Source: an uncultured Bacteroidota bacterium
GTDB lineage: Bacteria > Bacteroidota > Bacteroidia > Chitinophagales > Saprospiraceae
Reading direction: 5' to 3'
Assembly: GCA_903933805.1 (NCBI GenBank)
Contig: CAIZLM010000221.1
Location: forward strand, 1 to 59,343
DNA length: 59,343 bases
Below are positions 1-59,343 of the stretch, piece by piece. The position numbers were made by a program, and so were the translations under genes. Position 1 is the stretch's first letter, and each line of letters starts with the position of its first letter. Below the pieces are notes generated by a model. The model was not told the DNA's origin. It saw only the letters and a list, made by a program, of their open reading frames with translations, and did no database searches.

Positions 1-957
1 ATGGCCATCAAAGATCAATACCTCTATGTTGATCAATATGTTGATTTGCTGACCATTGACATACAAGATATCAGCAATCCCTTGGTTGTTTGTCGCGCAG
101 AAAACGCGTTTCCCTTGTTTGGTTACGATCCAGTGAACGGATTTCTGGTTGACTACCAACAAACCTCCGTCACTGAAAATGTTAACTGTGATGATAATAG
201 ATGGGTACAGCAATGGTTTGCTGAAGGAGATGTTATTATGATACAAAGCAGCTTTTTTGATAGCAGTATTAAACGTTTTAACAGTAGCGGATTGCCCTCC
301 GGTGTTGGAAACGCAGGATCTTATGCCCGTTTTGGACTTGCCGACCAGTTTTTGTACACCGTGGACAAGTCACTGCTTCGCTCATGGTCACTTTCAGATC
401 CCAGTTGTCCTGCTTCCAGTGATTCCGTTTGGTTGGGCTGGAATGCCGAAACTATTTTTCCTTGGAAAGACCGACTTTTTATTGGTTCTCAAAACGGCGT
501 TTACCTGTTCAACAACAGCAATCCCGGACATCCTGTGCTGGAATCAGTTTTTGCCCACGCCACAGGTTGTGATCCTGTGGTATGTGATGACAAGTATGCC
601 TTTGTGACCATACACGATGGAACTACCTGCAACGGCAACATCAACCAACTGGATGTTATCGGGATTGAAAACCTTGCAAATGCCAGTTTACTGAAATCAT
701 ATCCCATGAAACGCCCCTTTGGATTGGCCGTTACCAACCAATATCTATATCTGTGTGATGATGGACTTAAGATATTTGACCGGACAAATCCATTGGAAAT
801 CAAAGCATTATCACACACCGCTACTATCCAGGCGTACGATGTAATTGCCCTCAGCGAGTCACACCTGCTGCTGGTTGGAGACGATGGTTTTTTCCAATTT
901 GATGTCAGCAACCCCGCTGCACCGATACAGATGAGCTTAATTCCGGTCGTTCAATAA
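1..957 (+). CDS. LVIVD-repeat beta-propeller protein, 5' end probably cut off by the window
   Basis: The 318 readable residues contain repeated blocks of the LVIVD type: a hydrophobic strand, then D(I/V)SNP and a short hydrophobic strand. Examples are the DISNP stretch near residue 23 and FDVSNPAAP near the end. Such repeats form a secreted or surface beta-propeller of unknown ligand. Reading starts at base 1 with ATG and there is no signal peptide, so the true N-terminus most likely lies upstream of the window. No T9SS sorting domain follows the last repeat. The stop is 82 bp before the next start on the same strand. A second LVIVD-type protein lies at 43152-44558. The family call is fairly sure; the function is not known. 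Confidence 0.75.
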   Translation: MAIKDQYLYVDQYVDLLTIDIQDISNPLVVCRAENAFPLFGYDPVNGFLVDYQQTSVTENVNCDDNRWVQQWFAEGDVIMIQSSFFDSSIKRFNSSGLPSGVGNAGSYARFGLADQFLYTVDKSLLRSWSLSDPSCPASSDSVWLGWNAETIFPWKDRLFIGSQNGVYLFNNSNPGHPVLESVFAHATGCDPVVCDDKYAFVTIHDGTTCNGNINQLDVIGIENLANASLLKSYPMKRPFGLAVTNQYLYLCDDGLKIFDRTNPLEIKALSHTATIQAYDVIALSESHLLLVGDDGFFQFDVSNPAAPIQMSLIPVVQ

Positions 958-1038
958 ACGTGACGACCCAGTTATTACACCATTTAAAATACGGCCGTGC
1001 GGCACTGGTTGCCCCTGACGCTAAAGGAATCACATACC

Positions 1039-1800
1039 ATGATTTTACGCATTAAATACCCAATATTTATTGTCCTCTTTCTTTTTGCCACGTCCCTCTT
1101 TTCACAAGAAAAAACGATGTCTTGCCAGGATGTTGTGTACATGAAAGGCGGTTCAATTTTCCGTGGCACCGTTACAGCGTACGAGATTGGGGGCAATCTT
1201 GTCATGCGTACTTGGGGTGGCGCTCAAATGCAACTTCCAGCCTCTAATGTCAGACGGATCGTACAACAATGTAAGGACACCAGCCGTGTTAGGGCGAATG
1301 CATCTGAAAAGCCGTACACTTTCTCAGATCACGGTTGGTACCATTCCACCAGATTCAGTATTTTAACATCAGCTGAATATTCTGGATTGGGTGTTCAACA
1401 CAGTTCAGGAAAAAAAATCAACCAGTATTTGGGCGTAGGAATGGGCGTTGGTTTGGAGAATTTTGATCCTTACTGGGATGTGCCAACGGTGCCAGTTTTT
1501 GCGGAGATACGCGGTTATCTGTTGCCCAATAGAATCGCACCTTTTTACGCATTTGGCGTGGGTTATGGTTTCTCAAAAAAAGGGTCAACCAATGAATTTG
1601 TAGATGGCGAAGAATCTTGGAAAGGCGGATGGATGGCGCAAGGAAATATAGGATACCGTATTGGGAATCATTTCACTATCCAATTCGGCATACGGCTCCA
1701 GCGCAAAAAGCATTCTTGGAACAATTTTTGGGCACAGTCCACATTTATTGATCAAATTCGCTATAGACGCTTGGACGTTGGTATAGGACTTCTCCTCTAA
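1039..1800 (+). CDS. Secreted outer-membrane beta-barrel-like protein, unknown function
   Basis: This 253-residue protein begins with a clear signal peptide: MILRIK, a hydrophobic run to about residue 20, then cleavage near SLFSQ. Residues about 35-65 form a small domain of the pattern KGGSIFRGTV...LPASNVRRI, common at the N-terminus of Bacteroidota envelope proteins. The remainder alternates hydrophobic and aromatic residues in short strands and ends in LDVGIGLLL, as expected for a barrel. The reading frame opens at 997, but the ATG at 1039 is preferred because it places the signal peptide at the N-terminus and has AAAGGAAT upstream. The sigma factor gene starts 19 bp downstream, so the two are probably co-transcribed. 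The function is unrecognised. Confidence 0.75.
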   Translation: MILRIKYPIFIVLFLFATSLFSQEKTMSCQDVVYMKGGSIFRGTVTAYEIGGNLVMRTWGGAQMQLPASNVRRIVQQCKDTSRVRANASEKPYTFSDHGWYHSTRFSILTSAEYSGLGVQHSSGKKINQYLGVGMGVGLENFDPYWDVPTVPVFAEIRGYLLPNRIAPFYAFGVGYGFSKKGSTNEFVDGEESWKGGWMAQGNIGYRIGNHFTIQFGIRLQRKKHSWNNFWAQSTFIDQIRYRRLDVGIGLLL

Positions 1801-1819
1801 GATTATTTCATCCCCTGAC

Positions 1820-2422
1820 ATGTCCATTTTCAGCAAGAAAAAATATTCGGAAGATGAGCTCTTGAGCGGATGCGCAATCAACGATCGGCGTGCCCAAGAG
1901 GCTCTTTACCGAATCTATTTTCCTGAAATGTTTCGAATGTGCCGTCGCTATACCACTGATGATGACACAGCAATGGACATTACCAACACCGGTTTCCTGC
2001 GTGTGTTTAAAAAAATACATTTATTCGGGCAAAAAGGCAGTCTGGAAGGCTGGATTCGGCGCGTCATTTACCATTGTATGGCAGACCACTTTAAAAAGAA
2101 CGCGCAATACAAGCACTTTTTAAATTTGGATGACCACGACCAATCGGTGCCGGAGCGCGGTTTGGATACGCTTTTCGAAGCGGATATTTTGAGCGCTGTC
2201 CGTATGCTTCCTCCAGTATCGCAAGAGGTTTTTCGACTTTTTGCACTGGAAGGTTACTCTCATGCCGAAATTGCCATAAACCTTCAGATAAGCGAGGGCA
2301 CCTCTAAATGGCACCTCAGTAATGCCAGACAAAAATTACGGGATTTAATAGCGCCGGATGGTGAAATAAAGCATAAAAAAAACGCTAAACTGAATCGAAA
2401 ATCAGATGCAAGACCTCTTTAA
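1820..2422 (+). CDS. ECF-type RNA polymerase sigma factor
   Basis: This is a 200-residue sigma-70 family protein with only regions 2 and 4. Region 2 runs from about residue 25 to 95 and includes AMDITNTGFLRVFKKI and GWIRRVIYH. Region 4 (about 120-175) has the motif FRLFALEGYSHAEIA and a helix-turn-helix of the type LQISEGTSKWHLSNARQKL. ECF factors of this group direct RNA polymerase to envelope or stress genes and are held by a membrane anti-sigma factor. The following gene overlaps its end by 17 bp and encodes a membrane protein, which is the likely partner. A lysine-rich tail of about 25 residues follows region 4. Target promoters cannot be read from the window. Confidence 0.93.
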   Translation: MSIFSKKKYSEDELLSGCAINDRRAQEALYRIYFPEMFRMCRRYTTDDDTAMDITNTGFLRVFKKIHLFGQKGSLEGWIRRVIYHCMADHFKKNAQYKHFLNLDDHDQSVPERGLDTLFEADILSAVRMLPPVSQEVFRLFALEGYSHAEIAINLQISEGTSKWHLSNARQKLRDLIAPDGEIKHKKNAKLNRKSDARPL

Positions 2423-3707
2423 AGATAGGCACACAGATAAGGGCTGGTCCACAATGCGGGTTATCTTAGACCAAGAAATGCCCACCGAACCGAAACACCG
2501 ACGATTCATTGGATGGTGGCTTGCCGGTCTGTCAATCCTACTGCTGGGGTGCGGTAGCTGGTTTTGGTGGAAGGCATCCCAGCCGGTAAAATACCCGAAA
2601 AAACAGTCGTTCGCAGTGCTAAACACGCCTTTTTTTACGCCAGAAGACACAAATACCCGCTTGAATGAAAAAAATAGGCCCTTGCATACGGAACAAGGAC
2701 AGTTGAAAGTTACCGCATCCTCGTTTCCTTTGCGTGTAAATCCAACAGGTACTAAAGCCCAAAATGTTTTTCAACATAAAAATACGGGAGATGCTGCAAC
2801 AACACCATCCTCCAATCCTGTATCCAGTCAATTTATTGATTTCACGTTGAAGCACAATCCCACAGATGCGGTGGAATCGCTCCCAGCCTACAAGTTTGTT
2901 GCACTAGAACCGTTGACCAATCGGTCATTATCACCCATTCAATCCGACCAACAACCGGAACTTGATCTGATGTTGAAGCACCTTCCCCTGCCCGACAAAA
3001 AGGCCCGGCACTGGCGCCTTCAAATTGGCGTAAATTCTTCCTTGACAACAGATAACTTTCACGCCATCAACGGTGTATCCGGTGGAATGTCTATGCAATG
3101 GCCGCTGACTGGCCGCTGGGGTATTCGTTCTGGGCTGAACCTTCATCAATATACGCCATCGAGCAACAATCAACCTGTTGCTGCTGTAGCAACTTCCGAT
3201 GTTACACGTGCGCTCCAAGCTGGTTATCTATTGACAGACAACATGGGCAACTTAGTGACAAATTCAACAGGCGCAATCCCTGCTGGAAAAATCCTTGTAC
3301 CGGCAAAAAAACTCTTTTTCGTTGAAATACCACTCTTTGTTTCCTATCGTATATCGAATAAAACAAGGCTGTTTGGTGGTGTTAGCACCTCTTATGTCAC
3401 TGCAATTCAAACGGGCGATGAAGGTTACTTGGGTAGTTTATTAATCACGGGATACGCCAACAAAGACTTAAACAAATTGGCTGTGCACAACTTACAACGG
3501 TGGCGATTGTGTTACCAACTTGGTGTTGGAGCCATGTTGCGCAAAAACATAGAACTTGGGGTACGTGCATCATTACCGATACGTTCTTACGCATCGGTCT
3601 CCTCTAAAGACGTCGCCAATTTTCAGGTTGCCTCAGCCGACAACAGATCTTCAGAAAATATTAAAACATCCCTGTTCTCTGTCGGCGCAACGTATTTTTT
3701 TAGGTAA
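2406..3707 (+). CDS. Membrane protein with cytoplasmic N-terminus and C-terminal barrel domain; putative anti-sigma fusion
   Basis: This 433-residue protein has about 33 charged N-terminal residues, one membrane segment (about 34-58, GWWLAGLSILLLG then WFWW), a low-complexity linker to about 195, and a C-terminal beta-strand domain with a barrel signature. The last residues are SLFSVGATYFFR, a typical aromatic end for an outer-membrane barrel. It overlaps the ECF sigma factor gene by 17 bp, which suggests translational coupling and an anti-sigma role for the cytoplasmic stub. The Cys at about 49 resembles a lipobox but lies inside the membrane segment. The TAA stop (3705-3707) lies within the first bases of a palindromic repeat. 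The architecture is seen; the anti-sigma role is inferred. Confidence 0.8.
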   Translation: MQDLFKDRHTDKGWSTMRVILDQEMPTEPKHRRFIGWWLAGLSILLLGCGSWFWWKASQPVKYPKKQSFAVLNTPFFTPEDTNTRLNEKNRPLHTEQGQLKVTASSFPLRVNPTGTKAQNVFQHKNTGDAATTPSSNPVSSQFIDFTLKHNPTDAVESLPAYKFVALEPLTNRSLSPIQSDQQPELDLMLKHLPLPDKKARHWRLQIGVNSSLTTDNFHAINGVSGGMSMQWPLTGRWGIRSGLNLHQYTPSSNNQPVAAVATSDVTRALQAGYLLTDNMGNLVTNSTGAIPAGKILVPAKKLFFVEIPLFVSYRISNKTRLFGGVSTSYVTAIQTGDEGYLGSLLITGYANKDLNKLAVHNLQRWRLCYQLGVGAMLRKNIELGVRASLPIRSYASVSSKDVANFQVASADNRSSENIKTSLFSVGATYFFR

Positions 3708-3865
3708 CTGGTTAGCGTGGTCGCGTCTGAGACAAAAAAATGACCATTTTTTGGCAGACGAAGCGGATTTTTTTGACCGTAGCAACGCTACGGTCAAAAA
3801 AATCTGCGAAGTATGGCGGAAAATGGGCCTTTTTGGGCCAGACAGCGTGCCGCCTAACCAGTTAC
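3704..3865 (-). repeat. Palindromic repeat, full-length copy, inverted orientation
   Basis: This is a 162-bp copy with ends GTAACTGGTTA and TAACCAGTTAC. Its centre is a perfect inverted repeat, GACCGTAGC, AAC, GCTACGGTC. Nearly the whole element can fold as one long hairpin. It provides the stop codon of the upstream gene and lies between two convergent genes. Confidence 0.93.
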
Positions 3866-3898
3866 TTTTTTAGAAGATAAAGACGCGTTCGCATCGGT

Positions 3899-3933
3899 GT
3901 CTGTTGCTGCTTCCGTCGGAAGGAACAACAGAC
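3899..3933. repeat. Short hairpin between convergent genes
   Basis: The stem GTCTGTTG/CAACAGAC continues to CTTCC/GGAAG with two mismatches and a 3-nt loop. No T-run follows on either side, so a terminator role is uncertain. It lies between the end of the barrel protein gene and the end of the E1 gene. Confidence 0.35.
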
Positions 3934-3976
3934 AATATCGAGGGGATTGAAAAAGAATTACCTTGATATTGCGGAA

Positions 3977-6367
3977 CTATTCGTGCATCATTTTCCAGAC
4001 AGCTTCAACTACGTCTTCTACTTGGGGTTTTGAATGGTAATCGCCATCTTGTCCATAAGCAGGGCGGTGTGGTTTGGCGGACAGGGTGACTGGCGCTGCA
4101 TCCAACCATCGATACCCACCTTGTTTTTCCAGTACCTGCTGTAACATATAAGCAGACGCGCCACCATCGAAGTCCTCATCCAAGAACATCACCCTGTTGG
4201 TTTTTTGCAAACTTTTCACACAAATGTTTTCGCGGTCAAAAGGCAGTAGCGTCTGAACATCAACAAGTTCTACTGAAATACCACGCAACGTCAGGGTGTG
4301 AATAGCATCTTCTGCAATGCGTACCGAAGCGCCATAGGTAACAATGGTCACGTCGGTACCTTCTTTCAAAATTTCCGGAATACCCAATGGGACAGTAAAC
4401 GTGCCAATATTGTCGGGAAGTTGCTCTTTCAAACGATATCCGTTGAGCACCTCCACGACAATGGCCGGGTCGTCAGATCGCAGCAGGGTGTTGTACATAC
4501 CAGCAGCCTGGGTCATGTTCCTTGGAACACAAATATGCATGCCGCGCAAAGATCCCAGCATCATACCCATGGGCGACCCACTGTGCCAAACACCAACCAA
4601 CCGGTGGCCTCGCGTGCGGATAATGGCTGGAGCAGCCTGCTGATTGTTGGAACGCCACCGTAGGGTACACAAATCGTCGGAGAGCGCTGAAAGGCCGTAA
4701 AGCAGGTAATCCAAGTATTGGATTTCAGCAATGGGCCGTAAACCACGCATGGCAAGTCCAATGGCCTGCCCCATGATGGTCCATTCGCGAATACCGGTAT
4801 CAAATACCCGATCCAACCCGTATTTCAACTGCATACCACGCAAACCTTGGTTGACATCACCAATTTGACCAACATCCTCTCCGAAAACAAAAAGCGTTTG
4901 ATCGCGCTCAAAATTTTGATCAAAACAAGCATTGAGCACTTCATAGCCATCTTTCATCGGCGATCCGGCTGAATATACCGCCGGCTCTACCGCTATTTTA
5001 AAGGGTGACTTGGGCGTTTGACTGAGCAGGTTATCGGAGTAGATTTGATTGCCCTCTGACAGTTCTTTTTGAATAAAATCCTGTATAGCAATTGCTTCTA
5101 CGGTATTTTTATGTGGCAGGGAAAAGTAGGCTCTGCGGGCTGCCTGCACCAATTCAAAACGAAGAAGATCCCGCTTGGCTTGGCACTCAGCAAGTATTTC
5201 TGCCACGATGGTGGTGCCAGCTTGCGTAGCAATCACCTTTTCCAACAAACCAGTCAACTCAATTTTTATTTGTGCAACCCTTTCGTGATAGCCCCGATGG
5301 GCACGCAATGCCGCTTCCTGCGCTTCCCGTTTCGCCTCGATTTTTATGTTCTCAATATCTGCTGCCGTAGCCAAACCACTGGCGACCATCCACTCGGACA
5401 TCCGCCGATTACAGTCGAATTTCTCTTCAAATTCAAGTCTTTCAGCCGACTTATAGCGCCGGTGATCACCGGAAGTAGAATGTCCCAGCTGCTGTGTGAC
5501 TTCCTGAATGTGAAAAAGTGCAGGACGGTGTATTTTACGCATTTGCGCTATCCCTTCCTGGTATAAATCGCAAAGATTTGGATAATCCCAGGCCTTTCCC
5601 TCGTAAATGCTGATGCCATTGGTCCCATTGTCATCATCCGCAACAAAACCATGCAAAACCTGGCTGATGCTTTCCTTGGTTGTCTGAAACTCTTTTGGGA
5701 CAGAAATTCCATACCCATCATCCCAAACGCTGACAGCAAGTGGCACGCGCAGCACGCCGGCAGCATTAATCGTTTCCCAAAAAACACCCTCAGAAGTGGA
5801 AGCATCGCCAATCGTTACAAAAGCCACTTCATTGCCTTGTTCGCTTAGGTCACCACACAAGGCTGGGTTTTCACGAAATTTTTTGGAGGCAAACGCCAAA
5901 CCTAATCCACGTGCCATTTGTCCACCTGTGGGAGCGATATCTGCCGTAACGTTGAACCTGTTTTTTAAGTCCAGGTATTCCCCGGCCTCATTGACAAACG
6001 GTGTTGCAAAATGGCAATTCATTTGGCGACCGCCTGAAAAAGGATCACCGTAAGGATCTCCGTATAACTGGGCGAAGAACTGCTCCAAGTCCATCAATCC
6101 CAGCGCCAGCATGAGCGTTTGATCCCGATAATAGCCAGATCGAAAATCTCCTTTCTTCCAAGCACGCGCCATGGCAACCTGCGCCACTTCCTTGCCATCG
6201 CCTATGATGCCAAAATTGGCCTTGCCCGTGAGGACTTCTTTGCGCGCGATAATACTCGCCTCTCGACTCAGGCAACAAATACGGAAATCTTCGAGCACCT
6301 GCTGTCGATAATTTTCAGCATCCTTGGAAGATGTATTACTGTTACTGGGTATTGTTTTTTTATTCAT
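3977..6367 (-). CDS. 2-oxoacid dehydrogenase E1 component, alpha and beta subunits fused
   Basis: This 796-residue thiamine-diphosphate enzyme catalyses oxidative decarboxylation of 2-oxoacids and acylation of lipoyl-E2; branched-chain oxoacids are the most likely substrates. Residues about 25-400 are the alpha part, with the ThDP/Mg motif GDASTSEGVFWE followed by WDDGYGIS. Residues about 460-795 are the beta part, with FGEDVGQIGDVNQGLRG and EIQYLDYLLYG. One chain covering both subunits is common in Bacteroidota, while many other bacteria use two genes. Start ATG at 6367. A TACTTTTG promoter element lies about 22 bp upstream. No E2 or E3 gene is in the window, so the substrate is inferred from family resemblance. 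Confidence 0.93.
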   Translation of the reverse strand: MNKKTIPSNSNTSSKDAENYRQQVLEDFRICCLSREASIIARKEVLTGKANFGIIGDGKEVAQVAMARAWKKGDFRSGYYRDQTLMLALGLMDLEQFFAQLYGDPYGDPFSGGRQMNCHFATPFVNEAGEYLDLKNRFNVTADIAPTGGQMARGLGLAFASKKFRENPALCGDLSEQGNEVAFVTIGDASTSEGVFWETINAAGVLRVPLAVSVWDDGYGISVPKEFQTTKESISQVLHGFVADDDNGTNGISIYEGKAWDYPNLCDLYQEGIAQMRKIHRPALFHIQEVTQQLGHSTSGDHRRYKSAERLEFEEKFDCNRRMSEWMVASGLATAADIENIKIEAKREAQEAALRAHRGYHERVAQIKIELTGLLEKVIATQAGTTIVAEILAECQAKRDLLRFELVQAARRAYFSLPHKNTVEAIAIQDFIQKELSEGNQIYSDNLLSQTPKSPFKIAVEPAVYSAGSPMKDGYEVLNACFDQNFERDQTLFVFGEDVGQIGDVNQGLRGMQLKYGLDRVFDTGIREWTIMGQAIGLAMRGLRPIAEIQYLDYLLYGLSALSDDLCTLRWRSNNQQAAPAIIRTRGHRLVGVWHSGSPMGMMLGSLRGMHICVPRNMTQAAGMYNTLLRSDDPAIVVEVLNGYRLKEQLPDNIGTFTVPLGIPEILKEGTDVTIVTYGASVRIAEDAIHTLTLRGISVELVDVQTLLPFDRENICVKSLQKTNRVMFLDEDFDGGASAYMLQQVLEKQGGYRWLDAAPVTLSAKPHRPAYGQDGDYHSKPQVEDVVEAVWKMMHE

Positions 6368-6388
6368 GTCTAATCAGGTAAAGGCCCG

Positions 6389-6396
6389 CAAAAGTA
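6389..6396 (-). promoter_or_regulatory. Putative -7 promoter element for the E1 gene
   Basis: Read on the minus strand this is TACTTTTG, matching the Bacteroidota consensus TAnnTTTG. It lies 22 bp upstream of the E1 start codon, placing a transcript start near 6382. No good TTG was seen at the -33 spacing. Confidence 0.5.
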
Positions 6397-6715
6397 AGTG
6401 GAAATAAAGCCTCCTGTTTAAAGTGCTGTAAAATAAAATGAAAGTCCTCATCATTCGCTGGAACAGTGGCGTTCGACAACTTTTTCCATTGATCTGTCTT
6501 TATTCAATCCATCCAAATCGATGCTGCCGTAGCTTTTTGCCAAACAATGATCATTCGAAAAGATTTCAAAAGCTCGCTTTATGGTCTAAAATGACTTATT
6601 TCAAGTCGTTTTTTGTAATTTTTTTGGCCAAAGCACCGCTAATACTTGCCATACGTGCTTCGTTTGGCAATCAACAGCGACTTTTTTACTATTAAACGCA
6701 ACTAATTAAGTAATT
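6397..6715. other. Intergenic stretch with no recognised gene
   Basis: This A/T-rich stretch lies upstream of the E1 gene. An 85-codon open frame (6438-6695) is present but has no recognisable domain, no promoter-like element and an unlikely composition, so I do not call it. No RNA gene or repeat was recognised apart from the palindromic element that follows. Confidence 0.5.
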
Positions 6716-6877
6716 GTAACTGGTTAAGTGGCACGATGTCTGGCTAAAAAGATCCATTTTCCGCCATACTGCGCAGATTTTTTTTACCGTAGCGCTGCTA
6801 CGGCCTACAAAAATCCGCTTCGTCTGGCAAAAAATGGCCTCTTTTTTGTCTCAGACGCGACCACGCCAACCAGTTAC
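6716..6877 (+). repeat. Palindromic repeat, full-length copy
   Basis: This 162-bp copy has intact terminal repeats (GTAACTGGTTA and CAGTTAC; one base of the right end differs, CCAACCAG for CTAACCAG). It lies in the divergent space between the E1 and DksA-like genes, so it is not tied to gene 3' ends. Confidence 0.93.
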
Positions 6878-6962
6878 AAGTAATTAAAGTTAATTTTTAA
6901 AGCAATATGGAAATATTCAGAGAAAATTTCATTGCATTCAAGCGACAGAGTTATTTTTCCCT

Positions 6963-6970
6963 TAATTTTG
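6963..6970 (+). promoter_or_regulatory. Putative -7 promoter element for the DksA-like gene
   Basis: TAATTTTG followed by CGCC matches TAnnTTTG. The expected transcript start, about 6975-6977, is almost at the ATG at 6981, which favours the ATG at 7023 as the real start. Confidence 0.5.
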
Positions 6971-7022
6971 CGCCTTATTCATGCCTCCACCGCTTATCAA
7001 ACAACTAAAAAACAAGCCACCC

Positions 7023-7619
7023 ATGTCCAACGACCTAAAATTGCGGTACAGCGACGAGGATTTGCAGGAGTTCAAAGAACTGGTATCATCAAAACTGGCG
7101 CAAGCTCAGGACGAACTTTCAACCACTGAACGACAGATTGCAGATTTAAACGAAAATGGTTTTAACCAACAAGGGGGTGACTGGTACGACGACAGCACCG
7201 CCCATACCGACTTGGAAATGCTACAGCGTATGCTCACACGCCAGCAACGCCATGTACAAGATTTGAAAAATGCCTTGTTGCGTATCCACAACAAAACCTA
7301 CGGTATTTGCACCGTTACAGGACAATTGATAAGCAAAGAAAGACTCAAACTGGTGCCCCATGCCACCAAGAGTATCGACGGGAAAAACATGACAAGTGCT
7401 GGACGGGAACTGGGTGGCGTTTCTGCCAACACCGGTGATTTCTTTGCCGGCGGAGAATCGGAAGATCGGCCCTTGGGAATGTCTTCAGGTGATATAAATA
7501 CCCGACTCCCCAACAGCAGGAAAAACAATTCTGGTGGTGGTGAAGAGTGGGAAGTTGACAATGAAAACATGGAAGATTCAAGCTACCAGCGCCGAAAGTT
7601 TGACGACGATGAAGAGTAG
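7023..7619 (+). CDS. DksA/TraR-like protein
   Basis: This 198-residue protein has an N-terminal coiled-coil region (about 10-90) and the segment RIHNKTYGICTVTGQLISKERLKLVPHAT, which matches the C-terminal region of the TraR/DksA family. These proteins bind RNA polymerase through its secondary channel and alter initiation, often with ppGpp. The usual C4 zinc site is reduced to one cysteine (GICTVTG). The last 70 residues are acidic and Gly/Ser/Asn-rich with no fold that I recognise. The frame opens at 6981, but a promoter element at 6963-6970 would leave almost no leader for that start. A strong hairpin terminator follows 11 bp after the stop. Family membership is likely; the regulatory role is inferred. 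Confidence 0.8.
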   Translation: MSNDLKLRYSDEDLQEFKELVSSKLAQAQDELSTTERQIADLNENGFNQQGGDWYDDSTAHTDLEMLQRMLTRQQRHVQDLKNALLRIHNKTYGICTVTGQLISKERLKLVPHATKSIDGKNMTSAGRELGGVSANTGDFFAGGESEDRPLGMSSGDINTRLPNSRKNNSGGGEEWEVDNENMEDSSYQRRKFDDDEE

Positions 7620-7629
7620 GTTACAGGTC

Positions 7630-7691
7630 AATGGTTACAAAAGTAAGCCTTGAAACCCTTGCGGATTTCAAGGCTTACTTTTGTAACCATT
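7630..7691. terminator. Bidirectional hairpin terminator, 26-bp perfect stem
   Basis: Arms 7630-7655 and 7666-7691 are perfect reverse complements around a 10-nt loop. The arms carry A-rich/T-rich stretches (ACAAAAG / CTTTTGT) rather than a terminal T-run. It lies between two convergent genes ending at 7619 and 7740, where a two-way terminator is expected. Confidence 0.7.
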
Positions 7692-7707
7692 GCTTGTTTG
7701 TAAAAAC

Positions 7708-7735
7708 GCAACTGGTTAGTGCAGGCTGTGTGTCC
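7708..7735 (+). repeat. Degenerate left end of the palindromic repeat
   Basis: AACTGGTTAGTGCAGGCTGT resembles the left end of full copies (AACTGGTTAGGTGGCACGCTGT) with small deletions. No right end follows. It looks like a decayed remnant. Confidence 0.5.
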
Positions 7736-7739
7736 CCCA

Positions 7740-9392
7740 TTACCGCAACAAAGTGACATTCCCCTTCTTGAAAGTCTCTATTCCATCCAGACAACGTACA
7801 CGCAGGTAATATCCATACGTTTCAACAGGTTGTGGTTGGCCCAAAAATGTTCCATCCCAAGTGTCTTCAAGCGTATTGGCCTCAAACACTTTCTGTCCCC
7901 AACGGTTGTAAACAGCCCAATACACCTCGGAAACAATGTTGCTTTCCAATTTTAACACGTCATTTTCCCCATCGTTGTTGGGAGAAAAGCCTGTTGGAAA
8001 GAAAACAAATGGCTCATCACATGCAGGCGGAACCACCACAACAGTTACACGCCCTGTTTTTTCACACCCATTGGCCATGGTAACCCCCACAAGATACGTC
8101 TCCGTTTCCAAGGGTGCCGCCGTCGGATTAAATACTTCAGCATTCGAGAGATGGTCCGCAGGGCTCCAAACAAAATTGACGGCACCAGGAATACTTGCCG
8201 TGAGTTGTGTCATATCTCCCCGCTTGATTACCATTGGGTTGGCAGCAACAACCAAATCTCCGACTGTTTCCACCAAATGCAACTTAATCACTGCCGTATC
8301 GCTACACGGCGTATTGGGCGCCGCAATGAGCGCAATGTTGTACACACCGGTGTCCTGATAACTGTAAACTGGCGCATAGGCCACCGACGTTTGCGATAGA
8401 TTGTCAGGCCAATCAAAATACCAACGAAAATACAACGCGTTTTGACTTTGATTCTCAAAGGCTACCAACAAAGTGTCACAGACGATATCCGGGAGAAAAA
8501 AAGCTGCTGTTGGACTTCCGCAGTCTGCGACATTGTATTGAAAATCTCTCCTGGTGGTTGATATTAGGGTATCTGCCCTGAATTCATCAACACAAACCCC
8601 AACCACAAAATTGCCAAGGGTGCTTGGGATACCAGACAACAACCCTGTCAATGGATCAATAGACAGTGGTACTCCACCCATGAGATTGAGCAAATTGTAG
8701 GGCGGATCCACCCAAACCAATGCATCATACGGCGGCGCTGCAGGCGGATTGGGTATGGAATTCAATGAGTCCGGCCCACCCAAGGGCGCGCAAAGCCTAT
8801 ATCCAAGTGAATCTCCATCCAAATCACTCGCAGCATGATCAAAAGAAATGGGCTGATGGACGCAAATGGCGACGGGAGGCCAATGATTGAAATTCGCAGC
8901 ACTGTTGCCGTTGAGCAGCGCTTTGCCGGATATTTCTGTGGTAAAACTAATACCTGTATTGAGCGGGTCAGGAATATTTCTGATGAGCCTGTTTCTACAG
9001 CACCGTTGGTAAACCAAGGTGTAACCAGCTGGGCGGTACGGCAATTGAACAATACTTTGATAGGTTGCCTTGTGCACACACACATTGGGCGGAACAACCA
9101 AGCAAGGATTGTTCAGGACAATTGGCAAAGTATCATTAGTAGTGTTGTCGTAGGGCAATGATAGGGTCAGAAAAAGTGAATCCGTCCCGGATTTATACAC
9201 CCCCACCGTGGCTGGATTATCAAATGCCGGCTGACCGTTAAAGCAGTCCCGATAGACCGTCAGGGTAATCTCATATTTTTTAGCGCCCAAATACCGATAG
9301 GTAATTTCGCCCCCCACAATGTGCGTTGCAAAAGCATTGGTGGAAAAAAACAAAGAAAAAACAAGCAATGTTGCTGGGCGAAAGATATTCAT
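7740..9392 (-). CDS. Secreted surface protein with PKD domain and type B (gliding-associated) C-terminal sorting domain
   Basis: The 550-residue protein has a signal peptide (about 1-23, ending NAFA) followed at once by THIVGGEITYRYLG, a start seen in many large Bacteroidota surface proteins. A PKD-like domain spans about 300-385 (FENQSQNALYFRWYFDW ... YSYQDTGVYNIAL). The last 90 residues are a CHU_C domain (FFPTGFSPNNDGENDVL, YNRWGQKVFE, DGTFLGQ, KGNVTLLR), which is the T9SS type B sorting signal. It should be exported through the T9SS and attached at the cell surface. The frame can start at GTG 9398, but ATG 9392 fits the signal peptide. It follows the deaminase gene by 28 bp and is likely in the same transcript. 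The ligand is unknown. Confidence 0.88.
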   Translation of the reverse strand: MNIFRPATLLVFSLFFSTNAFATHIVGGEITYRYLGAKKYEITLTVYRDCFNGQPAFDNPATVGVYKSGTDSLFLTLSLPYDNTTNDTLPIVLNNPCLVVPPNVCVHKATYQSIVQLPYRPAGYTLVYQRCCRNRLIRNIPDPLNTGISFTTEISGKALLNGNSAANFNHWPPVAICVHQPISFDHAASDLDGDSLGYRLCAPLGGPDSLNSIPNPPAAPPYDALVWVDPPYNLLNLMGGVPLSIDPLTGLLSGIPSTLGNFVVGVCVDEFRADTLISTTRRDFQYNVADCGSPTAAFFLPDIVCDTLLVAFENQSQNALYFRWYFDWPDNLSQTSVAYAPVYSYQDTGVYNIALIAAPNTPCSDTAVIKLHLVETVGDLVVAANPMVIKRGDMTQLTASIPGAVNFVWSPADHLSNAEVFNPTAAPLETETYLVGVTMANGCEKTGRVTVVVVPPACDEPFVFFPTGFSPNNDGENDVLKLESNIVSEVYWAVYNRWGQKVFEANTLEDTWDGTFLGQPQPVETYGYYLRVRCLDGIETFKKGNVTLLR

Positions 9393-9420
9393 AGACACGA
9401 ATGTATGGCAATAATGCGTA

Positions 9421-10347
9421 TCATTTCGTCAGATTGAACGGATGGTTGTTCATTCCACCCCACCCTTGCAGACCGCCGGTGTGCAAGGCAACAATGGTGC
9501 TACCCGGAGGAAAAAATGGTTGTTCCAGCATTTTATAGAGGGTAAACATCATTTTTGAAGTGTAAATCGGATCAAGTAATACGCCTTCTTGTTGTTGAAA
9601 ATGATCAATGAACGTGCGCAATGCATCAGACATTTGCGCAAATTTATTGGGTAAATTGTGTTCAATTATGTCAAAATCAGCATCAATACCACAACGGGCT
9701 GCTGTCAGTTTTTCCATGATCGTACGGTGAGATACCCCGTACTTAGCCGCCGGAAACACCAAGGTTTTTCCGCTTGCACCAGCACCGGCTATTACTCCGG
9801 CTGCTGTACAACCTGTGCCAGCCGGAACACAATAATACAGCAGCGTACCCACATCTGTTGGCAACTGACGCTTTACTTCTGCGACAATTTCGGCACAACC
9901 AAGCAGCGCTTCGATGGTGTCTCCGCCTTCCGGTAAAAATTTATACGGATGTGAAGGATGGATTCCAATGGTTTCAAACACCTCCGATATGTCTGCCTTC
10001 TTTAGGGTATCATAAAGCACCTTTGTGACCGGAAAAATATCCATTCCACAGCGGCGTGCGTATGACAAAGTGGGGTTTTCCATATTGGCAGCGGTGCCCC
10101 GCACGATTCCAATCGTTGGAATGCCAAATACTGCCCCTGCCGCAGCCAAAGCATGCAAATGATTGGAAAAAGCGCCACCAAAACTGAGAATACCGGTTTT
10201 TCCATCCAGCAACGGTTGAATAAATGGCGCCAGTTTTCGCCACTTATTGCCTTGGATAAATGGATGCAACAGGTCATCGCGTTTGAGAAAAACTCGGACA
10301 GATGCCGCCGCCGGGGGGAATATTTCTTGGAGTATTGAGTTGTTCAT
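9421..10347 (-). CDS. PLP-dependent 1-aminocyclopropane-1-carboxylate deaminase / D-cysteine desulfhydrase family protein
   Basis: This 308-residue fold-type II PLP enzyme has the expected N-terminal block KRDDLLHPFIQGNKWRKL, where the lysine of GNKWRK is the Schiff-base residue. LSFGGAFSNHLHALA binds substrate and PLP, and a glycine-rich segment CVPAGTGCTAAGVIAGA holds the cofactor phosphate. Family members remove ammonia from 1-aminocyclopropane-1-carboxylate or H2S from D-cysteine; sequence reading alone cannot tell which, and many bacterial members act as D-cysteine desulfhydrases. Start ATG at 10347. The next gene on the same strand, a surface protein, begins 28 bp later. No clear TAnnTTTG element was seen upstream. 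Confidence 0.85.
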   Translation of the reverse strand: MNNSILQEIFPPAAASVRVFLKRDDLLHPFIQGNKWRKLAPFIQPLLDGKTGILSFGGAFSNHLHALAAAGAVFGIPTIGIVRGTAANMENPTLSYARRCGMDIFPVTKVLYDTLKKADISEVFETIGIHPSHPYKFLPEGGDTIEALLGCAEIVAEVKRQLPTDVGTLLYYCVPAGTGCTAAGVIAGAGASGKTLVFPAAKYGVSHRTIMEKLTAARCGIDADFDIIEHNLPNKFAQMSDALRTFIDHFQQQEGVLLDPIYTSKMMFTLYKMLEQPFFPPGSTIVALHTGGLQGWGGMNNHPFNLTK

Positions 10348-10665
10348 GCAAGAGCGTCAGTTGGAAGAAATGGTATGAAGACCGTTAATCGCCCCAAACA
10401 AACCATTATTGTTACCGTATCCAGACGGGTGCCGCGCATTCTGGATAAAAAGATGTATTTTTAATGTAACTGGTTGAATTTTAAGAATCCGTCCCGTGTT
10501 TTATTGAAGTAGCTTACAAAAAACACCACTTTGTCCGACAAGAAACAACGACTTTTTTAAACGCAGAATCGACAATACCAGTCGTTACTGAAAAAGAACA
10601 ACCGCAATCTCCGAGTTTTTGTTTTTTTTTGCTGTTGTTTCTACAAAACACCAACTGCTTTGAAT
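10348..10665. other. Divergent intergenic region
   Basis: This 318-bp space separates the deaminase gene and the giant SprB-like gene, which are divergently transcribed. It holds an isolated repeat end, GTAACTGGTT, at 10466-10475 and a T-rich tract near 10615-10640. No clear promoter consensus, RNA gene or open frame was recognised. Confidence 0.5.
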
Positions 10666-13600
10666 ATGAAAATGCGCCTCCCAATAATCCTAATTGCAAT
10701 TTTTGCTGTTATGGCAATGCCTTTGGCAGGCCAAAATTACACCATGGACGGTACATCCATTACAGATTGTAACGGAACTTTCTATGACCCGGGTGGCAGC
10801 ACAGGAAATTATTCAGACAACCAAAACCTGACAGCCACCATTTGCAGTGACGGTACCGCTGGCACCCACATTCGGCTTAGTTTTTCAGGCGCTGACATTG
10901 CGCCAGGAGATGCCTTGTGTTTTTATGATGGCCAGAATCTGGCTGCCCCACTGCTTTCCTGTCAGACCGACTACAATCCTGGACAGCCATTTTTAATCCA
11001 AGCAACAGCCGTTAATCCTACCGGGTGCCTTACGGTCTCTTTTGTTTCAAACAGTTCGGGAACAGGAACAGGCTGGGCTGCTGCAATTTCCTGTGTTCCT
11101 TCCTGCCAGTCCATCTTGGCGGACTTGGTTTCAACCAATCCGGCTGCTGTTCCTGTTGATACAGGCTGGATTGATATCTGTCCGGGTGAGCGGGTGTTTT
11201 TTGCTGGCAAAGGGGAATACTTACAAAATAATTTTGCATATCAACAATCAGATTTGACCACCACCTTCGAATGGAACTTCGGAGATGGTGGCATCGCTTA
11301 CGGCCCCAACACATCGCACCGTTTTGATCAGCCGGGTGGTTATTATGTACAACTCGCCCTGACGGATCAACAAGGATGCCGAAACACCAACCTGATCAAT
11401 CAGCGAATCCGTGTGGCGGCCAAACCAAATTTCCAATTGACCGGAATGCTTGACCAAAGTATCTGTGCCGGAGATACCGTCGCCCTCAGTGCCAATGTGG
11501 CAGGCAATGGCAACAATCAGACCCTGCTTGTTACGCCCAATGCATCGTCTTTTGCCGTAGAAGGAAGCCGATCCGACTCACTCGCGCTCCCTGATGGAAC
11601 AGGAATCCCCTACGAAACGACCATTTTTTTTACTGAATTTTCCCCAGGACAAGTGTTGGTTTCTCCCACAGACCTTGAAAGCATTTGCGTCGATATGGAG
11701 CACTCTTGGGCCAGGGATGTTGAGATATCCCTGACCTGCCCCAATGGCCAAAGCATCATTCTTCACGATCACCCCGGCAATTTTGGTGGGCAGGTTTTTT
11801 TGGGAGAACCCAACGACAACGACAATGTAAACCCTATTCCAGGGCTAGGATACGATTATTGCTGGGTGAACAACGCGCCCAACCCAACTTGGATTGAATA
11901 TGCCAATACCGTACTGGGGGGGAATGGCACCATTCCTTCCGGTGATTACAGCACCTTTAACCCCATTGCAGACCTGGTTGGTTGCCCACTCAATGGGGAG
12001 TGGAGCATCCGGGTGACCGATTGGTGGCCCATTGACAACGGCTTTATTTTCAACTGGTCATTGAAATTTTTGGATGAACTGTATCCAAACGTAGAATCTT
12101 TCACTCCGGCCCTGACGTCTTGGAACTGGAACAGCCACCCTTCTATTTTCTTTCAAACGGTAGATTCTATAGCTGCTGCACCTCAAAATGCTGGAACTGC
12201 CGGTTATACTTTCACGGTAAATGATGCTTTCGGATGCTCTTGGGACACATTGCTCACGGTATCCGTCTTGCCTCCTACCCATCCCGATTGCTTTTCGTGT
12301 GGCGCCAACTTGGCGATACTACACGATACCACCATCTGCTCAGGTGGTTCGGCAGTACTCAACGCTACCCCCGTTGCACCACCCTTTCAAGAAGTGCGGT
12401 TTGAATCCTACCCAGACTACCGCATTGGCAACGGCAACCACCCGCACAACAACCCCTATCATGCCCCAATAGAAATCAGTAGCCTTGGTTACCCCATCAT
12501 CACCAACCCTACACAACAAATAATATCGGTGTGTATGGACATCGAAACAGATTACTGCTCAGATCTTAATATTTTTCTGGAAGCTCCCAGTGGGCAATTG
12601 CTGGAACTTACCTCCGGGAATGGTGGGTCGGGTGACAACTACAAAACCACGTGTTTTTCACCCGTGGCCACCACTTCTATCGTTGGTCAGACTGCACCAT
12701 TCAACGGAACGTACAAACCAGAAGGAAACTGGAATACACTGCTTGGGGCTGCTGTAAATGGAGACTGGTCACTCCGGGTTTCTGATGGTTTCGCACCCAA
12801 CCAATTCGGCAAAGTAAAATGGTGGAGTATCGGTTTTAAAGTCAACAACAATGTCAGCTATGCTTGGGAAAATGGCGCAACGCTTTCGTGTTCAAACTGC
12901 CCCAACCCATCAGCTACGCCTGCTCAATCTACCACATACACCATCAATACCGTGGATGCTTTTGGTTGCCAACACCACGATACCGTTGACGTGCATGTCA
13001 TTTCCTTTTTTCCCGCTCCAACCGGATTGGCAGTGCTAAATATCGGTAATGGCAATATGGTTTGGGGCTGGAATGGTGTGCAAGGGGCTTTGGGCTACGA
13101 AGTACGCGTCAATGGTGGTGCATGGGAAACTGCAAACGGGGTGTTGATGCACACGGTCAATGGCCTGACGATCGGGCAGACCGTACTCCTAGAAGTGCGG
13201 GCCGTCAGTCCAGGTTGTACACCGTTGATCGCGCAATCGAGTAGTACCTATGGAAGTTGTAGCCTTGTTGCCAATTTGGACAGTACAACACCTGTGCTTT
13301 GCGCTGGTGAAGCTTCCGGTTCCGCCTTGATTTCAGTTTTGGGGGGTAATCTTCCCCTTCAATTCTCCGTTGACAATTTTCCAGGGTCATTTCCCAATGG
13401 AAATTTACTTCAATTATTGCCGGCAGGAAACCACACTGTTGTGGTACACGACGTAGTAGGCTGTGCAGATACCGTGTTTTTTAATATTGGAGCACCGCCT
13501 GCGCTGCAAATTGATTTGGTGGTGGAGCAAGTGCCTTGTCACGGCGAGCAAGGATCAGCGGGATTTACTGCCAGTGGCGGCTCCGGCAACATAAATTTTC

Positions 13601-16600
13601 TCTGGGAGCCTTGTCAGGGAGGGGTTCAACAATCCGGAAATACCGCCACCGGGCTTACCGCAGGATGTTATGCTTTGACAGCTACGGACGGAAATGGTTG
13701 TGAAACAACCCAAACTTTTACCCTGACGGATCCCGACGCTATAGGCTTCCTCGGATCGCAGTCTCCCGTTTCTTGTTTTGGTGGCAACGATGGTACGGCC
13801 ACCATGTCCGTCTCCGGTGGAACACCGCCATACCAGTTCCTATGGGAAAACGGACAAACCACAACGACAGCAACGGGATTCACAGCTGGTTTTCATTTCG
13901 TGACCGTCACCGACGCAAACCTCTGTCAGGCAGCCACTTTTGTACAGATCACTCAAGCAACCTTACTCCAGGTCAGCAGCACGGATATTCTACCTGTTTC
14001 CTGCTTTGGTGGTAACAATGGCGCTGTTACCCTACACTTGATGGGTGGCAATTCCCCCTATTTCTATCAGTGGAACAATGGACAAACAACCGCATCTGTG
14101 CAAAACATTGTTGCAGGACAATATTCAGTTACTGTGACGGATACAAAAGGTTGTTCGGCGCAAGCAAATCCAGTGGTAGCATCACCTACCGCTTTGATCG
14201 CTTCTTTTACAAGCGTAAGCAATGATCCCTGCGCAGGAAGTTGCCAGGGACAAGCAACACTCCAAGCCTCAGGCGGTACCGCACCTTATACCTATATTTG
14301 GAGCAATCCAGCGATCCCAGCCGGAACACCAATGGCAACAGGTCTTTGCCCCGGGGCATATTCTGTCACCGTACAGGATATTCGGGGCTGTAGTAATACC
14401 CTCATGACCAATATTGGAAGCGCCTCCAACATTCAAGTACCATTCAGCCCAACTGCACCCACTTGCGCCGGTCTTTCCAATGGCAGTATCACCACCACTG
14501 TCAGCGGAGGATCCATGCCTTACCAATACCTTTGGGATAATGGTAGCAATGGTCCCAACCTGCAAAATATTGCCTGTGGAAACCATTCCCTGACTGTCAC
14601 CGATGCGCTTGGCTGCTCCCAAGTGGCAACGATAACCCTTGATTGCCCTACCATCATACTGATCAACAGCGTTGCTACCATGCCCGTTCAATGCTTCGGC
14701 GGATCAACTGGCACAGCAACTGTGTATCCAACTGGCGGTGTTCCACCATTGATCTATCAGTGGAGCGACTCCAATGCACAGAAAACACAGCAGGCGACCA
14801 ACCTCGCATCCGGCATATATTTCGTGACCGTAACCGACTCCAATGGTTGTACCGCTTCCACATCCACCACTGTTTCACAACCCAGTATCCTCACCAGCCC
14901 TGTTGTGTTGAACCACGTAAACTGTTACGGAGGAACAACCGGCAGCATCCTCGCAAACCCTGCAGGCGGCACAGCGCCTTACCTGTTCCATTGGTCAACC
15001 GGGGGAAACGGACAGCAACTTACAGACATTCCTGCCGGCACTTATTCGTTGACCGTAACAGATGCCAATCAATGCTCCATCACCCTTTCCACCACCATTA
15101 CACAGCCAGCCCAACCGTTACAAACAACTGCTGCTCAAATTCAGGCGGCCTGTTTTGGAGAAAAAAATGGTCAAGCAATGGCTGTAGAAAGCGGCGGCAG
15201 CGGTGCGCCTTTTGCGTTTCTTTGGAGCAATGGGCAACCAACATCGCTGGCGAATAACCTTGCGCCAGGCATTTATTCTGTGACGGCTACAGATCAATTG
15301 GGATGTACCGCCACCAATAGTGTCACCATTCAAGAACTCGACATCATTGTTGTAAATGTAGCATTTGTGCCCCCTTCCTGTTTTGGTGTTGCTGATGCAC
15401 AAGCTGCCGTCAATTTGATCACCGGAGGCGCCGGCATGGGCAACACACAGCTGTACCACTTCCAATGGAGTGTTCCGGGAGCGCCCGATGCTCCTGTCAT
15501 AAACGGGTTGTTGGGAAATGCCAGCTACTCCGTTACCGTCGCCGATTTGCAAGGATGCAGGAGTGTTTTTTCATTTACGGTAAATCAACCGCCGGCCATT
15601 GTATTGAACACCTCCACCAGCAATATCAGTTGCTTTGGTGGAAACAATGGGGTCGCTGGTGTTACCAATATCTTGAACGCAAACCAACCTGTTAATTACC
15701 TATGGAGTAATGGACAAACAAGCGCAGAAATATCAGGTATTCAGGCCGGACTTTACGGCGTGACAGTCTCAGACAATGAGGGTTGCAAAGCGACAAGAAG
15801 CATCGAAATTCTTGAACCGGACGCCCTGAAAGTCGTCTTTGACCAACAACCACTCAAATGCTATGCCGACAGCAATGCAACGCTCGGTGCATGGGTTACA
15901 GGTGGAACAGTTGGCTATCAGTATCAGTGGTCCAACGGAGACACAAGCCCAAACTTGACTAATCTCGGACCAGGAGACTACCGTATTACCGTTACTGACA
16001 GCAACGGGTGTGTTGTTACGGGCGCCAACAACATCGAACAACCGGAAGCGTTGACACTCACCAGTCAACACATTTTACCCGACTGTTTCGGGGCGCAAAA
16101 CGGCAGGATATTGTCCATGACCAATGGCGGGGAATACCCCTATCGGTACAGTTTAAATGGCAGTGATTTTGGGGGTGACGGTACTTTTATCGCACTAAAA
16201 GCGGGCGTTTATGCCCTTCGAGTTCGTGATGCAAACGGTTGTTTCGCATTCCTGAATGATACCTTGTGGCAGCCTCCGGCTGTGCAAGTGACCCTATTTG
16301 GCGACAGCTCGATTGTTTTTGGCGACAGCCTCCTGATACAAGCAGCAGTATCCAATACCATTGGCACTCCCAGTTTCCAATGGAGTAGCGCGTTCAATGA
16401 CAGTCTAACATGCACAGACATTGACTATTGTGAAGAAATTCTGGTGAAACCTACCCTGAGCAACACCTATCGACTCACAGTTACGGATGATCGGGGCTGT
16501 ACGGGAAAATCTGCTTTGTATATCAGGGTAAATAAACCGCGAGGCGTGTATGTGCCGACAGCATTTAGCCCAAACAACGACCTCACAAATGACCTACTCG

Positions 16601-16836
16601 TGGTACATGGTATCAGTAAACAAGTTCGACAAATTGTGACCTTTAAGATATTTGACAGGTGGGGTGAACAGATCTACGAAGATCAAAATTTCGAGGTAAA
16701 CCAGCCGGACCGAGGCTGGGACGGTCAATTCCTCGGCCAGCCGTCTGATCCGGGTGTTTACGTTTGGCTCCTCGAAGCAGAATACCTAGATGGACATCGG
16801 GAAAAGTTGAAAGGTGATGTGACATTGGTGCGTTGA
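10666..16836 (+). CDS. Giant SprB-like surface protein with P/Homo B domains, about 13 SprB repeats and type B sorting domain
   Basis: This protein has 2056 residues. Order: signal peptide (about 1-23); a CUB-like domain (25-145); a PKD domain (155-245, FEWNFGDGG ... FDQPGGYYVQLALTD); two proprotein-convertase P/Homo B-like domains (about 317-470 and 578-725, each ending WSIRVTDWW.. or WSLRVSDGF..); an FN3-like domain (790-870); about 13 tandem SprB repeats from about 873 to 1870; a CHU_C domain from about 1957 (PTAFSPNNDLTND ... KGDVTLVR). Each SprB repeat reads like SCFGGN(N/D)G, then GG..PYxFxWxNGQTT, then AGxYxVTVTDxxGC. In Flavobacterium, SprB is the mobile gliding adhesin moved by the T9SS-linked motor. 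The PorP/SprF gene follows, as sprF follows sprB. A TTG at 10660 is possible, but ATG 10666 fits the signal peptide. Confidence 0.93.
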   Translation: MKMRLPIILIAIFAVMAMPLAGQNYTMDGTSITDCNGTFYDPGGSTGNYSDNQNLTATICSDGTAGTHIRLSFSGADIAPGDALCFYDGQNLAAPLLSCQTDYNPGQPFLIQATAVNPTGCLTVSFVSNSSGTGTGWAAAISCVPSCQSILADLVSTNPAAVPVDTGWIDICPGERVFFAGKGEYLQNNFAYQQSDLTTTFEWNFGDGGIAYGPNTSHRFDQPGGYYVQLALTDQQGCRNTNLINQRIRVAAKPNFQLTGMLDQSICAGDTVALSANVAGNGNNQTLLVTPNASSFAVEGSRSDSLALPDGTGIPYETTIFFTEFSPGQVLVSPTDLESICVDMEHSWARDVEISLTCPNGQSIILHDHPGNFGGQVFLGEPNDNDNVNPIPGLGYDYCWVNNAPNPTWIEYANTVLGGNGTIPSGDYSTFNPIADLVGCPLNGEWSIRVTDWWPIDNGFIFNWSLKFLDELYPNVESFTPALTSWNWNSHPSIFFQTVDSIAAAPQNAGTAGYTFTVNDAFGCSWDTLLTVSVLPPTHPDCFSCGANLAILHDTTICSGGSAVLNATPVAPPFQEVRFESYPDYRIGNGNHPHNNPYHAPIEISSLGYPIITNPTQQIISVCMDIETDYCSDLNIFLEAPSGQLLELTSGNGGSGDNYKTTCFSPVATTSIVGQTAPFNGTYKPEGNWNTLLGAAVNGDWSLRVSDGFAPNQFGKVKWWSIGFKVNNNVSYAWENGATLSCSNCPNPSATPAQSTTYTINTVDAFGCQHHDTVDVHVISFFPAPTGLAVLNIGNGNMVWGWNGVQGALGYEVRVNGGAWETANGVLMHTVNGLTIGQTVLLEVRAVSPGCTPLIAQSSSTYGSCSLVANLDSTTPVLCAGEASGSALISVLGGNLPLQFSVDNFPGSFPNGNLLQLLPAGNHTVVVHDVVGCADTVFFNIGAPPALQIDLVVEQVPCHGEQGSAGFTASGGSGNINFLWEPCQGGVQQSGNTATGLTAGCYALTATDGNGCETTQTFTLTDPDAIGFLGSQSPVSCFGGNDGTATMSVSGGTPPYQFLWENGQTTTTATGFTAGFHFVTVTDANLCQAATFVQITQATLLQVSSTDILPVSCFGGNNGAVTLHLMGGNSPYFYQWNNGQTTASVQNIVAGQYSVTVTDTKGCSAQANPVVASPTALIASFTSVSNDPCAGSCQGQATLQASGGTAPYTYIWSNPAIPAGTPMATGLCPGAYSVTVQDIRGCSNTLMTNIGSASNIQVPFSPTAPTCAGLSNGSITTTVSGGSMPYQYLWDNGSNGPNLQNIACGNHSLTVTDALGCSQVATITLDCPTIILINSVATMPVQCFGGSTGTATVYPTGGVPPLIYQWSDSNAQKTQQATNLASGIYFVTVTDSNGCTASTSTTVSQPSILTSPVVLNHVNCYGGTTGSILANPAGGTAPYLFHWSTGGNGQQLTDIPAGTYSLTVTDANQCSITLSTTITQPAQPLQTTAAQIQAACFGEKNGQAMAVESGGSGAPFAFLWSNGQPTSLANNLAPGIYSVTATDQLGCTATNSVTIQELDIIVVNVAFVPPSCFGVADAQAAVNLITGGAGMGNTQLYHFQWSVPGAPDAPVINGLLGNASYSVTVADLQGCRSVFSFTVNQPPAIVLNTSTSNISCFGGNNGVAGVTNILNANQPVNYLWSNGQTSAEISGIQAGLYGVTVSDNEGCKATRSIEILEPDALKVVFDQQPLKCYADSNATLGAWVTGGTVGYQYQWSNGDTSPNLTNLGPGDYRITVTDSNGCVVTGANNIEQPEALTLTSQHILPDCFGAQNGRILSMTNGGEYPYRYSLNGSDFGGDGTFIALKAGVYALRVRDANGCFAFLNDTLWQPPAVQVTLFGDSSIVFGDSLLIQAAVSNTIGTPSFQWSSAFNDSLTCTDIDYCEEILVKPTLSNTYRLTVTDDRGCTGKSALYIRVNKPRGVYVPTAFSPNNDLTNDLLVVHGISKQVRQIVTFKIFDRWGEQIYEDQNFEVNQPDRGWDGQFLGQPSDPGVYVWLLEAEYLDGHREKLKGDVTLVR

Positions 16837-16859
16837 TGATGATGCGGTATTATTTTTTC

Positions 16860-17022
16860 GTAACTGGTTGGGTGGCACGCTGTCTGGCCCAAAAAGGTCC
16901 ATTTTCCGCCATACTTCGCAGATTTTTTTGACCGTAGCGCTGCTATGGCCTACAAAAATCCGCTTCGTCTGGCAAAAAATGGTCACTTTTTTGTCTCAGA
17001 CGCGACCACGCTAACCAGTTAC
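16860..17022 (+). repeat. Palindromic repeat, full-length copy with a duplicated end
   Basis: This is a 163-bp full copy between the SprB-like gene and the PorP/SprF gene. A second left end follows directly: TTTTTTCGTAACTGGTTGG occurs at 16854-16872, over the left boundary, and again at 17024-17042, just after the right boundary. Confidence 0.93.
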
Positions 17023-17030
17023 GTTTTTTC

Positions 17031-17042
17031 GTAACTGGTTGG
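17031..17042 (+). repeat. Isolated left end of the palindromic repeat
   Basis: GTAACTGGTTGG stands alone 8 bp after the full copy and is followed by unrelated T-rich sequence. It is part of the 19-bp direct duplication described for the neighbouring copy. Confidence 0.6.
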
Positions 17043-17140
17043 TTTTTTTGATATTTTGTGTTATTTTTTTGAGCAACCGGTATTTTTTTCTTTTTTTTGG
17101 GGCCGAAATGAAACATTCAAATTTTTACACATAATCACCG

Positions 17141-18202
17141 ATGAAAATTTCAACCCAATCGATTGTACTTTTTGCCCTGTTTTTTTTGACTTATTGTTCG
17201 AACTTACAAGCGCAAGATCCTCGTTTCTCTCAGTATTACGCCTCCCCTTGGAATCTGAACCCTGCTATGACCGGTGTTTTCAACGGTAGCTGGCGGGCTA
17301 CAGCCAACTACCGTGATCAATGGGGCAGTATTATTTCTCCAGTTCCGTTTCGCACCTACTCCACTGCATTTGAACAGCGCGTTCAAGTGGGCGTACGCGA
17401 CGACTATGCCTCGTTTGGTATTGGCGCGATGCATGACGAAGCAGGTACCGCGCGTTTTCTTCAAAATAGAATCCACCTCGGAGGTGCATTTCTGAAACAA
17501 CTGTCTGGCGGCAGGCAACAAGCCGACCACTATTTGTCTGCAGGGGCTCAGGTTGGTTTTGGTCAAAATTCTATTGACTGGGGAAAAGTATGGTTCAGCC
17601 GCCAATTTGATAACACCACTGAAACCCCCGATTTTTCAGCACCCAGCGGGGAGCCCATGGCCAATAGTCCCTCCAAAGGATGGCTCGATTTCAACGCCGG
17701 TCTGTTGTGGTATGTGGTTTTGGAAAACAATGGCACCTTCTACCTAGGAGGCGCCATGCACCACCTCAACAAACCAAACATCTCTTTCATAGAAGACGAC
17801 GCGGAAACCTTGTATGTACGTTGGTCTGCCCATGCCGGTGGCGAATTCCCCTTGAACCACAACATCAGCTTGCTCCCGGGAGCATTGGTGATGAAACAAG
17901 GACCAGCGTTCGAGACAGATTTAGGTTTAAATCTCCGTTACTCGAACAATGACTTAAATGAACTCGCGCTCCGTGCCGGCGCTTGGCTGCGGGTGGGAAA
18001 CAAACTCGACAAGCAGTTCCAAGCTGATGCCGTAACCTTGGTGGGCATGCTTGAACTAAACCGCTGTATGTTGGGCCTTAGCTATGATGTGACCGTCTCA
18101 AAACTAACACAAGCCAACAATTCTAGGGGCGCCTTTGAATTGTCATTGACCTACTTCCATCCCGGAGAAAGAAAAACAAGGGTCCAATGCCCAAATTTCT
18201 AA
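17141..18202 (+). CDS. PorP/SprF family type IX secretion membrane protein
   Basis: The 353-residue protein has a signal peptide (about 1-24, ending NLQAQ) and the family hallmark directly after it: DPRFSQYYASPWNLNPAMTG. The rest is predicted beta-barrel with repeated short strands (GWLDFNAGLLWY, FYLGGAMHHLNKP) and ends in an aromatic strand plus a short tail. PorP/SprF proteins are outer-membrane components paired with T9SS cargo; in Flavobacterium SprF is needed to place SprB on the surface. Its position after the SprB-like gene supports such a dedicated pair. A palindromic repeat lies between the two genes, and the TlpA-like gene starts 30 bp after the stop. Confidence 0.93.
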   Translation: MKISTQSIVLFALFFLTYCSNLQAQDPRFSQYYASPWNLNPAMTGVFNGSWRATANYRDQWGSIISPVPFRTYSTAFEQRVQVGVRDDYASFGIGAMHDEAGTARFLQNRIHLGGAFLKQLSGGRQQADHYLSAGAQVGFGQNSIDWGKVWFSRQFDNTTETPDFSAPSGEPMANSPSKGWLDFNAGLLWYVVLENNGTFYLGGAMHHLNKPNISFIEDDAETLYVRWSAHAGGEFPLNHNISLLPGALVMKQGPAFETDLGLNLRYSNNDLNELALRAGAWLRVGNKLDKQFQADAVTLVGMLELNRCMLGLSYDVTVSKLTQANNSRGAFELSLTYFHPGERKTRVQCPNF

Positions 18203-18232
18203 ATTTTCACCACACCTTCCAATTGCATCATC

Positions 18233-20128
18233 ATGAAAAAAATCTTTTTTCTTTTATTTTTCGCTCCCTATTGGATCCTTGCTCAAAACTGGAAAACAAC
18301 TCCGGCAGCACCAAAACCGGGCGAAATGGTGCGTGTGGAATTCGACCTCACCAAGAGCAAACTCCAACCTGCTGACAATATCGGCATACTGGCCCTTGAT
18401 TACCTACATGACAAAGCAACATCCATTGAAATAGCAACATCCCGCGTGGGTGATAAAATTGTCGGTATTTTTACCCTGAGTCCTGATTCAAGATCGGTGC
18501 TGATGGTGTTGGAAAATCTGGATGACGCCGAACAAACGGACAACAACAATGGAGAGGGCTACTTTCTTTCCGTCAATGATGCTTCGGGCAAACAGACCCC
18601 AGAAAGCATGGCCGCACAAGCCGCCCTTTACCGCGATTGGGGGGGCATGGTCGGTTTAAACAGAACAGCCTCCAATGCCTTGAACCTATTTTCTCAGGCT
18701 TTCAGGGCACAACCAGCGTTGAAAAAGCAATATTGGTTCAGCTACGTCAACTGCCTCACAGCCGTAAAAAAAGGTGAGGATGGCAAAAATGAAGCATTGA
18801 CCTTGCTCGCTGAAATGGAATCTTCCAAAGCCATTGAAGAGCAGGACTTGCTGAATATTGCACGTTTATATGAAAAAATGGGGCAAACAGATCAATCAAA
18901 GTCTGTCAAAGAGCGGGCTAGGACGTCATGGCCTAGGGGCATACTGATTAAACAAGAACGTCGCAAGGCAATCGAGATGGAATCCGATCTAACCAAGGTG
19001 GAAGAAATGATTGTGGCCTATTCCAACCAGTTTCCGGTACAAAACGACGATGATAAAAAGGCCTTGGGTCAGTTGCGCAGCACCCTGGCCAATAAATATG
19101 GGGATCAACAAAACTGGGATAAATTCCGCAGCATTGCCATGAAACTATCCGATCCTGAACGCGCCAGCCTCTACAACAACTTCGCCTGGGAACTGGCCGA
19201 AAAAGGTGCTTCCCTCGAAGAATCCAGTATCCTAGCTTCCAGTGCTACAGACATTGCCCGCAAAGAAATTGAAACGCCATCCGGCACAAAGGCTTCCTAT
19301 CTGACCGAAAAAGCATGGTTACAACAGCGAAAACAGTATTTTGCCATGTATGCAGATACCTATGCCTTCATACTTGACAAGAAAGGCAATGCCAAAGGAG
19401 CTGCAGACTTACAAAGTGAGGTGGTGGCCATCAACAAATCCGCAGACCCAGAAATGAACGAACGCTATACCGCATATTTGGAACGCGCTTCATCGCCCTA
19501 CCTCCGGTACCAACTGGAAGGGTTTCTCCTGACAGGAAAATCTACCAGTGCCATGAAAGAACAATTTAAACGGATATACACCGCCGAAGATCACAATGCC
19601 GCAGGAGCAGAAGCATATCTTTCAAAACTTGAGGGTATCGCAAAAGCAGCAAAAGAAAAAGAAATTTTACAAAAAATACTGCTGGAGCCAGCCCCAGCCT
19701 TCAGCCTGCAAAACTTGATCGGAGAAACCGTTGGTTTGGAGAGCCTGCGTGGAAAAGTAGTGGTGGTTGATTTTTGGGCAACCTGGTGCGGACCCTGCAA
19801 AGCATCTTTCCCAGGCATGCAAAAAGCCGTAGAACACTATAAAAACGACCCGAACGTAGCGTTTGTTTTCATTGATAGTTGGGAAAAAGGGGCTGAAAAA
19901 TTGAAAAACGCCGCCGATTTTATCGCAGGTAAGGGCTATACATTTAACGTACTACTAGACCTAGAAGACAAGGTAATCAACGCTTTTGGCGTGTCTGGTA
20001 TTCCTACCAAATATGTGTTGGATCGCAATGGAAAAATCCGATTCAAAACGGTAGGCTTTGAAGGCAGTGATGACGGTCTGCTGGACGAAATAAAAATTAT
20101 GGTAGAAGCTGTCAAAAGCCAACCGTAA
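18233..20128 (+). CDS. TlpA-like thioredoxin-domain protein with large N-terminal region
   Basis: This 631-residue exported protein has a signal peptide (about 1-18, ending ILAQ). A strand-rich N-terminal domain (20-125) and a helical, TPR-like region (about 130-470) lead to a C-terminal thioredoxin domain (about 485-628) with the redox motif DFWATWCGPCK, the cis-proline segment SGIPTKYVLD and a conserved VFIDSWE strand. Such proteins reduce or rearrange disulfides in the periplasm or on the envelope. It follows PorP/SprF by 30 bp and may be in the same transcript, which would suit a role in folding cysteine-rich surface repeats; that link is inference. The stop codon TAA is also the first part of a promoter-like element for the next gene. 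Confidence 0.88.
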   Translation: MKKIFFLLFFAPYWILAQNWKTTPAAPKPGEMVRVEFDLTKSKLQPADNIGILALDYLHDKATSIEIATSRVGDKIVGIFTLSPDSRSVLMVLENLDDAEQTDNNNGEGYFLSVNDASGKQTPESMAAQAALYRDWGGMVGLNRTASNALNLFSQAFRAQPALKKQYWFSYVNCLTAVKKGEDGKNEALTLLAEMESSKAIEEQDLLNIARLYEKMGQTDQSKSVKERARTSWPRGILIKQERRKAIEMESDLTKVEEMIVAYSNQFPVQNDDDKKALGQLRSTLANKYGDQQNWDKFRSIAMKLSDPERASLYNNFAWELAEKGASLEESSILASSATDIARKEIETPSGTKASYLTEKAWLQQRKQYFAMYADTYAFILDKKGNAKGAADLQSEVVAINKSADPEMNERYTAYLERASSPYLRYQLEGFLLTGKSTSAMKEQFKRIYTAEDHNAAGAEAYLSKLEGIAKAAKEKEILQKILLEPAPAFSLQNLIGETVGLESLRGKVVVVDFWATWCGPCKASFPGMQKAVEHYKNDPNVAFVFIDSWEKGAEKLKNAADFIAGKGYTFNVLLDLEDKVINAFGVSGIPTKYVLDRNGKIRFKTVGFEGSDDGLLDEIKIMVEAVKSQP

Positions 20129-20133
20129 CTTTG
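20126..20133 (+). promoter_or_regulatory. Putative -7 element overlapping a stop codon
   Basis: TAACTTTG matches TAnnTTTG; its first three bases are the stop codon of the upstream gene. The next ATG is at 20138, so the predicted transcript would begin at or next to the start codon. No -33 TTG is evident. Confidence 0.4.
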
Positions 20134-20137
20134 CGGC

Positions 20138-21097
20138 ATGCCACATCAATCTTTTGTCTCCATCGTAGGGGTTATACAGTCGCAGCGGAATGTGCGTGCG
20201 TTGGCAGTATGGCTTCAGAATTTGTATGCAGAACTCAGCGCTCAATTCACTGATTTTGAATTTGTTGTTGTAAACAACTGCTGTGATATTCACAGTATTG
20301 ATGCTGCAATTACGCCACTGGAAGAGAATTTGCGTAAAAACATTTTTTTGCTCAATCTGAGCACCCCTGTAAGTCGTGACAATGCCATATTAGCGGGACT
20401 GGACCGTGCGAATGGTGACTATACGGTTGTGTTTGAATTTGATTTTGCTGGAAAAGCAAATTTGGTCAGCAAACTTTGGGAAAACAGCCAAATGGGATTC
20501 GACATTGTTTACCTGAGGGCCAAAGAGCGGCGTTTACCGGTGATACAACGATTTTTCTATCGTTTTTTTTATTTGATATTGCGCAAATATTCGCAATTGA
20601 ACATTGACCCTTGGTCGCACCACACGCGTATCATCAGCCGAAGGGCCCTCAATTCGCTGTTGCGCTTGCGGGAGAACAGCCAATATTTAAAAGCAAATTA
20701 CGCCCTAGTTGGTTACAAAACGTCCTATATCGCTGTAGAAGAATCATTGCATACAGACCCTTCTACAACATTTGGAGAACAATTTCGCACAGCCTTGGTG
20801 GCCGTAACATCCTTCACCACCTTTTTAAGGTCACTGTTGCTTTGGATTTTTTTATTTTCTGTGCTCGTAGCCGGAATCGCAACTTTCAATGCGGTGAAAG
20901 TAAAATTCACCCATGTAGATATTTTGGGTGAACAAGTCGAAAGCTTGTCAGGTTGGGCTTTTTTGGTGGTATTGATTTCAGTTTTTTTTGCCATTACCTG
21001 CCTCAATCTCTACGTAATGTCAATCTATTTGTCCAATATATACCGTGAAATAAAAAACCGCCCGCTGTACATCATAGAATCTGTAAAGCGGTTTTGA
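20138..21097 (+). CDS. Family 2 glycosyltransferase with C-terminal membrane segments
   Basis: The 319-residue protein has an N-terminal GT2-like domain of the polyprenyl-phosphate sugar transferase kind: FVSIVGVIQSQRN, a strand DFEFVVVNNCCD, then RDNAILAGLDRANGDYTVVFEFDF. The expected DxD metal site is weak (EFDFAG), so donor binding may differ. Two strong membrane segments follow (about 227-248 and 270-295). Close families move a sugar from a nucleotide donor to a lipid carrier on the inner side of the membrane. The gene starts 9 bp after the upstream stop and may have its own leaderless promoter. Substrate unknown; GT-A fold assignment moderately sure. Confidence 0.75.
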   Translation: MPHQSFVSIVGVIQSQRNVRALAVWLQNLYAELSAQFTDFEFVVVNNCCDIHSIDAAITPLEENLRKNIFLLNLSTPVSRDNAILAGLDRANGDYTVVFEFDFAGKANLVSKLWENSQMGFDIVYLRAKERRLPVIQRFFYRFFYLILRKYSQLNIDPWSHHTRIISRRALNSLLRLRENSQYLKANYALVGYKTSYIAVEESLHTDPSTTFGEQFRTALVAVTSFTTFLRSLLLWIFLFSVLVAGIATFNAVKVKFTHVDILGEQVESLSGWAFLVVLISVFFAITCLNLYVMSIYLSNIYREIKNRPLYIIESVKRF

Positions 21098-21104
21098 CGT
21101 AATA

Positions 21105-21116
21105 TAACTGGTTACG
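21105..21116. repeat. Isolated end-like motif of the palindromic repeat
   Basis: TAACTGGTTACG carries the left terminal bases of the repeat followed immediately by bases like the end of the right terminal repeat (GTTAC). It could be an excision footprint, an empty site or chance. Confidence 0.35.
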
Positions 21117-21158
21117 CAGTAATTGGGAAAACAAGCCTGAATAGCAGCCGCTGGCAGC

Positions 21159-21791
21159 TCAGTGTTTGACTGTGATATAGCTTGGAACAGGTATAGTGCG
21201 TATTGGCGTGCTCCACAACAATTCCATTTGCTGGGCGTGTTCCGCTTTGCGTTCTTCTGTGGTATTGGGTTTAACTGCGCTGTTGGTTCCTGGCAATGGT
21301 TGTGCTCCAGTAGTCTGAGAACTGGTTTTTGCGGCAACCAACACGCTTGAGGAAGGGTTACTCGGCAATTTCTCCTTTTTTCGATTAGATTTATGCGTGG
21401 AATTACCGATGACTGGAGATGGTGTGGCAGCTGTTTCCGTGGGTGCGACAAGCAATGATTGTTCAGATTTTTTCTCCCCTACCCCAGCATGCGTTTCACC
21501 GGTATTGATCGGAATCGCCACTGGAATGGGTTGTTCTGCCGTTTTTTCAGGATTTGAAAACGCAAAATAAAGTCCGACGGCCAACGCAACAGCGAAACCA
21601 GCCAACAATGCTGGAGACAGGATACCCCATCCCAAGCGGGGAGCCCGAATAGTATCGCGTACATGCTGCCAAACGCGCTCAGAAGGCACATCCCAAGCGG
21701 AACCAGCGGGTGATTCAGGCAAGTTGTTGAACGCATTTCTGAAAAGTTCGTCGATGGATCGGAGCTCTTGCGGTTCAGTCATTGGTATCAT
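21159..21791 (-). CDS. Single-pass membrane protein, putative anti-sigma factor
   Basis: This 210-residue protein starts 22 bp after the ECF sigma factor gene on the same strand. The N-terminal 50 residues are cytoplasmic in predicted topology and include AWDVPSERVWQHVRDTI, a pattern like the zinc-free anti-sigma domains of Bacteroidota. One membrane helix follows (about 58-80, LSPALLAGFAVALAVGLYFAF), then a Ser/Thr/Pro/Lys-rich periplasmic part to the end with no recognised fold. Position and topology point to an anti-sigma role; there is no decisive motif. ATG 21791 is used; ATG 21782 is possible. Confidence 0.65.
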   Translation of the reverse strand: MIPMTEPQELRSIDELFRNAFNNLPESPAGSAWDVPSERVWQHVRDTIRAPRLGWGILSPALLAGFAVALAVGLYFAFSNPEKTAEQPIPVAIPINTGETHAGVGEKKSEQSLLVAPTETAATPSPVIGNSTHKSNRKKEKLPSNPSSSVLVAAKTSSQTTGAQPLPGTNSAVKPNTTEERKAEHAQQMELLWSTPIRTIPVPSYITVKH

Positions 21792-21813
21792 TTTCCGGCT
21801 TTTGAGCCATTAA

Positions 21814-22359
21814 TTAAGAGGTAAAGGATTTGTCCAATATTTTTTTAAGATATTCTCTTGCCTTGTACAGTTGACTCTTGCTGGTTCCGATGGTAATACC
21901 CAACTGTTCCGCAATTTCCTCATGGCTGAAACCATCTATGGCGTACAAGTTAAAAACAGCGCGATAGCCCGGCGGCAGTTTCTGGAGGTAACCCAGCAAA
22001 GTCTGGGCATCAAGATTGGAGGCAAAATCTTCTTCCGTGTGAAATTTGGCTTCAAATGCTGAAAAATCAGGTACATCCTTGACAAAATCACGTTGCTTGC
22101 GCAAATGACTAAGGGCCGTATTCACCATAATCCTACGTATCCAACCACCCAAAGCGCCATCTCCCCTAAATTGCCCCATATCCCTAAAAACACGTACGAA
22201 ACCGTCTTGCATCATATCCTCCGCCTCAGACTTGTCGCGAGAAAACCTCAGCAACACACGGAACATCGTAACGCTGTACTGACGGTACAGCGCCGACTGG
22301 TGCGCTGAACTGCCTTGCAGTACGCCACTTACCAATTCCTGATCGTTGAATTGTTGCAT
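21814..22359 (-). CDS. ECF-type RNA polymerase sigma factor
   Basis: A 181-residue sigma-70 family protein with regions 2 and 4 only. Region 2 (about 20-90) has SEAEDMMQDGFVRVFRDM and GGWIRRIMVNTAL. Region 4 (about 115-175) has LPPGYRAVFNLYAIDGFSHEEIAEQLGI and the recognition helix GTSKSQLYKAREYLKK. It should pair with the membrane protein encoded 22 bp downstream, which would release it in response to an envelope signal. It is distinct from the sigma factors at 1820 and 28516 and is likely to have its own regulon. The start ATG at 22359 fits the family length. Confidence 0.93.
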   Translation of the reverse strand: MQQFNDQELVSGVLQGSSAHQSALYRQYSVTMFRVLLRFSRDKSEAEDMMQDGFVRVFRDMGQFRGDGALGGWIRRIMVNTALSHLRKQRDFVKDVPDFSAFEAKFHTEEDFASNLDAQTLLGYLQKLPPGYRAVFNLYAIDGFSHEEIAEQLGITIGTSKSQLYKAREYLKKILDKSFTS

Positions 22360-22497
22360 TGAGGCTATTTACGTTCTATTGGTGTTGCTACAAAAAAAAA
22401 GGTTGCCTTGTAGTGATAATTTAGTGGAAAGAAAGTCGCTTGAGTAATTACCCAAAACAATAATGGGACACCATACATGGAAAGGGTTGCCTGAAGC

Positions 22498-22788
22498 TCA
22501 GCGAATAACCACCTCTTTGATGAACGTTTCTCCCAATTCTACGTTCAACAAATCGCGAATTTTATCCTTTGCAAACGAAAGTTCGTGTCGAAGGGGGGCA
22601 GACAAAATGGTAAGATAGAGAACGTTTTTTCGAACGCTGATGTGAGAAGTATAGGAGGCAATGGTTTTACCCATGAGCTCGTTCCACAGATTTTTCACCC
22701 TTGACTCATTGAGTTGAGGCCCCAGTCTATATTCCTGGATCATTTCCTTCATTACTTCGGAGATGGATTGGTCGTTTTTGTTTCTCAT
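22498..22788 (-). CDS. DUF721 (DciA-like) protein
   Basis: The 96-residue protein matches the DUF721 family in length and motifs: a first helix ISEVMKEMIQEYRLGPQL, the block LWNELMGKTIASYTSHISV and the strand-helix LTILSAPLRHELSFAKDKI. In other bacteria DciA-type DUF721 proteins help load the replicative helicase; whether this short form does so is inferred. It is a single-gene unit. TATCTTTG at 22800-22807 is a good promoter element with a very short leader. Confidence 0.85.
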   Translation of the reverse strand: MRNKNDQSISEVMKEMIQEYRLGPQLNESRVKNLWNELMGKTIASYTSHISVRKNVLYLTILSAPLRHELSFAKDKIRDLLNVELGETFIKEVVIR

Positions 22789-22799
22789 ACCGTGCTTTT

Positions 22800-22807
22800 C
22801 AAAGATA
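22800..22807 (-). promoter_or_regulatory. Putative -7 element for the DUF721 gene
   Basis: Minus-strand TATCTTTG fits TAnnTTTG and lies 11 bp upstream of the start codon. An identical TATCTTTG occurs 36 bp further upstream (22836-22843), so two tandem start sites are possible. Confidence 0.5.
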
Positions 22808-22983
22808 ACAACACTGCTACTATCGTGGACTTTCGCAAAGATAACGCACGTCTGTCAAAATTTTCGACCATTTTCCTAAGTTTATGGCCACCCAATGTTC
22901 GTTACTACACAAACTCACGGTAATATTGCACATCCATCCATTCAAAAGGAAACAATATCTGCGCATTTCATTACAATTGATAC

Positions 22984-23059
22984 CTAACTGGTTAAGTGGT
23001 CGCGTATGAGGCGAAAAATAGGCTTTTTTGGGCCATACAGCGTGTCACCTAACCATTAC
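22984..23059 (-). repeat. Palindromic repeat, short diverged copy
   Basis: A 76-bp copy in inverted orientation (right-type arm first, GTGGTCGCGTATGAGGC, then GGGCCATACAGCGTG). The palindrome core is missing and both ends have point changes (CTAACTGG and AACCATTAC). It lies in the divergent space upstream of the DUF1028 gene. Confidence 0.8.
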
Positions 23060-23075
23060 AAAACTTATTTCGACG

Positions 23076-24071
23076 ATGAAAACTACGATTACCATCTTGG
23101 CATTTTTGCTTTTCGCTTTGCTGACATCTGCTCAAGACACTTTTTCCATCATCGCCATTGACACCATCACGGGGGAAATTGGCAGTGCCGGCGCAAGTTG
23201 CCTTGACAACAATCAGTTTCCCGGCAGCGGAGGCGCCATCATTATCAGTGATATCTTGCCTGGAAAAGGCGCTATCCACACCCAATCTTACTGGCTGGCT
23301 CAAAACCAAGCAAATGCTCGGTTGAAAATGCAGGAAGGCCTTGCACCGGCAGATGTTCTGATTTGGTTGCGCCAAAATGATCCGGAAGGTGCTTTCGGTA
23401 CCCTAAAAAGACAATATGGCATCGTGGATCTCGACCCACAAGGCCATCCCCGTTCGGCTGCTTTCACCGGATCTTCCTGTCTGAGCTATAAAAACCACAA
23501 AACAGGGGCTAATTATGCCATTCAGGGGAATATTTTGCTCGGAGCCCAAATTTTAGACAGTATGGAAGCCCATTTTATTTCCGCTACCGGTACACTGGCC
23601 GACAAGCTGATGTATGCCCTCCAGGGAGCCAATGTGCCTGGCGCCGACTCCAGATGCCTCAGCAACGGCACCTCTTCTCTTTCTGCTTTTCTCCGTGTTG
23701 CCAAACCTGACGACGCGACGGATAATTTGTTTCTCAACCTCAATGTGCCCTCTCTGCCAACCGGGATGGAACCGATTGATTCCTTACAACGATTGTACAA
23801 CCATTGGAAAAATACCGTCAACACAGGTGATCCGAAGCTTATCAAGACCCTCATTTTTCCCAATCCTGCAGCAGGCGAGTTCTTTGTCGTGTGGAACGGC
23901 GCAGATGGTACAATCCAATTGTTCAACCTCACCGGCCAATTATTGCTGGAAAGTCCGCTGCAAAAAGGTGAAAATAAGTTTTCACTACAAGCCCCTCCCG
24001 GCCTACTACTCGCCCAGATAAAAACCGGAAACCAAACTGTTTTGACCCAAAAACTCGTGTGGAAAGGGTAA
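23076..24071 (+). CDS. Secreted DUF1028 protein with T9SS type A sorting domain
   Basis: This 331-residue protein has a signal peptide (about 1-18, ending TSAQ) followed by DTFSIIAIDTITGEIGSAGASC, the DUF1028 start; that family is placed in the Ntn-hydrolase superfamily (COG3342) but has no proven reaction. The domain runs to about residue 240. The last 75 residues (IFPNPAAGEFFVVW ... QLFNLTGQLLLES ... GLLLAQIKTGNQTVLTQKLVW) form a type A T9SS sorting domain, so the protein should be exported and anchored or released at the surface. The open frame begins at 23028 inside the palindromic repeat; ATG 23076 is preferred for the signal peptide. Confidence 0.88.
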   Translation: MKTTITILAFLLFALLTSAQDTFSIIAIDTITGEIGSAGASCLDNNQFPGSGGAIIISDILPGKGAIHTQSYWLAQNQANARLKMQEGLAPADVLIWLRQNDPEGAFGTLKRQYGIVDLDPQGHPRSAAFTGSSCLSYKNHKTGANYAIQGNILLGAQILDSMEAHFISATGTLADKLMYALQGANVPGADSRCLSNGTSSLSAFLRVAKPDDATDNLFLNLNVPSLPTGMEPIDSLQRLYNHWKNTVNTGDPKLIKTLIFPNPAAGEFFVVWNGADGTIQLFNLTGQLLLESPLQKGENKFSLQAPPGLLLAQIKTGNQTVLTQKLVWKG

Positions 24072-24163
24072 ACCAGCCGCTTCAAGGGCGCTGATTATCA
24101 ACTGATTTGACAAAAGCCTGTGCTTGAGTCTGACATTTTGTCATTTTATAATTGGAAAGGCCT

Positions 24164-24171
24164 TACTTTTG
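24164..24171 (+). promoter_or_regulatory. Putative promoter of miaB
   Basis: TACTTTTG matches TAnnTTTG, with TTTG 23 bp further upstream (24137-24140). The expected start, about 24178, lies before ATG 24214 and excludes the upstream alternative start at 24124. Confidence 0.5.
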
Positions 24172-24213
24172 CAGACCGGCACAACCATAAACGGAAAAAA
24201 ATTGCTGTTACCC

Positions 24214-25650
24214 ATGCTTTACGACAACAATCCAACCATCGAAGGGGTAAAAACCATGGATGAAGCCATACAAGGCAGTGTGTTTTTTAAAGAAAATACA
24301 GCAACAGGTACCATACCCGGAATCAAATACTTCTACATCGAAAGTTACGGGTGTCAGATGAATTTCAGCGACTCTGAAATTGTTGCCAGTATTCTCGGCG
24401 ACGTCGGTTATGCCCCCACGCGCAACATGGAAGAAAGTGACCTGATCCTGGTGAATACCTGCTCAATCCGCGAAAAAGCGGAAGAAACAGTCCGAAAGCG
24501 ACTCAAAATTTTTGAGCTGATCAAAAAAAGACGCCCCGGAATGAAAGTGGGGGTGCTCGGTTGTATGGCTGAACGCCTGAAAAAACAGTGGCTGGAAGAA
24601 GAAAAACTGGTGGATCTCGTGGTTGGACCGGATGCCTACCGTGACCTGCCCAACCTCATCGGCGCCGCCGAAGAAGGTGGACGAATGATCAACGTACTCC
24701 TCAGCCGAGAAGAAACGTATGCGGATATTAGCCCTGTCAGACTGGAATCTAATGGCGTCACCGCCTTTATTTCCATCATGCGTGGCTGTGATAATATGTG
24801 CTCCTTTTGTGTCGTCCCATTCACCCGCGGACGCGAGCGCTCGCGTGACCCCTACAGCGTGGTTGCTGAAGCCAATGACCTGTTTCAAAAGGGATACCGC
24901 GAAGTAACCCTCTTGGGTCAAAACGTGGATTCCTACAAGTGGAACAACCCTGAGACAAACGAGCACACCGACTTCGGTGACCTACTCGCCATGACCGCTG
25001 CCGTTCACCCCGACCTCCGCGTCCGATTCAGTACCAGTCACCCCAAAGACATGACCGATAAGGTGCTGCACACCATGGCGGCACACGACAATATCTGTAA
25101 ATACATCCACCTGCCTGTCCAATCAGGCAGCTCCAGGATCCTGGAAATGATGAACCGTACTTATGATCGCGCTTGGTACATGAACCGGATGGATAGTATT
25201 CGCCGGATTCTGCCGGATGCCGCTGTATCCAGTGACATCATCACCGGTTTTTGTTCCGAAACGGAAGTCGATCATCAGGATACCCTGTCTATCATCGAGT
25301 GGTCGGGGTATTGTATGTCCTACATGTTTTCATACTCAGAAAGACCCGGCACCCTCGCCGCCAGAAAATACCCAGACGATGTGCCGGAAGATACCAAGAA
25401 AAGACGGTTGACCGAAGTCATCAACCTACAACGGTCAATTTCTCTGAATTGCAACCGCAAAGACATCGGCAAAACTTTTCGGGTGCTGATCGAACGGGAT
25501 TCCAGTAAATCATCTGCGGAGTTTTGTGGGCGAAATTCCCAAAACAGCATGTGCGTATTTCCCAAGAAAGCAGGGCTGAAACCGGGTGATTATGTGAACG
25601 TCAAAATTTTTGACGCCAACAGTGCCACTTTACTCGGAGAAATCGTTTAG
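24214..25650 (+). CDS. miaB: tRNA-2-methylthio-N6-dimethylallyladenosine synthase MiaB
   Basis: This 478-residue radical-SAM methylthiotransferase adds a methylthio group to i6A37 of tRNAs reading UNN codons. The UPF0004 domain (about 40-150) carries the three auxiliary-cluster cysteines in [23 protein letters not shown] and LGCMAERLK. The radical-SAM motif is [19 protein letters not shown] (C-x3-C-x2-C), followed by [14 protein letters not shown]-terminal TRAM domain (about 405-475) has [10 protein letters not shown]. Start choice: ATG 24214 follows the promoter element; an upstream open frame is probably untranslated. A lipoprotein gene follows 61 bp downstream. Confidence 0.96.
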
Positions 25651-25711
25651 CCCCCTTTTTCCGTATTAGTTCAGTCGAACAATTTTTTCACACCAAATCA
25701 ACCGCAAACCC

Positions 25712-26098
25712 ATGAGATTTTTGGGCGTTATTTGTACAATATCCCTCTTTTTTGCTTGCAAATCGGAACCAACCTTCAACCCCGAGTTGATCGTCGGCAC
25801 TTGGAATGGCGTGGACTGGCGGGTTCAGGGAAAATCTTCCGGTAGAGATGCCGCAGCCGTTTCATTTGTATTTGCGCCATATACAGGACAGGGATCCGTG
25901 GAAGGCGCCTACATCGCGGTGTACGGAGACCAGAAAGAAAAAGGACTGTACAAGCTCAAAGGCAACAAACTGTACACCACTGCAGAGGATAAAATTGAGA
26001 AAGTGGTGCGCATCATCCACATCAGCGCAGACACCCTGGTGCTGGGTATGAACCGCATGGGGCAAGACGAAGAGTTGGTATTGGTGGAGCGGCATTAA
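25712..26098 (+). CDS. Small lipoprotein, lipocalin-like, paralogue of the one in the dcw cluster
   Basis: A 128-residue lipoprotein: signal sequence MRFLGVICTISLFFAC with Cys16 as the lipidation site. The mature part, starting ELIVGTWNGVDWRVQGKS, alternates strands of a small beta-barrel type (GLYKLKGNKLYT, DTLVLGMNRM, ELVLVER). It aligns by eye with the lipoprotein at 47822-48181 over its full length (IVGTWNGVDW..GKS vs IVGEWHGVRW..GKP, then DAAAV vs DPAAV), so the two are paralogues. Function unknown; it may bind a small hydrophobic ligand if the lipocalin resemblance holds. The sigma-54 activator gene starts 23 bp after its stop. Confidence 0.7.
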   Translation: MRFLGVICTISLFFACKSEPTFNPELIVGTWNGVDWRVQGKSSGRDAAAVSFVFAPYTGQGSVEGAYIAVYGDQKEKGLYKLKGNKLYTTAEDKIEKVVRIIHISADTLVLGMNRMGQDEELVLVERH

Positions 26099-26121
26099 TC
26101 AACACAAGATCAAAAAACACA

Positions 26122-27423
26122 TTGGCAACCAATCATTTACAATCCATCAAAGCCCGTTTTGGCATCGTTGGCTCCTCCAAGTTGTTGGATGCGGCCTTGG
26201 AAACGGCTGCACGGGTCGCACCGACTGACCTCACGGTGAGCATCACGGGGGAAAGCGGTGTGGGCAAGGAAGTCTTCTCCAAAATCATACATTCTTTATC
26301 AACGCGTAAGCACAACGAGTTTATCGCCGTCAATTGCGGCGCAATTCCAGAAGGCACCATCAACGCCGAGCTTTTCGGACACGAAAAAGGTTCCTTTACC
26401 GGCGCAACCGGCGACAGGAAGGGGTATTTTGAGACTGTGAACGGCGGTACCATCTTTCTGGATGAAATAGCGGAGTTGCCGCACGACACACAAGCACTGT
26501 TGCTGCGGGTGTTAGAGTCCGGCGAGTTCATCCGGGTGGGTGCAAGCAAGGTCCAGAAAACCGATGTCCGCGTGATCGCCGCCACCAATGTTGATTTACA
26601 AGAACGGGTACAAAAAGGTAAATTTAGAGAAGATCTTTACTACCGCTTGCATACGGTTCCCATCAAAGTGCCTTCTCTACAAGAACGTCGGGAAGATATT
26701 ACCCTGCTTTTTCGGAAATTCGCCCATGATTTCGCAGAAAAATACCGCATGCAACCCATCAAATTGGACGAACGAGCCGAATTGGTCTTGGAAAACTACC
26801 GCTGGCCAGGCAATATTCGGGAACTAAAAAATGTGGCCGAGCAACTCTCTGTGCTCTCGGAAGAAAGGCTGATTACCGCTGAAAGCCTCCAAAATACCAT
26901 GCCGCAATTGTTCAGTAGACACCTGCCTGTTCTGCCAGACCGCCCAGGGGCAGGCGGAAAATACAACAGCGAATTTCCAGAGCGCGAAATACTGTACAAG
27001 GTTTTGTTTGACATGAAGAAGGACCTGAACGACCTCAAAAGCATGTTCTATGAACTGGTAAAAAGCAACAACCTTCGTATGCCTGAAGTGAGTGGCGTCC
27101 GGCAACTCACCCCAAACTATTCCGCCACGTTTCAAGGCACGAGTAACGATTTTGAAACAGACGAATACCCCGAACGTCAGGATTTCTACCACAACTTCGC
27201 CAACAGTGAACGGGCAAAACCCATCATTTTAGATCAGGGAAAAAAACAGGATGGTTTCGAAACAGGAGAAGTGGAGGATACGCCACTCGCCATGGAAGAC
27301 ATCGAAAAAGACGCCATCAAACGCGCCCTGACAAAATACAAAGGTCGCAGAAAAGAAGCTGCCGAGGAACTGAAAATATCCGAACGAACCCTCTACAGGA
27401 AAATTAAAGAATACGATTTGTAG
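26122..27423 (+). CDS. Sigma-54 interacting transcriptional activator without receiver domain
   Basis: This 433-residue protein has the AAA+ sigma-54 interaction domain from about residue 10 to 240: Walker A GESGVGKE, the loop GSFTGATGD that contacts sigma-54 (GAFTGA in most homologues, here GSFTGA), Walker B GGTIFLDEIAEL, and the arginine-finger region RVIAATN..LQERVQKGKFREDLYYRL. A linker (about 270-395) contains an acidic segment. A C-terminal Fis-type helix-turn-helix follows (IKRALTKYKGRRKEAAEELKISERTLYRKI). There is no N-terminal receiver or GAF domain. The frame has no ATG near the conserved start; the first usable codon is TTG 26122. In Bacteroidota such proteins often control envelope or secretion genes; targets are unknown. 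Confidence 0.9.
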   Translation: MATNHLQSIKARFGIVGSSKLLDAALETAARVAPTDLTVSITGESGVGKEVFSKIIHSLSTRKHNEFIAVNCGAIPEGTINAELFGHEKGSFTGATGDRKGYFETVNGGTIFLDEIAELPHDTQALLLRVLESGEFIRVGASKVQKTDVRVIAATNVDLQERVQKGKFREDLYYRLHTVPIKVPSLQERREDITLLFRKFAHDFAEKYRMQPIKLDERAELVLENYRWPGNIRELKNVAEQLSVLSEERLITAESLQNTMPQLFSRHLPVLPDRPGAGGKYNSEFPEREILYKVLFDMKKDLNDLKSMFYELVKSNNLRMPEVSGVRQLTPNYSATFQGTSNDFETDEYPERQDFYHNFANSERAKPIILDQGKKQDGFETGEVEDTPLAMEDIEKDAIKRALTKYKGRRKEAAEELKISERTLYRKIKEYDL

Positions 27424-27441
27424 GCAACTTCAGGAGGAAAC

Positions 27442-28440
27442 TCATTGGCATTGCCCCCCAGTAAGCAAATAAACGCCCGGGGCAGTCTCGCGTGTCGTTA
27501 GTTGATAGGCTACTGCCAACCCTTCCAGTACTTGCCCCAAGGGCTGGTGAAAAAGCAATGCGCTGTGCGGACAGTCTGCAAGCGCCTTGTTTTGTAGGGT
27601 AATTTTTACCCTGTAGTAATTTTCCAAGTCAGCCAAGACTTGAGACAGGGGTGTTTTGACAAATTCCAATGTTTCTGTCTGCCAAGCAAGATCATTGATA
27701 GCAGGCAAATGTGAAATAGTCAGTTTGCCAACCTTATGGTCAAAAATGGCTTTTTCGTTGGCCAGCAATACAGGCGTTTTTGCATTGACAAACGGGGAAA
27801 ACTTTACTTTTCCAGACCTCACAAAAACAGTTGTCACCTCGTCGGATTGGCATACATTAAATTGCGTACCCAAAACCTCCACGGTAGCACCAGACACCAA
27901 TTCAACCAGAAAAGGGTGATTTGGGTCATGGGCAACGTCAAAATAAGCTTCTCCCGACAATTTCACCCTTCGATCCTTTTTATCCTCGTACCCTGTTGCA
28001 TACTCCAAGGAACTACCTTTTCTCAACCATACTTGCGTACCGTCAGCGAGATGAAGTTGCTGTTTTTCCAGTGTCAAAATCGATACTGAGGCATCGTAAT
28101 AATCTTGATTGCTGAAATGTCTGTACCCCCAAAACGACATCACTATAAACGAAACGGCCGCCGCTACCTTCCATACCCGACGGTCTGGGCGGTGCAGGAT
28201 GCGCGGTGATACAGCAGTTTCCCGGATTCGGGCCTGAATTTTTGCGTAGTCCTCATCCAATTGAAGCTCGAATGTATGTTTGTACCCTTCAGATTTGGAC
28301 CAGATGAGCGTAAACTCGCGTGCCAATCGCGCATTTTCAGTCGATTTGCTGATCCAATTTTCTAGCATGGATAATTCAAGGGGCGTGATATCCCCTTGGC
28401 ATCGTTTGATTATTAACAGCAGGTATTCGTTTCCTTCCAT
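27442..28440 (-). CDS. FecR-family anti-sigma / transmembrane sensor
   Basis: A 332-residue protein: N-terminal cytoplasmic domain (LLLIIKRCQGDITPLELSMLENWI, then a Trp/Arg-rich helix), one membrane segment (about residues 88-105, VWKVAAAVSFIVMSFWGYRHF), a FecR domain (about 115-225, LADGTQVWLRKGSSLEYA ... VKLSGEAYFDVAHD ... VEVLGTQFNVC) and a C-terminal DUF4974 domain (about 245-325, LEFVKTPLSQVLADLENYYRVKI). FecR proteins relay a signal from a TonB-dependent receptor to an ECF sigma factor. The frame opens at 28503, but the N-terminal domain fits ATG 28440. No receptor gene lies next to it in the window. Confidence 0.92.
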   Translation of the reverse strand: MEGNEYLLLIIKRCQGDITPLELSMLENWISKSTENARLAREFTLIWSKSEGYKHTFELQLDEDYAKIQARIRETAVSPRILHRPDRRVWKVAAAVSFIVMSFWGYRHFSNQDYYDASVSILTLEKQQLHLADGTQVWLRKGSSLEYATGYEDKKDRRVKLSGEAYFDVAHDPNHPFLVELVSGATVEVLGTQFNVCQSDEVTTVFVRSGKVKFSPFVNAKTPVLLANEKAIFDHKVGKLTISHLPAINDLAWQTETLEFVKTPLSQVLADLENYYRVKITLQNKALADCPHSALLFHQPLGQVLEGLAVAYQLTTRETAPGVYLLTGGQCQ

Positions 28441-28515
28441 TGGTTCTAAAACTGACTTATGCAAAACAAAGTGGTGATCCAAAGACAACCATTGGTGAGG
28501 CATCCCCTATGTAAT

Positions 28516-29094
28516 TCATACTGTAATAATGACAATAGGCGACAAAACCGCAAGCAAAATAAGGGCTTCCCGCAGCATCTTCATTGCCTTGGTGATGTGA
28601 TTTTCGATGGTTTTGACAGAGATACCCAGCTGATCCGCGATTTCTTTGTGGGAATAATTTTCAAATCGGCTCAAAGTAAAAACAACACGGCATTTTTCGG
28701 GCAAATTTTCAATGGCTTTAAACAGGGCATGCTCCAGTTTTTCACTGCCCTCTTGTAATGCCATTTCTTGTGCAGTGGTATCCAATACGTCTGTAAAGTT
28801 GCCACCGTCGTCTAGAATTGTCCTGCGTTGTATTTTTAGGTAGTTGAGTGCCCGGTTTATGGCTGCCCGACGCAAATAAGACCTCAAAGAAGTATGAATA
28901 TCCAACGCCGCACGCTTGCGCCAAAGTTCCACCAACACCTCCTGTGCCAAATCTTTGCAGGTACTCTCATCGGGTAGGATGCGGTAAATAGTACCAATAA
29001 GCAAGGGATAGTAGGCATCAAAAATGCTCCGGAAGACCTTTTCGTCACCGTCAATCAGCCCTTCGAGCAGGTTTTTTTCTACATTTTCCGCCAA
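28516..29094 (-). CDS. ECF sigma factor of the FecI / SusC-associated type
   Basis: A 192-residue sigma-70 family protein with region 2 (about 25-90: STCKDLAQEVLVELWRKR, SLRSYLRRAAINRALNYL) and region 4 (about 125-180: LPEKCRVVFTLSRFENYSHKEIADQLGISVKTIENHITKAMKML), the Bacteroidota FecI type. A hydrophobic C-terminal tail of about 14 residues follows region 4 (LILLAVLSPIVIITV), which is unusual for a sigma factor. The FecR partner gene follows downstream. A promoter-like pair, CACCTTTG at 29116-29123 with TTTGG 19 bp upstream, precedes it. Confidence 0.93.
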   Translation of the reverse strand: MAENVEKNLLEGLIDGDEKVFRSIFDAYYPLLIGTIYRILPDESTCKDLAQEVLVELWRKRAALDIHTSLRSYLRRAAINRALNYLKIQRRTILDDGGNFTDVLDTTAQEMALQEGSEKLEHALFKAIENLPEKCRVVFTLSRFENYSHKEIADQLGISVKTIENHITKAMKMLREALILLAVLSPIVIITV

Positions 29095-29115
29095 CTGAGA
29101 TTTTTTTTAATTCTG

Positions 29116-29145
29116 CAAAGGTGTGTTTTTTTTAGTTTATTCCAA
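29116..29145 (-). promoter_or_regulatory. Putative promoter of the FecI-type sigma gene
   Basis: On the minus strand CACCTTTG (one base off TAnnTTTG) is preceded, after 19 bp, by a TTG within TTTGG at 29143-29145. Spacing matches the Bacteroidota -33/-7 arrangement. Confidence 0.45.
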
Positions 29146-29236
29146 ACCAATTCGCAATTTATAGCTTATTCTACAAATATCATTTTTAATGAATAGCATT
29201 TCAAGGGTTTTTCCGTAAATATGATATAGACCATGG

Positions 29237-29266
29237 CCCCTATTTTTTTTAATAATAACATAGGGG
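29237..29266. repeat. Small inverted repeat upstream of the Crp/Fnr gene
   Basis: CCCCTAT (29237-29243) and ATAGGGG (29260-29266) flank a 16-nt A/T spacer. It could be an operator; no further support. The surrounding space 29095-29407 otherwise shows no gene. Confidence 0.3.
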
Positions 29267-29407
29267 TTAAGCGCCGTCAGCTTGTCTTAGTTGTGGATTG
29301 GGAGGCACGTTTCACACCAAAGAACACCATTTTTCATGGTACAAACGCGAGCACCGAACTGTTTACCATTGGAATTAATAGACAAAAAACACAAACTGCA
29401 TCATATT

Positions 29408-30094
29408 ATGGACACAAGAAACGCAATGCAAATATTGGAAACGAGTCCGCTTTTTGCCGTACTAAGTCCAACTGAAAGAGCGCTTTTACAGCAAGGTGGA
29501 GTCGTACAGACATACGGAAAGCATGCCGTGTTATACAAACCGGATCAAGTGGCAGACAAGGTCTTTTTTATGCTCAAAGGCGTCGTAAAGGTGGCCGTAC
29601 ATGCGGAAAAAAAAGACATCATTAAATACATTGTACGCCCAGGGGGGATGTTTGGGGAGTCCTGTTTAACAGGTGACAATATCCGCCGGGATTTTGCCTA
29701 CGCGATGGATGATCATTTGGAAGTCCTTGAACTACAAGTTGATGCTGTTCAAAAGATCATGCGCGGAAATTTTGCCTTTGCGCAGTCATTGCTCTTTTTC
29801 CTAGGAGAGCGACTGCGGCACACAGAAAACCAGCTGGAAAACGTTGTCTTAAAAGACTCTAGGAGCCGCATTATCGAATTTTTGCACCAAATGGGCCATG
29901 AACAAGGCCGGCAAGTAGGTTTTGAAACACTGGTAAAACACAATATGACACACCAAGATATTGCAGATTTGACGGGAACCAGCCGCCAAATGGTAACGGC
30001 TGTGTTGAACCAACTGAAACGATCCAATGTACTGTATTTCAATCGCAAAAAAATACTATTCCGTGATCTGAATGCCCTGCCCATTGCTGTGTGA
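29408..30094 (+). CDS. Crp/Fnr family transcriptional regulator
   Basis: The 228-residue protein has an N-terminal cyclic-nucleotide-binding-like domain (about 10-125: LFAVLSPTERALLQQGG, KVFFMLKGVVKVAVHAE, GGMFGESCLTGD) and a C-terminal Crp-type winged helix (about 150-220: LVKHNMTHQDIADLTGTSRQMVTAVLNQLKRSNVLYFNRKKILF, read in parts). The cAMP phosphate-binding Arg is not evident in GGMFGESC...RRDFAYAM, and no Fnr-like cysteine set is present, so the effector is unknown. The frame extends upstream to TTG 29291 but homology starts at MDTRN (29408). A long inverted repeat follows the stop. Confidence 0.9.
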   Translation: MDTRNAMQILETSPLFAVLSPTERALLQQGGVVQTYGKHAVLYKPDQVADKVFFMLKGVVKVAVHAEKKDIIKYIVRPGGMFGESCLTGDNIRRDFAYAMDDHLEVLELQVDAVQKIMRGNFAFAQSLLFFLGERLRHTENQLENVVLKDSRSRIIEFLHQMGHEQGRQVGFETLVKHNMTHQDIADLTGTSRQMVTAVLNQLKRSNVLYFNRKKILFRDLNALPIAV

Positions 30095-30102
30095 TACGAA
30101 CA

Positions 30103-30162
30103 GTGTTGTGTCCTGTGACCATTGGCGAGACCAGATTCACGGTATTACACAGGACATAACAC
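30103..30162. repeat. Inverted repeat with 15-bp arms after the Crp/Fnr gene
   Basis: Arms GTGTTGTGTCCTGTG (30103-30117) and CACAGGACATAACAC (30148-30162) are complementary except one position, with a 30-nt loop. It lies 9 bp after the stop codon. Without a T-run it is a weak terminator candidate; a regulator-binding site is equally possible. Confidence 0.45.
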
Positions 30163-30322
30163 CAAAATGGGTTTAAATTTATACGATAGAATGGGTTTTG
30201 TTGGGCGGTGCGCTTGAAAGGCGTGCCGCTTTTTTTTGGGGTCACCGTGCAGGAACTCGTGTATGAAAACAATCAATGCTGTATTTTGACAGACCGCGTG
30301 CCACACAATTGAGTAAATTACT

Positions 30323-30485
30323 GTAACTGATTAGGTGGCACGCTGTCTGGCCCAAAAAGGTTCATTTTCCGCCATACTTCGCAGATTTTTTTGATCATAG
30401 CGCTGCTATGGCCTACAAAATCCGCTTCGTCTGGCAAAAAATGGCCACTTTTTTTGTCTCAGACGCGACCACGCTAACCAGTTAC
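30323..30485 (+). repeat. Palindromic repeat, full-length copy
   Basis: A 163-bp copy. The left end has one change (GTAACTGATTA); the right end TAACCAGTTAC is intact. It lies between two genes on the same strand. Confidence 0.93.
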
Positions 30486-30618
30486 AAATTAATACAGGTG
30501 TGATAGAGGGAACGCGGCTTCAGGCATTGGTTGGTATTGAATTTTCCATGACCTTTGTGTATCATTCGCAGCAAAAGAATGATACACCGATTGTACTTCA
30601 CCTGTAACCGTGTCAACG

Positions 30619-32376
30619 ATGAACACCAAAAAATCACTTTCAATAGTGCTGATCCTTTTTTGTGCCATCGGGATGATGGCGCAAACCTATACCACGCCAC
30701 CAAACACCCCCGTTCGTACGATGGCCGAATGGGAAGAACTACAGGCATTGGTGATTACTTGGAATCCGGGAAATGGTGGCAATACCTGGCGCGACATTCT
30801 CACGGAAATCACCCGGGCAGCGCGAGAAGAATGTGCTGTTATCATTGTCTGTTCTTCACAAAGCATCCTCACCAGTGCGCAAAATTATCTGCTAACAAAA
30901 GGCGTGGACCTGACTTCCAAGGTTCAATTTTTTGTTGCACCGAACAACTCCATTTGGGTCCGGGACTATGGGCCTACGTCTGTTTATGCCGGCGATGTTG
31001 ATTCTTTGCTTTCCGTGGACTGGATTTACAACCGAAACAGGCCTTATGACAACGTCATACCAGAAAAAATCGGTCAACTCCTGCATATTCCGGTTTATGC
31101 CACCACCCAGGCGCCGTATGACTTGGTGAACACCGGCGGTAATTTCATGTCGGATGGTATGGGGACGGCCTTTGCGTCAAAATTGGTATTGCGCAACAAC
31201 GATCAAACAGCCAACGGCGAGGGCGCTGACCCCAACGATATTTTTGGCGTCAGCAACCACACAGCCTTGGAAATTGACAACATCTTACAAGAATACATGG
31301 GGATCAATCGGTACATCAAAATGGAAGAGTTGCCTTTCGATGGCATCCACCACATCGATATGCACATGAAACTGCTGGATGAAGAAACCTTGTTGGTCGG
31401 GCAATACCCTATGAATGTGTCTGATGGCCCACAAATCGAAGCAAACCTACTCTACGTCTTGTCCCAGTATAAAACCGCTTTTGGCCACGACTTCAAAGTG
31501 GTGCGCGTACCCATGCCTCCCTTTGTTGGAGGTCAGTATCCCCCTTATGGTGGTGTGTCGCAATACAGCGCCCTGTATCCAACCTACGCCAACGCTGTAT
31601 TCGTCAACCGAACGGTGATCATGCCCAAATACAATTTACCCACAGATGCCGCAGCGCAGGACACCTTTCAAAAGTACCTTCCTGGGTATAAAATTGTTCC
31701 TGTTGACTGCAATGGAATCATCAACAGCGGCGGAGCAGTACACTGTATTACCAAGGAAATAGGTGTAACCGAGCCATTACTGGTGTTACACAGCAGACTG
31801 CCTTGTCTGGACAATGCCAACAACCCGGGATACGATGTTTTTGCAACGCTCAAACACCGCATGGGCATTGCCGGAGCCAAGGTTTTTTTTAGAACAGAAC
31901 AAGATGCTCCCTGGCAAAATGTTGACATGGAATATGTTAACGGTGATACCGCATTCTTGTGGAAGGGTACGATACCCCTTCAACTTGCCGGAAAAACAGT
32001 TTTTTACTACATTCAGGCCACGTCAAACAGCGGAAAAACAGTAACCCGACCAGTAACTGCGCCTACAGGTGCTTGGTCTTTTTGTGTGAACCAAAGTTCC
32101 GAAAGCAGCGAGCCCAATGCATTTAATATTGCCGACATATTCCCCAATCCAGCCTCCGGCATGACCGTTGTGCCTATTTTCAGCCACGGAAAAACACAGG
32201 CACGCATTTTGATGTACAATCTGGTGGGTCAACCTGTTGCGACAATTTTTTCGGGAGAAATCCCAGCGGGTGAAAGCAAGTACTTTTTTGACGCAGCCCG
32301 CTTTGCTCCTGGCATTTATTTTTTAAAACTACAGGCAAACGGGACTCAATTGACCAAAAAAGTGGCCATTCACTGA
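30619..32376 (+). CDS. Secreted peptidylarginine deiminase-like protein (PPAD/agmatine deiminase family) with T9SS sorting domain
   Basis: This 585-residue protein has a signal peptide (about 1-22), a deiminase domain (about 30-390), an Ig-like domain (about 405-490) and a type A T9SS sorting domain (about 505-585, IFPNPASGMTVVPIF ... ILMYNLVGQPVATIF ... GIYFLKLQANG). The order equals that of the Porphyromonas gingivalis deiminase. Candidate catalytic residues: Asp116 in SIWVRDYGP, His245 and Asp247 in HHIDMHMK, Cys376 in GGAVHCITK. An Arg-x-Arg pair (Arg139, Arg141) sits where the Porphyromonas enzyme binds the substrate's terminal carboxylate. Likely reaction: conversion of peptide arginine to citrulline with ammonia release. 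Agmatine as substrate is less likely given export. GTG 30610 is an alternative start. Confidence 0.9.
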   Translation: MNTKKSLSIVLILFCAIGMMAQTYTTPPNTPVRTMAEWEELQALVITWNPGNGGNTWRDILTEITRAAREECAVIIVCSSQSILTSAQNYLLTKGVDLTSKVQFFVAPNNSIWVRDYGPTSVYAGDVDSLLSVDWIYNRNRPYDNVIPEKIGQLLHIPVYATTQAPYDLVNTGGNFMSDGMGTAFASKLVLRNNDQTANGEGADPNDIFGVSNHTALEIDNILQEYMGINRYIKMEELPFDGIHHIDMHMKLLDEETLLVGQYPMNVSDGPQIEANLLYVLSQYKTAFGHDFKVVRVPMPPFVGGQYPPYGGVSQYSALYPTYANAVFVNRTVIMPKYNLPTDAAAQDTFQKYLPGYKIVPVDCNGIINSGGAVHCITKEIGVTEPLLVLHSRLPCLDNANNPGYDVFATLKHRMGIAGAKVFFRTEQDAPWQNVDMEYVNGDTAFLWKGTIPLQLAGKTVFYYIQATSNSGKTVTRPVTAPTGAWSFCVNQSSESSEPNAFNIADIFPNPASGMTVVPIFSHGKTQARILMYNLVGQPVATIFSGEIPAGESKYFFDAARFAPGIYFLKLQANGTQLTKKVAIH

Positions 32377-32466
32377 GAAAAACACTGTTTTTAACGTTTG
32401 TATGTCCAATGTTAGGAACAAAAGTTGGAAACCCTTGTTGTTGTAAGTTGTTGTATAATTAGATTT

Positions 32467-32544
32467 GTAACTGGTTAGGTGGCACGCTGTCTGGCAAAAA
32501 ATGGCCACTTTTTTGTCTCAGACGCGACCACGCTAACCAGTTAC
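32467..32544 (+). repeat. Palindromic repeat, short copy (85-bp internal deletion)
   Basis: A 78-bp copy with intact ends. Its junction GCTGTCTGGCAAAAAATGG joins the left-arm GTCTGGC directly to what follows the right-arm GTCTGGC of full copies, removing exactly 85 bp. Confidence 0.92.
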
Positions 32545-32608
32545 TTTGATTTTTATCAATAAAATACACCATTTTAAGAAAATAAACAAAACCAAAGGGT
32601 TAAAATCA

Positions 32609-32616
32609 TAACTTTG
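32609..32616 (+). promoter_or_regulatory. Putative -7 element of the primary sigma factor gene
   Basis: TAACTTTG followed by CGGC, 32 bp before the start codon, matches TAnnTTTG. The -33 position shows no TTG. Confidence 0.55.
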
Positions 32617-32648
32617 CGGCCGAAATAACATCCATAGCAGCACAGAAC

Positions 32649-33518
32649 ATGAGGCAGTTAAAAATTACGAAGTCCATTACCAACCGCGAAAGTCAGTCGC
32701 TAGAGAAGTATCTCCAGGAGATTGGCAAGGTGGATCTTCTCACGCCCGAAGAAGAGGTGGACCTCGCCAAGCGCATCAAACAAGGCGATCAAATCGCACT
32801 TGAGAAACTGACAAAAGCGAACCTGCGCTTTGTCGTTTCTGTTGCAAAGCAGTATCAAAATCAGGGCCTTAGTCTTTCCGACTTGATCAACGAAGGCAAT
32901 CTAGGCCTGATCAAGGCCGCCCAACGCTTTGACGAAACCCGCGGATTTAAGTTCATTTCCTATGCCGTTTGGTGGATTCGCCAAAGTATTTTGCAGGCAT
33001 TGGCTGAACAAAGTCGTATTGTTCGACTACCCTTGAATAAAGTTGGCTCTCTTAACAAGATCAACAAGGCTTTTTCTGAACTGGAGCAAACATTCGAACG
33101 CGAGCCCAGCCCGGAAGAGTTGGCAGAATTGTTGGAAATATCGACCGATGAAGTTGAAACTACCTTGGGTGTTGCCGCTCGTCACGTTTCCATGGACGCC
33201 CCATTTGTCGAAGGCGAAGACAATTCTCTGCTTGACGTGCTGGAAAACAACACCATGCCAGGCACCGATTCACACTTGGAGTATGCCGACTCGCTTCGGC
33301 GTGAAATAGAACGATCGCTGGGTACCCTGACCGACCGTCAAGCAGATGTGATCAAGTTGTACTTTGGTATCGGTGTTGAACACCCCATGTCATTGGAAGA
33401 CATTGGTGACAAATTTGGCCTTACCCGCGAGCGAGTACGTCAAATCAAAGACAAAGCCATCAACAAATTGCGCGCAACAAGTCGCAGTAAGTTGTTGAAA
33501 ACATACCTCGGAGCTTAA
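32649..33518 (+). CDS. rpoD: Primary RNA polymerase sigma factor (RpoD/SigA type)
   Basis: The 289-residue housekeeping sigma factor lacks region 1.1, as usual in Bacteroidota. Region 1.2 is [20 protein letters not shown]. Region 2 carries [35 protein letters not shown] and the promoter-melting stretch [15 protein letters not shown]. Region 3 (about 125-200) includes [16 protein letters not shown]. Region 4 ends in the helix-turn-helix [29 protein letters not shown]. It recognises the TAnnTTTG promoters seen in the window, including its own. A strong terminator follows. Short and full palindromic repeats lie on either side of the gene. Confidence 0.97.
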
Positions 33519-33564
33519 TACTTTCACAACAAGTAACCTACTGTTCCGGAGCACGTGCTCTACC

Positions 33565-33601
33565 AAAGCCCTTCGGTTGTATCAACCGAAGGGCTTTTTT
33601 T
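33565..33601 (+). terminator. Rho-independent terminator of the primary sigma factor gene
   Basis: A 15-bp perfect stem (AAAGCCCTTCGGTTG / CAACCGAAGGGCTTT) with a 3-nt loop is followed by a run of T. It lies 47 bp after the stop codon and ends 4 bp before a palindromic repeat. Confidence 0.92.
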
Positions 33602-33604
33602 ATC

Positions 33605-33767
33605 GTAACTGGTTAGGTGGCACGCTGTCTGGCCCAAAAAGGTCCATTTTCCGCCATACTTCGCAGATTTTTTTGACCTTAGCGCTGCTATGGCTTACAA
33701 AAATCCGGTTCGTCTGGCAAAAAATGGCCACTTTTTTGTCTCAGACGCGACCACGCTAACCAGTTAC
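33605..33767 (+). repeat. Palindromic repeat, full-length copy
   Basis: A 163-bp copy with perfect 11-bp terminal repeats, directly after a true terminator. This argues that the repeat is not itself needed as a terminator here. Confidence 0.94.
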
Positions 33768-33811
33768 TTTTTATCTATCATTGCCATTTTTACCTCAAAA
33801 TTAGTTAATTC

Positions 33812-34951
33812 ATGCCAAGTTGTGATGAAATTGCGTTTTCTACGGCGGAATTGGCGCGTTACGACCGACACATCAACCTGCCCGAATTTGGCCTTGAATC
33901 CCAAAAAAAACTAAAAGCCGCCAAGGTGGTGGTGGTCGGTGCCGGTGGGCTCGGCAGCCCGCTGCTGTTGTACCTAGCAGCCGCAGGCGTGGGTACCATC
34001 GGCATTGTGGACTTTGATATCGTGGCCGACAGCAACCTACAGCGTCAGGTATTGTTTGGTCAAGAGGCTATCGGCCAACAAAAGACAGCCGCAGCAAAAA
34101 AAAGGTTGGAGGACCTCAATCCTCATTTGTGCATCACACTGCACAATACCCGGCTTGGTTTAGAAAACGCTCTCGAAATACTCAAAAACTATGATGTCAT
34201 CGCCGATGGAACCGACAATATCCCTTCCCGTTATTTGGTCAATGATGCCGCAGTCCTGTTGCAGAAAACCCTTGTTTACGCTTCTATTTACCATTTTGAG
34301 GGACAAGTATCTGTCTTCAATTATCGAGACGAAAAAGGCGTTTTAGGCCCAAATTACCGTGACCTGCACCCCACTCTACCGCCGTCCGAATTGGCGCCCA
34401 ACTGCGCTGATGCAGGCGTTTTAGGTGTTTTACCCGGTATTATAGGCAGTATTCAAGCCTGTGAAGTGATAAAAATCATTACCGGTATTGGGACACCCTT
34501 GAGTGGCAGATTGTTCGTGTTTGACGCCTTGCATCTTGAAACACATACTTTTAACCTCCATCGGCGGGACGACAATCCGCTGAATGGAGAAAATCCAACC
34601 ATCCATTGTTTGCTGGACTACGATTATTTCTGCGGATCAAAGCCACAAAAAACCGTAAAAGAGATTTCCGCGGAAGAATTGGTTCAATGGCAGCAAAACG
34701 GGGAAATATTCCAACTTGTTGATGTGCGCGAACCACGTGAATACGAAACCTCCAACATCGGAGGAGCATTAATGCCCTTGACAACCATTGCTACACATAT
34801 TGGTAAATTGTATCGGGACAGAAAAGTGGTGATTCATTGTCGTACAGGCGAACGCAGTATCCGAGCTATTCAGGAGCTAGAGGACAAATTTGGCTTTGAC
34901 AACCTGTACAACCTGACAGGCGGAATTATTGCTTACCAAGCGGCGATATGA
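33812..34951 (+). CDS. ThiF/MoeB-type adenylyltransferase fused to a rhodanese domain, zinc site lost
   Basis: The 379-residue protein has an E1-like domain (about 1-260): RYDRHINLPEFG, the nucleotide loop VVGAGGLGSPLLLYLA, DFDIVADSNLQRQVLF and NCADAGVLGVLPGIIG. A rhodanese domain follows (about 280-379) with the active-site loop HCRTGERS. Such proteins adenylate and thiolate the C-terminus of a ubiquitin-like sulfur carrier (MoaD or ThiS) for molybdopterin or thiazole synthesis. The zinc CxxC pairs of MoeB are replaced: GPNYRDL in place of CYRCL and NPLNGENPTI in place of CPVCGENPTI. No moa or thi genes are adjacent, so the carrier is unknown. Confidence 0.88.
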   Translation: MPSCDEIAFSTAELARYDRHINLPEFGLESQKKLKAAKVVVVGAGGLGSPLLLYLAAAGVGTIGIVDFDIVADSNLQRQVLFGQEAIGQQKTAAAKKRLEDLNPHLCITLHNTRLGLENALEILKNYDVIADGTDNIPSRYLVNDAAVLLQKTLVYASIYHFEGQVSVFNYRDEKGVLGPNYRDLHPTLPPSELAPNCADAGVLGVLPGIIGSIQACEVIKIITGIGTPLSGRLFVFDALHLETHTFNLHRRDDNPLNGENPTIHCLLDYDYFCGSKPQKTVKEISAEELVQWQQNGEIFQLVDVREPREYETSNIGGALMPLTTIATHIGKLYRDRKVVIHCRTGERSIRAIQELEDKFGFDNLYNLTGGIIAYQAAI

Positions 34952-35291
34952 CCGTTGACTTGATGGCCAACACTGGCGTTGTATAATATGCAGAAGCCGC
35001 TTCTGCCGAAGGCAAAAAATTGCGTAACAGGGTGGATCGCACGCTGTCTGGCCCAAAAAAGGGGGCTTTTCGGGTCAGACAGCGTGCCGCTTAACCAGTT
35101 ACAAAATAGCATAGTGCTCCCATTACGCCGGCAGATCGGGCTGGGGGGTGTACCGCAGATAAGGCTTGATGACCGTTACGCCCTGATGTTATGATCGAAA
35201 CATGGTTATAGGCCCAAATATTTGTGTTCGATTACTGAACCATACCTGTACAAGCGTGTTTGATATCAAAAGAATCAATAAAAACTATCTT
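34952..35291. other. Intergenic region between the ThiF/MoeB-like and glutathione peroxidase genes
   Basis: This 340-bp space contains a small perfect hairpin (GCAGAAGC and GCTTCTGC, 34990-35006) without a T-run and a variant palindromic repeat (35024-35102). A frame extending the peroxidase to 35202 is present but unlikely to be used. Nothing else was recognised. Confidence 0.5.
35024..35102. repeat. Palindromic repeat, variant with two left-type arms
   Basis: A 79-bp copy in which both arms are of the left type: CACGCTGTCTGGCCC and, inverted, GGGTCAGACAGCGTG. The right-type arm (GTCTCAGACGCGACC) is absent. The left outer end is diverged (GTAACAGGGTGG); the right outer end is TAACCAGTTAC. 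Confidence 0.85.
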
Positions 35292-35900
35292 ATGAAAAAA
35301 CGTTATTGGGCTTTTGCTTTGGCCACCCTAGTATTTGGCGGCTGTGCCGTCTTGTCTATTCTTTCTATGCAAACCAATAAAGCAATAGCACGTCCCATGG
35401 AAACTATGAACACCGACACGGCATTGTCACGCCTTTACCAGTTCCGCATCAACACCTTGGAGGGGAAATCTGTTACACTAGAGCAATACAAAGGCAAAAA
35501 AATCGTTATTTTGAATGTGGCGTCCAAGTGTGGCTTTACCCCCCAGTATGCTGATTGGGAAAAGTTTTATGTAGCCCATCAGGGGTCTGTTGTGGTACTT
35601 GGATTTCCTTGCAATGATTTTGGCAAACAAGAACCTGGTACGGCGGGAGAAATTTCCTCTTTTTGTCAAAAGAACTACGGTGTTACTTTTCCTATGTTTG
35701 AGAAAGTGGCCGTTAAGGGAAATAATAAAGCCCCGTTGTACCAATGGCTGACCGATCCTACGCTCAATGGTTGGAACGAACAGGAGCCTTCTTGGAATTT
35801 TTGCAAGTATGTTGTGGATGAAAATGGAAAACTAACCCATTTTTTCGGGTCTAATGTAAAGCCTGATAACGCACAATTTTTACAAGCAATGGGCATGTAA
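35292..35900 (+). CDS. Glutathione peroxidase family protein, exported
   Basis: A 202-residue thiol peroxidase with an N-terminal membrane anchor or lipoprotein-like signal (MKKRYWAFALATLVFGGC, Cys18 a possible lipidation site). The peroxidase domain (about 48-200) has the active-site strand LNVASKCGFTPQY (catalytic Cys), the segment LGFPCNDFGKQEPGT with the conserved Gln and the second Cys, and WNFCKYVVDENG with the catalytic Trp-Asn. Cys replaces selenocysteine, as usual in bacteria. It should reduce hydroperoxides, probably with thioredoxin as donor. The frame opens at 35202 but ATG 35292 gives the normal length. An NlpC/P60 gene follows 30 bp downstream. Confidence 0.93.
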   Translation: MKKRYWAFALATLVFGGCAVLSILSMQTNKAIARPMETMNTDTALSRLYQFRINTLEGKSVTLEQYKGKKIVILNVASKCGFTPQYADWEKFYVAHQGSVVVLGFPCNDFGKQEPGTAGEISSFCQKNYGVTFPMFEKVAVKGNNKAPLYQWLTDPTLNGWNEQEPSWNFCKYVVDENGKLTHFFGSNVKPDNAQFLQAMGM

Positions 35901-35930
35901 ACAGATGTTGTACACTAAACCTACTTTGGT

Positions 35931-36473
35931 ATGAGGGCCTTTTCGCAGTTCTTGTTTATTGTTGCTGCAAGTGTATCCTTCACAGCATGTGCTACATTCA
36001 ATTCCTTGCCCCATACAACGCCTAAGGTTTTTTCAAAAAACATCCCTCAAACAGCGCCTAAAGGTGCTTACATGGCAGTCGATACCCGGGCTGACATGGC
36101 TGCATTTGCCCAAATATTTGTGGGTATTCGCTACCAATACGCTGGCCAGTGTCCGTATGATGGATTTGATTGTTCCGGTTTCACGGCTTATGTCATGAAA
36201 GGTTTTGGGATTATCCTTTCTCCCGCTTCCGCGGTGCAAGCTACCACTGGAAAATTAGTCCCGCTTGACCAAGTAATGGCTGGAGACCTGTTGTTTTTTG
36301 GTGAAAGTACCAAAAAGATACAACATGTGGCCATGGTGGTCAAGCGGGACAAAAATGGTATTACGTGTGTTCACAGTACCAGCAGTCGTGGTGTGATGGT
36401 AGAGAACGTGAGTCTTTCGACGTATTGGAAGCCAAAAATACTTTTTGCTAGGAATGTAATATACGGGAAGTAG
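35931..36473 (+). CDS. NlpC/P60 family cell-wall hydrolase, lipoprotein
   Basis: The 180-residue protein has a lipoprotein signal (MRAFSQFLFIVAASVSFTAC, lipidation at Cys20) and an NlpC/P60 domain (about 58-178) with the catalytic Cys in GFDCSGFTAYV, the His in IQHVAMVVK and a polar third residue near HSTSSRGV. These enzymes cut the peptide stems of peptidoglycan, typically between D-Glu and the diamino acid. It follows the glutathione peroxidase gene by 30 bp on the same strand and may share its transcript. A short palindromic repeat follows, then the convergent pyrG gene. Confidence 0.92.
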   Translation: MRAFSQFLFIVAASVSFTACATFNSLPHTTPKVFSKNIPQTAPKGAYMAVDTRADMAAFAQIFVGIRYQYAGQCPYDGFDCSGFTAYVMKGFGIILSPASAVQATTGKLVPLDQVMAGDLLFFGESTKKIQHVAMVVKRDKNGITCVHSTSSRGVMVENVSLSTYWKPKILFARNVIYGK

Positions 36474-36494
36474 TGTGCCTTGTTAAGAAGTTAA

Positions 36495-36572
36495 GTAACT
36501 GGTTAGGTGGCACGCTGTCTGGCAAAAAATGGCCTATTTTTTGTCTCAGAAGCGACCACGCTAACCAGTTGC
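36495..36572 (+). repeat. Palindromic repeat, short copy (same 85-bp deletion)
   Basis: A 78-bp copy with the same GTCTGGC junction as the copy at 32467. The right end ends in CCAGTTGC instead of CCAGTTAC. It lies between convergent genes. Confidence 0.92.
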
Positions 36573-36603
36573 GAAGTTAAATTAAAACCGCAGGGGGTTA
36601 TTG

Positions 36604-38220
<1,617 letters not shown>

Positions 38221-38230
38221 TTACGGGGCG

Positions 38231-38260
38231 CAAAGGTAGGAATTTTCGGTGGTTCGCCAA
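38231..38260 (-). promoter_or_regulatory. Promoter of pyrG
   Basis: On the minus strand TTG (38258-38260), a 19-bp spacer and TACCTTTG (38231-38238) fit the Bacteroidota -33/-7 consensus. Predicted start about 38224, giving a leader of about 20 nt. Confidence 0.7.
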
Positions 38261-38279
38261 CTGAAAGTAAAAAGGCACC

Positions 38280-39566
38280 TTAGAGCGCGAGACGAAATCC
38301 GGCAATGAGTGTGCGGCGACTAGGGGATAATCCACTGCGCGCAGCAACACGGCAACTTGATGGGTCATTGAACCAACTTCCTCCACGCAAGATTCGAGCA
38401 TCTCCTCCTGAGCCGCGGCATCCAGGGTAGGCTTTGTACTCATTTTGACAAAACTCCCAAACATTGCCACTCATATCGAAAAGCCCGAGGCTGTTTGGCG
38501 CTTTTTGTCCCACCGGATGGGTTCTTCTGTCAGCGGCTTTGTAGTACCATGCAACTTTGTTTGGGTTGTTATTACCCGCGTAAACAAAGCTAATATTACC
38601 ACAATTGACGCCTCCCCTAGCGGCATATTCCCATTCTGCTTCACTTGGCAGGCGGTATTTCATGCTCGTCAAGGCATTCAATTTATTGATAAAGATTTGT
38701 ATATCATTCCAGGAAACAGCTTCTACCGGGCAATCATCACAATTTTTATGCTCAGAAGGATTACTGCCCATGACCGCACGCCACAGCGCTTGGGTCACTT
38801 CATACTGGCCAATACTGTAAGAATCTAACTTGTTATAGTGTAAGCATTCATCTTCGTAGCGGTCATTTTCATTTTCTGGACTGCCCATGATAAAGTTACC
38901 TCCTAATACGTACGTCATTGGGTATTCAAAAACAAACTTATTGCCGGAATCCAGTTGGGTTAATGGCACTTCGGAAACCATATTTAGGACGTAAAACAGA
39001 GACAGCGCGATCACACTGATTAATACAAAGCTACTGGCTCTAATTTTTTTCTTTTGAAGATCTAGTTGTGCCAGAGTTAATCGGTCCAGCTTCTTTTTTT
39101 CATCGAATTGAATAATTGCGTCCCTGATCCCGGTTACCGTATCGACATAGACCTTGTCATCAGCCAGATTCAAATAGTCGGAAGTGATCAATGGAATTTC
39201 ACCGTTCGGCAATGGCTTCAAACCGGCCAATTGAATATACGAACCCAAGGCTGTTTCCTGCCATAGGCAGCTTCTTAATAGCACCGGCACCATCAAGCAA
39301 TCTCCATTTTTGTGCCTTTCAATGACAAGGGGTAACAGATGCGAAACGATAAAAGGATCGTTGAAAAAATCAACACTGAGTAATAGAAGTACAACGTCTG
39401 TGCTCGAGAGTTGCTGCAACGGTTCAACTTGTTGCTTATACGGAGAACTTTCATCGCCAGAGCATTGAATCGTCCATGAAAGGCGATCTTTCAACAAGTT
39501 AAGGTGCAATAAAAGTTTTGCTTGCAGAGCTCGGTCTTGATCAGCAAAAACCAAGAAGAGATTCAT
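38280..39566 (-). CDS. TIR-like / transmembrane / FGE-sulfatase-like fusion protein
   Basis: The 428-residue protein has three parts. Residues about 1-140 resemble a TIR domain: LFLVFADQDRALQAKLLLHL, W.IQCSGDES..., LQQLSSTDVVLLLLSVDFFND, then CLMVPVLLRSCLW. A helical linker holds one membrane segment (about 179-197, SSFVLISVIALSLFYVLNM). The C-terminal domain (about 215-428) is of the formylglycine-generating type: GGNFIMGSPENENDRYEDE, YSIGQYEVTQALWRAVMG, YRLPSEAEWEYAARGG, GLFDMSGNVWEFCQNEY, LRGGSWFND. Catalytic residues look absent from both enzyme-like domains. Such fusions occur in Bacteroidota signalling and defence contexts; the role here is unknown. ATG 39566 is used; the longer frame runs into a palindromic repeat. 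Confidence 0.82.
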   Translation of the reverse strand: MNLFLVFADQDRALQAKLLLHLNLLKDRLSWTIQCSGDESSPYKQQVEPLQQLSSTDVVLLLLSVDFFNDPFIVSHLLPLVIERHKNGDCLMVPVLLRSCLWQETALGSYIQLAGLKPLPNGEIPLITSDYLNLADDKVYVDTVTGIRDAIIQFDEKKKLDRLTLAQLDLQKKKIRASSFVLISVIALSLFYVLNMVSEVPLTQLDSGNKFVFEYPMTYVLGGNFIMGSPENENDRYEDECLHYNKLDSYSIGQYEVTQALWRAVMGSNPSEHKNCDDCPVEAVSWNDIQIFINKLNALTSMKYRLPSEAEWEYAARGGVNCGNISFVYAGNNNPNKVAWYYKAADRRTHPVGQKAPNSLGLFDMSGNVWEFCQNEYKAYPGCRGSGGDARILRGGSWFNDPSSCRVAARSGLSPSRRTLIAGFRLAL

Positions 39567-39594
39567 AATTTTTAAATTTTGATTTTGTGGAATT

Positions 39595-39757
39595 ATAAAT
39601 GGTTGGCGTGGTCGCGTCTGAGACAAAAAAGTGGCTATTTTTTTGCCAGATGAAGCGGATTCTTCAGGCCGTAGCAGCGCTACGGTCAAAAAAATGGGAG
39701 AAGTATGGCGGAAAATGGGCCTTTTTGGGCCAGACAGCGTGCCACTTAATCATTTAC
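39595..39757 (-). repeat. Palindromic repeat, full-length copy, inverted orientation, diverged ends
   Basis: A 163-bp copy ending 28 bp upstream of the TIR-like gene's start codon. Both terminal repeats carry changes (TAAATGGTTGG and TTAATCATTTAC), while the core with CCGTAGCAGCGCTACGG is retained. Confidence 0.88.
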
Positions 39758-39814
39758 GTTGAATTAACACAAATATATGACTGTTTATTGAATGCTATAA
39801 TTTTAATGCAGTTC

Positions 39815-39853
39815 ACAAAAAAGCGGCCTGGTGTCCCACACACCAAGGCCGCT
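39815..39853 (-). terminator. Rho-independent terminator of the dcw cluster after ftsZ
   Basis: On the minus strand AGCGGCCTTGGTGT pairs with ACACCAGGCCGCT with one bulge, followed by TTTTTT. It lies 27 bp after the ftsZ stop and ends the whole minus-strand cluster. Confidence 0.88.
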
Positions 39854-39879
39854 ACCACTAAGCAGAAATAAATAAAGTT

Positions 39880-41379
39880 TTAATCGACGTTGTCGTGTAA
39901 GAAAGAGTTGCCGCCCACCTTTATCTCCCCTTCTTCCTCCATTGAGATGGTCCAATTCGACATTTCATGTCTTTGGGCATCCGGCACATCATCTAGGTTG
40001 ATATTTTTTCTGAGATATGCCGGCTGACTTTCTAAGTCAATAATCGTTTGTGGTGAATTTAGCTTTACGACGTTAATTGGCCTGTTGAGTGCTTCATGTC
40101 TCCGGCGTTGCGCCACTTCTAAGCGGCGGCGGCGCTCTTCCGGAGAACCAGCAGCATCCTCTAGCCCGCTCAGGTATGGGTCAGCATTCACCGGCGTTGT
40201 GCGGCGGATATTTTCAACAGTTTCCCGGATATTTTCGAACACGATGACGCGTTCAGTAGCTGCCTTCTCATCCTCCGGAATATACGGCTCCTCAGCCGTG
40301 ATTGTAAAGAGAGAAGGCCGGTGCTTTTTTCCAGAATGGTCGTCATCGTCGAGGAATACCACTTGTCTATCCGGCGTAGGATTTGCCTGACGTTGATTGT
40401 TCGTACCGGCAGGCATCCGACCGTTCACCTCAAACCCAGTGGCGATAATGGTTACCGCCAATTTTTCGCCGAGACGTTCGTCAAAGCAGTTGCCCCAAAT
40501 GAGGTTCGCATTTTCACCTGCTTTTTCTTGGACAAACTGCGTTATTTCAAAAATTTCATCCATCGTGGCTTCTTTCACGCCGGAAGTAATGTTGACCAGG
40601 ATATTTTTTGCGCCAAAAATATCGTTGTCTTCCAGCAGTGGCGACCGGAGTGCCTGATCAGCGGCTCGGAACGCCCTGTTTTCGCCTTCAATGGCTGCGG
40701 TACCCATGATGGCGACACCGGAGCCCCGCATGGTGGTATTCACGTCTTCAAAGTCAACATTCACATAACCCGGCACCGTAATGATTTCTGCAATGCCTTT
40801 AGCTGCTGTACAAAGGATATTGTCTGCTTCTCCAAAAGCCTGAGAAATGGATAAGTTGCCATAGATGTCACGCAATTTGTCGTTGGATATTATGACCAAG
40901 CAATCGACATTTTTTCGGAGTTCTTCCAGGCCTTCCATGCCATTTCCCACCCGAATTTTTCCTTCAAAAGTAAAGGGTAGCGTAACAATACCCACGGTGA
41001 GAATGCCGAGTTCCTGTGAAGCTTTGGCAATGATGGGTGCTGCGCCAGTACCTGTTCCACCGCCCATTCCTGCGGTGATGAACACCATTTTAGTGCCATC
41101 ATCGAGAAATCGTTTGATTTCATCGAGGCTTTCTACACAAGCTTGTTTGCCAACGCTGGGTTTACTTCCGGCACCGCGGCCTTCTGTGAGAATTTGGCCC
41201 AGCGATATTTTAGTGGGCACGGGGCTAAGGTGCATGGCTTGGGCATCTGTGTTGCAAATAGCGTAATCTACGCCTATAATGCCTTGTTTGTACATGTGCG
41301 TAACGGCATTGGAACCGCCGCCGCCGACACCTATAATTTTTATGATGGAAGGTTCATCCTTCGGAAGATCGAAAAGCAT
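39880..41379 (-). CDS. ftsZ: Cell division GTPase FtsZ
   Basis: The 499-residue tubulin homologue forms the Z ring. The GTPase domain has IIGVGGGGSNAVTHM near the N-terminus and the tubulin signature GGGTGTGAAPI; the T7 region NILVNITSGV is present. After about residue 330 a long linker with Arg/Glu-rich stretches leads to a C-terminal segment with SQPAYLRKNINLDD, typical of Bacteroidota FtsZ. The longer frame begins with TTG 41385; ATG 41379 is preferred. It is the last gene of the cluster, 294 bp after ftsA, with a short palindromic repeat in between, and is followed by a terminator. Confidence 0.97.
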   Translation of the reverse strand: MLFDLPKDEPSIIKIIGVGGGGSNAVTHMYKQGIIGVDYAICNTDAQAMHLSPVPTKISLGQILTEGRGAGSKPSVGKQACVESLDEIKRFLDDGTKMVFITAGMGGGTGTGAAPIIAKASQELGILTVGIVTLPFTFEGKIRVGNGMEGLEELRKNVDCLVIISNDKLRDIYGNLSISQAFGEADNILCTAAKGIAEIITVPGYVNVDFEDVNTTMRGSGVAIMGTAAIEGENRAFRAADQALRSPLLEDNDIFGAKNILVNITSGVKEATMDEIFEITQFVQEKAGENANLIWGNCFDERLGEKLAVTIIATGFEVNGRMPAGTNNQRQANPTPDRQVVFLDDDDHSGKKHRPSLFTITAEEPYIPEDEKAATERVIVFENIRETVENIRRTTPVNADPYLSGLEDAAGSPEERRRRLEVAQRRRHEALNRPINVVKLNSPQTIIDLESQPAYLRKNINLDDVPDAQRHEMSNWTISMEEEGEIKVGGNSFLHDNVD

Positions 41380-41596
41380 AACCAAAATGTTATGGGTTTA
41401 TAAATTGTATAGTCTCAATTTTTTTTCTCGGACAAAGTTGTTGTACGTACAATCGTTCAGCAACCCGTCGGTATCATTGCAGCAGGACAAACAAATGTTG
41501 TCGCACGATGGTGCGACAAACTAGTTTAACCGCCGCAGCGTTTCTTTGATTTCATACTAATCCACTCAGTTGTTGAGTATTACAGCATTTATTGCT

Positions 41597-41674
41597 TTAA
41601 CTGGTTAGTTGGGACGCTGACTGCTCCAAAATGGACACTTTTTTGTCTCAGGCGCGACCATACTAACCAGTTAC
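41597..41674 (+). repeat. Palindromic repeat, short diverged copy between ftsA and ftsZ
   Basis: A 78-bp copy whose right boundary touches the last base of the ftsA stop codon. Its length equals the other short copies but the inner sequence has diverged (GACGCTGACTGCTCCAAAATGG). If the cluster is one transcript, it forms a hairpin between ftsA and ftsZ. Confidence 0.88.
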
Positions 41675-43008
41675 TATTGTTTTTTATTAAAATCCATATC
41701 AGGTTCTGCTTCGAACCATTCTTTTGTTTTCTTGAAAACATTGTCGAGCCAGGATGACTCTTTTTCTTCAGAAACATTGGAAGGCGTGATTTTTGGTTCC
41801 TGTACATGTTGTTGTTCTACAACCTGCTCTTTTTCGGGGGCCAAATCATTGAGCCCGCGCAGTAACAGTCCAATACTGGTGCTAAAAATCGGGCTACACA
41901 CCGATTCGTGGTAGCCATGCGCGAGGTTTTCCACTGGAACACCCACACGGCAAGACATACCGGAATGTAGTTCCATGAGTTTCTCCGTATGTGCAAGCAA
42001 TGAGCCGCCGCCGGTGAGTACAATACCACCGATGAGTTTTCGTTCATAGCCGCTTCGGCGAATTTCCCACAGCACATAATCCAGGATTTCCTCCATACGG
42101 GCCTGGATAATACGGGCGAGATTTTTCTCGCTTATTTCCTTGTGGTCTCGCCCTTTGAGTCCTGGAATGGTAATTATTCTGTTGTCGAAAACTTCATTGG
42201 CAATGGCAGAACCAAATTTGACCTTGAGTTTTTCAGCTTGCGGTTGCATCACAGTACATCCTTCTTTGATATCGGCTGTAATAACGTTGCCCCCGAATGG
42301 GATTACAGCCGTGTGCCGGATAATACCTTCATGAAAAACGGTGATATCGGTGGTTCCCCCGCCAATATCAACCAAGGCTACCCCTGCTTGTTTTTCTTCA
42401 TCGCTGAGTGTTGCGTCTGCGCTGGCGATGGGCTCAAGGGTAAGATCAGCCACTTTCAGACCAGCTTTTTCGATACACCGGTAGATGTTGTTTACGGCTG
42501 TAATTTGTCCGGTAATGATGTGGAAATTGGCTTCTAACCGGACGCCACACATCCCCACAGGGTCGGTAATTCCCTGCTCAGAATCGACCGTAAACTCTTG
42601 TGGAAAGACATGAATGATCTTGTCTCCAGGTGGAAGAACTAGTTTAAACATGTCATTGACCAGCCGATCAATATCGCGGTTGGCGATTTCCGTATGATCA
42701 CTCTCTCGGGTAAGAATACCGCGATGCTGGAGGCTTTTGATGTGTTGCCCGGCAATTCCGACGTGAACCGAATGGAATTTCATGCGGGCATTGCGCTCGC
42801 AAATTTCCACGGCTTCCCGAATGGCTCCGACAGTTTTTTCAATGTTCGAAACGACACCGCGCAGTACGCCTGCACTTTCGACTTTGCCAATTCCAATGAT
42901 TTCTAGCTTCCCGTGTGTGTTTTTACGACCAGCGAGGCAACACACTTTCGTGGTTCCAATATCAAGTGCAACAACAACATCAGAGGGTTGTGGGACCAAA
43001 TCTGACAT
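41674..43008 (-). CDS. ftsA: Cell division protein FtsA
   Basis: The 444-residue actin-like protein tethers FtsZ to the membrane. It has phosphate-binding segments VVVALDIGTTKVCCLAG and VALVDIGGGTTDITVF, the SHS2-type insert between them, and the adenosine motif GGIVLTGGGSLLAH. The tail ends in SSWLDNVFKKTKEWFE, an amphipathic membrane-targeting helix, followed by a short acidic end. Length and motifs are normal. The upstream neighbour is not ftsQ directly but a surface protein gene; the stop codon abuts a palindromic repeat. Confidence 0.96.
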   Translation of the reverse strand: MSDLVPQPSDVVVALDIGTTKVCCLAGRKNTHGKLEIIGIGKVESAGVLRGVVSNIEKTVGAIREAVEICERNARMKFHSVHVGIAGQHIKSLQHRGILTRESDHTEIANRDIDRLVNDMFKLVLPPGDKIIHVFPQEFTVDSEQGITDPVGMCGVRLEANFHIITGQITAVNNIYRCIEKAGLKVADLTLEPIASADATLSDEEKQAGVALVDIGGGTTDITVFHEGIIRHTAVIPFGGNVITADIKEGCTVMQPQAEKLKVKFGSAIANEVFDNRIITIPGLKGRDHKEISEKNLARIIQARMEEILDYVLWEIRRSGYERKLIGGIVLTGGGSLLAHTEKLMELHSGMSCRVGVPVENLAHGYHESVCSPIFSTSIGLLLRGLNDLAPEKEQVVEQQHVQEPKITPSNVSEEKESSWLDNVFKKTKEWFEAEPDMDFNKKQ

Positions 43009-43151
43009 AACATAACGTGTTTTAGTGGTGGGTTTCGATGGATTTTGACATATTTGACGCAGCCCGAAACCCTTTCCTGCGACAAAAATACTATTTATTA
43101 AACTTTTTGTTTTCTTTTTTTATGCGTAAGCATCAAATACAACCGCTTTTA

Positions 43152-44558
43152 TCAATGTTGTATCAATACTTTTCGCACCACGGCGCCCAGTCCTGTTTGT
43201 ACTTTCAGAAAATACATACCATTGGCCAATTGTTCCGGCAAGGTTAACACCATAGTACTTGTTTCCAATCGCTGTTGCAACACTGTCTGCATGTTGCTAT
43301 TCAACAACGTCACCTGCGCTGTTGATGCCTGCTCACCCTGCCACTCAAGCATCAACACATCACCTGCAGGCTGCGGAGACACCTTAAAGGATAGTTCCGA
43401 ATTTTTTGGAACAGCTGTTTTGGAAACCGGGCCAGTGCACCCATCACCGATACCCTGGAACACAAAGAGACCATTTTGCATATCTGCGACCAGAATAGTG
43501 CCTGAGGGCAAGAATGGATTCACCCCCCAAGCGCCTTTGTAATTATTTCCATCGGGCTCGGTAGAGGTATCGTAATACAATACACGCACCACATTGGCTG
43601 GGTCACTGACGTCATACACCTGGAGGCCATCATAATAATACGAGACGTACAGATATTGACAGGCCACCAAAGGGTTGTGGGGGATCTGAGTTGGCGTTGA
43701 TTCGGCATTGTAAGCATCCACCACCTGAATATCCTCCATATTGGCAACGGACACCGTTTTTACGGGCGATCCGTGTGTTTCATCTGCCATATAATAATAC
43801 TGTCCGTCTTCGGAAAGCCAACCAGAATGGTTGTATCCGGCACCGGGGTAACCGGTCATAGTACCCAACAATTTGGGTGTTTGAGGATTGCTAAAATCTA
43901 CTACGGCAAAGCCATTGTTGCCGGCATCCAGGTAGGCCGTATCATTTCTGACAAATCCATCGTGGATGTGGCTGAAGGCAAAGCCTTCAATGTTGTTGTA
44001 TTTTTTTACAAACACCGGATGTTCGGGGTTGGCGAGGTTTAGGATAGACATACCACCGTAGCCATACTGATCGGAGCCGCCAAACACCCATGCGTACAAC
44101 ATGCCCTTGGCGGTGTCAATAGAGATATTGTGCGTAGTAACAATAATGTCGCTGGCATTCGAAACGAGTCTGACAGAATCTGGCAGGGTTGCAATATCCA
44201 TGATTTGCAGGCTACTGGCACCTTCGTCGCACACACCATATATATAATGCTTATATGTTTTGTAATCCCGGTGGATAATGCCGGAACCTTGCGCTTTACC
44301 GGGCACAAAGGCTGCTTCAAAAGGCTGTGTTGGATTGGACACATCGATAAAATGAGTGCCTTTGGTAGAGCCTATGATGGCGTATTCGTGACCGTTCACG
44401 GCAACGCTCCACACTTCATTGTAGCGGTTGTTGTAGGCCGCTGAACCGATGATGGTAGGGTCGTCCCATTGGGCGAGCAGGGTTGCTTGCTGGGCCTGGG
44501 CGGACAGGATAACTGGCAAGGCCAGCAGTACTGCGATGACATACATGTTGTTTTTCAT
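43152..44558 (-). CDS. Choice-of-anchor B / LVIVD-repeat surface protein inside the dcw cluster
   Basis: This 468-residue protein has a signal peptide (about 1-22, ending SAQAQ), LVIVD-type propeller repeats (HFIDVSNPTQP, MSILNLANPEHPVFV, FAVVDFSNPQTPKLLG, LQVYDVSDPANVVRV) to about residue 370, and a type A T9SS sorting domain over the last 80 residues (KVSPQPAGDVLMLEW ... GMYFLKVQTGLG). It belongs to the choice-of-anchor B family, proteins of unknown ligand. It lies 7 bp after ftsQ and 143 bp before ftsA on the same strand, so it is probably co-transcribed with division genes, though no division role is known for the family. Confidence 0.9.
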   Translation of the reverse strand: MKNNMYVIAVLLALPVILSAQAQQATLLAQWDDPTIIGSAAYNNRYNEVWSVAVNGHEYAIIGSTKGTHFIDVSNPTQPFEAAFVPGKAQGSGIIHRDYKTYKHYIYGVCDEGASSLQIMDIATLPDSVRLVSNASDIIVTTHNISIDTAKGMLYAWVFGGSDQYGYGGMSILNLANPEHPVFVKKYNNIEGFAFSHIHDGFVRNDTAYLDAGNNGFAVVDFSNPQTPKLLGTMTGYPGAGYNHSGWLSEDGQYYYMADETHGSPVKTVSVANMEDIQVVDAYNAESTPTQIPHNPLVACQYLYVSYYYDGLQVYDVSDPANVVRVLYYDTSTEPDGNNYKGAWGVNPFLPSGTILVADMQNGLFVFQGIGDGCTGPVSKTAVPKNSELSFKVSPQPAGDVLMLEWQGEQASTAQVTLLNSNMQTVLQQRLETSTMVLTLPEQLANGMYFLKVQTGLGAVVRKVLIQH

Positions 44559-44565
44559 TGTGCCT

Positions 44566-45336
44566 TTATTTTTGACAAACGACCTGACCGTTGTATTTTA
44601 GATTGATGGATTGGTAAGCCCTCCAGCCTGCATAGGGCATTCCTTGTTGGTAAAAAATTTTGAGTCGTCGAAGTTTATCTTCCAATTTCCGAACCGACCC
44701 CAATAGGATTTTTTGATCACCGATGAGGGGAACGAGGATAAATTCGCCGGTATTACTGACATGAATTTGTTGAATGAAGGAAGCAAAAAAATCATCCGCC
44801 AGCAAAGTTTCTGTCAAGGAAAAGAGGTCTTTGAGTGTGGTTCTTTTTTTCTTTCTAAAATCAAGCGTATAAGGTGCAACATTACCGGTCGCCACGAGTA
44901 CGCGGGCAGCGAAGTTGTTGGATGGCGGCATTTTCACGCCATTTTTATCCAGGTAATAGTTGCCACCGTTGTTGTCCAGCACCCTTAGTACGGGTTCCCT
45001 TTGTTGAATTTTGACATGAAAAATACTGCGTTGATCAATATAGGTTTCCGCATTCAGCACAAAAGGATCTTCTTCTAGTACACGTTCCATCCGCTCCACC
45101 TCTAGGCCAACAAGCTCTGTACCTTCCAGCGTATTGCCAAAAGCACGCAGCAGTGCCTGTCGCACGTCGCGTTCACTGATGAGCTTTTCGCCACTTTTGA
45201 GGGATAGAACCTCTACTTCCACACCGTCAGCGAAACTGTTCTTTTTCCGCCCGATGGCAGAAAAGAGCAGAAAACCGATCAAGAGCAGGAAACCTACCCA
45301 AAGCAATCGGTCGTATCGAAGACGTGGTATTGACAT
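44566..45336 (-). CDS. ftsQ: Cell division protein FtsQ/DivIB
   Basis: The 256-residue bitopic protein has a short basic cytoplasmic start, one membrane segment (about 12-28, LLWVGFLLLIGFLLFSA), a POTRA-like region (about 35-110) and a beta domain including VLRVLDNNGGNYYLDKNGVKMP, a segment typical of FtsQ proteins. FtsQ links early and late division proteins through FtsL and FtsB. Sequence conservation is low in this family; gene order (murC upstream, ftsA downstream after one inserted gene) supports the call. The gap to murC is 17 bp. Confidence 0.9.
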   Translation of the reverse strand: MSIPRLRYDRLLWVGFLLLIGFLLFSAIGRKKNSFADGVEVEVLSLKSGEKLISERDVRQALLRAFGNTLEGTELVGLEVERMERVLEEDPFVLNAETYIDQRSIFHVKIQQREPVLRVLDNNGGNYYLDKNGVKMPPSNNFAARVLVATGNVAPYTLDFRKKKRTTLKDLFSLTETLLADDFFASFIQQIHVSNTGEFILVPLIGDQKILLGSVRKLEDKLRRLKIFYQQGMPYAGWRAYQSINLKYNGQVVCQK

Positions 45337-45353
45337 GGTATTGTATAACGGTT

Positions 45354-46742
45354 TTATTCTTTGTTTAGAATCATGGATTTGATGGGTGCAATCATGGTAT
45401 CAATATCTCCGGCACCCATGGTCATGACGACCTCCAGCGCATGGGTTTCAAGTACATCGACCAGTTGGCTCATTTGAATGAGTTGCTTGTTCGGAATGGT
45501 CATTTTTTGGAGGAGCATTTCACTGTTTACGCCTTCCATTGGCAGCTCTCGCGCCGGATAGATGGGCAGCAAAATACATTCATCAAGTTTGTCGAGTGCC
45601 TTGGCGAATGCGTCGGCAAAGTCGCGGGTACGACTGAACAAATGTGGTTGAAAAACACCGGTTATTTTTCGGTCGGGGTACATCATCCGGGCTGCGGCGA
45701 TGGCGGCTTCCAATTCAGCGGGATGGTGGGCGTAATCGTCCACGAATACCGTTTTTGCCGTTTTAACCACCGTCTCGAAACGGCGTTTGACGCCCTTAAA
45801 ACTTGCCAAAGCCGCTGGAATTTTTTTGGCGTCCGCCCCAGCAAGCAACGCGGCCACTGTCGCGGCGATGGCATTTTTCACATTGTGCAAGCCTGGATAT
45901 GCCAATCGCAGCGCTTCGAAATGTCGCGGCCTTCCGGCCTCCGAAAAAATTGAATCCGGCAATGGAACGTTATCATTTATTGCTAGGTCAAAAACAGTAA
46001 ACCCATCCTCCATTCTGATATTTTTAGCCTGGACATCGCCACTTTCGACCCCAAAATACAAGGCGTTTTCAACGTCTAAATCAATACTTTGCTCGAGCAA
46101 CAAAAGCCCTCCCGGCTTCAACTGTCCGGCAAATTGTTGGTAACTGGCAAGCACTGCCGCTGCTGTGCCATAAATATCCAGGTGATCAGCATCCACAGAA
46201 TTAATGACCGCTATTTCTGGATGAAGTTGCAAAAAAGACCGGTCGTACTCGTCAGCCTCCACCACGACCCAATCACTTTCCCCCTCAACAAAATTACTGC
46301 CCAAATTTCCTGAAATCCCCCCCGTAAAGGCCGTCGCATCCACCCCGCAGGCGCGAAGCAGGTGAATGGTCATGGTACTCGTGGTGGTCTTTCCATGGGT
46401 ACCTGCCAAAGCAATACATCGCTTGGCACGGCTGATAATGCCAAGTACTTCCGCGCGTTTTTTAAGGGGATATCCCCTGCTCAAAAACCAATTGAGTTCA
46501 GTGTGGTCTTTGGGAACAGCCGGTGTAAAAACAACAAGATCAATACCTTCTGGGATAAACGACACGTCGTCCACATAGTGTATATGCATACCTTCTGCAG
46601 CGAGTGCGCGGGTCAAATCAGTCTCCGTACGATCATAGCCATGCACTTCCACACCGTGCAGTTGGAAATAGCGCGCAAGGGCCGACATGCCAATGCCGCC
46701 GATGCCGATGAAATAGATTTTGTGGATGGACTGAAAGTTCAT
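45354..46742 (-). CDS. murC: UDP-N-acetylmuramate--L-alanine ligase
   Basis: A 462-residue Mur ligase adding L-alanine to UDP-MurNAc in the cytoplasm. N-terminal Rossmann part: IYFIGIGGIGMSALARYF. ATP-binding loop: LAGTHGKTTTSTM. Central motif: VVEADEYDRSFLQLHPEIAVINSVDADHLD (read in parts). C-terminal domain with DDYAHHPAELEAA. All family motifs are present and the length is normal. It lies between the inserted glycosyltransferase gene and ftsQ. Confidence 0.97.
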   Translation of the reverse strand: MNFQSIHKIYFIGIGGIGMSALARYFQLHGVEVHGYDRTETDLTRALAAEGMHIHYVDDVSFIPEGIDLVVFTPAVPKDHTELNWFLSRGYPLKKRAEVLGIISRAKRCIALAGTHGKTTTSTMTIHLLRACGVDATAFTGGISGNLGSNFVEGESDWVVVEADEYDRSFLQLHPEIAVINSVDADHLDIYGTAAAVLASYQQFAGQLKPGGLLLLEQSIDLDVENALYFGVESGDVQAKNIRMEDGFTVFDLAINDNVPLPDSIFSEAGRPRHFEALRLAYPGLHNVKNAIAATVAALLAGADAKKIPAALASFKGVKRRFETVVKTAKTVFVDDYAHHPAELEAAIAAARMMYPDRKITGVFQPHLFSRTRDFADAFAKALDKLDECILLPIYPARELPMEGVNSEMLLQKMTIPNKQLIQMSQLVDVLETHALEVVMTMGAGDIDTMIAPIKSMILNKE

Positions 46743-46750
46743 AATGTTTA

Positions 46751-47812
46751 TTAATTAATATGCCGGATGATTTCCATATAGAACGTCAAGTATTCCTTTG
46801 CTGCATTATTCCAGGTGAATTTTGCGGCATAGTCTTTCATGCGCTGCTTTTTTTGGGTATCTATTTCGTATTTCAACATACCGTCCGAAAACACTTTTTG
46901 AATATGTTCAGGGGCAAAAGATGTGAAATAAAAGGCCTCTACTCCGCCAATTTCGGGCAAACTTCCTCGATCTGAGAGAAAAACAGGCTTGCCACACGCC
47001 ATTGCTTCTAGGACAGGCAACCCAAAGCCCTCCGACAGCGACGGAAAAAGCAGGGCAGCACAGTTTTCATAGGCGTCCCATTTTTCAGATTCCGAGACTT
47101 CACCCATAAAAACAAGCCGATCCCCCACCCCCATGTCATCCGCATTTTTTTGAAGTTCCCGTTGATATCCCTTGTGGTTCCTACCTGCTATTAACCACTG
47201 ATATTGAGGATTTATCAACAGGATCGGCAAAGCAACTGCGTAGTTTTTCTTTGGATGCATTCCGATTGAAAACAAGAAAGGTTGACGTAAATCGGACTTT
47301 TTTTCACCCATAATACCTGGCATATTTGCACCATTGTGGATTACCCTGGTGGACATTTTCTCCGGTACTTCAAGGTGTGTTTGCACCGTGTTTTTAACAA
47401 ATTCCGAGATATAAACCAAGCCTTTGCATCGATCAATTTTTTTTTGCAAACGTTTTATTTTTAGTTTTTTTCGCTGTTCTGAATAATCAGAACGGTCCAA
47501 AAAACTGAGGTCGTGGATTGTCATGACGACGGGCGTTTTGGTATTTGCAGGAAAGTACACGGAATCTTGATGTGTACAATGCCACAGTGCCGCATCGGTT
47601 GGAACGCCCGTCCACTTGTGCCATACTTTAGAGGCTTGATAGCCAAACGACGGGCCGAGTAATCCGGTCAATTGCGCAGGCAAATAGCACGCTAAATGGT
47701 TAGCATACGGGAGTGGAGGCACCGCTAAAGCCGTGCCCAATTGAAGACAGTATTGTCCCAATCCAGAGTTTATATCCCGTAAGCGTTCCATTTCAATGGC
47801 TATATTGTTCAT
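46751..47812 (-). CDS. Family 4-type glycosyltransferase inserted in the dcw cluster
   Basis: The 353-residue GT-B enzyme has an N-terminal acceptor domain (about 1-165; TIHDLSFLDR, VYISEFVKNTV, VIHNGANMPG) and a C-terminal nucleotide-sugar domain with FLFSIGMHPKKNYAVAL, WLIAGRNHKGYQREL, VFMGEVSESEKWDAYENCAALLFPSLSEGFGLPVLEAMACGKPV (in parts) including the EGFGLPVLE donor-binding motif. It transfers a sugar from a nucleotide donor; the acceptor is unknown. It sits between the small lipoprotein and murC, 8 bp before murC, and is not a usual member of the cluster. A link to envelope polysaccharide or protein glycosylation is inference. Confidence 0.88.
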   Translation of the reverse strand: MNNIAIEMERLRDINSGLGQYCLQLGTALAVPPLPYANHLACYLPAQLTGLLGPSFGYQASKVWHKWTGVPTDAALWHCTHQDSVYFPANTKTPVVMTIHDLSFLDRSDYSEQRKKLKIKRLQKKIDRCKGLVYISEFVKNTVQTHLEVPEKMSTRVIHNGANMPGIMGEKKSDLRQPFLFSIGMHPKKNYAVALPILLINPQYQWLIAGRNHKGYQRELQKNADDMGVGDRLVFMGEVSESEKWDAYENCAALLFPSLSEGFGLPVLEAMACGKPVFLSDRGSLPEIGGVEAFYFTSFAPEHIQKVFSDGMLKYEIDTQKKQRMKDYAAKFTWNNAAKEYLTFYMEIIRHIN

Positions 47813-47821
47813 CGTTTTCAG

Positions 47822-48181
47822 TTACCGCTTCAGTTCAAGCACCTCAATGCGCCCGCGATCCATTTGAATTGAAAGGTTATCCCCCTTCAGGGAAATTATT
47901 TTTATTTTAACGTCTTCGTACGAATCAGGGACCAAAAAAAGCGAGTCGTTTTTAATATGCCAGTCTCCTTTGTCTATTCTGGTATCTACGATCAGGTTAT
48001 AGACCCCGTCTTTGGAAAGCACCATGGTAACAGCTGCTGGATCGGTTGCTATAGGTTTGCCTTCCGAGGTCCAGCGCACACCATGCCATTCCCCGACGAT
48101 GTCTTTGGACAATTGTTCATCGTTGTTGCAAGCCAATAGGAAAAGGACTATCATTGATAAACAGTAAGCGAAATATTTCAT
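47822..48181 (-). CDS. Small lipoprotein, lipocalin-like, inserted in the dcw cluster
   Basis: A 119-residue lipoprotein: MKYFAYCLSMIVLFLLAC with lipidation at Cys18, then IVGEWHGVRWTSEGKP and short alternating strands to the end (DSLFLVPDSYED, DNLSIQMDRG, IEVLELKR). It is a paralogue of the lipoprotein at 25712-26098, with matching positions along the mature chain. The frame could begin at 48208, but that would overlap murG; ATG 48181 leaves 13 bp after the murG stop. Function unknown; co-transcription with murG and the glycosyltransferase is likely. Confidence 0.72.
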   Translation of the reverse strand: MKYFAYCLSMIVLFLLACNNDEQLSKDIVGEWHGVRWTSEGKPIATDPAAVTMVLSKDGVYNLIVDTRIDKGDWHIKNDSLFLVPDSYEDVKIKIISLKGDNLSIQMDRGRIEVLELKR

Positions 48182-48194
48182 TTCAACGGTTCGG

Positions 48195-49298
48195 TTAATG
48201 GTTGACAATATTCAGTGCTTCACTGGCAATGACATTTGCAGCATTCGGTCTCCCCATGGGTCGTATGCTCTCCCCGAGGCTAAAGGCCAGTGCTTCATTT
48301 TCTAGGATCATAAATGCCTCTGGCAGCATTTTAGCGACGGCATCGGCATCGCTAACAAGCCTGGCTGCCCCCTTTTCAACCAACGCCAGTGCATTTTTTG
48401 TTTGGTGATCTTCTGCTACATTTGGGGATGGAACCAAGACAGCAGGTTTACCAACCAGGCACAATTCACTGATAGTCAAGGCGCCTGCTCTGGAAACAAC
48501 AACATCTGCGGCAGCATACAGCAAGTCCATTCGATCAATAAAACCCATTAGTTTGACATGCTCGAGTGCAGCTGTTTCACAGTTTTTGTACTGCAGTTCA
48601 TAGTATTTTCCGCACTGCCAAATCACGTTGACAGGGCTATTTTTCAGCAAGTCATAACCTTTTGCCAGAGCCACATTGAGTGTTCGTGCACCCAGGCTAC
48701 CGCCAATCACGACGATTGTTTTTCGTGTGGTATCCAAACCGTAATAGGCCAAGGCTTCGGCGCGTTTTCCCTCTAGTTGGAGGATATCCGCCCGAACAGG
48801 ATTACCAGTATAATGTAACTTTCCTTTGTCGAAGAACTGCTCCATGTGGTCGTAGGCGACACATATAGCCTGTGCTTTTTTTCCTAATAATTTATTGGTG
48901 ACCCCAGCGTAGGAATTTTGTTCCTGAATCAAGGTTGGAATACCGGCACGTTGGGCTGCCCGCATGACAGGCCCACTCGCATAACCTCCCGTTCCAATCA
49001 CCACATTTGGATTGAATTCTGCCACCAAGCGCCGTGCTTTGCGCAAACTGGAGAGGAGTTTAAACGGGAAGGACAGGTTTTTGAGCGAAAAACTACGTTG
49101 AAAACCCGCTATGTTTAACCCTACGATAGGGTATCCTGCTTTTGGCACACGCTCCATTTCCATACGGCCCTCCGCGCCGACAAACAGCAATTCCGCGTCG
49201 GGCCTCAAGCGTTTGATGGCATCAGCTATGGCAATAGCCGGGAAGACATGTCCCCCCGTTCCACCACCCGTTATCATTATTTTTATTTTATTTTGCAT
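48195..49298 (-). CDS. murG: UDP-N-acetylglucosamine--lipid pyrophosphoryl-undecaprenol GlcNAc transferase
   Basis: The 367-residue GT-B enzyme turns lipid I into lipid II on the inner face of the membrane. Motifs: MITGGGTGGHVFPAIAIADA at the N-terminus, VIGTGGYASGPVMRAAQ, and in the C-terminal domain VIGGSLGARTLN, ADVVVSRAGALTISELCLVGKPAVLVPSPNVAEDHQTKNA (in parts). Length is normal. It follows ftsW by 49 bp and precedes the small lipoprotein gene. Confidence 0.97.
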   Translation of the reverse strand: MQNKIKIMITGGGTGGHVFPAIAIADAIKRLRPDAELLFVGAEGRMEMERVPKAGYPIVGLNIAGFQRSFSLKNLSFPFKLLSSLRKARRLVAEFNPNVVIGTGGYASGPVMRAAQRAGIPTLIQEQNSYAGVTNKLLGKKAQAICVAYDHMEQFFDKGKLHYTGNPVRADILQLEGKRAEALAYYGLDTTRKTIVVIGGSLGARTLNVALAKGYDLLKNSPVNVIWQCGKYYELQYKNCETAALEHVKLMGFIDRMDLLYAAADVVVSRAGALTISELCLVGKPAVLVPSPNVAEDHQTKNALALVEKGAARLVSDADAVAKMLPEAFMILENEALAFSLGESIRPMGRPNAANVIASEALNIVNH

Positions 49299-49347
49299 AG
49301 TATCACCATATTATTGCTGGCGAAAAAGTTCAAATTCAAGGTTGTAT

Positions 49348-50481
49348 TTATTCCAAAGATTCAATATATTTGCTCACACTCAGTATTATACCCAGCGAGA
49401 CACAGGTGAACAACAAACTGGTGCCCCCCATTGAAATAAGGGGTAGCGTAAGTCCTGTTGCCGGCACAAGATTAACATTTACGGCAATGTTGGCCAACGC
49501 TTGTACTGTCAGCAACAAACTCAGGCCAATGGCTAGGAATGCCCCAAAGGCTTTGGGACTTCGGGTTACGAGTTTCACATTTCGTAGAAACAACAGTACG
49601 TAAAGGGCTAACACCACGGTAGCACCCACTAGGCCATATTCTTCACAAATGATGGCGTAAATAAAATCTGCATGCGCGTACGGCAAAAAATTTCGAATCA
49701 AGCTGTTGCCTGGGCCTTTCCCAATGATTCCCCCTTTTGCGATGGCAATTTTTGCCTGTTGCACTTGGTATCCACCATCTTCTACATTGGAATATTCGTT
49801 CAGCCTCGATATCCAGGTATCAACCCTGACAAGACCTGCTTCCGGGTACAATTTACCAATGGCAATCAAACCCGCCAATACCACAACGCCCAAAATTCCG
49901 AGCAAGAAAATATATTTCCAACTTACCCTTCCGATAAACATCAACAGAATACAAGTTGCGAACAACACCGCTGCGGTACTCAGGTTTGCAGGTGCGATAA
50001 GCCCACAAACAATGAGCACCGGCACCAAAATGGGCATGAAAGCATCTTTAAAACTGGTGATATAGTCTTGTTTTCGGGTCAATTCCCGGGCGATATAAAT
50101 AATGAGCGCAATTTTTGCGAATTCAGACGGCTGGAAACTGAACCCCGCCAAACTGATCCAACGGCTGGCATCGTTGATGTTACGACCAAAGGCCAGTGTA
50201 AACATCAGGAGGGGGATTGCCATCAATATCATGATTGGGGCAAAACGTTGGTATTGCCGGTAGTGTAGCAGGTGGCACAGGTAAATAATCACAAAACCAA
50301 ATGCCATCAACACCATGTGTTTCACCAGAAAAATGGTCGTATTGCCTCCCCTAGAGCGCCAAGCTTCCCAGCCTGAGGCCGAGTAAACTGCCAGGATGCT
50401 GAACAGGCTCAGCACGGCGATGATCATCCAAATGGTGCGATCGCCTTTTAATTCTGCTGCTATTCGGTTTCCGAGTGACAT
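49348..50481 (-). CDS. ftsW: Peptidoglycan glycosyltransferase FtsW (SEDS family)
   Basis: A 377-residue protein with about 10 membrane segments. SEDS hallmarks are visible: FGRNINDASRWISLAGFSFQPSEFAKIALI (in parts), a large extracellular loop with YQVQQAKIAIAKGGIIGKGPGNS, AHADFIYAIICEEYGLVGA and the late segment LVPATGLTLPLISMGGTS. FtsW polymerises lipid II at the septum together with FtsI. It lies 31 bp after murD and 49 bp before murG. Confidence 0.95.
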   Translation of the reverse strand: MSLGNRIAAELKGDRTIWMIIAVLSLFSILAVYSASGWEAWRSRGGNTTIFLVKHMVLMAFGFVIIYLCHLLHYRQYQRFAPIMILMAIPLLMFTLAFGRNINDASRWISLAGFSFQPSEFAKIALIIYIARELTRKQDYITSFKDAFMPILVPVLIVCGLIAPANLSTAAVLFATCILLMFIGRVSWKYIFLLGILGVVVLAGLIAIGKLYPEAGLVRVDTWISRLNEYSNVEDGGYQVQQAKIAIAKGGIIGKGPGNSLIRNFLPYAHADFIYAIICEEYGLVGATVVLALYVLLFLRNVKLVTRSPKAFGAFLAIGLSLLLTVQALANIAVNVNLVPATGLTLPLISMGGTSLLFTCVSLGIILSVSKYIESLE

Positions 50482-50512
50482 TTATCCGCTGGTTTGGTTC
50501 CGTGACATGGTA

Positions 50513-51901
50513 TTAATGGGTGTAGAGCGCTAGTACGGCTTCCCGAAACTGCGTTCCACGGTCTTCATAATTTTTAAACAAATCAAAACTGGCACAAGCG
50601 GGGCTGAGGAGTACTGTATCGCCTGCATGGGCAAGCGATGCCGCTTTTTGAACAGCTTCTTGAGCACTTCGGGTTTCTACAATCGGCTTGTTCAACGCAC
50701 CGAAAACACGCAAGATGGTCGTATTGTCCAAGCCCATACAAACAATGGCAGAAACGTGCTGTTGCACCAAGGGAAGCAACGGCGTATAGTCATTGCCCTT
50801 GTCTTGTCCGCCTACTATCCAGACCGTTGGTGTATCCATGGATTGGAGTGCATAGTTGACAGCATCAACATTGGTGGCTTTTGAATCGTTGATCCAAGTA
50901 ACACCGGCTTTGACGGCGACTTTTTCGAGGCGATGCTGGGGTGGCGTAAATGTATTGAGTCCTTCCTGAATTTTAGCCGCTTTGGCGCCGAGCAGTAAGG
51001 AAGCCCGGATGGCACACGCGGCATTGAACATGTTGTGGGGGCCTCGAAGGGCCGACATCGTCAAGTCAAAATCATGTTTTCCGACTTTAATCCGTCCATT
51101 TTTACAGAAACCTTTTTTGATAGCGATCTGGCTTCCACGGGTGGACACAAGGCTGTTTTGGTCATCTGCAGGAACTGTGCGTTTACAAGTCGTCATGCCA
51201 GCGGCAACCTCAGGATCAAATCCATTGTAGATAAATTTGTCACCCCTTTGCTGGTTCAATGTGACCCTGAACTTCGATTGCACATAACGTTCCAGCATAT
51301 AATTGTAACGGTCGAGGTGATCTGGGGTAATGTTAAGCAGTATCGCTATGGAAGGTTTAAAAGCTTGAATATCATCCAGTTGAAAACTACTCATTTCAAG
51401 TACAAAAATCCGTTGGCCATCTGTTTCGCGGCGGTTCAGGAGGTCCTCGAGCACCATACGAGCGAAGCTATTGCCCACATTACCGCCTTTCCGTGTCTGT
51501 AACCCGGCGGTAAGGAGCAGGTGGTGCGTAAGTTCGGTGGTGGTGGTTTTTCCGTTGGAGCCCGTGATAGCGACGATTTTGCACCTGCCTGCGTATCGGT
51601 ATCCAAACTCGATTTCTCCAATCACGTTGATACCTTTTGCACGGACAGCACGCATCACCTCCGACGACTCCGGAATACCGGGGCTTTTGATCACCTCGTT
51701 GGCATTCAAGATAGCCTCGAGCGTGTGTCTATGCTCTTCCCAAGCAATACCATGGGCGTCAAGCTCCTTTTTAAAAGGCAATTTTATGGTTCCCGTATCA
51801 GAAACCAATACGTCAAACCCCAAGTGCTTTGCCAAAAGGGCAGCACCTGTACCGGATTCACCGGAGCCTAATATGACGATTTTATTACGCATGGTATTCA
51901 T
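50513..51901 (-). CDS. murD: UDP-N-acetylmuramoylalanine--D-glutamate ligase
   Basis: The 462-residue Mur ligase adds D-glutamate to UDP-MurNAc-L-Ala. Motifs: KIVILGSGESGTGAALLAKH, the ATP loop AITGSNGKTTTTEL, ILLNITPDHLDRYNY and the C-terminal INDSKATNVDAVNYAL and WIVGGQDKGNDY. The start ATG shares one base with the mraY stop (TAATG), a sign of translational coupling; the in-frame ATG 9 bp later (51892) is an alternative. Confidence 0.96.
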   Translation of the reverse strand: MNTMRNKIVILGSGESGTGAALLAKHLGFDVLVSDTGTIKLPFKKELDAHGIAWEEHRHTLEAILNANEVIKSPGIPESSEVMRAVRAKGINVIGEIEFGYRYAGRCKIVAITGSNGKTTTTELTHHLLLTAGLQTRKGGNVGNSFARMVLEDLLNRRETDGQRIFVLEMSSFQLDDIQAFKPSIAILLNITPDHLDRYNYMLERYVQSKFRVTLNQQRGDKFIYNGFDPEVAAGMTTCKRTVPADDQNSLVSTRGSQIAIKKGFCKNGRIKVGKHDFDLTMSALRGPHNMFNAACAIRASLLLGAKAAKIQEGLNTFTPPQHRLEKVAVKAGVTWINDSKATNVDAVNYALQSMDTPTVWIVGGQDKGNDYTPLLPLVQQHVSAIVCMGLDNTTILRVFGALNKPIVETRSAQEAVQKAASLAHAGDTVLLSPACASFDLFKNYEDRGTQFREAVLALYTH

Positions 51902-53160
51902 TATCTGATTTTCAGCGTGATAATGGTTGCAACAGCCAACAATATTTGTACAATCCAGAAGCGCACCGCAATGGTCACTTCATGGAGACCTTTTTTCTGA
52001 TAGTGGTGGTGCAGAGGCGCCATTAAAAACAATCTTTTCCCAACACCGAACTTCCTTTTAGTCCGCTTAAACCACCACACCTGCATGATAACAGACATAT
52101 TTTCAACCAAAAATACGCCACACAACAGTGGAATCAACAGTTCTTTCCGCAATATGATGGCCATCGCCGCGATGATTCCACCGAGGGTAAGACTTCCGGT
52201 ATCTCCCATAAAAACCCTTGCCGGAAACACATTGTACCACAAAAAGCCTATACAACCACCCAGTAAACAGGCTGAAAAAATAACCATTTCACTGCTATTG
52301 GGGATGTAAAGGATGTGCAAAAAATCTGCTGCGACTGAATTGCCACTCACATACGCGAGAATACCCAACGCAACACAAACAATGGCCGAAACACCCGCCA
52401 ACTGGCCATCTAGACCGTCCGTCAAATTGGCGCCATTGCTCACCGCCGTGATGACAATGATCGACATTATGACAAATAAAATTGAGCTCAGGTCCCTGGC
52501 ATTGTCGCCCAAAAACGGGAGTATTTTCGAATAATCCAGTTCGTTGTTTTTAAAAAATGGTACGTTGGTGATGTGTGCTTTTGCGTACACCATTTCTGTG
52601 TAAATCCCTGGTTTTAAAGGGTCTTTGACGAATATCGTGTCCGTTATCACGTACCCATTCCGAGCAGCGACTTCAGCATCGAGTCGCACCACAACCTCAT
52701 CATTCATTAACATGGTCACACCGACAATCAAACCGAGCCCCACCTGTCCCATTATTTTAAACTTTCCCTTCAGACCCTCTTTATCTTTTTTAAACACCTT
52801 TATATAGTCGTCCAGAAAACCAATCGCGAACATCCAAACGGTACTGAAGAGCATGATTAATATGTACACATTGTCGAGCCGGGCCATCAGGAGACAGGGT
52901 ATCAAAGTTGCCGCAACGATGATAATCCCTCCCATGGTGGGCGTGCCCGCCTTTGAATTTTGACCAGCCAACCCCAAATCCCTGATCGTTTCACCGATCT
53001 GTAAGGTTCTCAACCATTCAATGACTCGACGGCCGATCACCAAAGAAATGAGCAGCGAAAGCAGCAGGGCTACCCCGGCCCGAAACGAGATAAACTTAAA
53101 CAACCCGGCACCGGGCAGGTCGTAATGCTGTTTTAAATATTCAAAAAGATGGACTAGCAT
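51901..53160 (-). CDS. mraY: Phospho-N-acetylmuramoyl-pentapeptide-transferase
   Basis: The 419-residue membrane enzyme makes lipid I from UDP-MurNAc-pentapeptide and undecaprenyl phosphate. It has about ten membrane segments and the family motifs [55 protein letters not shown] and [13 protein letters not shown] hydrophilic insert of about 75 residues (about 150-225), with [23 protein letters not shown] (in parts), is longer than in proteobacterial enzymes and typical of Bacteroidota. The stop overlaps the murD start by one base. Confidence 0.96.
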
Positions 53161-53271
53161 ATTCTATTATTGCCAAGCTGCGTTTACAATGACGGTACAT
53201 GGTTGATTTGATATGTTTTGATTAAACGGATTGTCGATTGAACATACATCCTTCGCCAACCATTTCAAAAG

Positions 53272-53303
53272 GCAACTGGTTATGTGGCACGCTAACCAGT
53301 TAC
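53272..53303. repeat. Palindromic repeat, minimal copy between murE and mraY
   Basis: 32 bp: the left end GCAACTGGTTATGTGGCACG joins directly to the right end CTAACCAGTTAC, without any core. It lies in the 188-bp space between murE and mraY, whose remainder shows no other feature. Confidence 0.8.
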
Positions 53304-53348
53304 TTCAAAAGATAGTTCCACTATTACTATAAGTCCCCTTCGATTCTA

Positions 53349-54806
53349 TTACCCTTCTCGCATCATACGTAGGAGCACCAGTTTGTCATCAAAAGGATAT
53401 TTCACCCCTTGAATATCTTGGTATTTCTCATGGCCTTTGCCGGCAACCAGGATCACGTCATTGGCACCGGCCAATCGCTCAGCCGTTTTAATGGCCTGTT
53501 CTCGGTCTTGAATAACGATCGTTTTCTTGCGTCCATCGGTATCCAGTCCGGCTTCCATATCTTTCAAGATAGCTGCCGGATCTTCTTTGCGCGGGTTATC
53601 GCTTGTCAGAATAAGGTGATCACTCCAAAGGGCGCAAACACGGGCCATTACGGGGCGTTTGGTTTTATCCCTATCACCTCCTGCGCCGGCGACCGTGATA
53701 ACACGGGACGATTTTTTTTTCAATTTAGCGATTGTTTCCAGCACTTTATCAAGTGCATCGGGCGTGTGTGCGTAATCAACGATACCGATACAGCCTGGTT
53801 TAGTGGGATGAATGAGGTATTCAAACCGACCTTCAGCGCCGCTCAGGTTACTGATTACCGTCAGGGCGGCCATCTTATCCACCCCGAGCAACATGGCTAC
53901 CGCATAGGTTGCTGTTAGATTGTACGCGTTGAACTCCCCGATCATACGGGTATGAATAGCGGCGCCATCCAACTCCAAGTGCAGGCCTTCTAGGCTATTT
54001 TCAATGATTTTTGCTTTATAATCTGCCGATTTTTTTAGCCCATACGTTGATTTTGTCGCTTTTGTATTTTGGAGCATAATAGCACCATTGCGATCATCAA
54101 TATTGGTCAAGGCAAAAGCACTTTTGGGCAATTCATCGAAGAATTGCTTTTTGGCGTCTCGGTATTCTGCGAACGTGTGGTGGTAGTCGAGGTGATCGTG
54201 GGTAAGGTTGCTAAACACCCCACCGGCGAAAGTGGCCCCAGCTATCCTCCGCTGGTGAACAGCGTGGCTGCTTACTTCCATGAACACATAACGACATCCG
54301 GCTGTGACCATGTCCTGCAAAAGCCCATGCAGACTAACAGCATCCGGCGTCGTGTGCGTGCTCGCGATAATCCGCGCACCAATTCTATTTTCAACAGTAC
54401 CAATCAGGCCACACGGATGGCCAAGTCGGGTAAAAAGTTGCCACAACAACGTTGCTGTGGTGGTTTTTCCATTGGTACCGGTAACGCCCACCAAGGTGAG
54501 GTGTTCCGAAGGGTTTTGATAATATTGCGCAGCCATTTGGCCAAGTACTTCAGCAGCATCAGCAACGCGCACCGAAACAATGTCCGTCTGAGCAATGGTA
54601 TCGTTCTCATACACCAAAGCGACAGCCCCGTTTTGAATGGCCGCATCGACAAACTGGTGGCCATCGACCTGCGCACCACGAACTGCCACAAAAACATCCC
54701 CTGGCTGAACCGCGCGGGAATCAAACCGGATACTGCCGATTTCAACGGCGAGGCTGCCGTGTGTGTCCAGCAGGTGGACATTTTTGAGTAGATGCTCGAG
54801 TGTCAT
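53349..54806 (-). CDS. murE: UDP-N-acetylmuramoyl-tripeptide synthetase, meso-diaminopimelate type
   Basis: A 485-residue Mur ligase adding the third residue of the peptide stem. Motifs: SIRFDSRAVQPGDVFVAVRG, the ATP loop GVTGTNGKTTTATL, MEVSSHAVHQRRI, FSNLTHDHLDYHHTF and the C-terminal LTSDNPRKEDP. The DNPR motif marks specificity for meso-diaminopimelate over lysine, so the peptidoglycan is predicted to be DAP-type. It starts 21 bp after the ftsI stop. Confidence 0.96.
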   Translation of the reverse strand: MTLEHLLKNVHLLDTHGSLAVEIGSIRFDSRAVQPGDVFVAVRGAQVDGHQFVDAAIQNGAVALVYENDTIAQTDIVSVRVADAAEVLGQMAAQYYQNPSEHLTLVGVTGTNGKTTTATLLWQLFTRLGHPCGLIGTVENRIGARIIASTHTTPDAVSLHGLLQDMVTAGCRYVFMEVSSHAVHQRRIAGATFAGGVFSNLTHDHLDYHHTFAEYRDAKKQFFDELPKSAFALTNIDDRNGAIMLQNTKATKSTYGLKKSADYKAKIIENSLEGLHLELDGAAIHTRMIGEFNAYNLTATYAVAMLLGVDKMAALTVISNLSGAEGRFEYLIHPTKPGCIGIVDYAHTPDALDKVLETIAKLKKKSSRVITVAGAGGDRDKTKRPVMARVCALWSDHLILTSDNPRKEDPAAILKDMEAGLDTDGRKKTIVIQDREQAIKTAERLAGANDVILVAGKGHEKYQDIQGVKYPFDDKLVLLRMMREG

Positions 54807-54827
54807 AGCCGATAATTGTTCAATCGT

Positions 54828-56984
54828 TCATTCAAGGTACAGGGTACAAGTTTGTCCGTTGGCTTTGGTACCCACTGCCAAACTTTGGCGTCGGACCTTA
54901 CCAATTCCCTCCACGCGCACGCGGCATCCACGGTTTTCCAAGATGTAGATAGCATCTTTCAACCCCATTCCGATGACAGACGGAACAGCTTTGTCTGAAA
55001 TAATTCTATTTTTCAACATCAAAGAATCTCCTTTTTCCGCCACCAGCACAGACCATTCCTGCAGCGCTTTGTCATCTTCCTGGTCTTTGAAGTAATCCAA
55101 ACCCAGCCACTGCAAGCTCTCCTTCATATCCTTGACAGTGCCTGCGTCAAAAGAGGGCATCTGTTTGGTCATCAACTTATTTGGAACATTTTTATTGATG
55201 GGCGTGTGGAGTTCCGCTTTCATGGCGTAACACTTGTCCGCGATGGATCGAAACACCGGGGCTGCCACTTCAGCGCCGTGATAGCCACCCCGTTCGGGCT
55301 CACTGATAACGACGATACAAGAATAAAAAGGGTCATTGGCAGGAAAAAAACCACAAAATCCGGCTTGGTGACGAATACCATTGGAGGCGCGAAATTTGTG
55401 ATAATTCAACTGTGCCGTACCTGTTTTGCCGGCAATAGCATAGTTGGCCGATAGAATATTTTTTGCTGTGCCGTTGAGTACAACTTCCCGTAGCAATTCG
55501 TTGGCTTTGTCGATGGTTGACTTAGAGGCAATACTGCGTTTGACCACCGTTGGTTGGAATTCCTTCAGGATTTCACCGTATCGTTCCGTGCGCTGCACGA
55601 TATAGGGTTTCATCATTCGTCCGTTGTTGGCCACCGCGTTGTAAAAAGTCAGGAGTTGCATGGGCGTCAGCAGCAGTTCATACCCGATGCTCATCCAGGG
55701 CAAGGTTGTTCCCGACCATTCACTTTTTGGATTTTTAGGGTCCTTGATGATGGGCGCTTCTTCTCCCCCTACTTCAATATCGGTTGGCAAGTCTAGTCCG
55801 AAGTCGCGCAGGTGCGCTAAAAACAAGGATGGGTTTGCTTTAAAATATCGCTGCGTAAGCGTTGCGGTACCCACATTGCTTGACTGAGCAAAGACTTGGC
55901 GGATAGACATGGAGTCCAGTCCATGGGGAACTGCGTCCACAAGTTCTTCGTCGTAAATTTTGACTTTTCCTCCATAGACAGGAATTTTATCGTCAAAATT
56001 TTTCAAAGCGCCCTCCTCCATCAGGGCCATGAAAGTAGCGAGTTTGAACATGGAACCAGGCTCTACCCGTTCTCCCACGGCATAATTATAGGTTTCCCAC
56101 CATCCCTCTGGGGTACGGCCGATATTGGCCATGGCGCGAATTTTTCCTGTTTTCACTTCCATAACAATGGCGCAGCCGTGATCCGCGTTGTGGGTTTGGC
56201 AAGCGGTGAGCAAGCTATTTTCTGCGATATCCTGAATATTGATATCGAGGGTTGTGACGATATCATCTCCTGCTTCTGGTTCAATTTCTGCCAGATCATT
56301 GACTGGAATATAGACATCACCGGGCACACGGATCATCAATTGTTTGCCCTCTTTGCCCTCTAAAACATTGTTAAAACTACCCTCCAGACCTACCGGCAGG
56401 GCACCTTCTCGGGTATATCCGATGGTGCGTTGTGCCAATATTTTGAAAGGGCGTTCTCTGCGATTTTTTTGTTCGAGGATAAAACCGCCTTTGTACCGTC
56501 CCTGCCGAAAAATTGGAAAATTCTTCACCATCATGGCTTTGGAATAAGACAATTCCTTGGCAATAGGAACAAATCGAATACCGCGGGCCTTGCTGTCTGT
56601 ACTATCGCGCAGTCGGCGCAACCACCCGGCGTAGGCTCCCGGCGTAAACTGTTGATCCACGTACGTAGAGAGCAGCCATCCGAGGCTGTCCGTAGCCTGC
56701 ACATTAAAAATCTCGTTGGTAAGGCCTTCAGCCTTGGCATCAAAGTGAATATCAAAAAAGGGCAGAGACGTTGCGAGCAGCGAGCCATCGTCGGCCAAAA
56801 TATTACCCCTTTGGGAAGGTGCGTCCACCCATTTTACATACAGGCTGTCTGATTTGGCCTCCCATTTAGGAGCATCTTTCACACTGATTTGAAAAAGTCG
56901 GAGGAAGATGACAAACGCAAGTCCCACCACCCCGGCAGCGACCAGGTAGACACGCAATAGGACTTCGTTTTTAATGTTTAGCAC
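54828..56984 (-). CDS. ftsI: Septal transpeptidase FtsI (PBP) with C-terminal PASTA domain
   Basis: The 718-residue class B penicillin-binding protein has one N-terminal membrane anchor (about 9-30), a PBP dimer domain (SQRGNILADDGSLLATSLPFFDIHFD in parts, to about 225) and a transpeptidase domain (about 265-610) with SMFK near residue 308 as the SxxK nucleophile motif, SSN in FAQSSNVGTA and KTG in IAGKTGTAQLN near 519. A PASTA domain ends the protein (VPSVIGMGLKDAIYILENRG). It cross-links septal peptidoglycan together with FtsW. It follows the ftsL-like gene by 130 bp. Confidence 0.95.
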   Translation of the reverse strand: MLNIKNEVLLRVYLVAAGVVGLAFVIFLRLFQISVKDAPKWEAKSDSLYVKWVDAPSQRGNILADDGSLLATSLPFFDIHFDAKAEGLTNEIFNVQATDSLGWLLSTYVDQQFTPGAYAGWLRRLRDSTDSKARGIRFVPIAKELSYSKAMMVKNFPIFRQGRYKGGFILEQKNRRERPFKILAQRTIGYTREGALPVGLEGSFNNVLEGKEGKQLMIRVPGDVYIPVNDLAEIEPEAGDDIVTTLDINIQDIAENSLLTACQTHNADHGCAIVMEVKTGKIRAMANIGRTPEGWWETYNYAVGERVEPGSMFKLATFMALMEEGALKNFDDKIPVYGGKVKIYDEELVDAVPHGLDSMSIRQVFAQSSNVGTATLTQRYFKANPSLFLAHLRDFGLDLPTDIEVGGEEAPIIKDPKNPKSEWSGTTLPWMSIGYELLLTPMQLLTFYNAVANNGRMMKPYIVQRTERYGEILKEFQPTVVKRSIASKSTIDKANELLREVVLNGTAKNILSANYAIAGKTGTAQLNYHKFRASNGIRHQAGFCGFFPANDPFYSCIVVISEPERGGYHGAEVAAPVFRSIADKCYAMKAELHTPINKNVPNKLMTKQMPSFDAGTVKDMKESLQWLGLDYFKDQEDDKALQEWSVLVAEKGDSLMLKNRIISDKAVPSVIGMGLKDAIYILENRGCRVRVEGIGKVRRQSLAVGTKANGQTCTLYLE

Positions 56985-57114
56985 TGTACTGTATGTTACG
57001 AGTTACGGAATAACAACAACTTTAACGAACTGGTTTTTAAGCAGAAAAGCTCGATTTCCATCTCAGCATCGACTAATAAAGTAGCTGTCAGGAATAGAAT
57101 CAAGCTATAATCGC

Positions 57115-57423
57115 TCATTTTACCTCGATCACCTTTGGCCCCTTGCCTTCTAAATCGACACCTGCTGGTTCGAGGCTTTCATCAATTTGGCTCTGCATGG
57201 ATTTGTACATGGTTTCGCTTTTAATAGCGGTGTACTCCCACTTGAGTTCTTTCATTTCTTTTTGTTTTTGCTGGATTCGGCGGACGCCTTTTTCAGCAAA
57301 ATGCGCATTGGCGATGTATAGGATCCCTAAAAAGCCCAAAAAAAGTACGTACTGAAAGTTTCCAAACACAAGATTGGTGGTGTGTTGGCTGATGTTCAGT
57401 GCTTGGACTAATTTATTGGCCAT
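57115..57423 (-). CDS. FtsL-like cell division protein
   Basis: The 102-residue protein has one membrane segment (about 21-43, NFQYVLFLGFLGILYIANAHF) followed by a charged coiled coil (about 46-85, RRIQQKQKEMKELKWEYTAIKSE in parts). This is the layout of the FtsL-like proteins that occupy the slot between rsmH and ftsI in Bacteroidota. FtsL stabilises the FtsQ complex and activates FtsWI. Sequence similarity to classic FtsL is low; the call rests on topology and gene order. Confidence 0.85.
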   Translation of the reverse strand: MANKLVQALNISQHTTNLVFGNFQYVLFLGFLGILYIANAHFAEKGVRRIQQKQKEMKELKWEYTAIKSETMYKSMQSQIDESLEPAGVDLEGKGPKVIEVK

Positions 57424-57543
57424 TGTATTTGTTATTGAGGATTACGTGATTTATACATAAAAATTTCGATTTCTTGGTTCGAAGTCAAGCCCGAAAGACC
57501 CCACGGTATTGTGTCAGACGTGAGCACCCCTTTGGGTTACATA

Positions 57544-58467
57544 TTATTGCAGCATTATTTTTTTTCCAACCCTCAATTTTGAACTTCTGGATCGGACATT
57601 CCTAGATACTTCAGACGCACTGGGTTCAATTGCTTTTTTGGTGACAAGCTGCCACGGCCGTTCAATGTTGCCGTAAAAGTCCTTTTTCATTTCACCTTTT
57701 GTATTGCCTGTTTTAAGGAAATTTTTTACCATTCTGTCTTCCAAGGAATGGAAAGCGATAACAGCCAGAATACCGTCAGGTGCCAGCATTTCATAAGAAG
57801 CTTGTAAAAAATCTTCCAATGCGCCCAATTCATCGTTTACTTCCATGCGCAGGGCCTGAAAAACCTGTGATCGATACCGCATTCTATCGCCTAGGAAATA
57901 CTTTTCACACAGATCAACGAGGGTAACCGTATTTCTAAATTGGTTGCTTTCCCGAACTTTAACCACGGCCTCTGCGAGCGTTTTGGCATTGCGCACCTCA
58001 CCCAAATCACCAAAAACCCTTTGCAATTCTACGACTGTATATTGGTTGAGAATATCTGCTGCTGTTATACCTTCTCGGGTATCCATGCGCATATCCAAGG
58101 GTGCATCAAAACGGTAAGAAAAACCGCGTTCAGCACTATCCAGTTGGTGGCTACTCACACCCAGGTCGGCCAGAATTCCCTGCACACCGCCAGGTTTCAC
58201 CCCTTCAGACCGCACTTGTTGCTTTAAATGCCTAAAGTTCGAATGTACAAAAGTGAAATTGGCGCTTTCGGCAAACAAATCAGCAGCAGCGTTCTGCATG
58301 GCATCATTGTCTTGATCAAAAGCAAACAAGTGCCCTTTTCCTGCTAATTTTTCCAATATCAGACCAGCATGCCCACCACCACCAAAAGTGGCATCCACGT
58401 AAATACCATTCGGGACTATCCGAAGTGCGTCAATAGATTCGTGCAGTAGAACACTTACGTGATACAT
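57544..58467 (-). CDS. rsmH: 16S rRNA (cytosine1402-N4)-methyltransferase
   Basis: The 307-residue SAM-dependent enzyme methylates C1402 in the ribosomal P site. Motifs: YHVSVLLHESIDAL at the N-terminus, the SAM-binding VDATFGGGGHAGLILE, GILADLGVSSHQLD, RGFSYRFDAPLDMRMD, and the C-terminal VIAFHSLEDRMVKNF and RNVRSRSSKLRV. Normal length. It lies 70 bp after mraZ, with a GGAGGAGG stretch in the spacer about 23 bp before the start. Confidence 0.97.
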   Translation of the reverse strand: MYHVSVLLHESIDALRIVPNGIYVDATFGGGGHAGLILEKLAGKGHLFAFDQDNDAMQNAAADLFAESANFTFVHSNFRHLKQQVRSEGVKPGGVQGILADLGVSSHQLDSAERGFSYRFDAPLDMRMDTREGITAADILNQYTVVELQRVFGDLGEVRNAKTLAEAVVKVRESNQFRNTVTLVDLCEKYFLGDRMRYRSQVFQALRMEVNDELGALEDFLQASYEMLAPDGILAVIAFHSLEDRMVKNFLKTGNTKGEMKKDFYGNIERPWQLVTKKAIEPSASEVSRNVRSRSSKLRVGKKIMLQ

Positions 58468-58537
58468 GGTATTTCGTATGTTTTATTTGCCTCCTCCAAG
58501 GTGGTGTCACCGACTGGACGGGATACAAATAGTTGCT

Positions 58538-59023
58538 TTACAATTCAATATCGCCCACGCCGTCAGTGCCACCGCCCATTACGTCATTTGCAAGGTCAGC
58601 AAACGTATTGGAGTCAATTCCTGCAACTTGTGCGTGTGCTTCGGGCGACCATATTTCGATACGGTCGTCCATGGCTACGAGGATGGCTTCTTTGCTGAAG
58701 TTGGCGTAGTCCATTAAAGTTTTTTGCAATAAAATCCGATCCGCGCTATCGGTTGTGATTGGATAGGCTCCCAAGTAAAAAGAGCGAATAAAGGCGCGAT
58801 TCCGGTCATTAAAACGATTGAGACGGCTCAACTTGGCAGCGATAGCATCCCAGACCGGTTTGGGGTAAAGTGTGAGACACTTTTCAAATCCCCTGTTCAC
58901 CACAAATTCATAACCGGAACCCTCGCCTCCGGGTTTGTCACCCAGTTGACGCAGTAGCGCGGTTGGAAGGCGCATACGACCCTTATCGTCTAGGGCCACA
59001 GGATATTCGCCTATGAGTTGCAT
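58538..59023 (-). CDS. mraZ: Transcriptional regulator MraZ
   Basis: The 161-residue protein has two SpoVT-AbrB-like domains, each with the DxxxR motif: DDKGRMRLPTALL (about 10-22) and DSADRILLQKTL (about 90-101). MraZ forms rings and binds direct TGGGN repeats in its own promoter, repressing the dcw operon in bacteria studied. Two TGGGA boxes 10 bp apart are visible upstream at 59291-59305. It is the first gene of the cluster. A full palindromic repeat lies between the putative promoter and the start codon. Confidence 0.96.
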   Translation of the reverse strand: MQLIGEYPVALDDKGRMRLPTALLRQLGDKPGGEGSGYEFVVNRGFEKCLTLYPKPVWDAIAAKLSRLNRFNDRNRAFIRSFYLGAYPITTDSADRILLQKTLMDYANFSKEAILVAMDDRIEIWSPEAHAQVAGIDSNTFADLANDVMGGGTDGVGDIEL

Positions 59024-59043
59024 GACGGTACTGTTAAATTACT

Positions 59044-59205
59044 GTAACTGGTTAGGTGGCACACTGTGTGGCCCAAAAAGGTCCATTTTCCGCCATACTT
59101 CGCAGATTTTTTTGACCGTAGCGCTGCTACGGCCTACAAAAATCCGCTTCGTCTGTCAAAAAATGGTCACTTTTTTGTCTCAGATGCGACCACCTATCCA
59201 GTTAC
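59044..59205 (+). repeat. Palindromic repeat, full-length copy in the mraZ leader
   Basis: A 162-bp copy ending 20 bp before the mraZ start codon. Left end intact; right end CTATCCAGTTAC has one base lost or changed. If transcription starts near 59268, the whole hairpin is in the 5' untranslated part of the operon. Confidence 0.93.
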
Positions 59206-59274
59206 AAATTACTATTTCTGCTTCATTGCAACCTGCAAGCGCTATTGTGGGAATGCGTTTACAGTTTGTTGGCA

Positions 59275-59282
59275 CAAATGTA
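59275..59282 (-). promoter_or_regulatory. Putative -7 element of the mraZ operon
   Basis: Minus-strand TACATTTG matches TAnnTTTG. Two TGGGA boxes lie directly upstream (59291-59305), overlapping the -15 to -30 region. No other TAnnTTTG was found between here and mraZ. Confidence 0.55.
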
Positions 59283-59290
59283 AGATATTT

Positions 59291-59305
59291 TCCCATATTT
59301 TCCCA
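59291..59305 (-). promoter_or_regulatory. Putative MraZ operator: two TGGGA direct repeats
   Basis: On the minus strand TGGGA, AAATA, TGGGA: the box length, 5-nt spacer and 10-bp period equal the TGGGN-N5-TGGGN sites known for MraZ. Occupancy would cover the promoter and repress the cluster. Further boxes may lie outside the window. Confidence 0.6.
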
Positions 59306-59343
59306 CTTTCTTGCAAAAAAATTGCTTTTCACGAAGAGTGTCA

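Follow-up and report, generated by a model that had tools for sequence, protein, structure and literature searches.

Short palindromic MITE-like elements of Saprospiraceae with a common core carried between several types of transposon ends

Introduction

MITEs are usually viewed as crippled copies of one transposon, to which they remain bound through their ends, and many of them, not all, originated by internal deletion. The IS66 family has 5'-GTAA ends and generates 8-bp duplications, the IS5 family follows its duplication rules, and Y1 transposition leaves no target duplications. The single-ORF IS66 transposons share with the repeats described here the 12-bp ends GTAACTGGTTAG and the 8-bp duplications, but the present repeats encode nothing and resemble these transposons only in the outer ends. 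The REP/BIME elements associated with RAYT are likewise palindromic, mostly intergenic and abundant, whereas our repeats have true inverted ends and 8-bp duplications. The IS5-family transposons with DUF4096 have ends resembling those of our GAGC elements, which are not of the window's end type.

A MITE of Bacteroidota, MITECca01 of Cardinium, is described as an element of ~240 bp with 169 mostly intergenic copies, which keeps beyond its ends some sequence of its parent, the IS982-family ISCca4, and is reported from one strain (PMC9769881); in contrast, the present core spans genera and end types. The Correia, ERIC and YAPL/RU-2 elements are short, palindromic and mostly intergenic (RU-2 is ~168 bp long), but they occur in other hosts, and the excerpts available describe neither a core common to several unrelated types of ends nor phased tracts (PMC10969869, PMC2229807). 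The accessible portions of PMC10969869, PMC8024623, PMC2229807, PMC9769881 and PMC10288884 mention neither this family nor a MITE whose core occurs with several types of ends. The initial annotation had not recognised the family, and we found no published description of it in open-licence PMC papers either.

Results and Discussion

Copies in the window

The window, i.e., the whole stretch of 59,343 nucleotides that was analysed, had been reported to contain at least 13 dispersed copies of the repeat, and this is borne out by two counts. First, a blastn search of the window with four copies yielded, after merging, 13 intervals covering 1,542 bases: seven copies of 162-163 bp, five of 76-79 bp and one of 32 bp (Table 1). 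Second, the end GTAACTGGTTA has 26 matches on the two strands at one mismatch or less, as compared to 0.77 on average, and never more than 5, in 100 shuffles. The ends, described as perfect over 11 bp, are so on both sides of two of the seven full copies (3704 and 33605), the other five having at least one mismatch. The initial annotation had overlooked the 8-bp target duplications (TSD), which flank 11 of the 13 copies at one mismatch or less (nine found by script; 39595 and 35024 by eye), the exceptions being 22984 and 41597. By-eye comparison indicates that the short form at 32467..32544 corresponds to a full element from which the ~85 bp separating two direct repeats, GTCTGGC, are missing. 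The copy at 3704..3865 provides, with its own GTAA, the stop codon of the ORF 2406-3707.

Table 1. Position, strand and flanking duplication of the repeat copies of the window.
Feature	Position	Strand	Ends and flanks
Full-length copy, 162 bp	3704..3865	-	both ends exact; TSD TTTTTTAG/TTTTTTAG
Full-length copy, 162 bp	6716..6877	+	TSD AAGTAATT exact
Full-length copy, 163 bp	16860..17022	+	TSD ATTTTTTC/GTTTTTTC (7/8)
Solitary left end	17031..17041	+	8 bp beyond full copy 16860..17022
Short form, ~76 bp, decayed ends	22984..23059	+	without TSD
Full-length copy, 163 bp	30323..30485	+	TSD AAATTACT/AAATTAAT (7/8)
Short form, 78 bp	32467..32544	+	TSD 7/8
Full-length copy, 163 bp	33605..33767	+	both ends exact; TSD TTTTTATC exact
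Short form, 79 bp, differing interior	35024..35102	+	flanks AAAATTGC/AAAATAGC (7/8), by eye
Short form, 78 bp	36495..36572	+	TSD GAAGTTAA exact
Full-length copy, both ends decayed	39595..39757	-	flanks GTGGAATT/GTTGAATT (7/8), by eye
Short form, 78 bp	41597..41674	+	without clean 8-bp TSD
32-bp form, barely more than both ends	53272..53303	.	TSD TTCAAAAG exact
Full-length copy, 162 bp	59044..59205	+	TSD AAATTACT exact

Mobility

Genome-wide data strongly support a classification of the repeats as MITE-like, non-autonomous transposable elements. The full elements are short (162-163 bp), non-coding and bordered by 11-12-bp terminal inverted repeats, and the 4.2 Mb host genome, of Saprospiraceae type, contains 74 full-size pairs with exact ends (none in the reversed control). 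Among 40 full copies sampled, the 8-bp duplication is exact in 24 and has at most one mismatch in 30 (control 0.6%), and it occurs at this latter threshold in 14/30 short forms (control 0.5%). The copies lie at AT-rich, mostly intergenic sites. A search for empty sites with 46 joined flanks returned eight spanning matches, all at the same site, and no true empty site. The blastn searches of plasmids and phages with one full copy, of plasmids with the distant element L368, and of viral contigs with one pattern gave no match.

Two layouts had been envisaged for the repeats: a MITE with a helper located elsewhere, or a REP/BIME-like unit. The first stands, in view of the 8-bp duplications, the AT-rich, mostly intergenic sites and the IS66-type transposons sharing the ends (see below). 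A REP/BIME-type element moved by a Y1 (RAYT) transposase would account for the palindromy, the intergenic location and the high copy number, but inverted ends and target duplications do not fit such elements, and it was rejected, as extremely improbable, on account of these duplications and of the DDE transposons with the same ends. The repeats carry no gene, and it is probably the enzymes of other elements that move them.

Partner transposons of the GTAA ends

The IS66-type transposons are the probable partners of the repeats, from the following lines of evidence. First, GTAA...TTAC ends, which agree with the IS66 rule, occur in 58/80 loci, 19 of the 58 with an exact 8-bp duplication. Second, the GTAACTGGTTAG ends together with an exact 8-bp duplication are found on IS66-type transposons in the congener ACE_BAC3 (G009) and in the Bacteroidota MAG KLAP184 (L242). 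Third, the G009 partner protein has an IS66 domain, and PF03050 and zf-IS66 domains occur in the partner protein, which we take to belong to the single-ORF, ISBst12-like group. The duplications and the common ends being established, a single-ORF, DDE transposase of IS66 type would recognise the 12-bp ends GTAACTGGTTAG.

The genomes searched yielded no intact transposase bordered by GTAACTGGTTA ends: judging by eye, the copies are interrupted (G009), lack their middle (G025) or have a frame that departs near its end (L242). The home assembly showed only decayed fragments related to the matching transposase (contigs C332 and C104), and the genome G014, with its 85 core matches, gave no match in two transposase searches. 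In addition, the G007 genome (L042) has an IS66-type transposase of the GTAAAAACTTAG type with an open frame.

A blastn comparison of eight elements with eight transposons found agreement in the outer 12-19 bp only (12-16 bp for the three transposons with GTAACTGGTTAG ends), the strongest interior match having an E value of 0.059. The core does not resemble the transposons that share the ends of the repeats, and the comparison does not bear out an origin of the interior by deletion from such a parent.

A core of constant length in related genomes

Using a covariance model, the ~110-bp core was detected in 32/41 congeners, 107/298 genomes of the family and 12/294 others class-wide (with the own genome included, 33/42 for the genus, 107/298 for the family and 13/295 for the class). 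It is well supported that this core is common to several genomes and end types. The element is 158-165 bp long at 49/56 measured loci, and the end finder admitted about 128-261 bp; the census of ends omitted the loci where none were detectable (2/58 and 8/80 in two passes). The mean column identity of the cores is 57% (48 elements), a similarity that is in part selected because the cores were chosen with the covariance model. A/T tracts make up most of the best-conserved columns, and in the six tracts, delimited by eye, conservation exceeds that of the other internal columns (0.78 versus 0.60).

It could be argued that the family is limited to the GTAA group, and that the other elements are unrelated palindromic MITEs gathered by the covariance model through convergence, as suggested by the near-null scores of a few cores (L141, L146, L148 and L173). 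We regard this as quite unlikely for the following reasons. First, 44/51 cores beat all 200 palindrome-preserving nulls, which an unrelated MITE did not. Second, the GACTTG-type cores of G008 and G023 match by plain blastn, with E values of 3.5e-12 and 1.4e-13. Third, the lengths agree in spite of the wide limits allowed. Fourth, few genomes score outside the family, and 10/18 of the non-own loci there are 155-166-bp palindromes, the others having no ends (5/18) or a length of 191-242 bp (3/18); this reading assumed the locus start, so loci near contig ends were misread. The homology test, like those of phasing and curvature, was run on 51/56 elements (length limits 156-166 bp; 150-170 bp for homology), including the own-genome element L124, which also served among the homology references.

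Phased tracts, predicted curvature and folding

The best period of the A/T tracts is 10.6 bp (scan 6-20), and their phasing, R(10.5), is 0.675 as compared to 0.410 (sd 0.039) in palindrome-preserving shuffles; outside the family, R ranges from 0.09 to 0.88 across eight elements. Tracts phased in this way predict curved DNA beyond the palindrome-preserving nulls. With the wedge parameters adopted, on which the curvature rests, two wedge models gave mean z values of −4.2 and −4.0, below −2 in 42 and 43 of the 51 elements, respectively, with no curvature in L142, L178 or the control MITE; the element is thus predicted to bend. IHF-like sites occur in 22% of the elements versus 19% of the 162-mers of the window. 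The idea that the length steps correspond to whole helical turns was discarded: the step from 162 to 78 bp fits eight turns, but the other short forms do not fit.

Alternatively, the palindrome might act as an RNA or DNA hairpin (terminator, RNase III substrate, small RNA or cruciform) benefiting the host or the element. The imperfect self-complementarity noticed from the start is real: the 3704 copy folds stably as RNA on both strands (−89.8 kcal/mol, z −11.3, for one; −72.8 kcal/mol, z −9.7, for the other). Two-sided changes in 18/36 predicted stem pairs are what a hairpin function would give, one of the strands obtains a higher score with the covariance model, and the core of copies facing the 5' end of a gene leans weakly towards it (17 towards, 10 away). 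However, according to simple ORF calls the copies track intergenic length with no preference among convergent, tandem and divergent gaps (10, 29 and 14, versus 10.8, 28.1 and 14.1 expected), and genes with their 3' end facing a copy are on the same strand in 11 cases and on the opposite strand in 11. Furthermore, the T runs precede the central stem instead of following it, on which ground a terminator was rejected, no Rfam family matches the window at gathering score, and the helical phasing is stronger than in palindrome-preserving shuffles. Such a function appears unlikely.

Discordance between cores and ends

The elements fall into several end classes, which, like the tract limits, were fixed after seeing the data; their counts omit the locus of the own genome as well as five duplicates, and 16 loci were set aside as "other". 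The 8-bp duplication has at most one mismatch in 44/67 GTAA-type elements. A 3-bp duplication is exact in 13/17 GAGC-type elements (none of which has the 8-bp duplication) and occurs in 5/10 GAAG-type elements, while 9/12 GACTTG-type elements have TA/TA flanks; the flank controls, run before the duplicate loci were removed, are high for the GAGC (0.379) and TA (0.782) types. It is worth noting that elements with the same ends have cores only 65% identical (G000 and G014), whereas elements with different ends have cores 87-88% identical (G014 and G003). The lineages of cores and ends are therefore discordant.

As relatives carry this folded, bent-looking core between quite different ends, we suggest that it is a reusable mobile scaffold. 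In the whole proposal, which we consider slightly better than even, the core would be a transposase-independent, symmetric, curved and length-locked DNA scaffold aiding the pairing of the ends. The IS66-type transposase would recognise the 12-bp GTAACTGGTTAG ends and insert the element with an 8-bp duplication. The helically phased A/T tracts would give the element a symmetric bend and draw its ends nearer to each other, so that the end-binding transposase could then pair them even though the intervening piece is too short for easy looping, while the fixed length would hold both ends in phase. A core useful to any transposase would persist as the ends drift or get replaced. Both this role in synapsis and the route of end exchange are conjectural. 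More tentatively, a mobility module may have been exchanged between ends of IS66, IS5 and TA type in Saprospiraceae and other Bacteroidia, the selfish heritable unit being the shape between the ends and neither the ends themselves nor an enzyme.

The repeats may instead be an ordinary old MITE lineage, whose core is inherited without function, whose ends, drifting among related IS66-type transposases, are occasionally replaced, and whose curvature is a by-product, an explanation that we hold to be possible rather than probable. End drift by single changes is indeed visible in G014, where GTAACTGGTTAG, GTAACTGTTTAG, GTAACTATTTAG and mixed-end copies have one core kind. Moreover, the 78-bp form, in which most of the core is missing and only a mild curvature is predicted, nevertheless has duplications, and it moved, like the 32-bp form, without most of the core. 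Against this lineage stand the tracts conserved in otherwise diverged cores, the constant length, and the ends with 3-bp or TA duplications, which need more than drift. If the scaffold proposal is true, shape could evolve in short elements as a trait serving mobility, and they could switch helper; this would shed light on how very short MITEs become so numerous and outlive their transposons.

Candidate partners of the other end types

Given their 3-bp or TA duplications, the GAGC, GAAG and GACTTG ends are probably moved by other transposases. No partner was found for the GACTTGTTGCGG (GACTTG) ends in G008 and G023, where the GACTTGTTGCGG pairs are 159-160 bp long, along with a few smaller ones, solitary ends and one 216-bp pair. 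A 1,171-bp GACTTGTTGCGG pair in L186 was dismissed as a transposon: its left end belongs to a 160-bp element, and two mismatches occur in its right end.

Transposons with DUF4096, a domain that presumably denotes the IS5 family, are possible partners of the GAGC type. The PF13340 search found candidates in other congeners and in G034, with no match in G020, which is rich in GAGC ends. The transposons of G013 (GAGCATGTTTGGA), G040 (GAGCATGTTTAAAAA) and G034 (GAACGTGTTCGGGAA), which are ~860-875 bp long and have TTA duplications, are similar to the GAGC elements, the likeness to L137 and L148 spanning 9-19 bp at the ends. Separately, a search of G020 and G034 with the GAGC end pattern gave one candidate, a 1,874-bp pair on contig C34 of G034.

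Copy number and transposition

The source genome (4.2 Mb, 336 contigs; Bacteroidota, Saprospiraceae) carries 13 copies of the repeat in the window, namely seven full copies (162-163 bp), five short ones (76-79 bp) and one of 32 bp, and the end motif occurs there 26 times for an expected 0.77. In the whole genome, 74 exact-ended full-size pairs were found, against none in the reversed control. A sample of 252,104 bases, drawn by contig number from 25 contigs or their starts, held 13 full, 11 short and four smaller copies, which extrapolates roughly to ~217 full and ~184 short copies per genome. Compared by eye, the 78-bp form is what remains of the full form once ~85 bp lying between two GTCTGGC repeats are taken out.

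The repeat almost certainly transposes. In 583,624 bases (the window and 40 other stretches, part of them selected because they contained hits), 8-bp target duplications were exact at 24/40 full copies and had at most one mismatch at 30/40, as compared with 0.6% when left flanks were crossed with right flanks of other copies. The short forms gave 14/30 at up to one mismatch (control 0.5%), and the 32-bp copy at 53272 has an exact 8-bp duplication too. The 8-mers flanking copies are 79% A+T. With a simple ORF caller, any overlap with an ORF was 20 bp or less for 57/70 copies; the 53 placeable copies tracked intergenic length with no gene-orientation preference. The alternative that the palindrome acts as a hairpin is weakened by this lack of a clear orientation bias (3'-facing, 11 vs 11; 5'-facing, 17 vs 10).

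Six contigs of the source genome (C2, C4, C48, C49, C213 and C259) begin inside a copy or have one at most ~25 bases from their start; hence the repeat probably breaks up this assembly, and such breaks may hide copies and the helper. Abutting copies, with 7-8 bp from one end to the next start, were seen at 5/86 right ends of the sample (Table); insertion next to an end already present may be preferred, or the copies may form dimers.

A probable common core with different ends

A blastn search with one copy matched 8/99 relatives, often across the core only, and the matched elements ended in GTAACTGGTTA, GTAAAAACTTAG, GTAACTATCCAG or TAGACTTGTTGCGG. Fifteen such elements, own copies among them, could be aligned over 167 columns, and a covariance model of the core (15 sequences) matched 33/42 genus, 107/298 family and 13/295 class genomes, the source genome included. 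It is very likely that one core stands behind these several end types. In all, 44/51 elements beat all of 200 shuffles each that kept pairing and short tracts, six more were equalled by 1-6/200 and one (L173) by 41/200; the score of a control MITE from relative G014, which has ends but not the core in common with some elements, was reached by 65/200. Ends were placeable at 56/58 loci, and 49/56 elements measured 158-165 bp, though ~128-261 bp was permitted. Because the loci were selected with the core model, and length and ends played no part in selection, the latter two weigh more as evidence. The GAGC end pattern, searched without the core model in relative G020, gave 14 pairs with a spacing of 161-164 bp and two with one of 48 bp. 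A 185-bp variant of the core, ~23 bp over the usual, was measured in two copies of relative G003 (L399, L402), which has the extended core in two further hits.

The type of duplication goes with the ends, not with the core. GTAA-type ends have 8-bp duplications (44/67 at up to one mismatch; control 0.9%); GAGC-type ends, 3-bp ones (13/17 exact, mostly TTA/TAA; control 0.379; 8-bp, 0/17); GAAG-type ends, 3-bp ones (5/10; control 0.100); and GACTTG-type ends, TA (9/12), with a control of 0.782 that is high because the target is fixed. Three congeners (G013, G040, G034) carry IS5-type transposons with GAGC-like ends and TTA duplications; a PF13340 search of G020 gave no match, and a search for a transposon partner of the GACTTG ends found none.

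Core and ends are discordant. The source genome and G014 both have GTAACTGGTTAG ends, with cores 65% and subterminal parts 44% identical; G014 and G003 differ in their ends, with an identity of 87-88% in the core and of 78-87% in the subterminal parts. From this discordance, and from the three GTAA-type end variants and mixed pairs within G014 alone, it follows that stepwise drift suffices within GTAA ends, whereas the 3-bp and TA types need end replacement. Our guess is that both ends were replaced via arm-to-arm copying, which is possible in a palindrome.

Probable helper transposase

IS66 elements combine GTAA ends with 8-bp duplications; as the repeat does so too, IS66 is indicated as the helper, and in all likelihood an IS66-type helper moves the repeat. 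The source genome has three IS66-domain matches (L036-L038), and the repeat's ends are absent from all three. Its contig C332 holds a fragment with 63% identity over 68 residues to the matching transposase, followed by TAACCAGTTAC, and C104 a 36-residue fragment. In three relatives, GTAACTGGTTAG ends flank IS66-type genes (Table), apparently with an intact frame in none of them. G007 has an open 466-aa relative with ends GTAAAAACTTAG, and exact duplications in 4/5 like copies. Among IS66-type loci of named genomes, 58/80 had GTAA...TTAC ends and 19/58 of these an exact 8-bp duplication, the choice among candidate ends having favoured duplications. Repeat and transposon agree in the outer 12-19 bp only (best interior match, E 0.059). 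A helper is not evident in every host: of the 42 genomes of the genus, counting the source genome, one transposase search matched only eight and another only nine, and neither gave a match in G014, which has 85 core hits.

The IS1-like gene pairs of the G009 element are nested insertions breaking its transposase.

Table. Features with their locations
Sequence	Coordinates	Strand	Feature
Window	10660-16836		2,058-aa protein, many internal repeats, gliding-type C-terminal tail (from translation)
Window	17022-17031		Abutting copies
L008	1145-1478		Abutting copies
L070, L082, L084, L085			Abutting copies
Window	41597-41674		Short copy
Window	41674-56984	minus	Resembles cell-wall and division cluster (two translations only)
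Window	49348-50481	minus	FtsW-like protein (translation)
Window	53272-53303		Mini copy
Window	54828-56984	minus	Penicillin-binding protein (translation)
L031 (G014)	2893-3070		Control MITE, different and palindromic, 178 bp, GTAAAAACTTAG ends, exact 8-bp duplication
L036			Transposon, ends GTAAGCCTCCCAC, exact 8-bp duplication
L037			IS66-domain fragment
L038			Ends GTAACTATCCAG, flanks without matching duplication
G009			3,130-bp element including nested IS1-like copies, ends GTAACTGGTTAG, exact duplication TTTTCAGA
L048 (G009)	688-1523, 2824-3650		Two near-identical IS1-like gene pairs (by eye) within one IS66-type element
G025			1,050-bp element, ends GTAACTGGTTAG, mid-gene missing, duplication with 2 mismatches
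L242 (MAG KLAP184)			1,554-bp element, ends GTAACTGGTTAG, exact duplication ATTTTTTT

Conserved tracts and predicted curvature

Across 48 diverse elements, column identity averages 57%, and 18/26 invariant or near-invariant columns fall in six A or T runs; with tract limits set by eye, conservation is 0.78 in these tracts vs 0.60 in other internal columns. Tract centres lie ~16, 26, 37 and 48 bp either side of the element centre, and a 6-20 bp scan free of structural parameters gave a best period of 10.6 bp. At 10.5 bp the mean resultant is 0.675 vs 0.410 (sd 0.039) for palindrome-preserving shuffles; random genomic pieces that contain three or more tracts gave 0.498, a value inflated by few tracts, and eight elements outside the family 0.09-0.88.

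The DNA of the element is probably curved in solution, as predicted with two wedge models. Against palindrome-preserving shuffles, mean z was -4.2 and -4.0, with 42 and 43 of 51 elements below -2; against dinucleotide shuffles it was -5.35, and L142 and L178 had no predicted curvature in that test. The median predicted end-to-end distance was 33.8 nm of 55.1 (random pieces, 51.2) and the median end angle 114 degrees vs 43. By the first and the second model, respectively, 99.0% and 98.4% of random pieces, and 96.3% and 93.2% of AT-rich pieces, lay above the mean of the 40 own-genome copies. Predicted curvature was only mild in short forms and absent from the control MITE.

Taken together, the findings are best explained by a MITE superfamily with a bent, symmetric, length-locked scaffold core, which would aid different transposases in pairing the element ends; against it counts the 78-bp form, which has little core and moved as well. 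Alternatively, the core is inherited without function, a reading weakened by the conservation of tracts and length in diverged cores. That curvature itself is a selected function we suggest tentatively, the odds being somewhat against it.

Neighbouring genes in the window

Judged from its translation, the 2,058-aa product is probably a large surface adhesin. The short and mini copies of the Table lie beside or within the putative cell-wall/division cluster.
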